Notes under the pieces: model-generated
Databases searched by the model: none
Told to the model about the DNA's origin: nothing
The model's input: only the letters and a program-made list of their open reading frames with translations
DNA from: Deroplatys truncata
Lineage: Eukaryota; Arthropoda; Insecta; Mantodea; Mantidae
Assembly: GCA_030765065.1 (NCBI GenBank)
Contig: CM060978.1
Span: forward strand, 112,821,692 to 112,885,691
Length of the DNA: 64,000 bases
Reading direction: 5' to 3'
Shown: positions 1 through 64,000 of the stretch, in pieces
How positions within the stretch are numbered: the stretch's first letter is position 1
How the letters are laid out: every line of letters starts with the position of its first letter
Program-made: the position numbers and the translations under genes

Positions 1-1834
1 TATACCCCAAGGGCAGTAATGCTGCATAGAACAAAACCAGAAAGGTCACAGCTTGAAAATAGGAGAGTCTGATGTACTTCAGCGTTATACATTAATCTTT
101 TAGAGACCCCAAGTTGTATACTCAAATGAAACTCAGGGAAAGTGAAATACTTCTTAATTTATTGTATTTATTATACATCAATAGCAATAACTTCTATCAT
201 TGACACGACAGTTTTACTTAAATGAACCATTAAACACGCTTACCATAAGTGCTCAAGTTCCCCACAACACAATAAGAAAAAGACTACAGAAATAATTTGA
301 GACATTAATACTGTTCTCATACCCTGACTTTACCATTTAGTATGGTCAGTACTTAATTTCACTTACTCAGGGGATGCAGTATGCGTTGTGTTCTTTTACC
401 ACATTTCAGCAATTTCTTGTTTACACGTGCTAAGTGGTTGTGCAAGGTCTAAATTTGCATCATTTGAACATGTTCCTTCCCCTAGTCCCAGAAATAAGCA
501 ACCTGAATCACACTGCCTAGCAGCACTCACTAAACATTGAAATCGAGTTGGCTGCCGTTCTGAGGATAAGCGAGCGGGGGAAGGAGTCGAAATGGTTTGC
601 GATTCCTGTTTTCGTCGTCCCTATTTTAAACCCTCTATGTCTTAGTAAAATTGTGAGTGCTTGTGCGATCGAGAACAAAAAGGATCGTGTTTACTAAATG
701 CAAATTGGTTATCCTTTCATGCTTATCGGCCTCTGGTTTGGAGACTGATAAACTGAGATTTGCGAGTATGTGCGAACTCATAGCTGTTACCGCATTCTCA
801 TTATAGCATCTGAACGCTATGTCACGCCATTAACCTACCTTAGCAAGTTGACAAATTTCTTTACAGTTGTTTTCACGAATGGTCTATATTCTGCGTGCAA
901 GCTGCCTTAAATTAAGCCAGGCTAAACCTCGGCAACTCTCTCCTGAGCAACCGCTTCCATTACACCCTTCTACTTTTCTTCATGACATCGTAACTGCTTC
1001 ACTATACTTTACTTAGTAATTCTGGGAAAATATTTGACGACCTTTTTATAACAACATAACGACGATATCTACATTAAGTCTTCAATATTGAGATTCAGTA
1101 GAAGAAAACTAAACAATGAAACTAAACACTAATCGTTTAGTTGCTTGGTGATTTGGTACTCGTACTTAGTCGTAAACACGTGTAAACAAGATATTACGTA
1201 CATCTCCACAAGTATTTACAAAAAATAATTTAGCTTTTGTGAATGTGATATTAAAATGATCTTGTATTATTGATGCACTCTGCCTCTACATACAAAGATG
1301 AAGAGCAAAAATAAACAAAGTTATCATCATTATAAGACGAATGTGGCCTTTAAAATCCTTAGTGGATACCTAACGGAGTCGTTAATTATTTATCATTTTC
1401 ATCCACTATTTTAATTTGCTTTTAGACTTCGGAATTTCCATTCCGAGCCAAAGGAATTATCTAATGGGTTGCGGATTATGGAGTCACAGTATTCGTAAAA
1501 TAAAAACACTTGGTACTTCTGCAACTTAAACAAAGCGATGAAGAGGATATTTAAATAAATTTAGTATTCTTGAATATATTTGTGTATCAATGCATAATAT
1601 AAAACAACCAGATTTTCGTTAATTTTCGGTTTTGAATAAATAAGATGATAATGGCTTGCCCTGAAGTAAAAATGAACTTTAAAAACGTTTGTTTCTAGAG
1701 TTTTCACTAAATAGTTGCTAAATTTATATGAAGTGTGACGTGCTTTAGGCTCCCATAGAAAATAGGTTATAATGCATCATAATTATTTTCCTAAAGGAGG
1801 TTTCTAATGGGGAACTTTATCTTATCTTCCGTAA
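1..1834. other. Unassigned AT-rich stretch
   Basis: No open frame of 60 codons or more on either strand before 1807, and no tRNA-like boxes, terminal repeats or tandem arrays that I can recognise. Probably intergenic or intronic DNA. A short exon could escape notice. Confidence 0.5.
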
Positions 1835-2052
1835 CGGAGGGGACTCGGCACCGATCTAGAGGGAATATTGTACCTACGCCCTACGAGGGGGCGTCTCCGG
1901 GAGGAAAGATAAGGCGAGATGAAGCTCCGCGTGGCCGGATCCAGGAGCGACGGTACAGCAATAACAGCGTCTCTACCTTTTCAGAAATAGACACTCCGGC
2001 AGACAGATAAGCAGACCGGGGACCCCGCCCCATACAGATTGGGGACTTAGTC
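1835..2052 (-). repeat. Fragment of GC-rich long SINE (family C)
   Basis: This GC-rich island aligns by eye with the first 215 bp of the repeat at 34764-35333: shared blocks include GGCACCGATC, ATATTGTACC, an adjacent gacgcct/gcgtctc segment, and a closing block with CAGACCGGGGAC and CGCCCCATACAGA. The tRNA-like head seen in the two longer copies (near 12999 and 35333) is absent, so this is only the distal part of the element. The small open frame here is a by-product of GC content and is not called as a gene. Confidence 0.65.
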
Positions 2053-2136
2053 AAAAATCGAAATATCTCGCTTATCATTAGTCTTTTTTACGTTGTATAA
2101 AAAAGGTTTTTAATCATAATGTTTCTGATAGATATA

Positions 2137-3510
2137 CACTGCCGTTTGTGAAAATTGCAACACCAAGAAAGAAGTTCCCGAATAACTCCAAACTTGGCGG
2201 AAGTAAGAAGAGTGTGCAAGCAATAGTGATTAGGTTTGCAGAGAGATGGGGTACACGTAGGCCAAGCAGAGCCCTCGTGTCGGTCCGACAAGGTCAGTGT
2301 TGCGCCCAGTGTAGTCAGTGTAGAGCTGTCACACAAGGTGGAAACAATAAAGTGAGTGCCAGTATGCCTCGTCGACGTCAAAGGGAATCATATCGGCATG
2401 TGAGTGAGTTCGAACGGGGCAGAATGATCGGTCTCCGGGAAGCGGGTTTGTCATACCGTGACATTTCGGCTCGTACAGGGCATGCTGCTACGACAGTGAT
2501 GCGTGTGTAGAAGCAGTAGAGAGATGAAAGTCGTATGCAGTGAAGAGTGGGTACTGGATCACGGAACATGACCACAGCACGGGATGACCATCATCTTGTC
2601 CGCATGCCGTAATGGACCGTACAGCTTCATCCAAAGTGTTGGTTCGACGCTGGAGCACAGTAATAGGTGTGAACTTGTCTGCATCAACGGTTCGTCGCCG
2701 TCTGCTGCAGGTTGGACTGCTTGTATGCATTCCATTACGTTGGCTTCCATTGTCCAGAAACAACAAGCTCCTCCGACTGCTATGGGCACGTGAACACCGT
2801 CACTGGGGTGCTCAGTGGCAAAATGTAGTCTTTTCGGACGAGTCCCGCTTCAACGTGTCCTACAGTGATGGCCGCATATGTGTCCGGCGGTACCGTGGTG
2901 AGCGCAACCTGGAGGGCTACATCGTTGAGCGGCATAGCGGACAAACACCAGGTGTGATGGTTTGGGGCGCCATTGGTTACAGCAACCAATCTTGCCTCCT
3001 ACGAATTGAGGGCACTTTGAACAGCAACCGTTACCTAACGGTGGTTGTAGAGCCTGAGGTACTCCCCCCTGCTTCAGGCATCTCCACAGGCCACATTCCA
3101 ACAGGACAATGCCCGGCCACATATTGCGAGGAATCTACAGGCCTTCTTCGAAGAGCAACGGGTACATTGCTTCTCTGGCCTGCACGTTCGCCTGGCATGT
3201 CGCCCATCGAACATGTCTAGGATATGGTTGGTCGTCACCTGGTGCGTCACGGTCCTCCAGTAAGCAGTGTCACGGATTTGTGGGCTCGAATACAAACTGC
3301 GTGGAGGGAAATCCCTCAGGAACCTATTCAGAACCTTTTTGATTCAATACCACGGCATGGAGGCCACATCAAATACTGAATATTAGGGCTCAAAGGTCAT
3401 GCATAGATTTGAAAAGTTTATCATTTTTTGTCATGTACCTAACCTGTGGTATTAATTCATTGAATTCATGCGTTTCCTTCTTGGTGTTGCAATTTTCACA
3501 AACGGCAGTG
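2137..3510 (+). mobile_element. Tc1-family DNA transposon, complete ends
   Basis: The element is 1374 bp. Its terminal inverted repeats start CACTGCCGTTTGTGAAAATT and match perfectly over 33 bp (2137-2169 against 3478-3510), then drift. A TA dinucleotide flanks each end (2135-2136 and 3511-3512), the target duplication of the IS630-Tc1-mariner superfamily. The interior encodes a decayed DD(34)E-type transposase (separate entry). The ends are much better preserved than the coding region, so this copy cannot move itself but could be moved in trans if a related active copy exists elsewhere. Confidence 0.93.
2364..3379 (+). pseudogene. Tc1 transposase, inactivated
   Basis: The start codon at 2364 opens the typical arginine-rich N-terminus (MPRRRQRESY) followed by a helix-turn-helix paired-like region (GLSYRDISARTGHAATTVMR). 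The frame ends at a TAG at 2508 where Tc1 relatives have Trp, and a second TAG follows four codons later. Reading resumes in another frame at about 2612 with DRTAS, VRRR and a catalytic-domain block FSDESRFNV that carries the first catalytic Asp. QDNARPH with the second Asp lies in a shifted frame near 3103-3120, and SPIEH with the catalytic Glu is back in the 2612 frame near 3206. A Trp-to-stop change follows at 3218, and the family C-terminus (IQTAWREIPQE) ends at TGA 3377-3379. At least three nonsense changes and about three frame changes make this a dead copy. Catalytic residues are still recognisable. Confidence 0.92.
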
Positions 3511-3814
3511 TAGTTATTTACATCATTTCTGTGGGAATGTTATGTGGTAATACGACATTTCGATAATATTGATCTATGTACTGTTCATGTACACTGGAAA
3601 ACAAACATAAGGAACAGGCACAAATCTATATGCTATTAAATGTTTTACTTTTTATTAACATCGCAGAAAAAACAATTTTATTATCCGTTTTTGAAACATA
3701 TGGCATGTATGTTGCACACAGAGCCTACCAAAGGGAGGGAGAAGAGATCGGGGAGAAGGGTATTAGAAGAAGGGAAGAAATGACAGGGAAAGAGGGGGAA
3801 AAATTAATTTTATT
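3511..3814. other. Gap between elements, purine-rich part
   Basis: About 300 bp without an identified element. The segment 3731-3800 is strongly purine-rich (ggaggga, agaagggaagaaa), which produces a 91-codon open frame that I do not believe is coding. Confidence 0.4.
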
Positions 3815-4078
3815 TTATTTATGGACGCTCTTCAACTATTGTAGTTCTTAGCGTACTATTCTATATTCCGAGAGAAAGACCGGAAATTTTTGCTCAGAGG
3901 CCTCTTTATCGGGCTTGAGGTTCCTTTACGTGCCGTAAATTTACGACACGGGACCACCGGCTTTGCTTCCCTTCCGAAAGAAGCCATGTTAAGGATTTTT
4001 ACGCCCGAAAAAAATCCGTCACCTTGCCCTGGGTTTGAACCGGCGACCTCGGGAACTAGAGGCCATTGAAAGAGGGAG
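3815..4078 (-). repeat. tRNA-derived SINE, family A
   Basis: On the minus strand this reads as a tRNA-like head with a B box near 4039-4049 (rc GGTTTGAACC, seen on the + strand as gggtttgaacc), then a body containing the complement of TTTACGGCACGTAAA and GAGGCCTCT, and an A/T-rich 3' end near 3815. It is the same family as the + strand copy at 29563-29845, with which it shares most of its length at roughly 80 percent by eye. Transcription of such elements depends on the internal pol III promoter in the head, and movement on a LINE reverse transcriptase. Confidence 0.85.
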
Positions 4079-4115
4079 AGATATAATCACTGCAATAACA
4101 CTACTGTGGGTTCTA

Positions 4116-5216
4116 TGGGGGTCACTCTAAAAGTTTTGAGAATGGGCAACAATGAGTAGTGGTAAGCCAAAGCAGCTTTTCCTAACTTCAGATTGAAGTT
4201 CAAATGGCTACAACAATGTGCATCGTCAGTACCGCTTGTGTATGTATAGCAGGTGTGGCTACACCATACGCTAGGATGGATGTCAAGCGAGAGCATTTCC
4301 GTGCTATGATTTTCTATGAGTTTAAAGTCGGTTTAGCGGAGAGAGAATGCCTTGAAATACTGCATCGTGCATTTGGGAATCTTTGCTCTTTGCAATCCAC
4401 CATTAGTCGATGGTATGCAGAGTTTAAAAGAGGAAGATGAAGACCGAGCAGGACTGCCCACGGCAGCGAACATGAATGAAAATGTCGTGAAAGCAGAGCG
4501 CATGTCGGAAAGATCAACGTTGCACATATGGTCAGATTCAAGAAGCCCTAAATATTGTATCGGCAGCAGTGAAAACAATCCTGAAAGAAAAATTGTCAGA
4601 GAAGCTCTGCAGTCGCTGGATCCCCACCGCCTCACAAATGAGCAGAAACAAGCACGTGTGCATTGGTGCCAAGAAATGATTGAAAAATTCAAAGGATGAA
4701 GATACAAAAACAATTTAACATTGTAACTGGTGTCGAAAGCTGGATTTACCAGTGGGGTCCAGAAACTAAACGACAATCATCGGCCTGGGTCTTTCCAGGA
4801 GAACATCCCCTAACAAAAGTGAAGCGAACGAGAAGCGTTGGCAAGAAGATGATTTGTTCCTTCTTCTCAGCAAGTGGCCAAATCGTGACGATCCCATTTG
4901 AGGGACAAAAGACTGTTAACTGCCAGATGGCACACCACAAAATGTCTGCCACAAGTGTTCAATGAACGGAGAAAAAAAGTGTCCTAAGGCTGGTCTGCGT
5001 GGAATTTTGTTGCATCATGACAATGAGACTGCCCACACTGCACAAAAAACAACCCAATTTCTTCAGGAGTCAGGTATTTGTCCCATCCACCCTACAGTCC
5101 AGATCTGGCCCCATACGACTTTATTCTATTCCCCAAAATGAAAGAAAAATTCGAGGTCAATGATTTGAGACACCTGAAGCCTCAGCAGCCGCTTACGAAG
5201 AATGTATTTGCACTCT
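4116..5216 (+). mobile_element. mariner transposon, 3' truncated
   Basis: The 5' end TGGGGGTCACTCTAAAAGTT resembles the end of the mariner at 35371. The transposase begins at ATG 4276 (MDVKREHFRAMIFYEFK) with the mariner helix-turn-helix and the hallmark WYAEFKRGR at 4410-4436, then is interrupted by TGA 4438. Later segments in other frames show PETKRQSSAWVFPGE near 4757, LLHHDNETAHTA near 5010 and HPPYSPDLAPYDF near 5083. Two Asp residues of the D,D34D triad remain, but the first (family TGDESW) reads TGVESW near 4729, so catalysis would be lost even without the frame breaks. The 3' terminal repeat is missing: sequence runs directly into a HINE-like copy at about 5217. Confidence 0.9.
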
Positions 5217-6020
5217 TTCCAAAAACCATTTTTGGAAACATGTCCGTGTGTGTGTGTGTCTGTGTGTCTGTCTGTGAACAGCATAACTCAGAAACGAACA
5301 GTCGGATAAACATCAAACTTGGTATTTAGGTTCAGTATCTTCCAGAGATGCGACACGAAGGTTTTCAAGAAAATCCCCCACCCCAGATTACCCTTTACAT
5401 GGAACATTTTTCGAAAATTTTAATTTTCTCAAAAATGGCTCTAACGATTTTGATTAAAATATCACATGTTTAAGATATGTTCATGACAAATAAAATGTAT
5501 ATCTTGAATTTTCTGGGAATGTTTCCGAAAGTATTCTTCATTGTGAACGACTTTTGCATAACTGGTAAACCATAAGAGATAGGCAAACTTTTACTACACA
5601 CAAAATGTAGATAGCGTTAAAATACACAATTTATGTCATATACATTTTTTTTTGTTGAGTGAACCATTTCGAGATATTGCTTGTTATTCCCTTAAATTTT
5701 TCAATACTTATTTTCTCAAATGGGAATTCGTTATTCATTTTTTTATCTTGTATATGCAAAGAGTATTAACCTGTGGCAAAGGGAATGGTGCTGCACCTAG
5801 CAACCAGCTATTAAGAGATATGTATATGCTTAAAGCCTACTGTATTTCTATATTGCCCTTGTAAATATATATTCCCCTTACATCTACAAGCAAATTAGCA
5901 ATAAGATAGAGTCTGCAAATGTTTATCTCGATTAACATGAAGTAGATGGAGAATAAGCGTTTGTAAAAATAGTTTGTACAAGAGTAGAGAAAGTCATGTG
6001 AGTGTAACACATCAGATTTC
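5217..6020 (+). mobile_element. HINE-like repeat, copy 1 (5' truncated)
   Basis: Lacks the first 100 bp or so of the family. It starts within the block ATTTTTGGAAACATGTCC just before the GT microsatellite, and continues through the diagnostic blocks CAGCATAACTCAGAAACGAA, ACCAAACTTGGTATT and GATGCGACACGAAGG to the 3' end AACACATCAGATTT at about 6018. The 3' subterminal motif AGTAGAGAAAGT lies at about 5984-5995. The 5' loss coincides with the 3' loss of the neighbouring mariner, so one deletion could explain both. Confidence 0.85.
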
Positions 6021-6111
6021 TTTTGTTGAGTGAACCGTTTTCGAGATATTGCTTGTTATTCCCTTAAATTTTCCAATACTTATACTTTTTTTCAAATTCG
6101 TTATTCATTTT
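6021..6111 (+). mobile_element. HINE-like repeat, copy 2, first part (interrupted)
   Basis: Starts in mid-element at TTTTGTTGAGTGAACCGTTT and breaks at the T-run after TTATTCATTT. The same copy resumes at 7061 with ATGTCCTGGACATGCAAAGA; in an uninterrupted copy (9932-10780) these two segments are contiguous. The upstream half of this copy is missing because copy 1 sits at the other T-run. Confidence 0.85.
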
Positions 6112-7060
6112 TACTTTCTCTACTACGTATAGTAAGTAGGGGAAGTATTTTATTCCACCCAAAAATTCGATACCGAGATTTCACCGGAAATACATGTTTT
6201 GAGACCCCCTGAATCCAAAAAAAGCATTTTTGGAAACATGTCCCTGTGTGTGTGCGTGTGCCTATGCCTGTCTGTGTGTCTGCCTGTGTCCGAATCTGTC
6301 TGTCTGTGTGTCTGTGAACAGCATAACTCAGAAACGAACAGTCTGATAAACACCAAACTTGGTATTTAGGTTCAGTGTCTTCCAGAGATGCGACACGAAG
6401 GTTTTCAAGAAAATCCCCCCACCCAGATTACCCTTTACATGGAACATTTTTCGAAAATGTTAATTTTATCAAAAATGGCTCAAACGATTTTGATTAAAAT
6501 ATCATATGTTTAAGATATGTTCATGACAAATAAAATGTATATCTTGAATTTTCTGGGAATGTCTCCAAAAGTATTCTTCATTGTGAACGACTTTTGCATA
6601 ACTGGTAAACCATAAGAGATAGACAAAATTTTACTACACAAAAAAATGTAGATCGCGTTAAAATACACAATCTATGTCATATACATTGTTTTGTTGAGTG
6701 AACCATTTTCGAAATTTGCTTGTTATTCCCTTAAATTTTTCAATACTTATTTTCTCAAATGGGAATTCGTTATTCATTTTTTGTCTTGGATATGCAAAGA
6801 GTATTAATCTGTGGCAAAGGGAATGGTGCTGCACCTAGCAACAGCTATTAAGAGATATGTATGTGCTTAAAGGCTACTGTATTTCTATATTGCCCTTGTA
6901 AATATATATTCCCCTTACATCTACAAGAAAATTAGCAATAAGATAGAGTCTGCAAATGTTTATCTCGATTAACATGAAGTAGATGGAGAATAAGCATTTG
7001 TAAAAATAGTTTGTACAAGAGTAGAGAAAGTCATGTGAGTGTAACACATCAGATTTTTTT
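6112..7060 (+). mobile_element. HINE-like repeat, copy 3 (inserted in copy 2)
   Basis: Full length, about 945 bp, beginning at the 12-bp terminal motif ACTTTCTCTACT (6113-6124) and ending AACACATCAGATTTTTTT at 7060, with AGTAGAGAAAGT near 7020-7031 and the hairpin ATGTGAGTGTAACACAT just after it. It lies precisely within a T-run of copy 2, giving a clean empty-site comparison for both ends. The internal microsatellite is a mixed GT/CT stretch at 6245-6318. Confidence 0.9.
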
Positions 7061-7289
7061 ATGTCCTGGACATGCAAAGAGAATGGAATGCGCCACCTAG
7101 CAACCAGCGCTTAAAAGATTTGACTATCGCTTAAAACCTACCATATGCCCCTTGCATCTACAAGAAAATTAGCAATAAGATTGACATCTCGATATCTCGA
7201 TTAACATGAAGCATATGGCGAATAAGCGTTTGTAAAAATAGTTTGTACAAGAGTAGAGAAAGTCATATGAGTGTAACACATCAGATTTC
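7061..7289 (+). mobile_element. HINE-like repeat, copy 2, second part
   Basis: Continuation of the copy interrupted at 6111. It runs from ATGTCCTGGACATGCAAAGA to the family 3' end AACACATCAGATTT at 7289, including the subterminal AGTAGAGAAAGT at about 7253-7264 and a hairpin (ATATGAGTGTAACACAT) with one changed stem base. Confidence 0.85.
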
Positions 7290-8453
7290 TATATCCCGGA
7301 ACACAAAAGATGCACTTTATACAGTTTACGCACAATTAAGCGTTTTACAGAATACCATTTTTACTTTTTATTCACAAATTATATTCCTCGTTGCTAGGCA
7401 CCCTATGGAAATTCATTTGGACATTAGCACTACTTTCGTAGCCATTTTATTTATCGTTTGGCCTCTGAGTAGACCTATATTCGGTTGTAACTCCCCATTC
7501 CTTTCTGTTAACATAAACTCTGGATGACACTATTTCCGCAGATTACAAGAGGGCGTAAAGGAACTGAGTTATGAGCTGGAAACTTCGCAGCTGAGGCTTC
7601 AAATTAAATAATTTCTGTAATAAATCGTTCACATAAAGTTCTTGCTTTACATAATGCGGAGCAGGAAATGGTCTCTCTGGTAAAGTAATACATATGGCTG
7701 TTAGTTCAGGCATCCAGCCACCGCTTTTTTCGATAATGTACAGAAAAAATGTGTTACGAGAGAAATAATCGTCATCAAAGCAATCAATGTATTGATCGGC
7801 TCGCTCTGCAGTTGATGAGGGTGCGGTTCTTATCAAGATAAGTTTTTGAAGGACACAGAATTGAACTCAATTTATACGTATTTGCTTACACCTTTTGTGT
7901 GAAACCAAGGATGAATTTTTGGCTAAAAGATGCAGGCGTTATTGCTTGTCAAATGATAAATACAATCATTTCTCTACCTTCTTCACCAATTCGTCGTCTC
8001 GAAGAAATGAGGAATGTGTAGGATGCTTAATGAGCAGTAAGTTTTCATTGGATCGATAGAATATAATTTCTTTCTTCTAAGGTTCACAGATGATATTTTT
8101 CTCCCAATTGAAAGCAGTCATTGCTTTGATTTCTTCACAACAGCTATGTTATTTATCTGTGGTGCATCCCAAGTATCTAAAGGTGTCCACTTGCACCACT
8201 CAGAATCATTCAACTCAGTTACACAAGAGTATCAGAGTCTTTGTGATGTTACATTGCTTCGGGTATTCATAGACAAGGGTTGTGGAGGGAAGGGAAAGTA
8301 CAACGTACTACCCAGCTAGTTCTTCGCTAACAGTAATTTCGCCTTAACTCACTTGCCCTACACTTCTCACTGCGTTCCTAGCTGGGAGCAAAGCGGAGAA
8401 TTTTTCGCTGTCGCCACAGAGCATTAGTTGGCTGACACTACTCTGCTAAAGTA
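7290..8453. other. Stretch with one unrecognised frame only
   Basis: Apart from the minus-strand frame at 7543-7836 I see no element or gene. The last 150 bp before the MITE contain no tRNA-like boxes. Confidence 0.4.
7543..7836 (-). other. Unrecognised open reading frame, possible exon
   Basis: A 97-codon frame that stays open for about 13 further codons upstream. Its composition is protein-like, not repetitive: an acidic run DCFDDDYF, then GGWMPELTAICITLPERPF, PAPHYVKQELYVNDLLQKLF and LKPQLRSFQ. I do not recognise the family. No convincing splice sites or promoter were found, and it lies between HINE-like copies and a MITE, so it may be a retroposed or transposon-borne fragment. The frame could also be fortuitous. 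Confidence 0.2.
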
Positions 8454-8640
8454 AGGGAGAAATTACCTTGTAATTGACACGCACTCCTTTCAGACAGCAG
8501 CTGCTGGAAGGCTCGTCTCTAGCGGACCGATCGTTGCTTATCTGGGGGTTTGTCTTCCTAAATAGTTGGTCCTCGAGATAGCAAGCCATCCAGCAGATGA
8601 CTTAGAGGAGCGTGTGTCAATCACAAGGTAATTTCTCCCT
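8454..8640. mobile_element. 187-bp MITE with TA target duplication
   Basis: Terminal inverted repeats of 35 bp: the left arm starts AGGGAGAAATTACCTTGTAA (8454-8488) and pairs with 8606-8640 with three mismatches. A TA flanks each end (8452-8453 and 8641-8642). There is no coding capacity. The TA duplication suggests mobilisation by a Tc1/mariner-type transposase, but the ends do not match the Tc1 or mariner copies in this window. This is the only copy here. Confidence 0.85.
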
Positions 8641-8642
8641 TA

Positions 8643-9477
8643 CTATACTTAAAATCGAATTCGCAGGTGTATCTCCGTAGCTCTTCCTTTAATAAATGCA
8701 ATCTTTGTGCATTTATCTTCATTCTAGTTCTAGACTTTTGCGGTTGCATTTTATCTCTATTACAATATTCCTTAGGACCTCTTTTGTTAACACTGCTGCG
8801 TCATCAGCATCATCTCATCCTCTTAACACTACTCTTATTTTTGCTGGAAGAAATTCTTTACGAAATTCTCCAGGTAGTTGTTGAACAAGTATAAGGGATA
8901 TCCGTTTCGCATGCCCCTATCTTTACAAATAATGAATACAATTTTTCATTATCAGTCATTGCCTTACGACTTGAGAAATGTATAAGAAGCTAAGTTGTTA
9001 CCGAGTATCTAGATATAGTACAGCAGTCTCCTGTGTAGGTGACACAAGTGAATTATTAGTGCAATTGTCAAAATTATTTACAGAACACGAAAAATGGATG
9101 CATTTGACACATAAACATTGATTCATTATTGCTGATTATGCAATGACTGGATCTGCCCTAGGTGCATGCATATATACTTGCAAGTGCTACTTCGCGTAGG
9201 TATAGAGGGCAAAAACTTCGAAGGAATACGCGCATCAAAGGGATAAGAGAAGACTATTTCAAAGCTACAAGACTCATTTGGCATTGAAAATAATGCGATA
9301 AAATCCACCGAGCTGCTATTTAAAAGGATGAGCGAACTCCGGCGTGTCACTACATTGGCACGGTCAGAGTTTTGCGTTTTCTAATAATGAATATCAGGGT
9401 TTTGCTACCTATCATGTCCCTGATGTTCATTATCTTCCAACACAGAATGAGCAAATTTAATAAAACAGGAAGCACCA
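8643..9477. other. Unassigned stretch
   Basis: No recognisable element. Short open frames here have no family resemblance that I can see. Confidence 0.4.
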
Positions 9478-9640
9478 TGAGTAACTCGGTGACTTCTAAA
9501 CTCTCTTAAGAAGGGTTCAAATTCCTTCGCCTGTAAAGAACGCTGTTAATCCTCCAGCCAGATGAGTAAACACCTGGGATGCTCCGGAAATTTTGTGGTT
9601 ATTTCTCACACGATAAGATAAAGCCTATACATTTTTATTG
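9478..9640 (+). repeat. Probable tRNA-derived SINE remnant
   Basis: A possible degraded A box (GTAACTCGGTGAC, near 9480) followed at a tRNA-like distance by a B box (GGGTTCAAATTCC, 9517-9529). The following 80 bp contain a block, ACACCTGGGATGCTCCGG, that faintly recalls the core of family B. The copy is old and its boundaries are not visible. Confidence 0.45.
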
Positions 9641-9931
9641 ACTTTCATTTTCATTTGCTTCAGTATACGAGAATTTAGAGTGGTTTTAAGGCGCCGAGCA
9701 TCTATTTAAAATTACCCAATACGGTCTCGGCTACATGTACAAGGCGGAAGAGAAAATATCGTAACCATTTCTATCACAAGTTAGTTATTGTTGCTAATGA
9801 GCACATACGGAGAAAAGCAAAACCGTACACTCTTGAACATGCTCAATTAGACAACACAATGTTTCGGAAACGCTAATACTATTAAAAGGTATTGGATGCA
9901 TATTGAATATTTTAATGAAGTGTGCCTTTTT

Positions 9932-10780
9932 ACTTTCTCTACTACGTATAGTAAGTAGGGGAAGTATTGCATTCCACCCAAAAATTCGATACCGAGATTT
10001 CACCGGAAATACATGTTTTGAGACCTCCTGAATCCAAAAAAAGCATTTTTGGAAACATGTCCGTGTGTGTGTGTGTGTCTGTGAACAGCATAACTCAAAA
10101 ACTAACAGTCGGATAAACACCAAACTTGGTATTTAGGTTCAGTATCTTCCAGAGATGCGACACGAAGATTTTCAAGAAAATCCCCCCACCCCAGACTACC
10201 CTTTACATGGAACATTTTTCGGAAATTTTAATTTTCTCAAAAATGGCTCTAACGATTTTGATGAAAATATCATATGTTTAAGATAATGTCATGAGAAATG
10301 AAATGTATATCTCGAAATTTCTGGGAATGTCTCCAAAAGTATTCTTCATTGTGAACGACTTTTGCATTACTGGTAAACCATAAGAGATAGACAAAATTTT
10401 ACTACACAAAAAATGTAGATCGCGTTAAAATACACAACTTATATCATATACATTTTTTTTGTTGAGTGAACCGTTTTCGAGATATTGCTTGTTATTTCCT
10501 TAAATTTTCCAATACTTATACTTTTTCTCAAATTCGTTATTCATTTTTTTATGTCCTGGACATGCAAAGAGAATGGAATGCGCCACATAGCAACCAGCGA
10601 TAAAATATTTGACTATCGCTTAAAAGCTACCATATTCCCCTTGCATCTACAAGAAAATTACAAATAAGATTGACATCTCGATATCTCGATTAATATGAAG
10701 CATATGGAGAATAGGCGTTTGTAAAAATAGATTGTACAAGAGTAGAGAAAGTCATGTGAGTGTAACACATCAGATTTTTT
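9932..10780 (+). mobile_element. HINE-like repeat, full-length copy 4
   Basis: A good reference copy of about 849 bp, starting ACTTTCTCTACT (9932-9943) directly after a T-run and ending AACACATCAGATTTTTT. The GT microsatellite is at 10062-10080, the ACCAAACTTGGT near-palindrome near 10119, and the subterminal AGTAGAGAAAGT at 10741-10752. It belongs to the subtype whose 3' half carries ATGTCCTGGACATGCAAAGA, as does copy 2. No frame longer than about 110 codons, so non-autonomous. Confidence 0.92.
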
Positions 10781-12400
10781 ATTAAGCCTTTATTTTATTG
10801 TTTCCATTACATAAAGTTCAATGATAATGGGGAGGACTTCACAGATTATTCACAGACGTTTGAGATGCATATTTTACTTCCCCAATAATTCAAACATGAT
10901 AATTTAATCAAATTAGATTTTCTTTGTTAAAAAAATAATGAAAGTTTCAGTAAAGGATTGGAGTGGTGAGATTTATCATATATTTCGTTTTTGAGATAGA
11001 CAGGCGTATACTCAGACACCCGCGCGCGGGTAACCTTTTTTTCTAAGTACGCCTTTTCGAATTCAAGGGATCTCCAAACCAGTATTTCCGGTGAAATTTG
11101 TATTTCAAATTTTCGACCAAATGCAATACTTCCACTGCCTTAAGTAACTAAGCGGTAGAGAAAGCAAATAAGAACGCTTTAGTGTCATTGCTTTCAAACG
11201 AATATCATATTTTGTTTCCTTCGAAGCTGTTACTACATGTAGGTTGAGGTCTGATGCAAATTCTAATTGAGATAATAATTTTATGTGACGTAGGATGGGA
11301 CGACTCTCGCCAGCACCGTGGGCAGCCAGCGGTTTCCTTTTGAAATGAGTTCATGCACGTGAGTCAGGCGACTGTCTACATCAGTTAAGACCGGGGTTCG
11401 CATACCACCTAAGTGCACCGACCCTGTAATTGTGGTCCTAAACTTATATACAGCTTTGTTTCCTAACGATATAATGAGTTGTATATCTAATAACGTCTTA
11501 TACATATCGGTGCATCCTCTTGGCTATTAAGCTATCTCGCGTACAAGCAAGAAGAAATGCCTCACGCCAATTAGTATCAGAACAGATAGGAAAAGCAGGA
11601 AGGTGGTGACCGCAGAAGTTAGTGAACACTTTGGTGTTAACTAAACCACCGACCACGACAGAAACATCCGGAGACTATATGGGCTAAAAGTATTATAGTC
11701 ACACTTTCCTTTTTTCTTGTCATTTCACCGTCAACCGCCGTTTCGAAGGCGTAAGAAGACGATAAAATTAGGGTAAATTCTCATTTCAGAAAACTTACCC
11801 GCTCCAACCCTCAAAACGATAGGCGATGGGCATGTTACGCTTTTTCGTCATGGAGGAGGAAAATCCCGGATAACAAAGCCTATAATCGCTCCATTCTTAG
11901 AATTCAACTATGTAAACACATGACGTCATTAACTAGCCCGCGATACGCGGGAAACCAAAGCACACTATAACATATTATAGTACCTTAAATGTGCACGATT
12001 ACCTGCGGGTTTTCAAAATGTATGTTAATCATAGTTGGGAACTGTTGATTAACATGAAATTGTAAATAATATAAATAGTAAAACTACAGAAGGCAGTAGC
12101 TTCCGTTTAATTCTGTGTGGTGTCGTTCACCCCTCTTCTACATTCATATGATGGCTGTGCAATTTGTTCTTTACAGCTTATACGAACACGAGGATAACGC
12201 GGAGGGACACAAAATGTTTTGTTTACATCAATTCTGGTTTTAAGACTGGATCACTATATGCAGTACTATGACAGTGTAAGCAATTTGTTTACGACTTAGC
12301 AAATGAATCTGCTGTCCATAAGCATCTATAATTACCTGCATACAGTTTTTCTAGAAAACTCTCCCGTTCCAGAATCATACCATGGAAATGACAAGCGATG
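10781..12400. other. Mostly unassigned, one HINE-like fragment and one hairpin
   Basis: Besides the repeat fragment at 11057-11165, nothing identifiable. A 10-bp inverted repeat (ATGTTAATCA at 12022-12031, TGATTAACAT at 12046-12055, 14-nt loop) could form a hairpin of unknown meaning. The segment 11280-11950 is less AT-rich than its surroundings but has no recognisable coding content. Confidence 0.4.
11057..11165 (-). repeat. HINE-like repeat, 5'-end fragment
   Basis: Reads on the minus strand as the first 110 bp of the family: GCTTTCTCTACC, then GTGGAAGTATTGCATTTGGT, ATTTCACCGGAAATAC and TTTGGAGATCCCTTGAAT. The rest of the element is absent. More diverged than the copies at 5-10 kb. Confidence 0.8.
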
Positions 12401-12412
12401 GGCACTATGCTT

Positions 12413-12999
12413 TAAGGGTAAAGGTAGGTACGTATCACAGAGGGGCCCCCGGAACCGAGGCAGAGCACCGCACGTAGGCCAGTCGGCCCATTGTGCTTCC
12501 AACGTGAACCCTGGGAGAGAAGGATGAGGGGAGAGACCCGAAGGGCGACCAGATCCGGATGCCGACGGACGCAAGCATGGACGGGGTCCTTAATGATTCT
12601 AGATATAATGCATCCGACGCCGCACGGTCCATGCCCACAAGCCACCAACCTCCAGGGTCTCCCGGAGCGGAGCTCCACGCTGAGGAGAAACCTAACTGAG
12701 CGGTACTGCAGCGACGTCAGGGAAGAAACCTTTACAGAGCGCAAGCCACCGCCCAGCCGCAAACCGTCGAACACCGTCGCCTGGTCCTACAACCCTGAAA
12801 CGGATATCAAGGAAGATGATGGGTACAGGAAATGAAAGGAAGGAGAGTCGTGGTAGAAGATGAACCACCCCAGTATTCACCTGGCGACGCGGGAAAACCA
12901 CGAAAAACCCATGGGTCAGTGTGGGCGGTCGCCGGAATCAATCCCGGGACCTCCCGAACGCGGGCCACAGATGAAACCACCTGAGCCAACCAGCTCGGT
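12413..12999 (-). repeat. Long GC-rich tRNA-derived SINE with 12-bp target duplication
   Basis: About 587 bp, read on the minus strand from a tRNA-like head at 12999. It has A box TGGCTCAGGTGG (rc of 12976-12987) and B box GGGATTGATTCC (rc of 12941-12952), then a block with GTGGTTTTCCCGC, then a GC-rich body ending near 12413. The 12-bp direct repeat GGCACTATGCTT flanks it (12401-12412 and 13000-13011), as expected for LINE-mediated retroposition. It is unusually long for a SINE. Related copies are at 34764-35333 and, without head, 1835-2052. Overlapping open frames on both strands follow from GC content and are not called genes. Confidence 0.88.
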
Positions 13000-13011
13000 G
13001 GCACTATGCTT

Positions 13012-13934
13012 CACTAGATGGACTCTGTGCTATGGCACAAACAATCTCATATGAAGTTAGATTGGCATTAATTTTGTTGTCTTTTATTTTTTTTAATTAA
13101 AAGATATTCGATAGAAGTATAAAAGCAAAACGCTATACCGCACACATTTGACTACGTTTTAATCGATTTTTAGTGAAAGATGGCATTAAAACTGTGAATA
13201 TAGAGAACAAATCGACAAACGCATGTATTTGCACAGCGCGCTTCAGATATGTACATACAGCTCAGTTATGTTACCTAAAGTAATAGACACTTCGGAGACA
13301 GATTTGCTGTCTGCAGCAACTTTTTTGCATTAAATGTACTAATGGCGCTAATATAGATCGTCTCATTGCACGCCTGAAGAAAAAAAGTTGTCGATATACA
13401 TACTCTCCATATATCTCGCCAAAGCACCTATTACTTTACGCAGTGCAACTGACTGAGTTGAATGTATTACCTTGCTTCCAAAAGAAAACAGTAGCATGTT
13501 TTCTATCTTCCGGAAGTCTTGCGTTCAATAGTCGAAATGAAATTATTGATTGCTAGCGTAACGTTTTCTCCGTTCCCCTTAATCTGTTAGATTAGATCTC
13601 GGAAGTGCCCAAGGTAAATTCGAGCTCTAATTTTCATTAGGTAATTCAGTACAAAGTCTGACTTAACCCTCTTGTAGTGATGAGATCTTCAGAAAGAAGA
13701 AAAGATTAGAAATAGCCTACCACCGTTTCATTGGAAGCATTTATGAGGACAGTATAAAAACTTATTAATCGCAACTTATGATAGCTTTGCTATTGACTAC
13801 ATTTTGTTCTTACATGTGCTCAACAGTTCTGTGATATGAGAAGGAAGCGTTTAAAAAAAATTGTCTTATTTATTTGTCTTATATATATTCCTATGTGCTC
13901 CGGGTGCTTTATGAAAGAGACAGAAATTGTTCAG
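13012..13934. other. Unassigned AT-rich stretch
   Basis: Nothing recognised on either strand. Confidence 0.4.
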
Positions 13935-14235
13935 GGAAAATAAAATCTGGTGTGTTACATTCACATAACTTTCTTCACCACTGCTCTTAGAAGGCTTGTT
14001 TTTTACCTGCTTCATAATCGAAATAAACATTTGCAGTGAGGTTTCATTACACATTTGGTTACAAGTGCAACAGGGATACAGGAAGCTGAAGCGATAGTCA
14101 AACTCTATAAAAAGTGGCGATATATTCTGGCTTTGAAATTCCATACTCTTTACATGATTATGAGAAACAAAGAAATGGCGAAGCACTTTAAAAAGGTATA
14201 AACTATTTAAAAATACTTGATAATAAAGGAGATAG
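13935..14235 (-). repeat. HINE-like repeat, diverged 3' half
   Basis: On the + strand it starts AAAATCTGGTGTGTTACATT (complement of the family 3' end) followed by CACATAACTTTCTTC. It continues through the complement of the ATGAAGTAG / TAAACATTTGCA region and CGATAGTCAAA to about 14235. It is clearly older than the copies at 5-10 kb. Confidence 0.7.
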
Positions 14236-15054
14236 AAATATTGGAAGACCAGAGAAGTGATGCAATGAAAAAGTTTAGTCACAACAACTTGGGTCTAGAT
14301 CTTGTACATGGTATTGATAACTCGTATTTTTGTTATACAGATGGATAGCATTGGCGCAGTCAATGCATTGTTTTGTTATCACGGCAAACGTCCTTCTATT
14401 ATAGTTTTCGGGCCTTTACAAAATAAAGGCTGAAAAAGCAAATAGTGACAGGAGATTACAGTGACGAACATGAAAATGCAAATGTTTATAATGTGCCGTG
14501 TCACTGAAAAAAAAGTCAGAAATTTTGTTTAAATGAAGTAATAAAGTTATAATGGGATAATAAAGAATAATAAAACAGCTAAAGTTATAAATTAATAGAA
14601 GACTGCGAACAAATTCAGTAATATAAATTGTGTAATATTGAAACGTGTAGAGAGACCTTATGTTTTAAAATTAAGGCCAACTCGAAAGGAATTAAATGTA
14701 CCTACACGTAGTCGCAATCTTGGAGAGCAGGTCTAAAGGAAAGGTTGAGAATGGTGTCGCGGCACCCATATCGAGATGTGGAGTGGGTCAATATGGCAAC
14801 ATGCGGAGTGACAGAAATGACTGCAATTGTCGTTAAGAGACGGGAGAGCCAGTGGGCGGTGTATCCATGTCAATCAAAGTGAGTTGTCGGCGGCTCTGCA
14901 AAATAAGCCTTTTCAGACACGCACCTACTGCGTAAAATTTACTTCCGGACAATCGCGTCTACTCAGCTTCATTGCTTGGTGTCATTTCCTCTCGAAACAC
15001 TTTTTTGTTTCTCCAACTCTACAACACTTTCCCCAGCATTTGTAGGCTCGCAAA
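14236..15054. other. Unassigned stretch
   Basis: No identifiable element. The part at 14700-14980 is less AT-rich and holds a 72-codon frame (from 14827) without recognisable similarity. Confidence 0.35.
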
Positions 15055-15345
15055 TCAGGTGGAATCCCGGTAGGACGAACGGTTTTACCTGCGCTTCTCT
15101 TGTAGGAGAAAACGCTTACACCGATATGGGTGTCTGAGGTAGTTTAATCCCACCAGGATCGTTCTCCCTGACTCAGGCTTTTTCCAGGTTTTCCTCAGAC
15201 CTCATAACCGCCAAATGCCGGGATAGTACCCTAAACTTAGGCCTTGAACGTCTCCTTCAAAGTGTCCTTTTCCAATTAACACGTAATTTCATGCATCGCC
15301 TTATGGAGTAAGAACGGGCGTTAAACAATATTAAAAACGATACCG
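15055..15345 (+). repeat. SINE, family B
   Basis: Carries the family core TTTTCCAGGTTTTCCTCAGA, then CAAATGCCGGGATAGTACCC, CTAAACTTAGGCC, and the 3' segment AAGAACGGGCGTTAAACA. The same ordered blocks occur (on the minus strand) at 26887-27135, 34535-34748 and 36603-36895. The tRNA-like head in this copy is rearranged (a possible B box TAGTTTAATCCC near 15143), so its 5' end is uncertain. Confidence 0.7.
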
Positions 15346-16084
15346 GGCCTTCAGCCTGATCCTTCTATCAAAAGAGAAAAGTGTTAGGGTTGCGAGACTT
15401 CGGTTTTTTTAAAGGGGCAATGCGATATTTTACTTTTTTGTTCCACCTACGGTATAATATAGGTACCTTACGGTACTTGTTCCTGGTTTTTGCTGTTTCA
15501 GTTAATAAAGGGCACTTCGAGGCTATAGGCGAAAAACGACAGTTGATTCATGTAAAAGAAAACTAGTTCCAATACAGCTTATCAAATATAAATTGTTGTG
15601 CGCGGTTCTTCACCATTTATCGTGGTCTTGAGACCTCAACCTCAACTGAATTGGTACGAATTTCGCTGCGGTTCCATCTCTGCTTTTATATCTGGTGGAA
15701 TCTATTTATTGTGAGCTTTGTGGCAGTAATTTGTATCACAATAATGTAAATGCCAGGGTGATTGTAGTGTAAATAAGCATTATTGTATGACAAAGATTTG
15801 AGATGTTTGTTAATTATAAGCATTGTTAGGAAATAAGTTTACACGGCCTCACTGAAACTGACAATAGGAGCGGTTAACAATGAGCGAGGGGGTGAGTTGT
15901 TTATCAATTAGAAGACAAACAAATGACGTCAGATTGGCGCACTTTTCTGAGAAATGGAGGGAATTTCTTCACTAGAGCATATGTTTTCGTAATTTTTGAC
16001 TGGATATAAAAATAGACGCTAATGTTGGCGCGTTTTATTAACCAATAGCAGTTCGGTTATAATCTTTAGGCATATTAGGGTGTG
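15346..16084. other. Unassigned stretch
   Basis: No gene or element recognised. Contains a 61-codon frame (15381-15566) that does not resemble a known protein. Confidence 0.35.
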
Positions 16085-16252
16085 GGAGTATAAAACGCTA
16101 AAGCCAGAGGCAAGTATTGCCCAGTTCAACAGAATCATCCACGCATTACACGTCGCTGAGTCCAACAGAATCATTCAGAAGTTAAACGTCGCTTAGTTCA
16201 TCAGAATCGTTCGCGAGTTACACGTCGCAATTCTACAAAATCTCTCGCGTCG
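16085..16252 (+). promoter_or_regulatory. TATA box followed by 36-bp tandem repeat
   Basis: TATAAAA at 16089-16095 lies about 34 bp upstream of an initiator-like CCAGTTC (16121-16127). From 16123 three 36-bp units follow in register (16123-16158, 16159-16194, 16195-16230) plus a partial fourth. Each begins AGTYCAWCAGAATC and ends with ACGTCGC. An AATAAA-type signal (TTAATAAAGTG) occurs at 16282-16292. This could be a gene or retroelement promoter with a repeat-bearing leader. No coding region follows that I can recognise, so the call rests on spacing alone. Confidence 0.35.
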
Positions 16253-16483
16253 TAAAGCTCTCGTAAATGTGAAATACGCGAATTAATAAAGTGCGGCAAA
16301 TAAGTGATTATAATAACATTAGAAAACATAACAGTTTCAGTCTGGCGTGTATCACGAGTCAATATGTGAACTTAATTAATTGTGACGGTAATAAAAGTGT
16401 AAAAACAAATTCTTTTATCAGTGTTATCTTTGAGTAACAAATCCTTTCTGTTTACACACCTTGATCAAGAGATATGCTCGACT

Positions 16484-16521
16484 TAATAATAACAATAATA
16501 ATAATAATAATAATAATAATA
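16484..16521. repeat. (AAT)n microsatellite
   Basis: About twelve AAT/ATA units with one interruption (aataacaataat). Confidence 0.95.
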
Positions 16522-16737
16522 GCTAGCCAGAGGACAATGAACCCAAATTTAAAAAATAGTAATACAATAACAGGCGCCCAGCAATAGAAAACACGAAGTG
16601 ACCGCGACAAATTGGCTTTCATACGTGGTGCAGATAAACATGAAGCATCTTCCAACTACCTAACAAATATTACACTTCAGCTTACTGGCCTTTAATATAT
16701 TTTTTATTGAGACAAATACACCGTTCAGCACTAATGC

Positions 16738-16812
16738 TTTGCAGATATCAATGAACAGAACGGGAATTGAACCCAGGACATAACATATAGGTTAACCTAA
16801 TGGCTCCTCGAA
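16738..16812 (-). repeat. tRNA-like SINE head remnant
   Basis: The minus strand reads GAGCCATTAGGTTAACC (A-box region) and then GGGTTCAATTCCCG (B box, rc of 16768-16781), at tRNA-like spacing. The body cannot be matched to the other families in the window. Confidence 0.5.
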
Positions 16813-16984
16813 CTAAAAAATAAGTGAACAATGCAGAAAATAGAAGGCACAGAAAAAACATAAAATAAGAAATAGCACTTGGTATAAAACAAAATAGTCA
16901 ATGAACACACAAATAAGTGAGTGTCTGAGGCAGAATTGGATCACTGAGAAGCAAATCTCGTAGTCTGCGCTACAGCCGTGTTGG

Positions 16985-18590
16985 CGCACGAGTTCTTGCT
17001 CCGAGGTTGCATTCTACTGCTCCCCGTACTTGCTGAAGGTTGACGAAGAAAGGTTTAGAGACGGTGCGGAGGAACTGTGTATAGTAGACCCAACTCACGG
17101 TGAACTGTCGATTTCGGATGAACTATGGGGCTTTGGTTATCATACGAATTGCTCTATTTTGTATGATTTGAAGGCGGTGAATATGAGTCTTGTTGGCAGC
17201 ACCGGAGCTGCAAAGATGATCAGGGGTCGCAGAAGAGATGCATATAACAGCAAAGAGCATTCAAGAGCCAAACGTAACTGTCGGTGAAATACGGAATAAA
17301 GTTGTGAGAGTTCTGGCTGAAGCTAAGGTGACCATGCGTTGTACATGGGAATTCCACGTAAGCCTGGTGTCAAGTATTACACCGAGATATTTCTCCGATG
17401 TTTGTAGTGGTAACCAGGAGAGACACTCGTGGAGCAAAACGAGAGGGAAGGGATTCCTATAAAGACGGAGGGAGAAGATTTTGGCCTCTTTTTAGTATGC
17501 AACAAGTGGCGAGCCAAGGAGAAAGTACATCAATAGAATGCTGTAGAGTCTGGCTAGCTGTGTGCAGATCGAAATGAGAGTAATACAGTACGGTATCGTC
17601 AGCATACATAGCGGTACAAGTGAGTAGCATATTGGTAAAGTCGAACATGTAGACATTAAAAAGGAGGGGTGTGAGGATGGACTCCTGAGGTACACCTGCC
17701 GTAATGGGTCGTTGGGAAGACCAAATATCACCAATGCGAACAACAAAACACCTGTCGTTTAGGAAACTGCAAAGAATTGGAAATAAGTAATGCGGAAGTC
17801 CTATGCGCAACAGATTAAGAAGTAAACCAGCATGGCACATCTTATCGAATGCTTGGGCGATGTCTAAAAATACTGCTGCGGTGCACCGACGACGTTCAAG
17901 CCCCTGAAGAAGGAACTGCGTGAACCGTAACAACTGGTGCATCGTGGAATGCTTTGGCCGAATCCCAAACTGGTATGGAGGTAAGAGATTAGCCTGATAC
18001 ACGTTTTCGGAAAAACGCCGATGTATAGCTTTCTCCAAAAGCTTAGATAGAGTAGGTAATACACTTATGGGACGGTAGCTTGAAGTGAGGTTCTTAGGCT
18101 TGTCTGGCTTGTGGAACACAAGGATTTCAGCCAGCTTCCATTTCTGAGGAAAAGATCAAGCCAAGAGCAGAATTAAAGATGGAAGATAAATTAGCTAATG
18201 CTTTTTGGTGAGCTGTTTGAGAGCATAATTGTGAATGAGATCATGCCCAGGAGATTTCTTAATCGGAAGGACCCGAATAAGATGAGCTAATTCATGTGGA
18301 CTAGTAAAGCGAATCCTGTCGGGGACGAAGGGTTTTTCAAGTTGATTTCTCAGCTCGTGTTCAACAGAAGCGGTAGGGGGTGGATCAGGAGTGCCGTTTG
18401 GGGTAAAGGCGCGCTGGAAATGGGACGCTAAAGCATCACATTTAGAAGGCGTATCGGGAACATGTGGTCGTCAACGTGTAATAAGGCTGGAACAACAGTA
18501 GCCTTACGCAGAACTTTATATGATTTATCAGATACTGAACCGAATATTGATGCCTGAGTCTGACGAATCAGCAGATGAGATTAAAATAAC
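16985..18590 (-). mobile_element. Non-LTR retrotransposon, jockey clade, reverse transcriptase part
   Basis: On the minus strand, from high to low coordinates: an N-terminal RT segment (KCDALASHFQRAF, then HELAHLIRVLPIKKSPGHDL, 18200-18460); after a frame change, KWKLAEILVFHKPDKPKNLT and a 220-codon open frame (18119-17457) with SSYRPISVLPTLSKLLEK, YQFGIRPKHST, AAVFLDIAQAFDK, AGVPQ and the catalytic MYADDTVLYY (YADD at 17595-17606). Further on are the thumb-like EKYLGVILDTRLTWNSHV and KTHIHRLQIIQNRAIRMI (17130-17400). These blocks in this order are those of jockey-type ORF2. The endonuclease domain and 5' half are missing, as usual for 5'-truncated LINE copies, and several frame breaks make it inactive. 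Plus-strand open frames at 17030-17460 are shadows of it. Confidence 0.92.
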
Positions 18591-19952
18591 TAGATATGCT
18601 AAAAGAACAGCGTCAAATTAGGAAAGAAAAATCCAACAGTATCGAGTATTTTATTTTGGGAAAAAGAATTCCCTGAGCTACAAGCACCAAGTATTACAAG
18701 TACTTTATTTGCTTCAGGAGTCTTGCTTAGTGAAAACGCGAGTGAAGAGCGTACCCTGCAGGGCGGATTTTTTTAATTTATGTTGCAAGTCATTAAAATG
18801 TCGCCGGACATCGGTAGTCCCCCTGTATGATATTAAAGACCCTTCTTTGCCTGAAAAAAGTGTGCGCTTCGTCTGGAAACCATTCCCTTGAATAAGTAAT
18901 GTATGATATGTACAAAACTTGTGTAAATTGCAGAAATAAGTGATTTGATTTTAACACTGAAAATGTTCTCTCTAAAATGGAATGTATTACCTTGAGAAAT
19001 TCACCTGATTTTAAAATGTTCTTAATTTTAGCTGAGCCACTTTCTCTGGTCGAGGAAAGTTATGATTAAAGAACTTCACTGCCATTATAAAAATGCGCAT
19101 TTTCAGGAAAAGGTATGAATACGTCTATTTTTGTAAAATGAATTCTTGTTGTTGCCTTTATTGGCAAAGAAACACTTTAAAATGTTTTGGTATTGCTAAA
19201 ATTTATGTTGATCGTGCTTCCTTTCAATGTTTTCACTGAAACAGTACTTTAGCAGTGAATTTGAAATGGGAGGGGATAATAAAAACAGGAGTTCAGTGGA
19301 CTTAATTAAAATTGATTGTTCACTTGTTTCATTTACAATAAATAATTCAGAGAAGTTTATGATAACATTGTTTGCGAAAATGCTTTGTTAAATATACCTA
19401 TAAACAGCAGCAAATAAATTGATAACTTTCAATTCATATATGCCAATGTATGCGTAATTGGTAAATAATATACTGTGTGAAAATTACGTTTTCTAGAAAA
19501 AAACAAGGTTTATGTTAGTTTTAATTAAAAGAATAATATGATCTCTCATGGGACTCCATTATCTCTATTCACCTACTTTAGTCGCTGGAGTATTGCACAC
19601 CGTAACGATAAGCGTGTTCCTTATTTTCATTTTGAGAATCTGGCAACCTTAGAAAGTGCATTATCCTTACGATTTATTACGCACACTTCCTCTTTTTCTG
19701 TACATTATTTGGCAGCTTTCTTATTCCAATGTGAGCACCCAAAATAACCCCTGCAATAGAAATTTGCAACAGCACGAAAAAGCAGCGCATAGCGGATATT
19801 TATACACCTGAATTTTCTATGCCTGTAGCATGCAGCATATTGAATGTCATCCTTCACAGATATCGTTTCAAAATTACACGTTAAAGATTTATGTGCTCAG
19901 GAATTGAATGCGAAAACGTACAATGCAAATCAAACATTTTTAAATCCGTTTT
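18591..19952. other. Unassigned AT-rich stretch
   Basis: Nothing recognised on either strand. It follows the 5' truncation point of the LINE and precedes a HINE-like copy. Confidence 0.4.
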
Positions 19953-20088
19953 GCTTTCTCTACCACGTACTACATAGTAGATAGAGAAGGAATTGTATTC
20001 CACCCAAAAATTCGATACCCAGATTTCACCGGAAATGCATTTTTGAGGCCCCTTGAATAAAATTTTTTTTTATAACAAGTCCATGGTG

Positions 20089-20138
<50 letters not shown>

Positions 20139-20822
20139 CGCGCGCGCGTGTCTGTCTGTGAACAGCATAACTAAAAACCTAAAAAAAAAAAAAAACCCGA
20201 TAAATACCAAACTTGGTATTAGATTCAGTATCTTCCAAAGATGCGACACGAAGATTTTTAGAAAATCCCCATACCCAAGACTACCCTTTACGTGGAAGAT
20301 TTTTCGAATTCTTTTATTTTCTAAAAAATGGCTCTAACGATTTTGGTTAAAATACCATATATTAAAGATACGAGTATTTACATTTACAAATGAAACGTAT
20401 ATCTTGAATTTTCTGGGAGTAACCTGTGAAGTTCACTTCATCTGGAACAAATTTTATATAATCTTATATAACGGCAAACTCTAAGCGATAGAAGAAAATG
20501 TACTACACAAAAAATGTAGATATGTTCGAATTGTTCATTTCTTGGTCATTCTCTTAAGTCCTGTCAACATTCACTTGTTTCTCGCGATTGTATGGAAACA
20601 GTATGGAATTTTAAGGCAGCGCATAGCATAGTTCTTAAACATTTGACTATCACTGTTCTGTTTGCATCTATAACGAAATGTGTAATGTAGCTATTTCTGC
20701 AAAGGTTTATTTGAATTAAAACGTAGTAGACAGAAAAATAAGATTTAGTAAGAATAGTTTGCATACCCACTAGTAAACGATAGAGAACAAGAAAGTCATG
20801 TGAATGCATCACATTAGATTTA
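19953..20822 (+). mobile_element. HINE-like repeat, diverged subtype with (CT)n
   Basis: Starts GCTTTCTCTACCACG (19953), shows CCACCCAAAAATTCGATACC and TTTCACCGGAAATGC, and ends AAGAAAGTCATGTGAATGCA / CATTAGATTT near 20820. In place of GT, the internal microsatellite is a (CT)n tract at 20092-20132 followed by GTGTGCGCGCG. A poly-A run lies at 20180-20195. Divergence from the 9932 copy suggests an older subfamily. Confidence 0.85.
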
Positions 20823-20854
20823 TTCAAATATACTGGCATATATGAGTATTTTTT

Positions 20855-21763
20855 ACTTTTTGTACCACCTACAATACAATAGGGAAATATCGTGTTGGAT
20901 ATCGATATTTCACCGACAATACACGTTTTGAAATCTTCTGAATTAAAAAAGAAATGCTAGATAAAGGTCTCTCTCTGTGTATGTGATATAGAGAGAGAAA
21001 GAGTGAGAGAATGTGTACAGCATAAGTTAAACACAATAAATTGGATTAAATAGCAAGCCTGGTATTAAGTTCAGCATATTCCAATGTAGCGACACAAAAA
21101 TTTTCAAGAATTTCCGCACATTCTGAACTATCCTTTACATGGAAAAAAGTTCACTCATTTTTTATTTTTCTAAAATAACCTGTGTCTGTGGAGTTCTCTT
21201 TATTTGAATGATTTTTGTATAATTTTATATAACAAGGAAGCCTTAAAAGGTAGACAAAAGCTAATACATGAAAACCGAAGAGCTCATTAACATAACAATT
21301 GGTCTCAAATTCTTTCTACCGTTAACAGTTTTTTAAATATTCCATATTATAAACACCGGTTACCACCAATTAACATGTAATGATGTTTTCATACGTTAAA
21401 ACCTTCTTGCTTTATTTGAAACAATTCCTAGGTGAACATTTATTGCAACATGGATAGAAACATAACTTTTTATATGAATAGTACAATATACAATGAATAT
21501 CTGCGATTTCATCATTGGTAGAGAAAACTGTGTGAACGTACGCATTCATAAGATTGTTTGAAGTAGTAGGTATCAGCTTGTTTCTCGCGATATAATACAA
21601 AGGGCATGGAATTTAAAAGGTTTTGACTATCGCTGCAGCTTCCTGTGTGCCCCTTGTGTTTACAACCAACGAAATAAATTTCTGCATAATTTATGTTAAA
21701 ATACTTTAATAAGAATAGTTATGGAAGAAATATAAAAGACAGTCAATGTAACATATCAGAATA
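20855..21763 (+). mobile_element. HINE-like repeat, strongly diverged copy
   Basis: Begins ACTTTTTGTACCACCTACAA and follows the family block order with many changes: TATTTCACCGACAATACACG, a CT/GA-rich simple tract at 20968-21015, CAGCATAAGTTAAACAC, and GGTATTAAGTTCAGCATATT. The 3' end is AGTCAATGTAACATATCAGA at about 21760. Probably among the oldest copies in the window. Confidence 0.75.
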
Positions 21764-23770
21764 CGTATAGTGCCTGGATGAAATGTCGGTTTAACAACAA
21801 GGAAATATCTGCTTGCAAACTATTGACGTCAAATAAAATTAATCATTATTCACTAGGCGAACAAAGACTTAGATGGTACAAATATGCAGAGTGAAGGAAT
21901 GAGGAGAGAGGAAGAAGGCAAGGGAGGGAGATATAGAGAGAACGACTGAAGGATAAAGAAATTGCGTTAATCAGTTTTACTTTATCAAGGGTATAGAAGA
22001 TCACAAGAGTTGAAATTAAGAGAAAAGAAACCGGAAAATGTCCAGCCACGTGACATACCTAGATTGCAATAAAGGGCAGGGACGGCTAGAAGAAAGAAGG
22101 GAAATCCCTGGGAGAATGATAAAACCGAATACAAAAAGTCTGCAGAAAGCTGGGCAGATGAGAAGCATGGGAAACACGGTTCTATGTAGTCCAAACGAGG
22201 GATTGTTACGAAACCCAGGCAGGTGTTTGAGACAGCAGAATAGGAAGAGGAAGGTCAATAGAGAGGGGAAAAGAAAGGAAATGCGCAAGAAGAGGGCAAC
22301 TAAAAGGAAATCGTTGCACTCACCCGAACACCTGAAAGAAACAGGAAATATAACCAGTTGATTTTAAAACCTGCAAATGGGTATCAAAATTCATCATTTT
22401 TGATTATAAAGATTCAGTGCCAGAGTTCTCCCTGGTCCATACAGATGTTTTGTTTCTTTTCCTTTTCTTAACAGTTTCCCATAGTTTTGCATGAAACTTG
22501 GCATAATAGTCCTACTGTTCTATCTAAAGAAGTTGTAGTATCATTTTTGGGTTACTATGTAAAACTCGGGCACAGTGGGCTATTAATCCTAAAAAAAGCT
22601 TACCTTTTAGGCTGTAATATCTGCATTAATGATTATAATTAATAATTTGTTATTCAAACACAACATGAAAAAGAATACTAGGTTAATTTGTTAGGAGTTC
22701 AAATATTAATGTGAAAAGTGGTACTGATGAAAAATAAAATTTGTCCCGCAAGGAGTATTTCATAATTTTAAAATATCGTGATATGAAAAACAGAAAATAA
22801 CTCATATCTGAAAAACTACTTCATCAATTTTAATGAAATTTACACATATGCTATTTAGAATGAAGGAAACCAACATACAAAATTTTAAAAATATTGAAAA
22901 AAAATTGTAGAGAATCATATAATGTCCTAGGTCTTCTTTGTTTTCTTTCGTCTCGCAAATGCAATGTTCTCAAGTTAAGCGGTTGGATATTTATTTTAAA
23001 AAAATAAGAACGTAATGTCTGTAAGCATCGACTTCTACCTAAAGAGGCATGGAGAGTAAAAATGCTTAAAATTTCAATGTTTTACCCTTTTACTGTACGT
23101 AAAACCTATTGCTAATTGTTTAAATTAGCATACTCATTTGATTATAATTCAAAGAACGGAATAAACAATGAGTTTAATTTCTAAACTAATAAACTGCCGG
23201 TTGCTCTAACGACTCGAACTTAAAGAACTAATAGATAGGTCACTGGGGGCACATCTTAATGGATAGTAACAAGATGGTAACCTAAGGAGCCTATTTAACG
23301 AGTTTGATTACATTAAGCTATATTGAAAATTCGGGGAATTCGTCCTAGGATAAGTTTAATTGTCGAATTGGTATACAGGTTTAACAAAAGGATTCCACAA
23401 GTTAATGAAACCAATGCAATTTATATAACATAACTTTATTTGTAGCATTAACATTTGTTTTAAACATTCGTTGTTACAGCTTTAAGTTTTCCCAGTTTAA
23501 ACTGCCGTGCGAAATATATCAAGGCATTTTATGCGATTCTTCTTTCTTCTTGCGTGGATTCATTAGAAACTAAAGCTAACTTACGATAGGCGAACAGTTG
23601 TTCGTTTGTTTTCGCTAACGCGCATGCAGCCATGTCCATGTTATTTAATTTGGAATTATTTCAAGTCAAAATCTTATCGTGAGTAACGTATCGCAAATAG
23701 AAGACTCGCCTTTTTTATGAATACATAACATACAAATAAAGTTAATTGCTCACAAATCTTTTGGCTTAAA
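21764..23770. other. Unassigned stretch, purine-rich segment inside
   Basis: 21877-22320 is purine-rich on the + strand (GAGAGAGGAAGAAGG and similar), which gives opposing 90-107 codon frames of low complexity that I do not accept as genes. 22380-23770 is AT-rich with no recognisable element. Confidence 0.4.
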
Positions 23771-23771
23771 G

Positions 23772-24143
23772 AAAAAATCTGATGTGTTACACTCACATGA
23801 CTTTCTCTACTCTTGTACAAACTATTTTTACAAACGCTTATTCTCCTTCTACTTCATGTTAATCGAGATAAACATTTGCAGAGTCTATCTTATTGCTAAT
23901 TTTCTTGTAGATGTAAGGGGAATATATATTTACAAGGACAATATAGAAATACAGTAGCCTTTAAGCATATACATATCTCTAATAGCTGGTTGCTAAGTGC
24001 AGCACCATTCCCTTTGGGACAGATTAATACTCTTTGCATATCCAAGACAAAAAAATGAATAACGAATTCCCATTTGAAAAAATAAGTATTGAAAAATTTA
24101 AGAGAATAACAAGCAATATCTCGAAAATGGTTCACTCAACAAC
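23772..24143 (-). mobile_element. HINE-like repeat, outer copy, 3' part
   Basis: Reads on the minus strand from TTGTTGAGTGAACCATTTTC to the family 3' end at 23772. It is the continuation of the segment at 25045-25575. The break corresponds to the T-run after GTCATATACATTTTT in uninterrupted copies such as 25971-26886. Confidence 0.88.
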
Positions 24144-25044
24144 AAAAATCTGATGTGTTACACTCACATGACTTTCTCTACTCTTGTACAATCTATTTTT
24201 ACAAACGCCCATTCTTCATATGCTTCATATTAATCGAGATATCGAGATCTCAATCTTATTTGTAATTTTCTTGTAGATGCAAGGGGAATATGGTAGCTTT
24301 TAAGCGATAGTCAAATATTTTATCGCTGGTTGCTATGTGGCGCATTCCATTCTCTTTGCATGTCCAGGACATAAAAAAATGAATAACGAATTTGAGAAAA
24401 AGTATAAGTATTGGAAAATTTAAGGAAATAACAAGCAATATCTCGAAAACGGTTCACTCAACAAAAAAAATGTATATGATATAAGTTGTGTATTTTAACG
24501 CGATCTACATTTTTTGTGTAGTAAAATTTTGTCTATCTCTTATGGTTTACCAGTTATGCCAAAGTCGTTCATAATGAAGAATACTTTTGGAGACATTCCC
24601 AGAAATTTCGAGATATACATTTCATTTCTCATGACATTATCTTAAACATATGATATTTTCATCAAAATCGTTAGAGCCATTTTTGAGAAAATTAAAATTT
24701 TCGAAAAATGTTCCATGTAAAGGGTAGTCTGGGGTGGGGGGATTTTCTTGAAAATCTTCGTGTCGCATCTCTGGAAGATACTGAACGTAAATACCAAGTT
24801 TGGTGTTTATCCGACTGTTAGTTTTTGAGTTATGCTGTTCACAGACACACACACAGACACACACACAGACACACACACACAGACACACACACACACAGAC
24901 ACACACACGGACATGTTTCCAAAAATGCTTTTTTTGGATTCAGGAGGTCTCAAAACATGTATTTCCGGTGAAATCTCGGTATCGAATTTTTGGGTGGAAT
25001 GCAATACTTCCCCTACTTACTATACGTAGTAGAGAAAGTAAAAA
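24144..25044 (-). mobile_element. HINE-like repeat, inner copy (nested)
   Basis: Complete copy of about 900 bp, minus strand, from AGTAGAGAAAGT (25028-25039, complement of the 5' terminal motif) to AAAAATCTGATGTGTTACAC at 24144. Its insertion into the A/T-run of the outer copy fixes both ends: nothing but A/T homopolymer separates the termini from the outer copy. The long imperfect CA/ACAG tract is at 24840-24908. It belongs to the same subtype as 9932-10780. Confidence 0.92.
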
Positions 25045-25575
25045 TGTATATGACATAAATTGTGTATTTTAACGCGATGTACATTTTTTTGTGTAGAAAA
25101 ATTTTGTCTACCTCTTATGGTTTACCAGTTATGCAAAAGTCGTTCACAATGAACACTTTTGGAGACATTCCCAGAAAATTCAACATATACATTGTATTTG
25201 TCATGAAAATATCTTAAACATATGATATTTTAATCAAAATCGTTAGAGCCGTTTTTGAGAAAATTAAAATTTACGAAAAATCTTCCATGTAAAGGGTATC
25301 CTGGGGTGAGGGATTTTCTTGAAAACCTTCGTGTCGCATCCCTGGAAGATAATGAACCTAAATACCAAGTTTGGTGTTTATCCGACTGTTCGTTTCTGAA
25401 TTATGCTGTTCACACACACACGCACACACACACATACACACGGACATGTTTCCAAAAATGCTTTTTTTTTTCAGGGGGTCTCAAAACATGTATTTCCGGT
25501 GAAATCTCGGTATCAAATTTTTGGGTGGAATACAATACTTCCCCTACTTACTATACGTAGTAGAGAAAGTAAAAA
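25045..25575 (-). mobile_element. HINE-like repeat, outer copy, 5' part
   Basis: Minus-strand 5' part with AGTAGAGAAAGT at 25559-25570 as terminal motif and a short CA-type tract at 25410-25442. Joined to 23772-24143 it would give one full-length copy without loss. Confidence 0.9.
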
Positions 25576-25970
25576 TCACAACAATATCAATAATAAAGTG
25601 TTTTGAGTTTGTATTAAAGTTTGAGGAAGTTAATTGTTTCATTGCGTGTAGCATTTGTAAGCATGGACATTTGCTGTGTAAAAGGAGAAAAAAAGAATAA
25701 AATTGTCCCAAAATGGTTTAATTTACGATCCTCAAATTCCGAGTGAAGATTTGTATGCATACACGTGCACACTCGGGAGCAGAAAAGGTGGGCCATTCTC
25801 CAGATTGGAATAGTGCTTTTTTCTTCCGTAAGGTATCCACATTTTTCTACCCAACGCTAGTTTTTGCCTAGCCCTTATCGTTTCTCGACTGGCTTGAAAC
25901 AATCCCAAGAAACAAACAGAAACCAATGAGCAGTGTGAAACGAAGAGGTTAGAGATAAACTCTCTTTTTT
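25576..25970. other. Short unassigned gap
   Basis: No element or gene recognised. Confidence 0.4.
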
Positions 25971-26098
25971 ACTCTCTCTACTACGTATAGTAAGTAGGGG
26001 AAGTATTGTATTCCACCCAAAAATTCGATACCGAGATTTCACCGGAAATATATGTTTTCAGACCCCCTGAATCCAAAAAAAGCATTTTTGGAAACATG

Positions 26099-26140
<42 letters not shown>

Positions 26141-26886
26141 TGTGAACAGCATAACTCAGAACGGAACAGTCGGATAAACACCAAACTTGGTATTTAGGTT
26201 CAGTATCTTCCAGGGATGCGACACGAAGGTTTTCAAGAAAATCCCCCACCCCAGGATACCCTTTACATGGAAGATTTTTCATAAATTTTAATTTTCTCCA
26301 AAACGGCTCTAACGATTTTGATTAAAATATCATATGTTTAAGATATTTTCATGACAAATACAATGTATATGTTGAATTTTCTGGGAATGTCTCCAAAAGT
26401 GTTCATTGTGAACGACTTTTGCATTACTGGTAAACCATAAGAGGTAGACAAAATTTTTCTATACAAAAAATGTACATCGCGTTAAAATACACAATTTATG
26501 TTATATACATTTTTTTTGTTGAGTGAACCATTTTCGAGATATTGCTTGTTATTCTCTTAAATTTTTCAATACTTATTTTCTCAAATGGGAATTCGTTATT
26601 CATTTTTTTGTCTTGGATATGCAAAGAGTATTAATCTGTGGCAAAGGGAATGGTGCTGTACCTAGCAACCAGCTATTAAGAGATATGTATGAACTTAAAG
26701 GCTACTGTATTTCTATATTGTCCTTGTAAATATATATTCCCCTTACATCCACAAGAAAATTAGCAATAAGATAGAGTCTGCAAATGTTTATCTCGATTAA
26801 CATGAAGTAGATGGAGAATAAGCGTTTGTAAAAATAGTTTGTACAAGAGTAGAGAAAGTCATGTGAGTGTAACACATCAGATTTTT
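25971..26886 (+). mobile_element. HINE-like repeat, full-length reference copy
   Basis: About 916 bp from ACTCTCTCTACTACG to ACACATCAGATTTTTT. It contains a pure (GT)n tract at 26101-26139 and the uninterrupted joint GTTATATACATTTTTTTTGT that serves as the empty site for the nested copies at 24144 and 5217. It abuts the 3' tail of a family B SINE, without intervening sequence. Confidence 0.93.
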
Positions 26887-27135
26887 TAAATAGTGTTTAG
26901 TGGCCGATCTTACTACATACGACACACAGTCGGCCACATTGATTAATACATGAAATGATAAAGGAAATTTGGTAAGGAAACGTTCCAGGTCTAAGTTTTA
27001 GGTTACCTCTCTGGCATCTGCCAGTTATGAGGACTGCAAGAAAAGCCTCAGTAGGTATGGACGGTCCTAGCCGGATTTGAACAGCAGACCTCCCGCTCAC
27101 GAGTCCGTGTCTTAACAACCTCGGCTACCCGTTTA
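26887..27135 (-). repeat. tRNA-derived SINE, family B
   Basis: Minus-strand head with A-box region GGTAGCCGAGGTTG and B box GTTCAAATCCGG (rc of 27071-27082), then the family core CAGATGCCAGAGAGGTAACC, CTAAAACTTAGACCTGGAAC, and the 3' end TAAGATCGGCCACTAAACAC at the left edge. One of four copies. Confidence 0.85.
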
Positions 27136-27336
27136 GGTTAAACTTTCTGCTACTCTGATTCGTAGATAAGCTAGCCCAGCATAAAGCGAAACGACTCGAC
27201 CCTTAGGGAGGGATGAATAAGTTAGTTTTACCTGTAGCGCTGAAATGTACAACATTTGTAATATTTCAAACGTTTCTTTTGAAGTAGACATGAAACAAAG
27301 GCTAAAATATTGCGTCATGAAATTATTACCACCAAG

Positions 27337-27746
27337 CAGGGCCGTATTTAGAGCGGGGTTTAGGGTTCAACCCCCCTCCCGAAACTTCTGACAGTTTTAT
27401 TTATTTAAACTAATAGCAAATCATTAAGGGAAAATGTCGTTAGATAACAGTAGGTCTACTGCTAGTAGCACAGTTACAAGAAAAAGGGAAACGTAATATC
27501 GTCGCCTGAAATAGGTAAGGTGACCATACATTCCGGTTTTCGAAGTAGTCTCCATGTTTTGTGCTGTAAGGTGGAATATCCTCATTCTGCTGAGTTTTTG
27601 TCTATATAATGTCTCCAAGCAATTTTCTTATCCATGTAACGTCTATATACTACGGAGTAGGTACATGGTAACTGTGTGGGGTACTGTTAAGTTTAGATCT
27701 ACTTGTGGAAAACCCTCCCCGAAATTTTTTTCTGGGTACGCGCATG
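27337..27746. mobile_element. Non-autonomous hAT element (410 bp)
   Basis: Flanked by a perfect 8-bp direct repeat CCACCAAG (27329-27336 and 27747-27754), the hAT hallmark. The ends are CAGGGCCGTA and, inverted, CATGCGCGTA (two mismatches). Next to the ends lie G-rich/C-rich blocks (GGGGTTTAGGGTTCAACCCC on the left, AACCCTCCCCGAAATTTTTT on the right), common in hAT MITEs. No transposase remains. Confidence 0.87.
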
Positions 27747-27830
27747 CCACCAAGAGGATATTATATTTGATGTATTTGTCAACTTCAGTAACCACTTTGG
27801 TCCATAAGCTTTTAAATTAATAATAATAAA

Positions 27831-27873
<43 letters not shown>
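27831..27873. repeat. (ATT)n microsatellite
   Basis: Fourteen near-perfect ATT units. It is preceded by a short inverted AATAATAATAA block at 27818-27829. Confidence 0.95.
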
Positions 27874-27875
<2 letters not shown>

Positions 27876-29562
27876 AGGATTATGCTGACAGACCTACTCC
27901 GATGTTAAAATTAGTTCTGCCATTTCGATAAGGGTTTTCCTATGTCCCCTGTACACTCTCAACTGGTAGGAAAATAGAACTTTTGGCAATACGTCTCATT
28001 TTGCACAATAATAACAGTAATAATCGCCTGGTAACCAGAAAGCGTTGTTAAGTAAATAGACAGCTCATTGGCACTGTTAAGCTTGTCCCAATCAAGTCCT
28101 GTGTGGAAGACGGTGGGTAGAAAGGTGACGCTTGGAGAGGGCGGTGTGATACGCATGTCAGTACCAACTTAAATCCTTCCGTTCCTATAGGAGCCTCTTT
28201 CTGTGTTCCCAACTATACATTTTCACAACAGCGGCATTAAATTTGCCGAAGTTGAGATTTTTTCACATGCCTCTCCTTAATGTTACAAAAATGTATGAAG
28301 CAGTTTTGAAATATTTGATAAAAATTGTTCACCCACATTAGACGGATGTAAATTTTAAGTTGGAAACTTGAAGCAGACTTTAAGCGGCCAGTACGCGTTT
28401 TCAAACAGGTCACCAAATACTTCGAATGTTCCGAGAGTGGATATCCTTCTATCAGTTTTGATGGCATTTAATAGTTGAATGCTCCTTACTCGTATAACAT
28501 CTCAGGTGGAGAGTGAGAAAATGAAGTGATGATTGAGTCCGGAGTCCAAAGAGCTGAGAGTTAAATGAAGTTTCCATTAAAGAATGTGGAAAAATACGAA
28601 AAAAACCACTTAGGTACCTATATAGGCATATCATACTCCAGATTATTGCAACTCGGGTCCTCTGGATTATTAGGCAGATTTGTATGCTATACACATTCGG
28701 AGGCGACTGAATTCAAAAGAATGCCATTCTGATTTTATTGAATAATTGACACGTAAATTGGTTCTAAAAAGTTCCTCCATGATAAGTATAAACATAGGCT
28801 GAACGACGTATACTGCCAAAATAAAAGCGTATTCGAATATTATTGAGAAAAAGAGAAAAGAAGATATTTGTTGTAAGCAAAATAATATAATTGTGAAATA
28901 ATTACCATTTTTCAATACATGGTAGTAAGCTGACAAAGAAACTACATTACTTGGAATGCAACATAGGTTATTTCACCTGTGTTGTCAAATAGTATCGAAC
29001 AGAAGACGACCAACGGAAATCCTTCATAGAAAGGAAACGTTTTCTGTGGACACTTGTAGAAGTTACTAAGCTGAATTGCTTTGTGTGGTGTGTAGCATTG
29101 CATAGTGCGAAAACTTCGACTAGTAATTGCTAATTAGTAAAACTAATAATTGCTAAAGATTTAGAAACGCATAAAAGCACTCCACTGCAATATGCTTAAA
29201 GGAAGTTTGTGTGCAATTGTTTATAGTTTTGGCCAACCGGGAAGTGTACGTTTCTATTTAATTTTTAATACATCCGTTTTAAAATGGGACTAATGTGTTT
29301 CATGCTAGCATTAAATCTAATTACCAGTCTAAAAAGAGGAATCTGTATAACATGATGCAGAAGTTTTTAGAAGCAATTTCTCCAACGGTTACTCCAACGT
29401 GATTTAACAATAAGCTTATGAGCGCAAAAAACTCGAGGATGGGAAATTTGCAACACTAACGTTACTGATAAGATTTCCGTGCGTGAGTATGTGTGACAGA
29501 TATCAAATTATTTGAAAAAACATAGGTAAACAGAATTGACACTGCCCGTCGTGCCTAATGAA
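27874..29562. other. Unassigned stretch
   Basis: No recognisable element. Three successive minus-strand frames (28237-28936) are hydrophobic in part, but no receptor or other family can be supported. Confidence 0.35.
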
Positions 29563-29845
29563 TTCCCCGTGGACTAGTGGTACCGTGCTAGCCTCTAGTT
29601 CCCAAGGTCGCGGGTTCAAACCCGGCGGAGGGCGATGGATTTTTTTTCGGGCAAAAAAATCCTTAGCATGGCTTCCTTCGGAAGGGAAGTAAAGCCCGTG
29701 TCGTAGATTTACGGCACGTAAAAGAACCTCAAGCCTGATAAAGAGGCCTCTGAGCAAAATTACCGGTCTTTCACGCCCAATATAGAATGGGACGCTAAGA
29801 ACCACAGCAGTTAAAGAGCGTCCATAAATAAAAACTCAATTTCAA
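29563..29845 (+). repeat. tRNA-derived SINE, family A
   Basis: Head with A box GTGGACTAGTGG (29569-29580) and B box GGGTTCAAACCC (29612-29623), followed by GGCGGAGGGCG. The body contains TTAGCATGGCTTCCTTCGGA, GATTTACGGCACGTAAAAGA and AAGAGGCCTCTGAGC. The 3' end is TCCATAAATAAAAA. The head is tRNA-like but lacks a full acceptor stem, so this is not a working tRNA gene. The second copy is at 3815-4078. Confidence 0.9.
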
Positions 29846-30029
29846 TTTTTCCATAGTCACGGACTACCATTATTTACTTGGTAGCTTTAAAAGCAAAAAA
29901 TGACCATAACTTTAATCACTAGCATTTATTAGCATTTACAAGTATGCGAAAACATACTTGTTTAATTTAAAACAAAATTAATTTAAAATATGTGAACTTG
30001 CCTCCAGAATGTAAATTTGAAATAAGAGT

Positions 30030-30245
30030 TTGGAGGAAGTGTTCCATCTGCCCTCGATTACGACAACTCGGAATTACAATACCTGTATCACGGACCCGCC
30101 GGCAAACGGCAACAAAGTGTCTACACTTGGTACGTACGATCCTGTTAGGAAATCTTTCAGCATAGAGCCGTTGAACAGATCGAGAATTGTACTGCGTTTC
30201 TCCGTAAATTAAGATCGTGTCCAGATATTCGGGCGTTGAAAATCG
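30030..30245 (-). pseudogene. DUF4817-like helix-turn-helix fragment
   Basis: Within a 120-codon minus-strand frame, residues around YLDTILIYGETQYNSRSVQR and LYAERFPNRIVRTKCRHF, then RRVRDTGIV, follow the pattern of the DUF4817 domain that occurs at the N-terminus of insect transposon-derived proteins (IYG.. N...A.R.Y..RFP.R..P....F......LR.TG). That domain is a predicted DNA-binding module. No downstream DDE domain is seen, so this is an isolated fragment. Assignment is from memory of the domain pattern. Confidence 0.6.
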
Positions 30246-30688
30246 CGGCATTCTGTATGCTGCTTTGATCTTAACTTGTGACATTGGCCCCACCCCCCAA
30301 AAAATGCATGCGATTAAGTAGATAAACATTCCCCACGAGCTACACCGATATCGGAAGAAAGTAAGCGCAGCTGATGTGATGCTACCAGTTCTAACAGAAC
30401 TAAGGAGGCAACAAATTATGGACTTTTTAAATTTAATTTACACAAAAAACCTTTCATTCTACTGAAATTCGTCAAAAGAAAAGGTTATTGTTTATTCCAT
30501 TTTCTGTGAATATAGTCATAAATTAAGAACCTTTAATTAACAATAATCCAGCAAGGCGATGATAAATTTTGGATAAACGTATTCTTTCTAAGAAAACGGT
30601 GAATTTAATTACAAGTATCAGAAACCCCTGCTCATCTACATCCTCTCACCCACCTCCCCCAGTCCGCAGGATCATTTCATTTTCACCC

Positions 30689-31284
30689 TGTATAGTAAGT
30701 AGGGAAAGTATTGCATTCCACTAAAAAATTCGATAACGAGATTTCAACGGAAATACATGTTTTGAGGTGCCTTGAATCCAAATAAAGCATTTTTGGAAAC
30801 ATGTACGTGTGCGTGTCTGTCGTCTGTGAACACCATAACTCAAAAAAGAAAAGTCGGATAAATTCCAAACTTGGTATTTGAGTTTAGTATCATCCAAGGG
30901 TGCGACACGAAGATTTTCAGAGAATCCCACCACCCCAGGCTACCCTTTACATGGAACACTTTTCAAAAATGGCTCTAACTATTTTGATTAAAATAGCATA
31001 TGTTTAAAGTATTTCAATGACAAATGAAATATATATCTTGAATTGTCTGGGGAAGTCCCCAAAAGTCCTCTTCATTCTGAATGAATTTTGCATAACTGGT
31101 AAACCGGAAGAGATAGACAAAATTTTACTATACAAAAAAATGTAGATTTCCTTAAAACACCAGTTTATGTCATGTACAATTTTTTTTTTTTTTGGTCAAG
31201 TGAACAATTTCCGAGATGTTCCTTGTTATTTGTTCGAATTTTCCAATGCTTATACTTTTTGTTAAATGGGAATTCGTTATTAGG
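30689..31284 (+). mobile_element. HINE-like repeat, 3' truncated
   Basis: Starts at TATAGTAAGTAGGGAAAGTA (the first 15 bp are lost) and ends near CAAATGGGAATTCGTTATT-like sequence at 31284, so the 3' third is missing. The GT tract has shrunk to GTGTGCGTGTCTG. A 14-bp T-run at 31179-31192 marks the preferred insertion point but is empty. Confidence 0.82.
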
Positions 31285-31293
31285 TTCCCCTCT

Positions 31294-32133
31294 ACTTTGT
31301 CTACTACGTAAAGTAAGTAGGGGAAGTGTTGCATTTCACCCAAAAAATAATACGAGATTTTACCGGAAATATATGTTTTGAGGCCCCCAGAATTAAAAAA
31401 AACGCTTTTAGAAAAAGGTCCGTGTGGTCTGTGAGCAGCAAACTCAAAAATTAAACGTCGGATAAATACCAAACTTGATATTTAGGTTCAGTATCTTTCA
31501 AAAATGACACGAAGGTTTTCGAGAAAATCCCTTCACTCCAGACATGGAACATTTTTCGAAAATTTTGCTTTTCTCAAAAATGGCTTTAACGATTTTGATT
31601 AAAATATCATATATTTAAGATATTTTCATGACAAATGAAATGCATATCCTGAATTTTTTGGGAATGTCCCCAAAAGTCCTCTTCTTTCTGAATGGATTTT
31701 GCACTGATAAACCGTAAGAGATAGACAAAAGTTTTCTCCACAAAAAATGTATAGCTCGTTAAAACACACATTTTATGTCATATACATATCTTTTGTAGAG
31801 TGAACCATTACCGAGATATTTCATGTTATTTATTTGAATTTTCCAATACTTATATTTTTTCTCAAATGGGAATTCGTTATTCGTTTTTGTCTTTTTTATG
31901 TCCTGGACATGCAAAGAGAATGGAATGCTCCACATAGTAGCCAGCTCTTAAAAGATATGACTATCGCTTAAAGTCTACCATATTCCCCTTGCACCTACAA
32001 GAAAATTAACAATAAGATAGGGTCTGCAAATGTTTATCTCAATTAACATGAAGTAGATGGAGAATAAGCGTTTGTAAAAATAGTTTGCACAAGAGTAGAA
32101 AAGGTTATGTGAGTGCAACACATCAGAGTTTTT
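31294..32133 (+). mobile_element. HINE-like repeat, near full length
   Basis: From ACTTTGTCTACTACG (31294) to CAACACATCAGAGTTTTT. The microsatellite is almost gone: CCGTGTGGTCTGTGAGCAGC at 31420. The 3' half belongs to the ATGTCCTGGACATGCAAAGA subtype. It is directly followed by a family D SINE remnant. Confidence 0.85.
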
Positions 32134-32134
32134 A

Positions 32135-32400
32135 AATTGTTTTATTTATGTACCTCCTTTAATTAACTTCTGTGGTCATGTCGGGGGCTTTGACTTTTAG
32201 AAACTAATGGTTTTAGTAACGCGACTGGAGGATTTTAACCCTTTTATCTTATCATTGGGAAACACATCCGCATTACTCCCATATTCATACTTTCAGTCTC
32301 TGCGAGGGTAGGAGATTATTATAATTAAAGAATCGAACCAGAGACCTTTGCCAATTTGTTGTTGTGTTCTGTCAATAGAGTCTTTGATTAGTAAAGAAAC
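32135..32400 (-). repeat. SINE, family D, degraded
   Basis: The + strand block CCTCCTTTAATTAACTTCTG / GTCATGTCGGGGGC parallels CCTTCCTTTAACTGCATTGG / GTCATATTGGGGGCC at 47150-47180. The right end GAATCGAACCAGAGACC (32331-32347) is the complement of a B box. The head is decayed beyond that point. Confidence 0.65.
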
Positions 32401-32891
32401 GTTTGGCTAATGTGAGTGGCCTAATTGCGCGCCATCTAGACGACACCTTTTTAATGATTCAAGTTCGTCTAGCCAGAAAAATCATCCAAAGAATGCACCA
32501 GTGACTCATTCCATCGATAATAAAAGCACGAGCTTTCCTTATTTTGCGTCAGTCGCTGAAGAAACTGGAGCGGGACAGTAGACTCAGATTTATGAAGCAG
32601 TTTTTAGCCTTCTCCAAATGTCTGGAAGCATGGATCAGGATATTGTGTGTTTGGAAATCTCAAAAACAGGTATTCCGTCGAATTATATAACGAGGTTAAA
32701 CTTGAGGGCCTTTAGAGTGTTTACAACTAATGATACGAAACGACACTACAAATCCTACTTGTACTGAAGACGGCATCTTTGGTAAAGTACTGTTATAATC
32801 ACTTCTTACCCTCCTCGAGTAAGCACTATTTTATGGCGTAGAGTTAAGATAAGTGGATGGGTAAAACGAAACAAAAAATTAAATACATAAA
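32401..32891. other. Unassigned gap
   Basis: Nothing recognised in about 490 bp. Confidence 0.35.
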
Positions 32892-33540
32892 TAAAATTGA
32901 TGCATCAAACTCTCATAACTTTATCTACTCTTACAACCTTATATAATCTCTTATACATTATAGCATTCATACAAAAAGTAATTCTTCTGTTCACGTTATG
33001 TTACAATAAATTTTCAACTAGAAATATCAAATTAAGCAATATGAACTTGGTTGTATGTATGATACGGAAATCAAAACAACTGTTCACTTATCATAGTTCA
33101 ATGTTTTTTTTTACGGAAATTTCGAAAACAGCTAATATCACAAAATGTTATTCGACATATATCGTATAATTCAACGAGCTATATATTTTTCGTAAAGCAA
33201 GATTTTATCTATCTTTTATGATTTGTCACTTACACAAAATTATACAAAATTCATTCAAAATGTACAGTTATTCAGAGAAATTTCAAGATATACCTTCCAT
33301 TATAATGCAAACCAAAGTATTGTATTTTAATCAAAATTGTTAGAACCGATTTTGAGAAAATGAAAAATAACCAAACATTTTCCATGGGTAGTTGTTTGGT
33401 GGGTAGGGTAGGGTAGTTTGGTGTGGGGGAGGCGAGAGATTTTCTTGAAAAAGTTCTCTTAGCATCCATAAACAGTGTCTGATTTAAATATGAACTTTGG
33501 CATTTATCCGACTTTTCGTTTATAAGTAATGTTTCTTTAT

Positions 33541-33586
<46 letters not shown>

Positions 33587-33712
33587 TACGCACGGAGCTT
33601 TTTCTAAATGATTTTGGGTACAGTGGACCTCAAAACGCGTATTTCCGCTGAAGTTTCTATACAGAATTTTTCGGTGGAATTCAATGCTTCCTCTACTTAA
33701 CTGTAGAGGAGT
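32892..33712 (-). mobile_element. HINE-like repeat, diverged, minus strand
   Basis: Reads on the minus strand from CCTCTACAGTTAAGTAGAGG (a 20-bp near-palindromic start at 33691-33710) through GGAAGCATTGAATTCCACCG, the simple tract at 33541-33590 and TTTTGATTAAAATACAATAC. The 3' end is AAAGTTATGAGAGTTTGATG near 32895. The microsatellite is compound, (CT)n next to (CA)n. Confidence 0.8.
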
Positions 33713-34534
33713 AATAGTAATAATAGTAGTAAAGTAATAATAAGCAAGTTAATTTGTTTCAGAATTTCGGATGTTATAAGACAACATGGAGTCTGATTTC
33801 AGTGTTTCAAGTGCTTATCGAGCATTTGTTTTAACGGTCATTTTAAAATCAAACTCATGGATCTCAACAAATAAACCTAAATACTTAGTATTATTTTCTT
33901 ATTTGAAGACTTTTTTTTGCCGTTTTTGCTTTGTTCTCTATCTCCTGTAACAATATCTGAGGTAAACCTACCATATATTTTAAGCTACTTACAAAGGTAT
34001 ACCAAAACAGCTATAATGAGAGTTTATTCCCATGTTTTGCATAGGCATTGCACAATTATGTTGATATATTTTTATCTCCGCGTATAAAATATCATTTTAA
34101 AAAATACCACAAAACTAAAACGTCGCAATATCGTTTTCTTCCATGTACATGTGACAAACTACACAATAATTTCAGATAAGAATTGCAAAAGCGGAATGAA
34201 GGTTTTACAAAGTATTAAAATGTGAATTAGTGCTTAAAATTTGAAAGGTATACTGACCCAAAAATACTAATTGAAGCATAATCAAGTGTACCAAAATTCA
34301 GTTCTGTAATTGTAATATTTTAGTAAACTTTATTTTCACTTCACGTTCCTCTCAAAGGGATTTGGGTATGTAGTGCATTAAAATGTTGCTTATGAAACCG
34401 TAATTAGCTATAGTAAGTAACAATATGGTTAAACCTCATCATTTATATCGGTGAAGTATAATAATACATTAAGTTGTATGTTTAACCCAATTTTTTAAAT
34501 AATGTATAGTAACGCTCTTCTTAAAGCTACGGCA
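33713..34534. other. Unassigned AT-rich stretch
   Basis: No gene or element recognised. Confidence 0.4.
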
Positions 34535-34748
34535 TCGTAGGCCTGGACACTATACACGAAATGAAATGAAAATTGCGAAAGGGAATTTGTGAAGAAAACG
34601 TTCCAGGCCTAAGTTTACGGTACCTCCCCGTGCTTGCCATTTATTAGGGCTGAGGAGAACTCGAAAAACAAACAAACAAACTCAACCACGGAGGACAGTT
34701 CTGGCAGGATGCGAAGCGCGGACAAGTTGTGGCTTTAACGACCTCAGG
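34535..34748 (-). repeat. SINE, family B
   Basis: The complement of the family core is seen as ACGTTCCAGGCCTAAGTTTA and GGTACCTCCCCGTGCTTGCC (34600-34640), with the 3' end (CATCGTAGGCCTGGACACTA) at the left. The head near 34700-34748 is degraded (GGCAGGATGCGAAGC in place of a B-box complement). Confidence 0.75.
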
Positions 34749-34763
34749 GCTAGTTATTAATTT

Positions 34764-35333
34764 ATTCCGCTCATTCGGCACCGATCCAGGAATGTGGATA
34801 TTGTACCGACGACCCATGAAGGGACGCCTACGGAAGAAAGTGATGAGGTGAAGGGATACACCGGGTGGCTGGAACCAGGTGACGGCATAGCAATAATAGG
34901 GTTCCTAAAGTTTCCAGATATAGATGTCCCGGCAGTCAGACAGGCAGACCGGGGACCTCGCCCCATACAGAATCCAACGCCTCCCCAGGGGGCGGTCCTT
35001 ACACTCCGACAACCAGCCGAAGTCCGAGGGACGGAGGAAGTTCACAGAGAGCAACATTTTCCCATACCACGCTGCACCGAAACACCATCGCTGACACTTC
35101 CACCCCTATATAGACCAAATGGGGTGAAGGTTGAATGAAATGACAAATGGAACGAAATTAAGGAATAGGAAATTCGGGGGATGAAAGAAATCACTCCAGC
35201 ATTCGCCTGACAATCTGGGAAAACTCCCGAAAAAAACTATGGTCAGAGTGGGCGGTCGCCGGGGATCGAACCGGTGACCACCCGAATGCGGGCCGCAGAC
35301 GTTACCGCCTGAGTTATCCCGCTCAGTGGATAA
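34764..35333 (-). repeat. Long GC-rich tRNA-derived SINE, family C
   Basis: Minus-strand head from 35333: GCGGGATAACTCAGGCGGTA (A-box region) and CCGGTTCGATCCCCGG (B box, rc of 35260-35275), then CGCCCACTCTGACCA and a GC-rich body running to 34764. About 570 bp, close in length to the copy at 12413-12999. Its distal 215 bp match 1835-2052. An open frame of 114 codons on the + strand is incidental. Confidence 0.85.
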
Positions 35334-35370
35334 ACCTTAGTAATTATCCATTGGACGAAAGCTCCTCTTA

Positions 35371-36509
35371 CGAGGGGCGCTCTAAAAGTTCTCGGCCTGA
35401 CACAGAGATGTGAAGTTGGCCAAATTACTATGATATTTGTTTAGTATCATCCTTTAGATGGCGTGCTGTAAAGTTTAAGACGTGTAAGAGTGGTCACTTT
35501 TTGTGACGATTATATAGAGGAACTAGTGTTAACCTTTTCTAGAAAATGGATAAAATTGAATTACGAGCTGTTTTGAAGTTCAACTCCAACAGGGGTTAGA
35601 TTCGACATTAAATGATTCTTCTTCTTGTATTTCGACGGTTAAAAAGTGGTTTGCTGAATTTAAGTGTAGTCGTATATTCATTCAAGATGATCAGCGCTCA
35701 GGGCATCCAAAAAACCGCTACGACCAAAGAGATTGTGACAAAAATTCAGAATACTATATTCAGCGATTGCCGACTGAAGGTATGCGGGTTGGTTGACATT
35801 GCAAAGACATCGACAGATCGTATCTACATTTTATACAAAGTTTTGGGTATAAGAAAACTTTCCCCTCGATGAGTACCGCGTTTGTTAACAATGGATCGAA
35901 AACGCATTCGAATCCTAAACATTTCCCAAGAGAGTTTAATTTGTTCAAACGCAATTCCAGTGAATTTCTTAATAGTAGATGAATCCCTGAATGCCAGGGA
36001 TGAAGAAGCAATCCAAATTCTCATATGTGGTGCTCATAGACTACCTCTAGACGGACAGAACCATCACCGAAGAGTATTATGCTTCACTACTGGACCAGTT
36101 GAAAGATGCTATTAGGCTAAACGTCCACACCTTCGAAAAAGAAAGTTCTCTTTAATCATGATAACGTGCCTTCACACACGTCTGGGATATTGTTGCTGCA
36201 AAACTCCATGACCTTTGCTTCCAAGTGCTTCCACATTCGCCCTATTCATCGCATTTGGCTCTCAGTGATTACCTTTTGCTCCAGACCCGAAGAAATGGCT
36301 GGGTGAATGAAGATTCACATATGAGGTTGAAGCTGGACACACGCTTATTTGCACACTCGGGCAAACCTTATTTTACTGAGGTATTAAAATGTTGGAAAGT
36401 CGTTGTACTAAATGTTAATTTGCAAGGTGACTATGTCTGAAAAAAGGAAAAGCATTCCCATATATCTTGTGTTTGCTTCTTCATACGAGAACTTTTAGAA
36501 CACTTCTCG
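35371..36509 (+). mobile_element. mariner transposon, complete ends
   Basis: 1139 bp, with TA at 35369-35370 and 36510-36511. Terminal repeats CGAGGGGCGCTCTAAAAGTT and the inverse of AACTTTTAGAACACTTCTCG match over about 27 bp with a few changes. Transposase remnants: MDKIELRAVLKF at 35547, VKKWFAEF-like near 35640, RLKVCGLVDIAKTS near 35770, TMDRKRIRILNISQESL near 35890, FLIVDES near 35968 (first catalytic Asp), then LPHSPYSSHLALSDYLLL near 36226 (third Asp). The family is the irritans-like mariner group by sequence memory. Several frame breaks and an early stop make it inactive. Confidence 0.9.
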
Positions 36510-36602
36510 TAATTAGGGTAGTTTGGAAGATATAAAATATATCTTCATATTAACACTGAGTGTTAAGACTTGTTGAATTGTAGCGAAAATATTTGGTTAC
36601 TC

Positions 36603-36895
36603 CCTCAGCCCTTTCCTCTTTTTATGGTGTTTAATGTCCGTTCTTACTGCATACGGCACCGCAGGCGGTGGGCAATAATACATGAAACTGAAATTATAAT
36701 TGGAAAAGAAAGATTGGGAAGGAAACCCTCCAGGCCTAAGTTTAGGGTATCACCCCGGCATTTGCCAGTAATAAGGAAACCCTGGAAGAAAATAAGGAAA
36801 CTCAATTAGATAGGACGGACCTGGCGGGATTCGAACATCGGACCTCCCATACAGCATTTCTTGCCTTAACGTCGACCACGCGTGTCGGTCGACTT
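36603..36895 (-). repeat. tRNA-derived SINE, family B (best copy)
   Basis: Minus strand: head with A-box region GACGTTAAGGCAAG and B box TGTTCGAATCCCGCC (rc of 36826-36840), then TTTCTTCCAGGGTTTCC, TGGCAAATGCCGGGGTGATA, CCCTAAACTTAGGCCTGGAG, and the 3' end GTAAGAACGGACATTAAACA with CCATAAA at 36603. The most intact of the four family B copies here. Confidence 0.88.
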
Positions 36896-36949
36896 TCTCT
36901 TTCTCTCTTAAACTACAGGTTATACCATGAATTCATGACGGATGTTAGA

Positions 36950-37130
36950 AAACAAACTGATATTTGGGATGAATTCGGAGACCCAAAAGGATTTAAGCTA
37001 CCTGATATTAATAACAAAGACGGAGAAAAAACATCGCGAATTAAGGGCTCAGGTAAACTGATTGATCCAACCGGTATTCAAACCCGAAAGCATGAGAGAC
37101 ATTGCTTAGCCTTATGGTGCTGTAAGGGTA
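36950..37130 (-). repeat. Possible tRNA-like SINE remnant
   Basis: The minus strand has GGCTAAGCAATG, then GGGTTTGAATACCGG (rc of 37073-37087) at roughly tRNA spacing. No match to the other SINE bodies in the window. Confidence 0.35.
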
Positions 37131-37320
37131 TCGTTCTGCCTTTCATGCTGTAAGCCCAGATTCCAAATTCAGTAAGATCAAGCTGCCCAGAGGTTTGTTT
37201 TCAAGCTTTCCCCCTGCGACTTAAGAAGAATAATAGGTTAACATTTGCGCTTAGGTATTCGTTTTATTAATTCAGCGTTTGGTGCTTCCAGTATGACCTG
37301 CTCGGCTAAATGGCGATAAA

Positions 37321-37362
37321 AAAGAAAGAAGGAAGGAAGGAAAGAAAGAAAGGAAGAAAAAA
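37321..37362. repeat. (GAAA)n/(GGAA)n microsatellite
   Basis: Purine tetranucleotide tract of about 40 bp. Confidence 0.9.
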
Positions 37363-37649
37363 AGTTGCTTACGTTGTCTCTAAATTGCTGCGTGAGGGTT
37401 AAGTTTCCCGAAAATGTTAACAAAAATAATATCGTTTAAAGTTAAGAGTTCTATTTTATGGGCTGCCGATAGGCTGGCTCTTTATTATTTTTTTATTTAC
37501 TTTATCTTTTTGGCACCTCTGAATACCTACAAATGAGATAGTACAATTACATACCTAAAATTGTAACGATTAGTGTATCTTCTTTCACAGCACGTAAAAA
37601 CGCCTTCGTTTTTATTTTCCTTTTCTTTCTTTCTTTCTCTTGTTACCTC

Positions 37650-37842
37650 CTCTCGTAGTACATAGTAGGTAGAGAAGGTATTGCATTCCACCCAAAATTT
37701 CGATACCGGGATTTCACCGGAAATACATGTTTTGAAGCCACCTATAAAAACATTTTTTAGAAAAAGGTATGTGCATTGTCTATGTTTGCCTGTGGACAGC
37801 ATAACTCAAAAACGAAAAGTCGGATAAATATCAAACTTGGTA
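37650..37842 (+). mobile_element. HINE-like repeat, 5' part, interrupted by mariner
   Basis: Begins CCTCCTCTCGTAGTACATAG and reaches ATCAAACTTGG, at which point the mariner starts at a TA. Continues at 39103 with TATAAGTTCAGTATTTTTCA. The microsatellite is reduced to a few GT. Confidence 0.88.
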
Positions 37843-39102
37843 CGAGGCGTGTGTTTAAAATAAGTATCGTTTTAATATTTTGCCGCCGCAGTTTGAGCAC
37901 GCGCGATCACTTTCTCCATTCATTAGGAAGCCAGACGCAGCAGCTGTAAGCAATCGTTTTTTCTTTTTGTTTGTTTGTTTTGTTTTTGTTTTCCTGTTGT
38001 TAGAACGTTTCGAAATGTTCAAAACATCGAACGAACCGTCGACTGTGAAGCCAGATCAGTGATTCGTGTTTTGAATGCGAGAAATGTTACGCCAGCAAAC
38101 ATTCATCGCCAACTGTGTGAGGTTTATGGGGAAACAATAATGAGTGATGGAATGGTGAGGAAGTGGTTAGACAATTTAACGAAGATCGTGAAAATGTGCA
38201 CGAACCGCGGAGCGGCCGTCCGTCTGTGATCACGAATGAGTTGAAGAAAACATTCGTGAGGATAGACATTTCACCATATCGGTGTTGTCTTCGCATTTTC
38301 CACAAATTTCAAATTGCAACATTGTGACTGAATGCTTAGAATTTCGGAAATTGTGCCTAAGGTGGTTGTCCAAAAATCTTACTGATGAGCACAAGAACAA
38401 GCGATCAGCCGCTTCACTAACTTTTCTCACGCGATATGCTGAGGAAGGCGATGAGACATGGGTGTCTAACATCACTCCTGAATCAAAGCAACAATCCATG
38501 GAGTGTAGGCACAGAACATCCTCCGTGAAGAAGAACAAATTAAAGCAGACGATATCCACTCGCAAGATCATGTGCACGGTTTTCTGGGACAGATATGGTG
38601 TTTTGCTGGTTGAATTCTTGCCCAGGAATACAACGATCAACAAAGACGTCTATTGTGAGACACAACGAAAGCTCCGTCGTGCAACATAGAACAAAGGGGG
38701 TGGAATGTTTTGCGTGGAATCCTTTTGGTTCATGACAATGCCCGGCCACACATAGCCAAACAAACGCAGGATCTGATCGCAACATTTGGTTGGGTATAAT
38801 TCGACCACCCTACCTACAGTCTGGATTTGGCACCAAGCGATTTTCATCTGTTTCTTCTTCTGAAGAAATTCCTTGGTGGAAAACATTTCAACGACGATAA
38901 TGTGAAACAAGAGGTGGCTTTCGTCACAGGCGGCATCATTCTTTGACAAGGGCATACAAAAACTGGTTTCCCGTTACAAGTGCCTGAATAACGGCGGTGA
39001 CTATGTGGAGAAGTAGTGTAAGGTTGATAATAAAACATTTGAAAAATAATGTTCTGATATTTTTAAAAAAATTATCGGTACGTGTTTTAAAAACACGCTT
39101 CG
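37843..39102 (+). mobile_element. mariner transposon nested in HINE-like copy
   Basis: 1260 bp between TA dinucleotides (37841-37842 and 39103-39104). Inverted ends: CGAGGCGTGTGTTTAAAATA and the inverse of GTTTTAAAAACACGCTTCG. Transposase remnants run in order: RSVIRVLNARNVTPANIHRQ and LCEVYGETIMSDGMVRKWL (38060-38170), SSHFPQIS (38286), a 136-codon frame with GDETWVSNITPESKQQSMEC (first Asp), KQTISTRKIMCTVFWDRYGV and LLVEFLPR (38452-38640), LLVHDNARPHIA (second Asp, near 38727), HPTYSLDLAPSDFHLF (third Asp, near 38806), and GIQKLVSRYKCLNNGGDYVE at the C-terminus (38950-39015). All three catalytic Asp are kept, but the gene is broken by several frameshifts and stops. Confidence 0.93.
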
Positions 39103-39712
39103 TATATAAGTTCAGTATTTTTCAAAGATGCGACACCAAGCCTTTACTGGAGCATTTCGAATTTTTTTATATTCTAAAAAAATGGCTCTAATGATTTTGA
39201 TTAAAATACTTATATTAAAGATATTTACATGACAAATAAAATGTGTTTCTATAATTTTCTAGGAGTAGCCTGTGAAGCCCTCTTCATTCCGAAGGAATTT
39301 TGTATAATCCTGTATAGGCGGTAAACTTAAGCGATAAACGAAAACGCACTACACAAAAAAATGTAGATCTCTTAAAAACACACAATTTATTTCAAATAAC
39401 TTTTTTTTTTGTGGCATCAACAATTTCCCATGTATCCGTTATTAATGGTTCGAATTGCTCAACACATCCATTCTTTTAAAGTCCTATCGACATTCGGTTG
39501 TTTCTTGCGGTTGCATGGAAAGAGAATGGAATTTTAAGGCCAGTATGTAGCGTCCAGTTCTTAAACATTTGATTATTGCTATTCCCTTTGCATTTATAGC
39601 GAAATGTGTAATGTTCTCTTCTGCAAAGATTTGTCTCGATTAAAATGAAGTAGGTAGAAAAATAAGCTTTTATAAGAATCGCTTTTATACCCATTAATAA
39701 ATTATGGAGATT
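39103..39712 (+). mobile_element. HINE-like repeat, 3' part after mariner
   Basis: Resumes exactly where 37842 stopped and shows TCAAAGATGCGACACCAAGC, TGATTTTGATTAAAATACTT and AAAAAATGTAGATCTCTTAA. The final 30 bp (terminal motif and hairpin) are not recognisable: the copy runs into an oppositely oriented one at 39713. Confidence 0.82.
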
Positions 39713-40530
39713 GGTGGGTGTGCAAACTATTCTTACTAAAGCTTATTTGTCTATCTACTATATTTAATCCAAATAAACCGTTGCAAAAATAGATACATTA
39801 CACATTTCGTTATAAACACAAAGAGAACAGCGTTAGTCAAATGCTTAAGAACTGGACGCTATATGCTGGCCTTAAAATTCCATACTGTTTCCATGCAATC
39901 GCGAAATACAACTGAAAATCGGTGGGACTTTTAAAATTGACAAGTATTGAACAATTCGAATCTTTAATAATGGATATCTCAGAAACGGTTTATGCCACAA
40001 AAAAACTTCATTCTAGTAAATTGTGTGTTTTAAAGAGATGTACATTTCTTGTGTGGTTCGTGTTCTCTATCGTTTAACGTTTACAAGTTACACAAGGTTA
40101 TACAAAACTCCTTTCTAATGAAGAGGACTTCCTAGGCTGTTCCCAGAAAATTCAAGATATACATTTCATTTATCATGTACATATCTTTCATATATGGCGT
40201 TTTAATCAAAATCGTTACAGCCATTTTTTAGAAAATAAACATTTTTCGAAAAATGTTCCATGTAAAGGGTAGTTGGGGGAGGTGGAAAAATCTTCGTGTC
40301 GCATCCTTAGAAGATACTGAATTCAAATACCAAGTTTGGTGTTTTTCCGCCTTTTCGTTTTTGAGTTATACTGTTCTCAGGCAGACACACACATACACGC
40401 GGACATGTTTCCAAAAATGCTTTATTTGGACTCAGGCCACCTCAGAACATGTATTTCCGGTGACAACTCGATATCGAATTTTTGGGTGAAATACAATGCT
40501 TCCACTACTTACTATACGTAGTAGAGAAAT
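39713..40530 (-). mobile_element. HINE-like repeat, minus strand, tail-to-tail with previous
   Basis: The 5' terminal motif is at 40520-40529 (complement GTAGTAGAGAAA). Reading down: GGAAGCATTGTATTTCACCC, the short CA tract at 40383-40397, ACCAAACTTGG, and TTAAAACACACAATTTACTA. The 3' end is missing, like that of its neighbour, so both copies were probably trimmed at the junction. Confidence 0.85.
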
Positions 40531-41044
40531 AAATAAATAACAAATAATGACCTTCCGGGTAAAAAATAATATGCCTGTCGAATAACGCGCAGACAGGGCT
40601 AGTCTACACTGAGCTGACCTTGAATCTTACACATCAAACAATAATAAATTGTACACCGTTAGTGCAATAAAACCCTATCTCGCCCACTTTGTTAATCTAA
40701 GAATAGATCGCCTGTATCTTAGTTTCGATTTACATAATATTGAATGCGAGGAAGTGTCGCACGTGTGGCACTTTCAGACTTGACTAGTTCACTCATCAGT
40801 CATCACTGTTCCTCTTTAAGTACAACCTGATCCACAAACTTCATATTATACAGTCACTTGAAGATTCATACACCCTATTTCTGCGAGCAAATTTATTTGA
40901 CCTTCAAGAGGTTTGGAAACTATCAGCGCTAGCCTTGAACACATGCACAGTATAAAATAAAATAAAAATTATCTCTTTACCTGGGTATAATAAGAAACAC
41001 TGGTGTACAAACTCTGCTATACAGCAAACCTGGAATGAAGCGTA
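40531..41044. other. Unassigned gap
   Basis: No gene or repeat recognised. Confidence 0.4.
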
Positions 41045-41052
41045 ATTATATT

Positions 41053-41990
41053 TAGGAATGGGACCTTGATACCGGCGGTACCTCGATACTCGGTGGTATC
41101 GAAGTATATCTAATGCTTTTTCGATACTTTTAAATTTTTAGGTTTTGCAGTACTAAAATTTGTTGCGTTTAACGTTATGCTGGATAAGGAATGAAAGGGG
41201 TCGAGACTTCACGTTATTGCCTCGCACTTATCCCTATAGAGTTGCTGGACTGTAGTTCTTGATAGACCTTGACTGCGTTTTCTGCGGGTGAATGAATGCA
41301 ACATTTCATTAACTCTTGTGTCTAAAATAAAAACGTGCAAAACAATATGGGAAGGAGTAGAGGTACCCGTGTAACATGCAGCATTAACTTAGTTGTGAAT
41401 GTAGCTGATTTAGCGTGGCACTAAATCACGTTTCTGTAATAGCCTGGCATGGTGACTCACTCGCCGCCATTACATTTATCTATTCAGGTGACCAAAATCT
41501 GTGAATCCAATAGAAACAAATCAGAACTTAAGACATGAGATAATGCAGCACATGAAAATAGTCGTTCTTTCAAGAATGCCTGTGTTCTTAAACAAAAATC
41601 TTTGTTTCATTTGTATCTCTGTATTTCATATACTTCCTTCACTTTTTTCTTCAAAATTTTAATTGTATCTAATATGTGTTTGTATTAAATACATATATGC
41701 TAATGTATGTCAGTGGGTAGCAGCTTAATCCACAAACTTACTATGTTTCTGAGTGTTATATGACTAATTACATATTACTGGATGAAAAAATAATATGTTA
41801 TGTGGTAGTAATGGTGTAACACAGACATTATTTTTGGTTGTTTGAGTTGCATGTAAGATACATATTAATTTATATTTTATAGATTGCAGAATAAAGAAGA
41901 ATTGCTAGTATTTGTTTTTCTATGGATAGAAAATCCTTTAAAAGAAAGCTTTCAGCACAAAATATAGTTACATAAAAAGGGAAGCATAGA

Positions 41991-42029
<39 letters not shown>

Positions 42030-42043
42030 TATAATTATTATTA

Positions 42044-42074
<31 letters not shown>

Positions 42075-42291
42075 TATTATTAAGATAGAAAATTTGCTGC
42101 CAATTGGAGAATGTCAAACATGAACAATTTCGGAATTAGCATACAATACAAAATTGGTTACATGCATTTATACACAGGAAACTACTAATAAGAATGTAAT
42201 TATTTATGATTTTTTTATAAAGTGAGTATCAGTGCTCAAATATCAGTATCGGTATTAAGTATCGCGAAGTAGTGGTATAGTCCCATAACTA
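41053..42291. mobile_element. Non-autonomous hAT element (1.24 kb)
   Basis: A perfect 8-bp target duplication ATTATATT flanks it (41045-41052 and 42292-42299). Ends TAGGAATGGGAC and GTCCCATAACTA are inverted repeats with two mismatches. Adjacent subterminal GATACC/GGTATC repeats occur on both sides (TTGATACCGGCGGTACC on the left, CAGTATCGGTATTAAGTATC on the right). No transposase frame is left. The interior holds a long palindromic AAT/ATT tract. The intact duplication suggests a comparatively recent insertion. Confidence 0.9.
41990..42082. repeat. Palindromic (AAT)n-(ATT)n tract
   Basis: About 13 AAT units run straight into about 13 ATT units (with two ATC interruptions), forming a near-perfect inverted repeat of roughly 40 bp per arm. 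It could extrude as a cruciform and is a likely site of length instability. Confidence 0.95.
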
Positions 42292-42299
42292 ATTATATT

Positions 42300-44411
42300 G
42301 ATTGTTTCTGCCTCAGTTTTGTATGATACAGCTGCATTTGAAAAGCTGAGTTAATTTACGTAAACTCTAAAGTGGCCCACTGAAGCTATAGAACATAGAT
42401 AGTGACTAAACACTACAACCAAATATTTCATTCACAAACCAGAATACATGCTTTATATATATAACTTCATTGTGACTTTGTGAATTCAGCTTAAAATAAA
42501 ATAAAGGAATATAAAAAACAAGATTTTATAGATCTGTATATTACAGAATAAACGTTTAGTACTTTCAGTATGAATTTAACTACATCGACTAATTAATTAA
42601 TTTGTGATGCTAAATTCTATGTTTCTATTAACTATGGTACATTTGGAAGATTTTAAGAGCAGAAACTAATTTTAGCACTTGATCTAAAATTATGAGTTAT
42701 GTAGTACTTGTAATACTGATTTAAGTACACACATTTAATTACAAATGTGTGCCATTAAACTATATGTTTTTCAATAACTTCAATACATTTTGGGACATAT
42801 TATTGGCAGAATCAACTTCTAAACTTATGTTTAAATTGGAGAACAGCAATGGGGCTAAATTAAGTCAAATAATCACTAACTTGAAAAAGAAACGTAAACA
42901 CATAAAAATATGGCTTAATTTTTTAGGATACACTTTGAACATATAGCTATTTGTAAAATCTTAAAACCCTCAAAGTAAATAAGAAAAAATGTTTCGGAGG
43001 TATCTGCACTCCTCAGGCCATCCTCCAGATTTGGTTTTGACTTTGTTATATATTTATATTCTACTGCTTTTTCAGAGCTGTTGATGGAACTATTTCAAAC
43101 AGTTTCTTTTCTCAGAGGCTCTGTAATGCAATTTTATTAAACTATAGCTGAAATCACTTTGAAATTCAATGTTTTCCCAGAATGACATAATTTTGCATCC
43201 ATTACTTATCATTTTAAAGTGCCAATTCACTGGCCAATGTTTTAGAGTAATTATATCACCTGTAACAAGAAAATTATTGCACAGAGGTGAGCAAAATGGG
43301 TAGCAGATAGTATGCCATATAGTTACGTTGTTTGCCATCATAGTTCATTCTTTGCAGCAATCAGCAACAATATGCTGTCAAAAGCTTTAGCTGCCCCCCC
43401 CCCCTCATCAAAACTTTCTCTTTGTTTTTCTTTCTTTTTGCTGTGTTTCTACTTTGACTCCTCTAAGATTTACTTTTTAATTTTTTATTTCTGTTAGGTA
43501 TATTCTTTCTTTAATTGCTCATAGTCATCAGTTTTAGCCTCCTTTATTTTCTTTCTTATATTCTTTTTGTTCCTTTTTATTTTTCTTTCTTTCTTTCCAC
43601 TATCAACTGGATTGAATTTACATTGTTACTTCTAAAGTGCTTTAAACACTGCAAAGGAAAAGATCCTATGCCAATAGAAACTTGACAGTAGTAAACCTAT
43701 GACCTTCCAGCTGATACCTAAATTTATATTTGATTACACATCACTATGCAGAGTGTGTGCAGTGAAATATAAGTTAAAATTCCAAGTTACTCTGCACATA
43801 TAATTTCAGATACCAACCTACCCTAAATGCTAAAATGTTAATCTGCTGAATTATTATTCAAGCATAATAAGAGAAAGATGAATGGAATTTTTCCTTGAAT
43901 AAGAGAAAATACTGCATATTTTATAGTTAACAGATAGCTTTCGAAGTCTTAAAAACATTGAGGCTAATTCATTTTTAACCACAGATTTAAGGCTAGGATG
44001 CTAATTTAATAGTACATAAGCAAACAAAAACAGAAGAATTTTTACATGCTTATGAAGTTGATCAAATAAGTGCCAGTAAATAATGGCCATTCTGTTCTTG
44101 AAATGTATGTTGCAACTTCTCTAAATTTATTTTTATTCTGAAATGGTTCAATTTATGAAAGATTTATAATGGCAAGTAGCGAGTCTGGATACAGCAAGCA
44201 AAATGTATTGAGTATCTGTAAATAGAATCAACCAGATGGTTTATGAATGCCATGAGAAATCAAATCAGGTCAACTGTCAAATGGATAGAAATTGACCTCT
44301 GCTCATCAGAGCAGGTCAAATGAAAGGTCATATACTACAGTATACCTCAAACTAGTATAACCTGAATCATATGCAGTTATTTTTCCTTTTTGTTACAAAC
44401 ACACAAGGTGT
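42300..44411. other. AT-rich stretch, one Penelope-type terminal motif
   Basis: No gene recognised. A short hammerhead-like motif lies at 42990-43030 (own entry), a C-run at 43391-43402 and a pyrimidine-rich segment at 43405-43610. Confidence 0.4.
42990..43030 (-). other. Penelope-type terminus with hammerhead-like core
   Basis: The minus strand reads GGATGGCCTGAGGAGTGCAG then ATACCTCCGAAACA. The pair CTGAGGA ... CGAAAC is the conserved core spacing of hammerhead ribozymes (CUGANGA ... GAAA) found at ends of Penelope-like elements. The stem II complement is weak here (GGAG/CTCC would pair but overlaps core bases), so activity is doubtful. No reverse transcriptase lies next to it. Confidence 0.35.
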
Positions 44412-45300
44412 TCATATATTACTTTATATAACACCTACCTATAGTAGGGAGAGGAGATATTATGTTCCAACCAAAAATTTTATATCAAAGTTTCAATAAA
44501 AAACACATGTTTAATGAATAAAAAAAAGGCATTTTTAGAAAAAGGCCTGTCTGTCTTTGTGTGCATATCTATGAACAGCATAACTCAAAAACAAAATTTG
44601 GATAAATAGCAAACTTGGTATTTAAGTTCAGCATCTTCCAGGGATTCCCCACCCCATCACAAAGTATCCTTTACATGCACTACTTTTTGTTATTTTTTAT
44701 TTCCTAAAATATGGCTGCAATGATTTTGATTAAAATACAATATGTTTAACATATTTATATGACAAATAACTTTTATATCTTGAAATTTCTGCGCATAGCC
44801 TGTGAACTCCTCTTTATTCTGAATGAATTTTGGAGGGAAAAAAACACAAAAAGCTTTGTATAAATTGTAAAACATAAGAGATAGATAAAACCTTAATACA
44901 TAAAAGATGTATGTATACCTCATTAAAAAAACACAGCTGTATGTCTAATACATCTTTTTGTGGCTCTAACAATTTCCAAGATATGCATTGTTATTGGTTT
45001 GAATTTTCAAATACTTTATACTTTTTAAAGTGCTAAAGTCATAATTTATTTCTTCCTCATGGTCATGCAAAGAGTACAGAATATAATTAACTGCTTTTTA
45101 AAAATTTGACTATCACTTCAGCATCCTCTATCCTCTTGTACCTATAACAAAATGTGTAACAAAATAATTTCTGCCAATGTTTATCACAATTAACATGAAG
45201 TATACAGAAAAATAAGCTTTTATAAGAACAGTTTGCAGAAACTGTATTAAAATAAATAATATAGGCTGGAGTGTTACAAATGTAACACAACAGATTTTTT
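44412..45300 (+). mobile_element. HINE-like repeat, diverged
   Basis: Block order preserved with many changes: CTATAGTAGGGAGAGGAGAT, CCAACCAAAAATTTTATATC, AGGCATTTTTAGAAAAAGGC, ACAGCATAACTCAAAAACAA, AGCAAACTTGGTATTTAAGT. It ends GTTACAAATGTAACACAACA / GATTTTTTT at 45298, where the hairpin stem is extended (TGTTACAAATGTAACA). Lies upstream of the rost exons. Confidence 0.82.
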
Positions 45301-46286
45301 TAAACTTCCTGGGGAATGTAGTAATGCCATAACTATCTGATAGGACATAGGTAGTGGAAGGAAAGATATACAGCAAAGTATATAACTCTTTTAATAGTAG
45401 CATTGTTCATTCATGTGCCTCTGTCTTAAAACATGATGGTTAATAAATGGTTAAAACAGTTCATCTTCAAGACAGAATTACTAGTTATTCCAGCCACCGG
45501 AAATCACTAGCCTGTTATGTGATTTTACTTAACTATATATTTTAAATAGACCATAATATGTATTCATAAAGTGGAAATTGTGAATGGACTGTACACCATT
45601 ACTGAAAAGAACATTTGTGCCACAGTGATAATAAACCTTTAAAAGCATTTTTGCTATGGCAACTTGATGTTTCATTATTACATTTTGACCCTTTTGGAAG
45701 ATTGGTAATGCTTTGTACAAAAGTTGTAGAGTACATAATATAACTGCCATGGAGATGAAATTGCTGTTTGCAAGTTCATGAGCTTACTGATGTTAAAAGG
45801 AACAAATTTACTTTATATAACAAATTTCAGGATTTACATATTGATATTGAAGTGTACCAAGATAGCTCAGAAATTTAACTGTTTTAGGAAAGCAAGTTGC
45901 TGCAAAACTTAGCCCATTTCCATATTTCCTCAACAAATAATTTTAAAAACTAATTTTTATATGCTCTTGCTAATAACTTCCAGATGCAGCACTGACAGCT
46001 ATGTGCATCCATGCATTCTTTGTCTATAATAAATTGTGGAAAGTATGCAGCTGCTCTCAATATTTTTAAAATGAATAGTTCAGTCATTACAATTTCCACT
46101 CCACATTGCTTCATGTATTATTATGTTATTTAAAATAAATAAAACTAATGAATGTCTCACTTAATTCTTTATTCTAATTATGAAGTTCCATAACATTACT
46201 AGTACTACCTCTGTTTACTCATTTTAAGTAGTATGCTTACTCTGTCTATCTGAAGTTATTGTTGATAAGTGGAATTTCAATTTCAG
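45301..46286. other. Presumed rost intron or upstream region
   Basis: No repeat recognised. It ends in a polypyrimidine-poor but usable acceptor (TTTCAATTTCAG) at 46286. Confidence 0.4.
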
Positions 46287-46300
46287 ACTCACCACCTTCT

Positions 46301-46405
46301 ATGAAGCCCAGTAAAGTGATGGTAACAAAAGTATGGAAGAGGGAATTTCATATAAAAGCATTTACCCCTGAACATAACAGGCCTGAGCAATTTTACCAAT
46401 GCCAG
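46301..46405 (+). CDS. rost: rost coding exon 1
   Basis: The exon begins at 46287 after TTTCAATTTCAG, with 14 nt of leader before the ATG. It encodes residues 1-35 (MKPSKVMVTKVWKREFHIKA and so on to FYQCQ). The donor is CAG|GTAAGT at 46406, phase 0. The basic, amphipathic N-terminus followed by Q-W at the joint fits Rolling stone relatives. The weak point is the start, because an upstream in-frame Met exists but lies before the acceptor. Confidence 0.82.
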
Positions 46406-49400
46406 GTAAGTCTATCTATCACATTTCCATTAGAATGGCAGCATTCTCTTTGCTTAAAAATGCTTGTGACAGCTTAGCAGTACTTACCTTCAGATGATGG
46501 TGCTCACAATATAGGACATTCAAAAAGATTATTAGGTATGTCACTCATAATCATCAAAAGGAGAAGTAGCCTCTGACCTCCTCTGAAAAAGTTGACTTCA
46601 AATTATTGTTTCTAAATAGAACATGCAATGTATTTTATTTGTCAGTAGCTTAACAGTATGTTTCTTTCACCCCTCCTAATTGCATGGACTAGCAATGCTT
46701 TGAGAATTTAGCAGCTATAGAAGCATTAACAAAAAATATATAAAAAGTTTAACGCTATACCTCTCACATGTAAAGAATTAAAATATGCTGCAAGCACTTG
46801 GTATAGAAATGCTCTGTTTGCTTGTTATAACTCTTTTTTAAATCACGATGAGCAACTGCACCACTTCTGTGAAATACAAATTTTTTATGCTTTCTATTCA
46901 TTGTGGTTTCATTTTAATAGCACGAAGATTTCTTCTCAGAATAAGTAAGCATAGGTACTTGCTTGTAGAATTCAACTTATCCTGCAGTTGGTGTATAAAA
47001 ATTGTCCTTGATGCAACAGAAAGACATCAAATTTTTGCTTTGAAATTGCGGTTTAAACCATCCTATCATTAATAAATATTTAAGGGAAACAAATTGATCA
47101 TGAGTTTTGTGAATTTTGACAAAAACTTTTTTATTGTTCTATTTATGCCCTTCCTTTAACTGCATTGGTCATATTGGGGGCCTTTTACCTTTGGAACATA
47201 TTGCCTATTGGCAATACAGTTCACAGTTGTCATTGGATTTTGTTTGGGTTTTATGCATTTGATCACACTCACACTCTTAGTCATACTTGAGACTCTGGAG
47301 AAGATAGGAATGATCTTGGCTAGAGAAAAATCCCACCCCACAGCCGGGAACCAAACCCGGGACCTCTCCCACAATAGGCAAGTACTTTACTGACTGAGCT
47401 ACGAGGCCAGCTGTAACACACATTTGTGACAATCTGAAAAGTAAACAGGGTCTATAAACAGCAGATTTAATTAATTTCATTAAATTTATAAAACATTGAA
47501 ATATGATGGAGTGCATAAGTTGCAGACACTAAAGTGACACAAATAATAATTAATGTTGAGTTAGTTGGGACACTCATGACGTCTTTTTGTTTTAGAAGCA
47601 CATGTTTCCATCTTCAGCTTTGGTCTGACTGAGGGACTGCATATGGGTTTCCTAGACAAAACCTTCCAGAAACAATAAAAGAAGTCAATATTCTCCGAAA
47701 AAAATGATAAATTAAAAATTATACTGGACAACTTTATACTACCAAGAATGTATGCTCTCCCTAGGATTCACAAACCTGGTGATGGGATGAGGCCCAAAGT
47801 CAAAAGCATAAACTCCCCAACATATAAACTGTCTAAATGGCTAGCCAACAAGTTGAACACCTGCAAACACTTGAAAACAGAAACATAAAAACTTTTTTGA
47901 AGTGCTAGAAATACAAAACGAATATGCAATTAACAGAACATTCTTATTTAAAGTCTCTGTTCCTTGCATAACTACAGAAAAACTGTTGACACTGAAACAT
48001 TGGTTGTTGGACATCAGATTCCCACAAGAAGAAATGGAAGACTATTGCACCCTCACAAACCTATGCATTCAACAAAGCTTCTTTCAATTAAACAACAAAT
48101 ACTACAAACAAACCTCCAGAGTGGCTATGGGAAATCCATTTTCAGTGTTTCTGGCTGAACTTTTCGTGGGTTACTTCAAAACAAAGATCATCAAATACCT
48201 CCCATGGATAACTGGATCTGAAGATTGTCAGAAAACAAAACAGCTTCATATTTCAAAAACACAAACACACAGACAATTATATTAAAAGTGACAATTTCAA
48301 CTCAAAATTTTACCAACACTCCATATGCAATAGTCATGCCCACCGACAGATCAATCTACCTCTCAACAAAAGAGAACAAGAATACAATTATATTCTCCAC
48401 ATAGCATAACAGGTTTCATCTCTAACCTAATCAACAGCAAAAAAGCAAAATTCCAGAAGCAAAAAATTATCAAAGCACACACAACCTTCTGCACAGAATA
48501 ACTATAACGGCAATTCTTCAAATTCACATATATACCATGCTTGTCTGAACCATAGCTTCAGCAAAATCTTCAAGAAATATAACATAGCTTTAACTTTAGC
48601 TCCCACAGAATGAATACACAATACACCATACAGTATTTATTTACTTCCTAACTAAAAGTAAAAGTACTGCAAAAACAGAAATCAGGCACTTAGCTTATAA
48701 ATTGTACAGATTTAACCTGCTGTATGTAGGAAAAACAAAAAGAACCATTCAAATCAGAAGAAAAGAAAAATGTAGATGCTTAACCAACAAGCAAACAGAC
48801 AAATGAGCTGTAGCAAACCATTTCTGGACCTCAAACCATGACCAAACCAAGACATCATACTACTTACAAATATCAATACATCTGCAGAACTAAAAGTTTG
48901 GGAAAGCATCCATATCATTAAACACAAAGAACATGTTATGAAACCCTGCCATCTGAGCAGTTTCATCATGGAAAATCCAGAAGACTTAACCACCATGGAA
49001 CCTGATCTCCAGTTGGATCAAAGTTGAAGATAAGCATGTCCTTATTCCATGTCCATTGACTTCTGAAGCATGTCCTTATAAAAATAAAAAGTAAGTTATG
49101 TCAGAATGAAGTCACTTTGACTTAACATATTGACTCAACATTAATTGTTTGTAAAATATCATTTCAACCACCTAGTCAAAAAATTTAAATTACCAATATT
49201 GACTTTTGTTTTATTAATATTATGAAACATAATTTGCATCCTACTTTTTCTTAAACCTTGCCTTCTAACAATTGAGGCCTGCATAGATGCTGAATGAAAT
49301 GGGTAGTGACTCCGGTTCCCTGAGCTGAGAATTACCTGACTTTGTCTTATGGGGATAAGGGAAAATGCTGGAAAGATTATCTTACGCAGACAAGTCACTC

Positions 49401-50807
49401 TAATTGAAATTTGTCTTAAAGGTGCATCACCCTCCTTTCAGAAACCCTCTGCACACATATGTATATGTACAGATATATGTATTAACCTTCAATCACAGTG
49501 AATCCCAGAGCCACTTCTGAGGAATGTTATATTGTCTTGATGATAGTAAAGCAATGAAAGGAGTTGCATGATATGATGGGTACACACTAAAGCACATTGG
49601 AACAAAAACACTGGCAATGTACCCCACCCATTTCATTTGTGCCTAATTAAATTTTAATTAGGGGTGAACAACAGTGTTAATTATAATATGAGTGTTCTGG
49701 TATGGAGCCGTTATACTGTAGCTATGATACCAATCCACACATAAATGGAATAGCTGGTGCATTGTGCAATGTAAACATAGAGGTAAGGGGAGAGTTGTCA
49801 GGGGGGAAATGAGGTATTTCCAGACTCACTTTCAAGGAATATGCCCCATAAATTTTGATATGTGTACTTCCTACAATAACATTTTACTGTTTTGTTTTTA
49901 CTTTTTCCAGTGGCAAACTAAGTCAAGTGTTCACCTAGCATATTTAATTTATCGTTGGTTCCTAGCCGCCCTGTTCTTGGCAACAATGCTATTTTCCATC
50001 TGTGATCCAGGGCGAAAAAACAAACATTCAGGAATGAGATACATAAGCAAGTGGCCCATATATCTCACCAACTGGGGCTACACGATGTGCACTGTGCAAG
50101 CTGTACTTGGAGCAATACTTGTGGGCAGGAGGTTCATCGAGGAGAGAAGAAAAGGTAACAGAAATACCCCTCAAATACTAGTCATGTTAGTTAATAACAT
50201 TCATCACTGTGTTTAAATAATGCAAAATCTTTAATGAGGGAACTCCACAATATAATTATGTCTATGATACATGTGTTATAATACTTTTTTGGAAATAGGC
50301 AATTGTGACTTAAACATTGTACATTATACATCATAATGGCAGAGTGGAATTACTGCCATCAAATCAATTAGGAAAGGCTCTAGTTGTAGTACATAAACAT
50401 GGAATATATGAATACTGTCATAGCAAAACTGGCCAACTCCATTACAGACAATTTTGAGAAAAATGCAAATAATCTACTGCGCCTGTCTCCTTTCAGATTT
50501 CAATTTGCTGCTTTTGTTAAGGAGATGATGTTTATGTAGCAGTAATAGCAAGATTAGGACAAAAATCATCATTTGTAGTAATTTCCGAGAAATCCAATAA
50601 AGCTGTTTGGAATTGGGCTGTTTTGCTGTGACATGTACAGAGTTCGCCGGTTTTGCTGTGACCTATATTCTATTATTACTTTCTCTACTACATATAGTAA
50701 GTAGGGGAAGTATTGTATTCCACCCAAAAATTCGTTACCGAGATTTCACCGGAAATATATGTTTTGAGACCCCCTGAATCCAAAAATAGCATTTTTGAAA
50801 ACATGTC

Positions 50808-50873
<66 letters not shown>

Positions 50874-53800
50874 TGTGAACAGCATAACTCAGAAACGAAC
50901 AGTCGGATAAACACCAAAATTGGTATTTACGTTCAGTATCTTCCAGAGATGCGACACGAAGGTTTTCAAGAAAATCTCCCCACCCCAGACTACCCTTTAC
51001 ATGGAACATTTTTCGAAAATTTTAATTTTCTCAAAAATGGCTCTAACGATTTTGATTAAAATATCATATGTTTAAGATACTTTCATGACAAATAAAATGT
51101 ATATCTTGAATTTTCTGGGAATGTCTCCAAAAGTATTCTTCATTGTGAACGACTTTTGCATAACTGGTAAACCATAAGAGATAGACAAACTTTTACTACA
51201 CAAAAAATGTAGATCGCGTTAAAATACACAATTTATGTCATATACATTTTTTTTGTTGAGTGAACCATTTTCGAGATATTGTTTGTTATTCCCTTAAATT
51301 TTTCAATACTTATTTTCTCAAATGGGAATTCGTTATTCATTTTTTTGTCTTGGATATGCAAAGAGTATTAATCTGTGGCAAAGAGAATGATGCTGCACCT
51401 AGCAACCAGCTATTAAGATATATGTCGATGCTTAAAGGCTACTGTATTTCTATATTGCCCTTGCAAATACAAAACAAGGAGAACTTAGTAGGCCTTAGGC
51501 CATAGTCAAATATTTTTAGAATTGGTCACTATGTTTAAAATGTAATTCTCTTTGCATGTCAAAAGATCGTTTCTGAAAATGTTTATCTTGATTAATATGA
51601 AATAGATGGAGAATAAGAGTTAGTAAAAATAGTTTGTACAAGAGTAGGGAAAATAATGTGAGTGTAACACATCAGATTTTTTTTATACTGTGTATAGTAA
51701 GTTGGGGAAATATTGTATGTCACCCAAAAATTCAATGTGCAGATTTCACAGGAAATATATGTTTTGAGGTCCCCTGAATCCAAAAAAAGTATTTTTAGAA
51801 ACAGGTTCATAATTTCAGTATCCTCCAAATATGTTATTTTCAAAATTAGATATAAATTGTCAAAAACAATCCCCCCACTGCAAACTACCCTTTATGTGGA
51901 ACAATTTTTGAAATTTTTTATTTTCTAAAAGCTGGCTGTAACAATTTTGATTAAAATAACACATATTAAAGATATTTACATGACAAATAAAATGTATGTC
52001 ATTAATTTTCTGGGAAAGTCTGTGCAGTCCTCTTCATTTGGAAGGAACTTTGTGTAATCTTGTATAACTGATAAACGTTAAGCGATAGATGAAAACATAC
52101 TATACAAAAATGTAGATCTCTTTAAAATGCACAATTTATTTAAAATAAATGTTTTGTGGTATAAGCCACTTCTCAAATATACATTATTAATTGTTCGAAT
52201 TGTTCAATACTTTATCATTCTTTTCAAGTCCTGTCAATTTTCAGTTGTTTCTCATGATTTCAGGAAAGGGTATGAAATTATAAGGCCAGCATATAGCTTC
52301 CAGTTCTAAAACATTTGACTATTGTTGTTTTCTTTGAATCTTGATGAAATGTTTAATAGCTGTTTAGCTATTTCTGCACAGATTTATCTGGAATAAAATG
52401 AAGTAAATAGAAAAATATGCTTTAGTAAAAGTAGTTTGTACTCACTAATAAACAATAGCAAGTAGAGAGAGTCATGTGAATGCAACACATACAATTTTTT
52501 TCTACAAAATACAACGCAGCTGCAGGAACGTTAATTTTAAGAGCAATTATGTAATAAATCACCGTGGAGTGTAAATTATATAAGTTATGACACTACAATA
52601 GATTCAGTTTTACCATACCTTCACACATTAAGGCCCTGTTGCATCACACTGTACATAGAGTCATGACGTGCCCATATGTTCATTCTGATCACTATCACCA
52701 TCATCTTCAAAGTCCTTCAATGCATCTACATAAGAGTAACCCTTCTGTAGATTGCCATTCATTTCCAAAGTGAATCTTCAGCAGCTTTTCAACATCTGCC
52801 AGTTTCTTGTTATTGACATGAACTCCTACAGATACAATGTCTGGCTGAAAAGTCCTGCTTGTTTTCAAAATGGGAATATTTCTAATATCTACAATAAAAT
52901 GTAGCTCTTCAAGAACATTAATCTGCTTCTACTCGTTCTGATGGCTATTTTTCGTTTTACTTTAGATATCTGGAAGTGAAGCCAAATGGAGATGGCTGAG
53001 CATTTCATAAAAAAACAAGGTAATTAGCCAGTTTTGATGAAAAACAGAAATATCTAGAAGTTGGCGGCTTTTGCTATGACACATATGTTAGAGTTGGCTT
53101 GTTTTGGTATTACAACCATTTCCAAGATCGAATTACTATGGAATATGAGCAAGTTTTTCAAAACCTCATATCACCCAATGATAGAGTGTCCCATATATTG
53201 TAATATTGAACTCTTACTATAAAATTTTTCAATTGGCCAGTTATGCCATGACACTACTCATATCTTTTAAACTGCTTAGAATTACTCATCTAGTAAACGA
53301 GTTTCATTTAAGTACAGTTGAAAGAGCTATAATGAGCAAAAACAGTAGAGATAAGTGTGACAGTAAGTGGTGGCATAGATGTTCTCTCATTAGACACTGT
53401 TTCTACACTGCACAGTGTCATCCACTCTACGTTGCACAATGATAGCCTTGTGAGGGATACGGATTAACACAAAAGAAAATGTAATTTTCATCCTAGAGAA
53501 AATAACCTGAAACAAATTATGAAAGATTTCAGTTGTCTTCATTATTTGTCTGTAATGTACACAGAGAGGTTCCAAGTTCATTTTTTGCACATGACTTCCT
53601 TAATAAGATCTTACAATACACAGAGTGAATAGAAAGTTTTGAAGTATTGCTCATAATATATCACTTAATATTTTTCACATACTTCTGATGATTTGTATCC
53701 TCCAATACACAGGGGCAATGAAAAACACGGTTTTCCCAAATGGCAACATAACTTACCTTTGCATCTTTAAACTTTTCTCTCAGTTCTGCATGTGATAGAT

Positions 53801-56800
53801 TAAATTGTTATTTTGTTTATTTTTATTTATTATTCATTCAGTTTTACAAGGTATAACATCTTCTGACAGTCAAATTCATATACATACAGATATATATATA
53901 ATTTGAACATAAATGCAGATTTAATTTGTTCGAAGTGCCGAATACCATTCACTTCTATCCATCCACTGTCCTTGTAAATGTCATTCTTAACTTCTATAAT
54001 TCCTATCATCCATGATGTTTATGGTCATCCTATTTTTCTTTTTCTTGCTGAAATCCACTCATATGTAATTTTTGATAATCTTTCTTCATTCACTCACATC
54101 AAATGTCTATAACATGATATGGCAGGCACAGAATTTGATGGTGGCTAAGCTCTGGCTGCTACTGGAGCTGTGCAATGTTGTCATGTATTAAAGGGTGGAG
54201 CCAAGTGTAAATGAGGAAAAAGACTGTAGGACTCAAGCACATATAACTTGGTATAAATTCCAACAAATCAAGAAGGAAAGTAACCTGAAAGTCTTACCTT
54301 GATAACATTGAAAAGTCCATATGACAGGCAGGTGCATCATATCAAAAGGCTTTTAGGAAAAAAGTAGAGATTGTGAATTATATTCCTACTCTGATAATGC
54401 AACACTTCTGATTTGCATATTATTCACTCATTCTTACTGCTCAAACATTGTTCATTAAGTGGCATTTGGCTAAAAACCAATAAAACAGAACGAACACAAT
54501 CGCTGATCTATGAGCGCTCACTGAATTTACTACAGCTAACACAAAAGCTACAAACCCTAGTGAAGCTAAACTTCACCACTACTAAATGCGGTGTGCGTGA
54601 CTGTATCTATTTAGGAGTAAAAATAGATGGAGGTAATAAATGGGAGAAACAAAAGAAGTTTGCATTGGCAAAAGGTAAAGGGGCGATGGCAGGAATTAGA
54701 AGCTGCAAATATAGAGTACCTAATATAAACGTTAAATGGCTGGAAAAAGTTTATGAGATGGTTGTGGAGGCAAAAATGATGTATGGTATAGAAATATGGG
54801 GATTAGATAGAGGATGGGAAAGTATAGATGTGGTGCACAGGATGTTTTGTAGAGAAATACTAGGGCTACCGAAGTCAATTGTAAGACAGGTAGCACAATT
54901 ACAGATGGGCAGGGTGGCAACTAAGGGGAAGATAATGGAAAGAGCTTTGGAATTTTGGTTCAGAACTTTAAATCTAGGAAAAAGTAATGTGTTAAGACAA
55001 TGTATTGAATACCAAGAGAATAGCTTAATGAATGATGGATGGGTAAGTACATTACAGAACATTTTGGAGAAAAATGGGTTAGGAGACATGTGGAGGAGAG
55101 AAAATAACGTGAAAAATTTTTGGAAAAAGGCGAGGAAAAGGCTGGAAGATATAGAAATACAAATCATGTTCAGTGAGATTGCCGAAAAGAGCTCATTAGT
55201 TTGTTATAGGCCAATGAAAAATACATGGGGTAGGGAAAAATATATAGACATAGTAAATAAAGAAGAGAGAGAATCTATTGCATGGGTAAGAACCGGAGCA
55301 TGGAGGCTAAGAGGGTTAAGACAGAGTATTCCTCAGAACCAATGTCCGATATGTGGTGGTAATGAAGACATTGAACACATAGTATTTAAGTGCCAAGGAA
55401 TGGAAAATTGGAGAAAAGAATTTTTTAATAAGAAGTGGTTGAAGGGGGATAGAAATACACTTATGATTGAAATGATATGCAAGGACGCTAGAAGCATTGG
55501 ACAGTTTTTGTGTAAAGTAAAACATAAATGGCTTTGAACAGTGGAAAGAGAAAAGTAAGAGGTAGTGCATCTTACCTTGAATGGAAAACTATAGTGAATG
55601 TGTGATGGTTAAGTAATCAATAAATGAAAAGTGAAAAACACGTGGAAATGGTACATAAAAAAAAAAACAAGATAATTTATTGACAAGAAATTGTAAAATG
55701 TAAATAATCTGTAGTGATTGTCTACAGAATGTGTTGACGGGAAATTGTAAAATGTAAATAAACTGTAGTGATTGTCTACTGAATGAGTGACCAGGGATAA
55801 ACTGCAGTAGACAATCAAATTGTAAAACTCTTAGCACAATAAATCAAATGCGGTGTATAGTTTCTGTTTTGTATCATATAGTGCTCTACCGACTGAGCTA
55901 CGAGGCCAGCCAGGTATAGCATGGTTAAGGGCAGGAATATGGAGGCTAAAAGGGAAGCGAAATGGCTATGCACAAGGTGAATGTCCATTATGTGGGGAAA
56001 GTGAAGATATACAACATATATTTAATGCAAAGAAACAGAGATTTGGAGAAAAGAGAGTTTATGGTATGGAATGAATAGGAATAAAGATATACATACAATT
56101 CTAAATAAAAACTGTAAAAATATGGGTAAATATTTAATGAAAGTAAAAAATAAATGAATATGGATGGTTAAAAGAGGAAAAATAATGTAAATAAAAATAA
56201 ATATAAGAACTACTAAATGTATCAACATGTAATTGTAATTCACAACGACTGCTCATCTTAGTGGCCAGGGCCAAATAGAGAAGGCAGTCTAAATATGTAA
56301 TAATTTAGTGCTCAAATAAATTATTCATATTCATTCATTCATTCATTCATTCATCATATAGTGACAGGTTAAACAATAGAGGCAGAAAGATATCTGGACA
56401 GATGGCTTGAAAAAGTACATAGCAGCACATCTTTCTGAAAGATGAATTCAAATGTGCATTAAAAATATAAAATTAATTGGAAAGAAAGAGATATCTTTTG
56501 AAATACACTATATAACTGAATGTGTCCAAATATGCTCTCTGTCATCTCAAAGATGCTAGATGATGTATTATGTTAATTCTTTGGAATCATTTAAACAAAG
56601 TATACACAACTATTGTGGCTTGTATATATTGTGCAACAAACTAGCAAATCTAGATTAAATATGTAGAGTTCTCCATTAACACTATGTTCATAATTAGTCT
56701 GAAAATAGAACCATAGGACATTCTCTAGACAGCAAAAAATAATTAATTATCTAAGTAAAAGAGATAAGATGTTAGATGTATCTTAAAAATGTTAAAAATG

Positions 56801-59800
56801 TATAGCATTAATACTAGATTATCCTAAGGATAATGATGGTTTGTAATTTGCATCTTTTATTCAAGTAAATATATTTTCTTAGGCGTCACTGAACCTCTGC
56901 CAGAGATGACAATACTTTACAAGTGTTACTGGGTGTGCCATACAATTGCACTTGTGATGTCTATTGGTATAACGTTTTCCTACTGGGTTACAGTTTATGA
57001 TCCAGGTCAGTATTACATAATATAATCAGGTATTATTTTCTTTATAAATTACTGTAAATGCCTTTCACATCATTTCATTAGATACTGTGTACTGAGAGAT
57101 GGTAACAATTGTAAATTGAACAGTTTAGTAGCTCAGTGGTTTTGCTCATGGCGCTCATTCTGAAGGTTCATGGTTTGATTCCTGGATATGGGGTAGAAAT
57201 TTTTAAGTCATCCCATTCCAGAGTTCACCCCTAATTACCATATGTAAAGTATTAGAGTCCATGGTACAAACTGTAGGTCCTCTCATTCCATCATCATTAA
57301 TATCTTACCATGGGAAGAAATGGATACAGTTCACCAATGCCCCCATGTAATAAATGGTTCCAGTGTGACCTTGGTGGGACTGGTTTCCCTGAAGGTCCTT
57401 GGCCATATAGGCAGCACTGGAAACAACAATGTATATGTAAAATACATATGTATAGGTAGATGATACAGAGTCTTTTCAAGTGCCTCAGAATCACTAACAT
57501 TAGTGTTTCAAGTGCTATCCACTCTCATTATAATAGAAATCATGAATGCACATATGACATACAGCACTTAATACTGTATTTCATAATAGTCTGTTTCTGT
57601 GGGAATGGTAGTGAGGACTGCTAACTAGCAGGTAAAAAACATAGGGGTTTGTTTCTCTGAAGATGACTTTTCAGTTGCATAAAAATGGTTCAAGATGGAC
57701 TCTATGTGATCTCACTTCATTCCCATACTGCAGAAGACAATTGCAATTTGTCACAGTATTACCTTGCATAATAGTAGGGCAAAATTGTGGTTGCTACTCA
57801 GCAGGACACAAACCCTGTCATTATTGTTGATAGAGTGGTGTATTTTATGAGGAAATGGTTAAACAAAAAGTTAACATTTTATTGGAAATGTCTAGATCAG
57901 GTGCATCATTTCTGTTTCTGCTTGGGGAGGCGGGCAAGATTGCCTGAAGCAGTTGTCCAAATTTTCATGTGAATTTTAACAATACATTTAGCCTAAGAGA
58001 AAGTCATCTTTTATGTCTTAATGTGAAATATTTATATTAAAAATACAGTTCTCATAATTTTTCTTTTGGTAGAGCAATAATAACTAGTAGTCTAATTATT
58101 TCTCATAACTTGGAGGAGGGCAACAACCCCCCCCCCTCCCCGTAGCTCGAAATGATGCCCGTGGTCTAGATCAATTATAAAAACAATTTTGTCTACAGAT
58201 ATATAACTGTATCAGTTTCTTAAGCACTGTATAAGATTTTTTTGGGGGGAGGGGGTTGCAGTTTAGTCATAGTATAAGAATTGGAAAAATAGAAGAAACT
58301 AAGCATGCATTTTACATTTGTATATCCTATTTTATTTTTAAGCCAGTATCCTCCATGTTTGTTAAGATGTAAACTGTAAAAATTTCCAATAATATTTTTT
58401 TTCAAAATGGCAGAGAAACAATATTTACAACGAGGGTCCAGATTCTGATGACATGTCATCCTTTAATTTTTGCCTTATAGGCATTGCTAAAATGTACATA
58501 AATCCTTCTCATGGTCCCTGATTATGAAAATACATATTTATTAGGCCATTTTTGCTCATTTTATGCCATTTTCCGTTTTAGGGCATTTGCTTTTTATTTC
58601 AGGTCATTATTTTGTAATAATGTTAGCCTCAATGAACTCCAACATGGAATGAGTACTAAGGTTTGTTATTTGGGGCTCCCTTCTCCTAGGTGGTTTGTCT
58701 TCAGGTGGTTAGCAGAGTCCCACCTTCCCTGTTCTTCGGATTTAAGTACATTTTATCCACTAGGACCTACAATCCTCTCTGGGGAAATACCTCAGCTCAA
58801 ACTATTGGTCTATCCAAGAAGTCAGGAAATTTCCCCCTGCCAAACATGTAGTGTTAAAAGGGTAGAATCAGACTGAAAAAATCAAGGATTTTCATAGCCA
58901 GTATTTGAACCACAGATCTTTCAGTATCCATCCGGTTGCTTTCATCAATGCAATGGTGGCTCTGTTGGTTACAGCAACTGGCTGAAAAAAGATCTGTGGT
59001 TCGAATTCTGACTATGACATTGATTTCTTCAGTCTGATTCTACATTTCCAATCTTGCTCTTCTACACACAGCTTGTGTGAAAAACAATTAATTACCATGA
59101 AGTGTTAAGTTGCTGGTTGTATGGTTTGCTTTGTTAGGCATGGTAGCAGGATTAGTCCTGGATAGAAAAAATTCTGATTCATAGACTTACACCTGCATTT
59201 TGCCAAAATAATCACACATCATCATCATCACAGCAGCAGAAAAAACAACAGCAACAATAGCAAAAATACTACAACAAAGAAGAAGAAGAAGAAGAAGAAG
59301 AAGAGGAGCAGAAGAAGAAGAAGAATAAGAAGAGGAGGAGGAGGAAGAGGAGCAGAAGAAGGAGGAGGAGAAGGAGAAGAAGAAGAAACGTTCATGCCTA
59401 GTTTTCTCGCACTTAAAGGGGAATGAAATATAAAAACGAGTATTTCATTCATCACATTAGTTTATCTGTCATCAAGAATAATTAGCAAACATGCAGCTCT
59501 ACCATCCAAGGTTAATGGTTATTGCATTACACCATTTTCATCAATATACATATGATGTCATTAAATCACCCAGCTGCTGGGAAAATAAATCGGTATGCAA
59601 CATTACAAGGTACTTGAAATGAAAACAAGGTCCCCATATGTATTTATCTAAAGGAAGTGATAATTTATCTCTACAAACAGAGAGCACAGCTAAAAATTAA
59701 CCAATCACTTCTCAAAATCCCGTTAATACTAGTAATACTAGGTGATAGGCATCAGTCCGGCATCTGCTTTCAAAATTAATGAACAAGGTATCAGTGGTTT

Positions 59801-62800
59801 CACAGAAAAAACTGTGATTTTGAAGAATTACACCATTCTGTCAGCAATTCCAAGACAATGTGAACACTTGTAAATGTGCAGGCTGTATCTATTGGTGCAA
59901 GTGCAATGAATGTATACCCATGAATAATGATGATGAAAGTGTGTGTTGCTCAGACTAAGAAAACACAGAATTGGTGAAGGATGATTTTAATTATGTAACA
60001 AGGCACCCTGATTTTCACAAAAAAATTATAGATTGTAATGTTTTGGACAATGTGAGACATAATTTTAGCATTAAAACAAAAAGCAGAGATAAAAAAAACC
60101 TACCCACAATAATAGTCTAAAAAGACCTGACGATATTCCTGCTACAAATAATTTATAATGTGGATTAATTCACGGAGTGCTTGCTACTGGACACAGAAGA
60201 AGAGTTGTCATACCATCATGTGTAGTGCTTAATATTAGAAATATATTTCTAGAACCCAGTGGAGTATTTATTCTTTGATAGTGGCAGATCAATTGCTGCA
60301 TCCAGTAAAAGATTCATGCATTCTGAGTATAAAGGTATTTTTATGTATTTAATTTATTTTCAGCAATCTCCATTTTTCGTTAGATTCCTCATATTTACTT
60401 TTCATTATCGACGACCCATATGCTTTGGAGAAGTGCTGACTTTTGACACCAGTCTCTTTTTTACTTATTATTGTTATTATTTATTTACATTGAAATTGTT
60501 ATTTAGTCCTGGAATCATGGATATAGTTGAAAAATGTATTCCTTTCAGGACATATCCAGGACAAACATTGATAATTTTCTAAACTGCCAGTATGTATATA
60601 ATGTCAAACATGAGCCAAATCTTTTAAGAAGGTGCCATATTCAGCATTATAGGCATTTGATTGTCCTTTAATCCATAATTTATTTATTTCACCTTCTTCC
60701 AATAATTCATCATGTTCACAGCATTTCTATTCACCATTTTCTAGCCATTTATATTCATTTTTTATGCATGAAGAATGTACATGAATTTTTCAATTAAAAC
60801 AGCACCATTCCCATTACAGTTTTGTGTAGTTCACTATGACTGGTTTGTATATACTGGCTTTCCATACAATCAGCTCTTTTTTTTTCTCCTACAGTTTTAA
60901 CTTTTTTCATTACACTTTTAAACAAATGCCAAAATACCAAACATTGAATTCATGTTCAACTTCTGGATACTTAGATTTTAACAGATATCTTACATTTTTA
61001 TGTCTATCAGAGAGAAAAACACATTTCCAGTTTTCCTATTTTGCAAGCTAGTCATTATGTTGTCACAAACACCTTTTCCAAATCGCCTTTGACCATAGTT
61101 CTTTGAACAAGTTCAAAATCAATAATTTTGCAGGAATTTAAACCCATAACAGATTATATTAAATATTTTCCTGAAAATTCAAGGGAGCGATACAGACCAT
61201 CCCCTACCTGCCATATAGGCTTACCACTACCTTTGAAAATCACTCAAATTTATCACTGGAATGAAAACATAGCCCCAATTTCTTAACATGGTTGTACCCA
61301 TGCCATCTAAAGTGCAGTTTCCGTTGCTGTCACCTTTGGCATTATTGTTCAAGACACGCAGTGTAAATATGGCATTACCAGTGATGTAATTAGGAAGTAC
61401 CTATTACTGCCAACTAGAAAGGTGCTATTATTTTAACAAAGCTATTTTTGCTATAAATTTTTACATTTCCTTTTAGCAAGAAATTTTTAGTTCCAACCCC
61501 CAAAACTCCTCCCTGACTACATCTCTGAGATTATATGACTGGTATGCTGCATATAAAATTAATGGTAATTGGCACCAATAAAAGAATGTCCTCTTTATTA
61601 CTAAAGCAAAGAGAAACTTTTAAGGAGCTCCAAAACAAAATAATATTCATGAGCGCTTGTGCTGTTAAAGGGGAACAAACTATACAAATCATGTTTCTTC
61701 CTAAATGAAGGTTATGCCCTGTAAAATGCAATGATACAATAATTTCTGCATACTGCCAGGTTGTTATCGCTGCATAAGCTAAACAAAATCCGTGTTACAC
61801 GTCAGTAGTACATGATGTGCATTAGAGGAGCTTTGGGATTACAAGACAATCACTGTCATACATGCAACAATACATTTAATAATTGTTCTTAGTGGTATTT
61901 CAATAGCATATCTTGTAGTGGTATTACTGAGTCTCCTTTGTATTGTTAATGGTGTAATGTGAACATTTTCTAAATAGAGACAAAAATTCCAAAAGATATA
62001 GGAAATGGGTAGAATGTTGCAAAAGAAAAGTTTTTTGGTTTGTCCCAGAGCTCGTTTATGTTCCTTCCATTTTAAAGATGCAGATTATGACAGTCACAGA
62101 TTTTAAAAAAGCAACTTAGGCTGCATGAAAATTTCAGAGTGTCTGCATTAAAACCTTTATAAGGACAAATGGAAAATATTCAAAATGCCAAGTACTAGTA
62201 AGACAATTCATACCTCAGAAAACAACAACGGAAAGAATTATATGAGGCTAGAATTCGTAAAAGTGTAGTTTCTGAGCTATGTGATAACTGTGTAATTGTG
62301 AGATGACTGATAATGAAGATGTGATGCTAGTAGTAATGGAAGGGAATTCAGAATAGCAGCTGACGAAAAAACTAAAAATTCAAAAATATAAAATGAGCTA
62401 GGTACTGAAGTTATAAGGGAATACATATTGTTGGAACCTGAAAATATATGTAAAATAATTAATGATGAGATAGATCAGGTTAAGCTGGGTGAAGGTTTCT
62501 ACATATCTGATACTTCATATTCTGATACAAGTGATTGCAAAGAGGAAGAGGAAATACAAGAAGAACAAGAATCTTTCACCACACATGGAAATGAAGCTAC
62601 AGCTGAATATTTTCTTACTACTTGAACATCTCTACTTTTATTTTTCAAGATGTGTCTTTCATCTAGTAATGAAGTCAAACTATTTCTCATTACATTAAAG
62701 GGATGATGCTATGTATTAAAACAACGTGCTACTGTAGTAATACATTCATATGGAACTCACAGAATTTATTAGGGAAGAACTAAGAAGGGAATACTTTCTT

Positions 62801-63803
62801 TGTTATCATCATCTTGTATACTGTTTCACCATTTAAAGTTCTTTTGCAATTCACTGGGTTTGACAATGTTTTCAAGACCTACATTCAACAAAATTACTTG
62901 AAACATGGTAGCAGCATCAATTGTTATAACATTTTGGGGTCAAGAAAGAAAAAAGAATATATCCCAGTACATGATTAGAAACCCTATTTTGTAGTAAATT
63001 AAATGGCCTGCAACGGTAATATAAAATACCTCACAGTGGCCATTAATTCTCATGTCACAACATATTTGCCACTTAGAATTTGCAAAACATCCTATCCTAA
63101 TTTTAATTTCAAATGCTACACCTTAATCTGTAAATATAAAATTGATTTATTTAAATATTTCAACTCAGGATGAATTCATATTTATCATTTGAGTTGGTAC
63201 AAATTGTTTAAAAATTGGATTCTCATACATAACCACCTTAACATTTTTCTGGTTGTGCCACTGTACAATCTTGTCCTAATTTGTTTGTTTCTTCTTATTG
63301 TGTAGACATATTGGTAATAGAAATTTGCTAACTGTATACCAACTAATTGTATTTTAATTTACATATTTTATTTTTACTTTGTTGCAGATATTCATACATT
63401 GGACATGCTGAATTTAATGGTTCATGCCTTCAACTCGGTGCTTATGGTAACAGACATGTTTCTTGTAAGCCATCCATTCAGGCTTCTGCACTGTTACTGG
63501 CCATTCAGCTTTGCTGCAATATATGTAATATTTAGTGTGATATACTATCAGGCAGGTGGTACCGACAGACATGAACGGCCATTTGTTTATCCACTCTTGG
63601 ACTGGCAAGTCCCAGAAAGGACCACTGTGGCTGCTGTGTTTGGTTGTGTGTTTGTGCTCGCTGTTCACTGTGCAACATGGGTTCTCTATCTTCTTAGGAA
63701 AAGAATTCATGTTACAGTACACAAAAGACCCACTCTTGTATATCATGAAGATAACAAATGTCCTGAGACTCCAAGTGCATTGCAAATGGATGCCATTTGT
63801 TGA
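46301..63803 (+). CDS. rost: Protein rolling stone-like, four coding exons
   Basis: Joining 46301-46405, 49911-50154, 56883-57005 and 63388-63803 gives 888 nt, 295 residues plus TGA, with intron phases 0, 1 and 1. All junctions are GT-AG. Drosophila Rolling stone, a multi-pass plasma membrane protein needed for myoblast fusion, is of similar length. Family features seen: an N-terminal RPEQFYQCQWQ joint across the first intron; TM1 about residues 44-66 (LIYRWFLAALFLATMLFSIC); TM2 about 82-106; TM3 about 131-153 (CYWVCHTIALVMSIGITFSY); TM4 about 167-187 (HAFNSVLMVTDMFLVSHPFR); TM5 about 195-213 before YYQAGGTD; the conserved YPLLDWQVPER; TM6 about 237-259. The tail after RKRI is hydrophilic. 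No disruption is seen. The start at 46301 is the first Met after the splice acceptor; a 5' untranslated exon is implied. Function in this species is inferred only from family. Confidence 0.93.
47141..47412 (-). repeat. tRNA-derived SINE, family D
   Basis: Minus-strand head: CTGGCCTCGTAGCTCAGTCA (A box TAGCTCAGTCAG), B box GGGTTTGGTTCCCG (rc of 47343-47356), then CTGTGGGGTGGGATTTTTCT and the body to GGGCATAAATAGAACAAT near 47145. It lies in rost intron 1, antisense to the gene. A degraded copy is at 32135-32400 and a head-only piece at 55878. Confidence 0.9.
47640..49035 (+). mobile_element. Penelope-like retroelement fragment
   Basis: Order of motifs on the + strand: LPRMYALPRIHKPGDGMRPK and SINSPTYKLSKWLANKL (47735-47860); a 128-codon frame with QQSFFQLNNKYYKQTSRVAM and GNPFSVFLAELF (48070-48170), the Penelope reverse transcriptase block equivalent to AMG(S/N)PLSP; then in other frames a GIY-YIG-like segment LLYVGKTKRTIQIRR (48718-48762), typical of the C-terminal endonuclease. 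The YXDD block is not visible in one frame. Degraded and without defined ends. It lies sense-oriented in rost intron 1. Confidence 0.85.
49036..49910. other. Remainder of rost intron 1
   Basis: No repeat recognised. It ends with the acceptor TACTTTTTCCAG before exon 2. Confidence 0.5.
49911..50154 (+). CDS. rost: rost coding exon 2
   Basis: Encodes residues 36-116 plus the first base of codon 117. Begins WQTKSSVHLAYLIYRWFLAA and ends FIEERRK. Acceptor CTTTTTCCAG; donor AAAG|GTAACA at 50155. Contains TM1 and TM2 separated by a charged loop (CDPGRKNKHSGMRYISKWP). Confidence 0.93.
50155..50531. other. Start of rost intron 2
   Basis: No element recognised, except a + strand stretch at 50417-50452 that reads YCHSKTGQLHYRQF, related to the minus-strand peptide repeat at 50532-50663. 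Confidence 0.4.
50532..50663 (-). pseudogene. Unrecognised remnant with CHSKT peptide repeat
   Basis: An open minus-strand frame of 43 codons reads GHSKTGELCTCHSKTAQF and then QTALLDFSEITTNDDF before a stop. The unit HSKT-x-x-(L/F) recurs 10 residues apart. Related peptides occur at 50417-50452 (+, YCHSKTGQL), 53055-53081 (-, MCHSKSRQL) and 53230-53256 (-, CHGITGQL). The two minus-strand groups flank a pair of HINE-like copies (50678-52498), which may have split one older element. I do not know the family. Confidence 0.4.
50678..51685 (+). mobile_element. HINE-like repeat with longest (GT)n and an inverted patch
   Basis: Starts ACTTTCTCTACTACATATAG (50678) and ends AACACATCAGATTTTTTTTA near 51685. 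The GT tract spans 50811-50872. Around 51471-51565 about 95 bp match the family in opposite orientation (complement of GACATGCAAAGAGAATTACA and ATTTGACTATGGCCTAAGGC), replacing the normal ATATATTCCCCTTACATCTA segment. It lies in rost intron 2. Confidence 0.9.
51686..52498 (+). mobile_element. HINE-like repeat, diverged, head-to-tail with previous
   Basis: Starts TACTGTGTATAGTAAGTTGG right after the T-run of the preceding copy, without a clear ACTTTCTCTACT motif. Also missing is the block between AAACAGGTTC and TTCAGTATCCTCC, so the microsatellite is gone. Ends AGTCATGTGAATGCAACACA / TACAATTTTTTT. Confidence 0.85.
52661..53260 (-). pseudogene. Unrecognised decayed coding region
   Basis: Minus strand, high to low: CHGITGQL near 53256; MCHSKSRQLLDISVFHQNWL followed by LSHLHLASLPDI (53081-52970); then a well-formed stretch NVLEELHFIVDIRNIPILKT, SRTFQPDIVSVGVHVNNKKL, ADVEKLLKIHFGNE (52919-52758); after a one-base shift, NLQKGYSYVDALKDFEDDGD and a stop at 52661-52663. 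The codon pattern is protein-like over about 85 residues. No introns are evident, so a retroposed or transposon-borne gene is likely. Family not recognised. Confidence 0.45.
53261..53924. other. Unassigned part of rost intron 2
   Basis: No element recognised. Confidence 0.4.
53925..54125 (-). mobile_element. LINE C-terminal remnant
   Basis: The minus strand reads EERLSKITYEWISARKRKIG and, after two damaged codons, TSWMIGIIEVKNDIYKDSGW. This matches the post-RT tail common in insect non-LTR elements of the RTE/CR1-like type (W.P..KRK.GRPR..W......E....). Only about 200 bp remain. Confidence 0.65.
54126..54499. other. Unassigned part of rost intron 2
   Basis: No clear element. The LINE fragment begins somewhere between 54500 and 54600. 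Confidence 0.35.
54500..55665 (+). mobile_element. Non-LTR retrotransposon 3' part with intact long frame
   Basis: A 374-codon frame (54413-55537) is open throughout. From about 54600 it shows DCIYLGVKIDGGNKWEKQKK, the segment just after the RT palm in non-LTR elements, then VKWLEKVYEMVVEAKMMYGI and EIWGLDRGWESIDVVHRMFC, and near its end WVRTGAWRLRG followed by CPICGGNEDIEHIVFKC (CX2CX7HX4C, 55345-55395), the C-terminal zinc knuckle. The endonuclease and RT catalytic part are missing (5' truncation). The conserved frame suggests a fairly young insertion. The 3' UTR runs to an A-run near 55665. Clade not assigned with certainty. Confidence 0.85.
55688..55795. repeat. 54-bp tandem duplication in LINE 3' region
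   Basis: AAATTGTAAAATGTAAATAA starts at 55688 and again at 55742, each followed by CTGTAGTGATTGTCTAC and a GAATG motif. Two units with a few differences, plus a partial third. Probably part of the LINE 3' UTR. Confidence 0.8.
55878..55914 (-). repeat. Family D SINE head fragment
   Basis: GTGCTCTACCGACTGAGCTA / CGAGGCCAGCC is the complement of the tRNA-like 5' head (GGCTGGCCTCGTAGCTCAGT) of the SINE at 47141-47412. It is fused directly to the next LINE fragment, so it may be a chimeric retrotransposition junction or a deletion scar. Confidence 0.65.
55915..56355 (+). mobile_element. Second copy of the same LINE, 3' end with (ATTC)n tail
   Basis: Encodes IAWLRAGIWRLKGKRNGYAQ and CPLCGESEDIQHIF, the paralogue of the zinc-knuckle region at 55270-55395. 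The last knuckle Cys is replaced (FNAKK). It ends in an (ATTC)n tract at 56328-56355, a simple-repeat 3' tail like those of several non-LTR clades. Strongly 5' truncated. Confidence 0.82.
56356..56882. other. End of rost intron 2
   Basis: No element recognised. Acceptor ATATTTTCTTAG at 56882. Confidence 0.5.
56883..57005 (+). CDS. rost: rost coding exon 3
   Basis: Completes Gly117 and encodes residues 118-157 (VTEPLPEMTILYKCYWVCHT to VTVYDP) plus the first base of Asp158. Donor CCAG|GTCAGT. It is essentially one transmembrane helix (TM3). Confidence 0.93.
57125..57440 (+). repeat. tRNA-derived SINE, family E
   Basis: A box TAGCTCAGTGG (57129-57139), B box GGTTTGATTCCTGG (57173-57186), then a body with GTTCACCCCTAATTACC and GGTCCTCTCATTCC, and on to about 57440 (GGCCATATAGGCAGCACTGG). 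In rost intron 3, sense orientation. The body does not match families A-D. Confidence 0.75.
57441..57889. other. Unassigned part of rost intron 3
   Basis: Nothing recognised. Confidence 0.4.
57898..58163. mobile_element. Non-autonomous hAT element (266 bp)
   Basis: A perfect 8-bp target duplication GTCTAGAT flanks it (57890-57897 and 58164-58171). Terminal inverted repeats are CAGGTGCATCATTTC and the complement of GAAATGATGCCCGTG (13 of 15). G-rich and C-rich blocks follow (GGGGAGGCGGG left, CCCCCCCCCCTCCCC right). No coding capacity. Inserted in rost intron 3. Confidence 0.92.
58172..58619. other. Unassigned part of rost intron 3
   Basis: Contains a G-run at 58239-58255. No element recognised. 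Confidence 0.4.
58620..58947 (-). repeat. tRNA-derived SINE, family F, minus-strand partner
   Basis: The head complement at 58862-58945 contains TATTTGAACCACAGATCTTT (rc gives B box GGTTCAAATA). The body extends left through GACCAATAG/CTGAGGTATTTCCCC-type sequence to about 58620. It is arranged head to head with the next entry. Confidence 0.7.
58948..59200 (+). repeat. tRNA-derived SINE, family F, plus-strand partner
   Basis: A box TGGCTCTGTTGG (58955-58966), B box GTGGTTCGAATTC (58996-59008), followed by TTCTTCAGTCTGATTCTACA, which is the complement of GTAGAATCAGACTGAAAAAA at 58862. Together with its partner it makes an imperfect inverted repeat of roughly 90 bp per arm. Confidence 0.75.
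59276..59392. repeat. (GAA)n/(GGA)n microsatellite
   Basis: A 115-bp purine tract of GAA and GGA triplets. Opposing low-complexity frames here are not genes. Confidence 0.95.
59869..60278 (+). pseudogene. P2RX7-like intracellular domain remnant
   Basis: First segment: CKCAGCIYWCKCNECIPMNN, DDESVCCSD, then a stop; VTRHPDFHKKIIDCNVLDNV. Second segment (from about 60174): HGVLATGHRRRVVIPSCVVL and NIRNIFLEPSGVF. This order (cysteine-rich C.C..C..M....E..CC, then HP.F...C....VL, then R.VIPSCVV..IR..FP...G.Y) is the pattern of the P2X7 C-terminal (ballast) domain found in many invertebrate intracellular proteins, where it binds zinc. Here it is broken by stops, lacks the middle, and lies in rost intron 3. 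Probably a dead retroposed or transposon-carried copy. Confidence 0.72.
60279..61378. other. Unassigned part of rost intron 3
   Basis: AT-rich, with a 107-codon low-complexity hydrophobic frame (60259-60582) not accepted as coding. Nothing else recognised. Confidence 0.4.
61379..61527. mobile_element. Old hAT-like MITE (149 bp), tentative
   Basis: Ends CAGTGATGTAATTAGGAAG and the complement of CTCCCTGACTACATCTCTG match at 15 of 19 positions, with an internal C-rich block CCAACCCCCAAAACTCC typical of hAT MITEs. The flanking 8-mers (GGCATTAC, AGATTATA) do not match, so there is no target-duplication support. Confidence 0.45.
61982..62105 (+). pseudogene. THAP-domain-like remnant
   Basis: One frame reads NSKRYRKWVECCKRK and, after a one-base shift at a T-run, CPRARLCSFHFKDADYDSHR. 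Together they resemble the second half of a THAP zinc finger (..R..W......... ..s.vCs.HF...dyd). The first CX2-4C pair is not visible. THAP domains are DNA-binding modules of P-element-type transposases and host factors. It lies in rost intron 3 and could belong with the acidic frame at 62398. Confidence 0.5.
62398..62625 (+). other. Acidic open frame, unrecognised
   Basis: 75 codons open before TGA 62623, with GTEVIREYILLEPENICKII and NDEIDQVKLGEGF, then a Ser/Asp/Glu-rich tail (YSDTSDCKEEEEIQEEQE). The composition resembles a linker or nuclear-protein tail. No family recognised. It lies 290 bp downstream of the THAP-like piece, so both may come from one decayed gene. Confidence 0.25.
62626..63387. 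other. End of rost intron 3
   Basis: No element recognised. Acceptor TTTACTTTGTTGCAG at 63387 with a good pyrimidine tract. Confidence 0.5.
63388..63803 (+). CDS. rost: rost coding exon 4 (terminal)
   Basis: Completes Asp158 and encodes residues 159-295, then TGA at 63801. Holds TM4 to TM6 with family hallmarks HAFNSVLM, HPFRLLHCYWPF, YYQAGGTD and YPLLDWQVPER. The C-terminal 36 residues (RIHVTVHKRPTLVYHEDNKC and on) are hydrophilic, probably cytosolic, and not obviously conserved. Confidence 0.94.
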
Positions 63804-64000
63804 TGAAACTGTGATGGATGAGCATCAGTATTTATCAATTACAATTTTAATATAATTCTCCCTTTTTCTCATTCTTTCCTTTCATTTTTATCCCATACTT
63901 TAGGAACAAAATGAGCAAGATGCATCTTTCAGTATTTTCCTGATTCAAATATTCCTTAATATTGCCTTAAGGCTGGTGAAAAATGGTGGCTCACTATACA
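63804..64000 (+). other. Start of rost 3' untranslated region
   Basis: AT-rich sequence after the stop codon. No AATAAA or ATTAAA signal is present before the window ends, so the transcript probably continues past 64000. Confidence 0.55.

Follow-up and report, generated by a model that had tools for sequence, protein, structure and literature searches.

A very abundant HINE-type repeat family in Deroplatys truncata and the Helentron of the same genome that probably moves it

The repeats that dominate the 64,000-nucleotide stretch of Deroplatys truncata DNA analysed here (hereafter the window) are, judged from their sequence, very probably non-autonomous Helentrons (HINEs) that are moved in trans by a Helentron of the same genome. 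This reading is based on a non-coding repeat with the end structure of a HINE, whose 5' region and 3' terminus are common to a 10.4-kb RepHel-endonuclease element. The original prediction, made from the window alone, had suggested a Helentron-type family and had proposed beforehand the search for a Rep-Helicase element with common ends as the check; such an element was found in the same genome.

The 12-bp motif ACTTTCTCTACT, expected 0.34 times in the window, had 17 matches at no more than one mismatch (12 of them exact), and none of 100 shuffled windows reached this number. In the 4.29-Gb genome we counted 537,760 exact matches of this 12-mer as compared with 2,012 of the reversed control, and the 48-bp 5' end of the HINE was present in 49,511 exact copies (reversed control 0). 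Family DNA made up 21.3% of the window (13,639 bp), in 27 profile matches on both strands (Table 1). This number takes in older diverged relatives and agrees with the predicted occurrence of at least 18 copies on both strands. Both ends were recognised in five copies on the + strand and in one on the - strand, the remaining window copies being nested, truncated or diverged. The profile and the divergence table were made with 26 of 29 full-length copies, after the second unit of an array, the second copy of a duplicated block and one 1,466-bp copy had been dropped; L001-L008, near-identical units of a single tandem array, were excluded from most counts. The exact 34-bp 5' end of the HINE had no matches among viral contigs. 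Four papers in the literature searched contained the exact 12-mer, none of them on transposons as judged by titles and the starts of abstracts, and within the scope of this search the family is therefore unnamed, as the first reading of the window had supposed. On the same basis, the repeats represent a new, very abundant family of HINE type.

Table 1. Copies and fragments of the repeat family in the window.
Positions	Strand	Feature	Basis
5218..6017	+	HINE, 5'-truncated (consensus 102-857)	profile match
6016..6111	+	outer HINE middle (consensus 534-629), hosts 6113-7054 at T-run	profile, empty-site comparison
6113..7054	+	full-length HINE inside another HINE	end recognition, profile
7053..7286	+	outer HINE 3' module (consensus 625-857)	profile
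9932..10775	+	young full-length HINE, 2.7% from consensus	profile, divergence table
10971..11164	-	5' fragment of HINE	profile
13946..14214	-	3' fragment of HINE, weak match	profile
19954..20818	+	full-length relative, diverged	profile
20855..21350	+	diverged relative in two pieces (20855-21176, 21192-21350)	profile
23778..24149	-	HINE 3' part (consensus 534-856), copy interrupted by 24148..25039	profile, nested-insertion comparison
24148..25039	-	full-length HINE, lies in another copy at its T-run (near consensus 539)	end recognition, profile, empty-site comparison
25040..25570	-	outer copy's 5' part (consensus 1-539)	profile
25971..26882	+	full-length HINE	end recognition, profile
30685..31283	+	5' part of HINE (consensus 10-625)	profile
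31294..32127	+	older full-length HINE, 14.5% from consensus, directly behind 30685..31283	profile, divergence table
33119..33704	-	HINE fragment, diverged	profile
37660..37842	+	HINE 5' fragment, diverged	profile
39093..39684	+	HINE fragment, diverged	profile
39719..40529	-	near-full-length relative, diverged	profile
44435..45239	+	near-full-length relative, diverged	profile
50678..51677	+	full-length HINE, long TG block, two profile pieces	end recognition, profile
51460..51562	-	opposite-strand HINE fragment within 50678..51677, weak match	profile
51681..52490	+	older relative (51681-51808, 51812-52490), 3' hairpin end diverged	profile

The longest stop-free stretch of the 856-bp consensus was 79 codons, in line with the predicted lack of coding capacity. 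The motif ACTTTCTCTACT forms the 5' end of the element, directly behind a T-run, and the subterminal inverted repeats (subTIRs) match at 12/12 bases in the consensus. The inverted copy, AGTAGAGAAAGT, occupies consensus positions 822-833, from where 23 bases (about 30 in the earlier estimate) lead to the end ...CAGAT, followed by a T-run. The 5' subTIR harbours the 5' side of another inverted repeat, ACTTTCTCTACT..AGTAGGGGAAGT, with 2 mismatched positions (folding z -1.92; 14/200 shuffles folded equally well), and the microsatellite expected near the 5' end was read by eye as a TG block at about consensus 130-165. The hairpin ATGTG-AGTGTAA-CACAT, foreseen near the terminus, had 12 window matches at up to 3 mismatches against 0.27 expected. 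Its folding energy was unremarkable (z -0.34; equalled by 78/200 shuffles). Across 95 fetched 3' ends the stem carried 0.040 changes per site versus 0.074 in the loop, all five stem pairs were intact in 77 of these ends, and there were no compensatory base-pair changes in the stem among them. Canonical Helitrons have 5'-TC and CTRR-3' ends; the ends here are (TTTTT)ACTTTC and CAGAT, and this class was rejected. On the reverse strand the repeats show an A-run at both borders, as would be seen with a SINE or a truncated LINE that terminates in an A-run on the other strand and lies in A-runs. However, both ends are sharp and conserved and are those of a RepHel element, and we rejected this explanation as extremely improbable.

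The search for the Rep family PF14214, in which 150 of 291 first-look candidates were scored, reported 152 matches, as compared with matches in none of the 14 control genomes; among the matches listed, at least 18 lay in frames that stay open over 2,100 aa or more. The Helentron copy C9:66062627-66073039 (10,413 bp) has an unbroken RepHel-endonuclease frame. Its 5' end corresponds to HINE 1-628 at 96.3%, its second tandem 5' unit to HINE 1-655 at 93.5%, and its 3' end to HINE 823-856 (34 bp) at 94.1%. The subTIRs of HINE and Helentron agree at 12/12 positions on the 5' side and at 11/12 consecutive positions on the 3' side, where one base differs, and the two thus share the at least 11 bp of identical subTIR by which elements were placed in the same Helentron family. 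Domain searches of the Helentron protein detected PIF1 (1.8e-28), Helitron_like_N (1.2e-27) and Herpes_teg_N. The protease-like domain is followed by 21-aa tandem repeats, and the motifs HEH, YxxKYxxK, Walker A, DE, GDFN and SDH were present. Exo_endo_phos_2 was absent from the whole-protein domain scan and appeared when the C-terminal 252 aa were searched alone (2e-6, 28.1 bits; cut-off 27.4), and comparison of the endonuclease domain with solved structures gave one hit (E 0.44) and no relevant match. An autonomous partner with Rep, helicase and a predicted fused C-terminal endonuclease has its ends in common with the HINE, and this full-length, unbroken Helentron most likely drives the HINE repeats. 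In the last 60 bp the ungapped identity of the two was 65%, which falls below the 80% of the subfamily rule in PMC4067079. Since this identity is only 65%, the closest partner of the HINE may be a different Helentron, unseen or lost.

Two further copies were collinear with the C9 element across the 5' region and on into the frame: C13 at 98.8% (3.5 kb) and C8, which one HINE interrupts, at 98.5% (2.4 kb) and 94.7% (1.4 kb). The same Helentron 3' end was found in 12/12 compared 3' regions and in 2/2 further ones, and the median pairwise difference in the last 390 bp was 0.5% (12 copies). The 5' end was carried by 15/16 Helentron 5' regions (the exception being L054), and at least one of these 15 (L051) is an inner junction between two tandem 5' units. 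The low median difference, together with the long open frames, suggests that the Helentron/HINE system looks recently active.

Insertion into T-runs was borne out, as TTTTT preceded 50/70 distinct 5' ends and followed 50/65 distinct 3' ends. Among 100 listed copies in which position -6 is not a T, 88 had exactly T5 before the element, as read by eye; these were the first 100 places on one contig, with some duplicates among them. In the paired-flank set (48 pairs whose flanks are distinct and comprise 30 bases or more; L060 and L076, 2/20 loci, gave no pair), five of the 48 copies had 0-1 T on one side. Insertion mostly began at the left border of the T-run. At 8/13 empty sites the net gain was five bases, nearly always T; the other 5 had other values, and some sites gained 6, 8 or more bases. 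Since this gain looks like a 5-bp duplication, insertion free of any target duplication, as described from the window alone, is less certain, and a fixed-length duplication, which that first reading had named as grounds for refutation, retains some likelihood. L031, L073, two cases in L009, L023 and the window copy at 50678, where the neighbour was the copy's own tandem neighbour, were not counted as empty sites. The left and right pentamers were unequal in, among others, L012, L059, L064, L066, L070, L072 and L077. The left pentamer was TTATT at 8/70 distinct 5' ends and the right one never in the six read, and no sublineage signal common to the TTATT copies was found (lowest p among several hundred columns, 0.01). 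Right runs shorter than 5 T occurred in HINEs, the composite L058/L080 gained T5 plus an extra ATT, and in 14/14 young Helentron copies CAGA was followed by at least 5 T.

The five-base gain and the exact T5 on the left could be taken for the TTTTT target duplication of a MITE or of another cut-and-paste transposon that ends in short terminal inverted repeats. However, the repeats are asymmetric, the 5' one being terminal and the 3' one internal, the left and right pentamers differ at the loci named above, and the RepHel element with identical-type ends mostly refutes such an origin, which we rejected as very improbable. Somewhat less unlikely is a Helentron whose endonuclease makes a staggered 5-bp cut and hence, unlike published Helentrons, a true TTTTT duplication. 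The five-base gain is usual where target runs are 5 to 8 T, a start at the left border would set the number of Ts on the left to five, and the T-runs behind CAGA in the young Helentron copies would also fit, whereas TTATT confined to the left, the short right runs of HINEs, the extra ATT of the composite and the larger gains do not. Flank asymmetry in several copies speaks against a genuine 5-bp duplication and makes it likelier that the five-base gain represents Ts carried by the element than a duplication of the target. The link of the HINE to the Rep-Helicase element stands whichever way the gain arises.

HINEs and Helentrons were nested within one another at T-runs and formed composites that carry 3' ends in series. 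Serial 3' modules were detected by rule in 7/36 HINEs with a non-HINE left flank and, by eye, also in L014. Composites of this kind are expected if rolling-circle termination is leaky. Alternatively, serial 3' ends could be inherited in one lineage, without repeated read-through. As the elements themselves contain T-runs, HINEs and Helentrons would serve as mutual landing pads. We tentatively propose, as a model that is rather doubtful as a whole, that insertion modifies the target, either by a staggered endonuclease cut duplicating TTTTT or by a fixed five-T tail through which the element is attached to the left edge of the T-run, and that mutual landing pads and leaky termination together would render composites mobile and 5' and 3' ends interchangeable. 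If true, this would be a self-amplifying, modular route to genome growth.

For HINEs moved by the Helentron, the HUH/Y2 Rep domain would nick at the 5' end, the PIF1-type helicase would peel off a single strand, which would then be replicated, the 3' hairpin/subTIR would signal termination, and the strand would finally be joined to the target where a T-run begins on the left. A leaky 3' signal could well let nested elements be carried along and thereby generate the composites. As the system looks recently active, it should be testable in cells. Moreover, the large copy number provides the statistical power to address the fate of Helentron target sites and the rate of 3' read-through.

The comparison with known systems relates to the available portions of the cited papers. 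The HINE/DINE-1-like elements of Thomas, Vadnagara and Pritham 2014 (PMC4067079), compared by description, resemble the repeats studied here in the 12-15 bp subTIRs, the nested 5' inverted repeat, the 3' stem-loop, the microsatellite in some copies, the T-rich target, the non-coding nature and the RepHel and endonuclease partner. However, the target is reported there to be without modification, whereas a five-base gain is usual at the empty sites here; the serial 3' modules also differ, and the 3' subTIR lies about 23 bases from the terminus as compared with 38-60 in mite HINEs. In the Helentrons of PMC9741609, which carry a tegument-type (VTD) deubiquitinase, RepHel is likewise combined with an AP endonuclease at the C-terminus and with a domain of herpes-tegument type, but the 21-aa tandem repeats and the pairing with a HINE set the present element apart. 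The HINEs of the Pacific oyster (Cg_HINE; PMC7492417) are also numerous, and a TT target, no target duplication and a link to tandem repeats are reported for them in the part of that paper considered. The autonomous partner was not assignable for Cg_HINE, so that such a pairing failed in the oyster, while here HINE and autonomous Helentron were found in one genome. In Helraiser (PMC4778049), a Helitron for which only N-terminal, nuclease and helicase domains are named in the portion considered, the 3' hairpin terminator was bypassed in about 11.7% of assay events, which gave new 3' ends; a similarly bypassable hairpin terminator is suggested here by the serial 3' ends. Helitrons constitute 7-20% of the repeatome of gomphocerine grasshoppers, and in morabine grasshoppers they account for 10-15% of the assemblies and for 23-29% of the reads (PMC7754599, PMC7486953). 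These grasshopper figures sum many families, and no link to the present element emerged at the level of a family. The genome studied here is likewise a large insect genome rich in such elements.

The HINE family dominated the window, as the original prediction had stated: the shared 12-bp motif ACTTTCTCTACT was detected 17 times when up to one mismatch was allowed, against 0.34 expected, and a search with a profile made from 26 full-length copies assigned 21.3% of the window to the family, in 27 pieces on both strands. In the assembly analysed (4.29 Gb, 818 contigs), the exact 12-mer occurred 267,484 + 270,276 times, compared to 1,038 + 974 for its reversed-letter control. The exact 48-bp HINE 5' end was found 49,511 times and the 28-bp 5' end with a non-T at position -6 102,341 times, the reversed controls giving 0 in both cases. 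Scaling the 21.3% by the density of the exact 12-mer in the window (12, or 1 per 5.3 kb) and in the genome (1 per 8.0 kb) gives a crude, single-window estimate of about 14% of the genome.

The predicted anatomy was recovered in the 856-bp consensus of 29 copies. Bases 1-12 recur inverted at 822-833, 23 bases from the end; AGTAGGGGAAGT, located just inward of the 5' subterminal inverted repeat (subTIR), also pairs with it, and inward of this paired region lies the anticipated microsatellite, a TG block at about 130-165. The 3' hairpin had 12 matches in the window (0.27 expected), and the longest stop-free stretch of the consensus was 79 codons, in agreement with the proposed lack of coding capacity. 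Bins 1-25 and 826-850 were among the best conserved (0.98), and the inner bin 201-225 was equally high (0.98). The copies diverged from the consensus by 2.5-14.5%, 14 of 26 by at most 4.3%.

A putative autonomous partner was present in the same genome. The search for the Pfam domain Helitron_like_N gave at least 152 matches (150 of 291 candidates scored) and no match in 14 control genomes; among the matches listed, at least 18 lay in open frames of at least 2,100 aa. The one copy read, on contig C9, has an unbroken frame of 2,303 aa, with HEH, YxxKYxxK, Walker A, GDFN and SDH motifs and a match to Helraiser (7lcc) among solved structures in its helicase part. The whole-protein scan detected no endonuclease domain; when the C-terminal 252 aa were searched alone, Exo_endo_phos_2 was barely over the cut-off (E 2e-6), and this segment had no relevant match among solved structures. 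Tandem 21-aa (63-bp) repeats were observed within the frame (L029:1540-2358), and a varying number of these units would explain frame lengths of 2,324, 2,345 and 2,408 aa. A second Rep group with better scores (~1e-54 to 1e-30; e.g., C1:38116489), mostly interrupted by stops, is possibly a different Helitron lineage.

Matching ends in a Rep-Helicase element had been suggested as confirmation, and the C9 Helentron carries them: its 5' side is made up of two units in tandem, corresponding to HINE 1-628 (96%) and 1-655 (93%), and its 3' terminus is 94% identical to HINE 823-856. The C13 copy is collinear with it from the 5' side into the frame (98.8% over 3.5 kb), as is the C8 copy (94.7% over 1.4 kb and 98.5% over 2.4 kb, with one HINE in between). 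All 12 copies compared had a common 3' end, the last 390 bp differing pairwise by 0-2.1% (median 0.5%). Under the rule published in PMC4067079, one Helentron family is defined by at least 11 bp of identical subTIR. By this rule HINE and Helentron form one family, because their subTIRs agree to that extent, but separate subfamilies, because their last 60 bp agree at 65%.

Coordinates of features and net gain (bases) at compared sites
Feature	Location	Remark
C9 Helentron element	C9:66062627-66073039	
Herpes-tegument-type domain	C9 Helentron protein 46-191	whole-protein domain scan
21-aa repeats	C9 Helentron protein, after herpes-tegument-type domain	whole-protein scan
DUF6570	C9 Helentron protein	whole-protein scan
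Helitron_like_N	C9 Helentron protein 938-1129	whole-protein scan
PIF1	C9 Helentron protein 1593-1815	whole-protein scan
Tc1-type transposase remnant	window 2082-3220	HTH_38 match at 2082-2510 under its cut-off
Reverse transcriptase remnant	window 17457-18155	domain match
DUF4817 remnant, exon-like frame	window 29967-30437	domain match
Mariner-type transposase remnant	window 38240-38689	domain match
Two exon-like Rolling stone frames (Pfam Rost)	window 49728-50216, 63321-63803	+ strand
Compared site	window 6113	five
Compared site	L018	five in 91/92 alignments
Compared site	L028	five; one alignment
HINE in L033	L033	five vs two Helentron copies without that HINE; 10 in 17 alignments vs more distant HINE sequence
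Compared site	L078	five in 75/78 alignments
Compared site	window 24148-25039	five in 63/76 alignments; extra bases include GTT
Helentron	C4:69M	five; by eye, empty run from HINE consensus
Helentron	C8	five; by eye, empty run from HINE consensus
Compared site	L017	five vs closest satellite unit; overall six in 86 alignments, five in 74
Compared site	C5:94.8M	six; by eye
Compared site	C1:33M	eight; by eye
Compared site	C3:172M	five T plus ATT
Compared site	L025	six to ten

Within the window, the HINE at 50678-51677 and its neighbour sit between the two Rolling stone pieces. Together with the Rolling stone matches, the match to DUF4817, which is typical of insects, points to an insect as the most likely source of the assembly. 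Near the start of contig C1 a tandem array (C1:20511-119361; loci L001-L008 and L028; unit ~3.41 kb) carried one HINE copy at the same place in each unit looked at; this HINE was trapped in a satellite and multiplied along with it. A 92/276-bp satellite extends throughout the 9.9-kb locus L018 (C1:6288500-6298400), where an inserted HINE served for empty-site comparison.

When filled and empty sites were compared, taking the element as ACTTT...CAGA, the net gain over the empty site was five bases at eight sites. Since the other five sites gave other values, a gain of five is usual, not constant. We favour the reading that T5 belongs to the element's 5' end, which is probably joined to the left edge of a T-run without duplication. 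A true T5 target duplication is unlikely; a T5 carried at the 3' end takes the probability that remains. Either of these two would agree with the young Helentron copies, all 14 of which have at least five T after CAGA. The pentamers speak against a 5-bp duplication: the left one was TTATT at 8 of the 70 distinct 5' ends, and the right end, read for six of these copies (window 50678, L064, L070, L072, L058, L059), showed TTATT in none of them; HINEs with fewer than five T on the right also exist (e.g., L066, L077). The left T count did not exceed the right in 40 of 48 copies, which all models allow equally. The base before an exact T5 was A in 66 of the 88 copies listed, a larger share than the 55.8% of T-runs in the window that follow an A.

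HINE itself contains a T-run at about 624-631 (CATTTTTTTATGTCC). A HINE 5' half immediately preceded the 5' end found in nine of the 15 Helentron 5' regions, with the junction at this T-run; one or more of the nine is the inner junction between the two tandem units. In 4 of 12 3' regions (L034, L036, L040, L041), and in one of two further ones (L080), the Helentron 3' end was followed at once by a T-run and a HINE 3' module. The C9 and C13 copies start with a HINE half and finish with the Helentron's own 3' end, in differing flanks. Among HINEs with a non-HINE left flank, 7 of 36 carried an additional 3' module beyond their first 3' end; L014 was an eighth case, recognised by eye, and one copy (L025) had four successive 3' ends. 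The simplest reading of these composites, by analogy, is that transposition of nested elements started at an upstream 5' end and stopped at any one of several 3' ends. Alternatively, a few composites could have been inherited by many copies. The serial 3' ends can be likened to the bypass described for Helraiser, whose intact 3' end was bypassed in about 11.7% of events according to PMC4778049.

All central features described here are known in kind: PMC4067079 describes HINEs together with the Helentrons that partner them, PMC9741609 describes Helentrons that carry tegument-type deubiquitinases, and PMC7754599 and PMC7486953 describe insect genomes rich in Helitrons. As far as our searches go, what is new is the family itself and its scale, the direct link between it and an unbroken Helentron, the composites in which 3' ends follow one another, and the gain of five bases usually seen at the target site.
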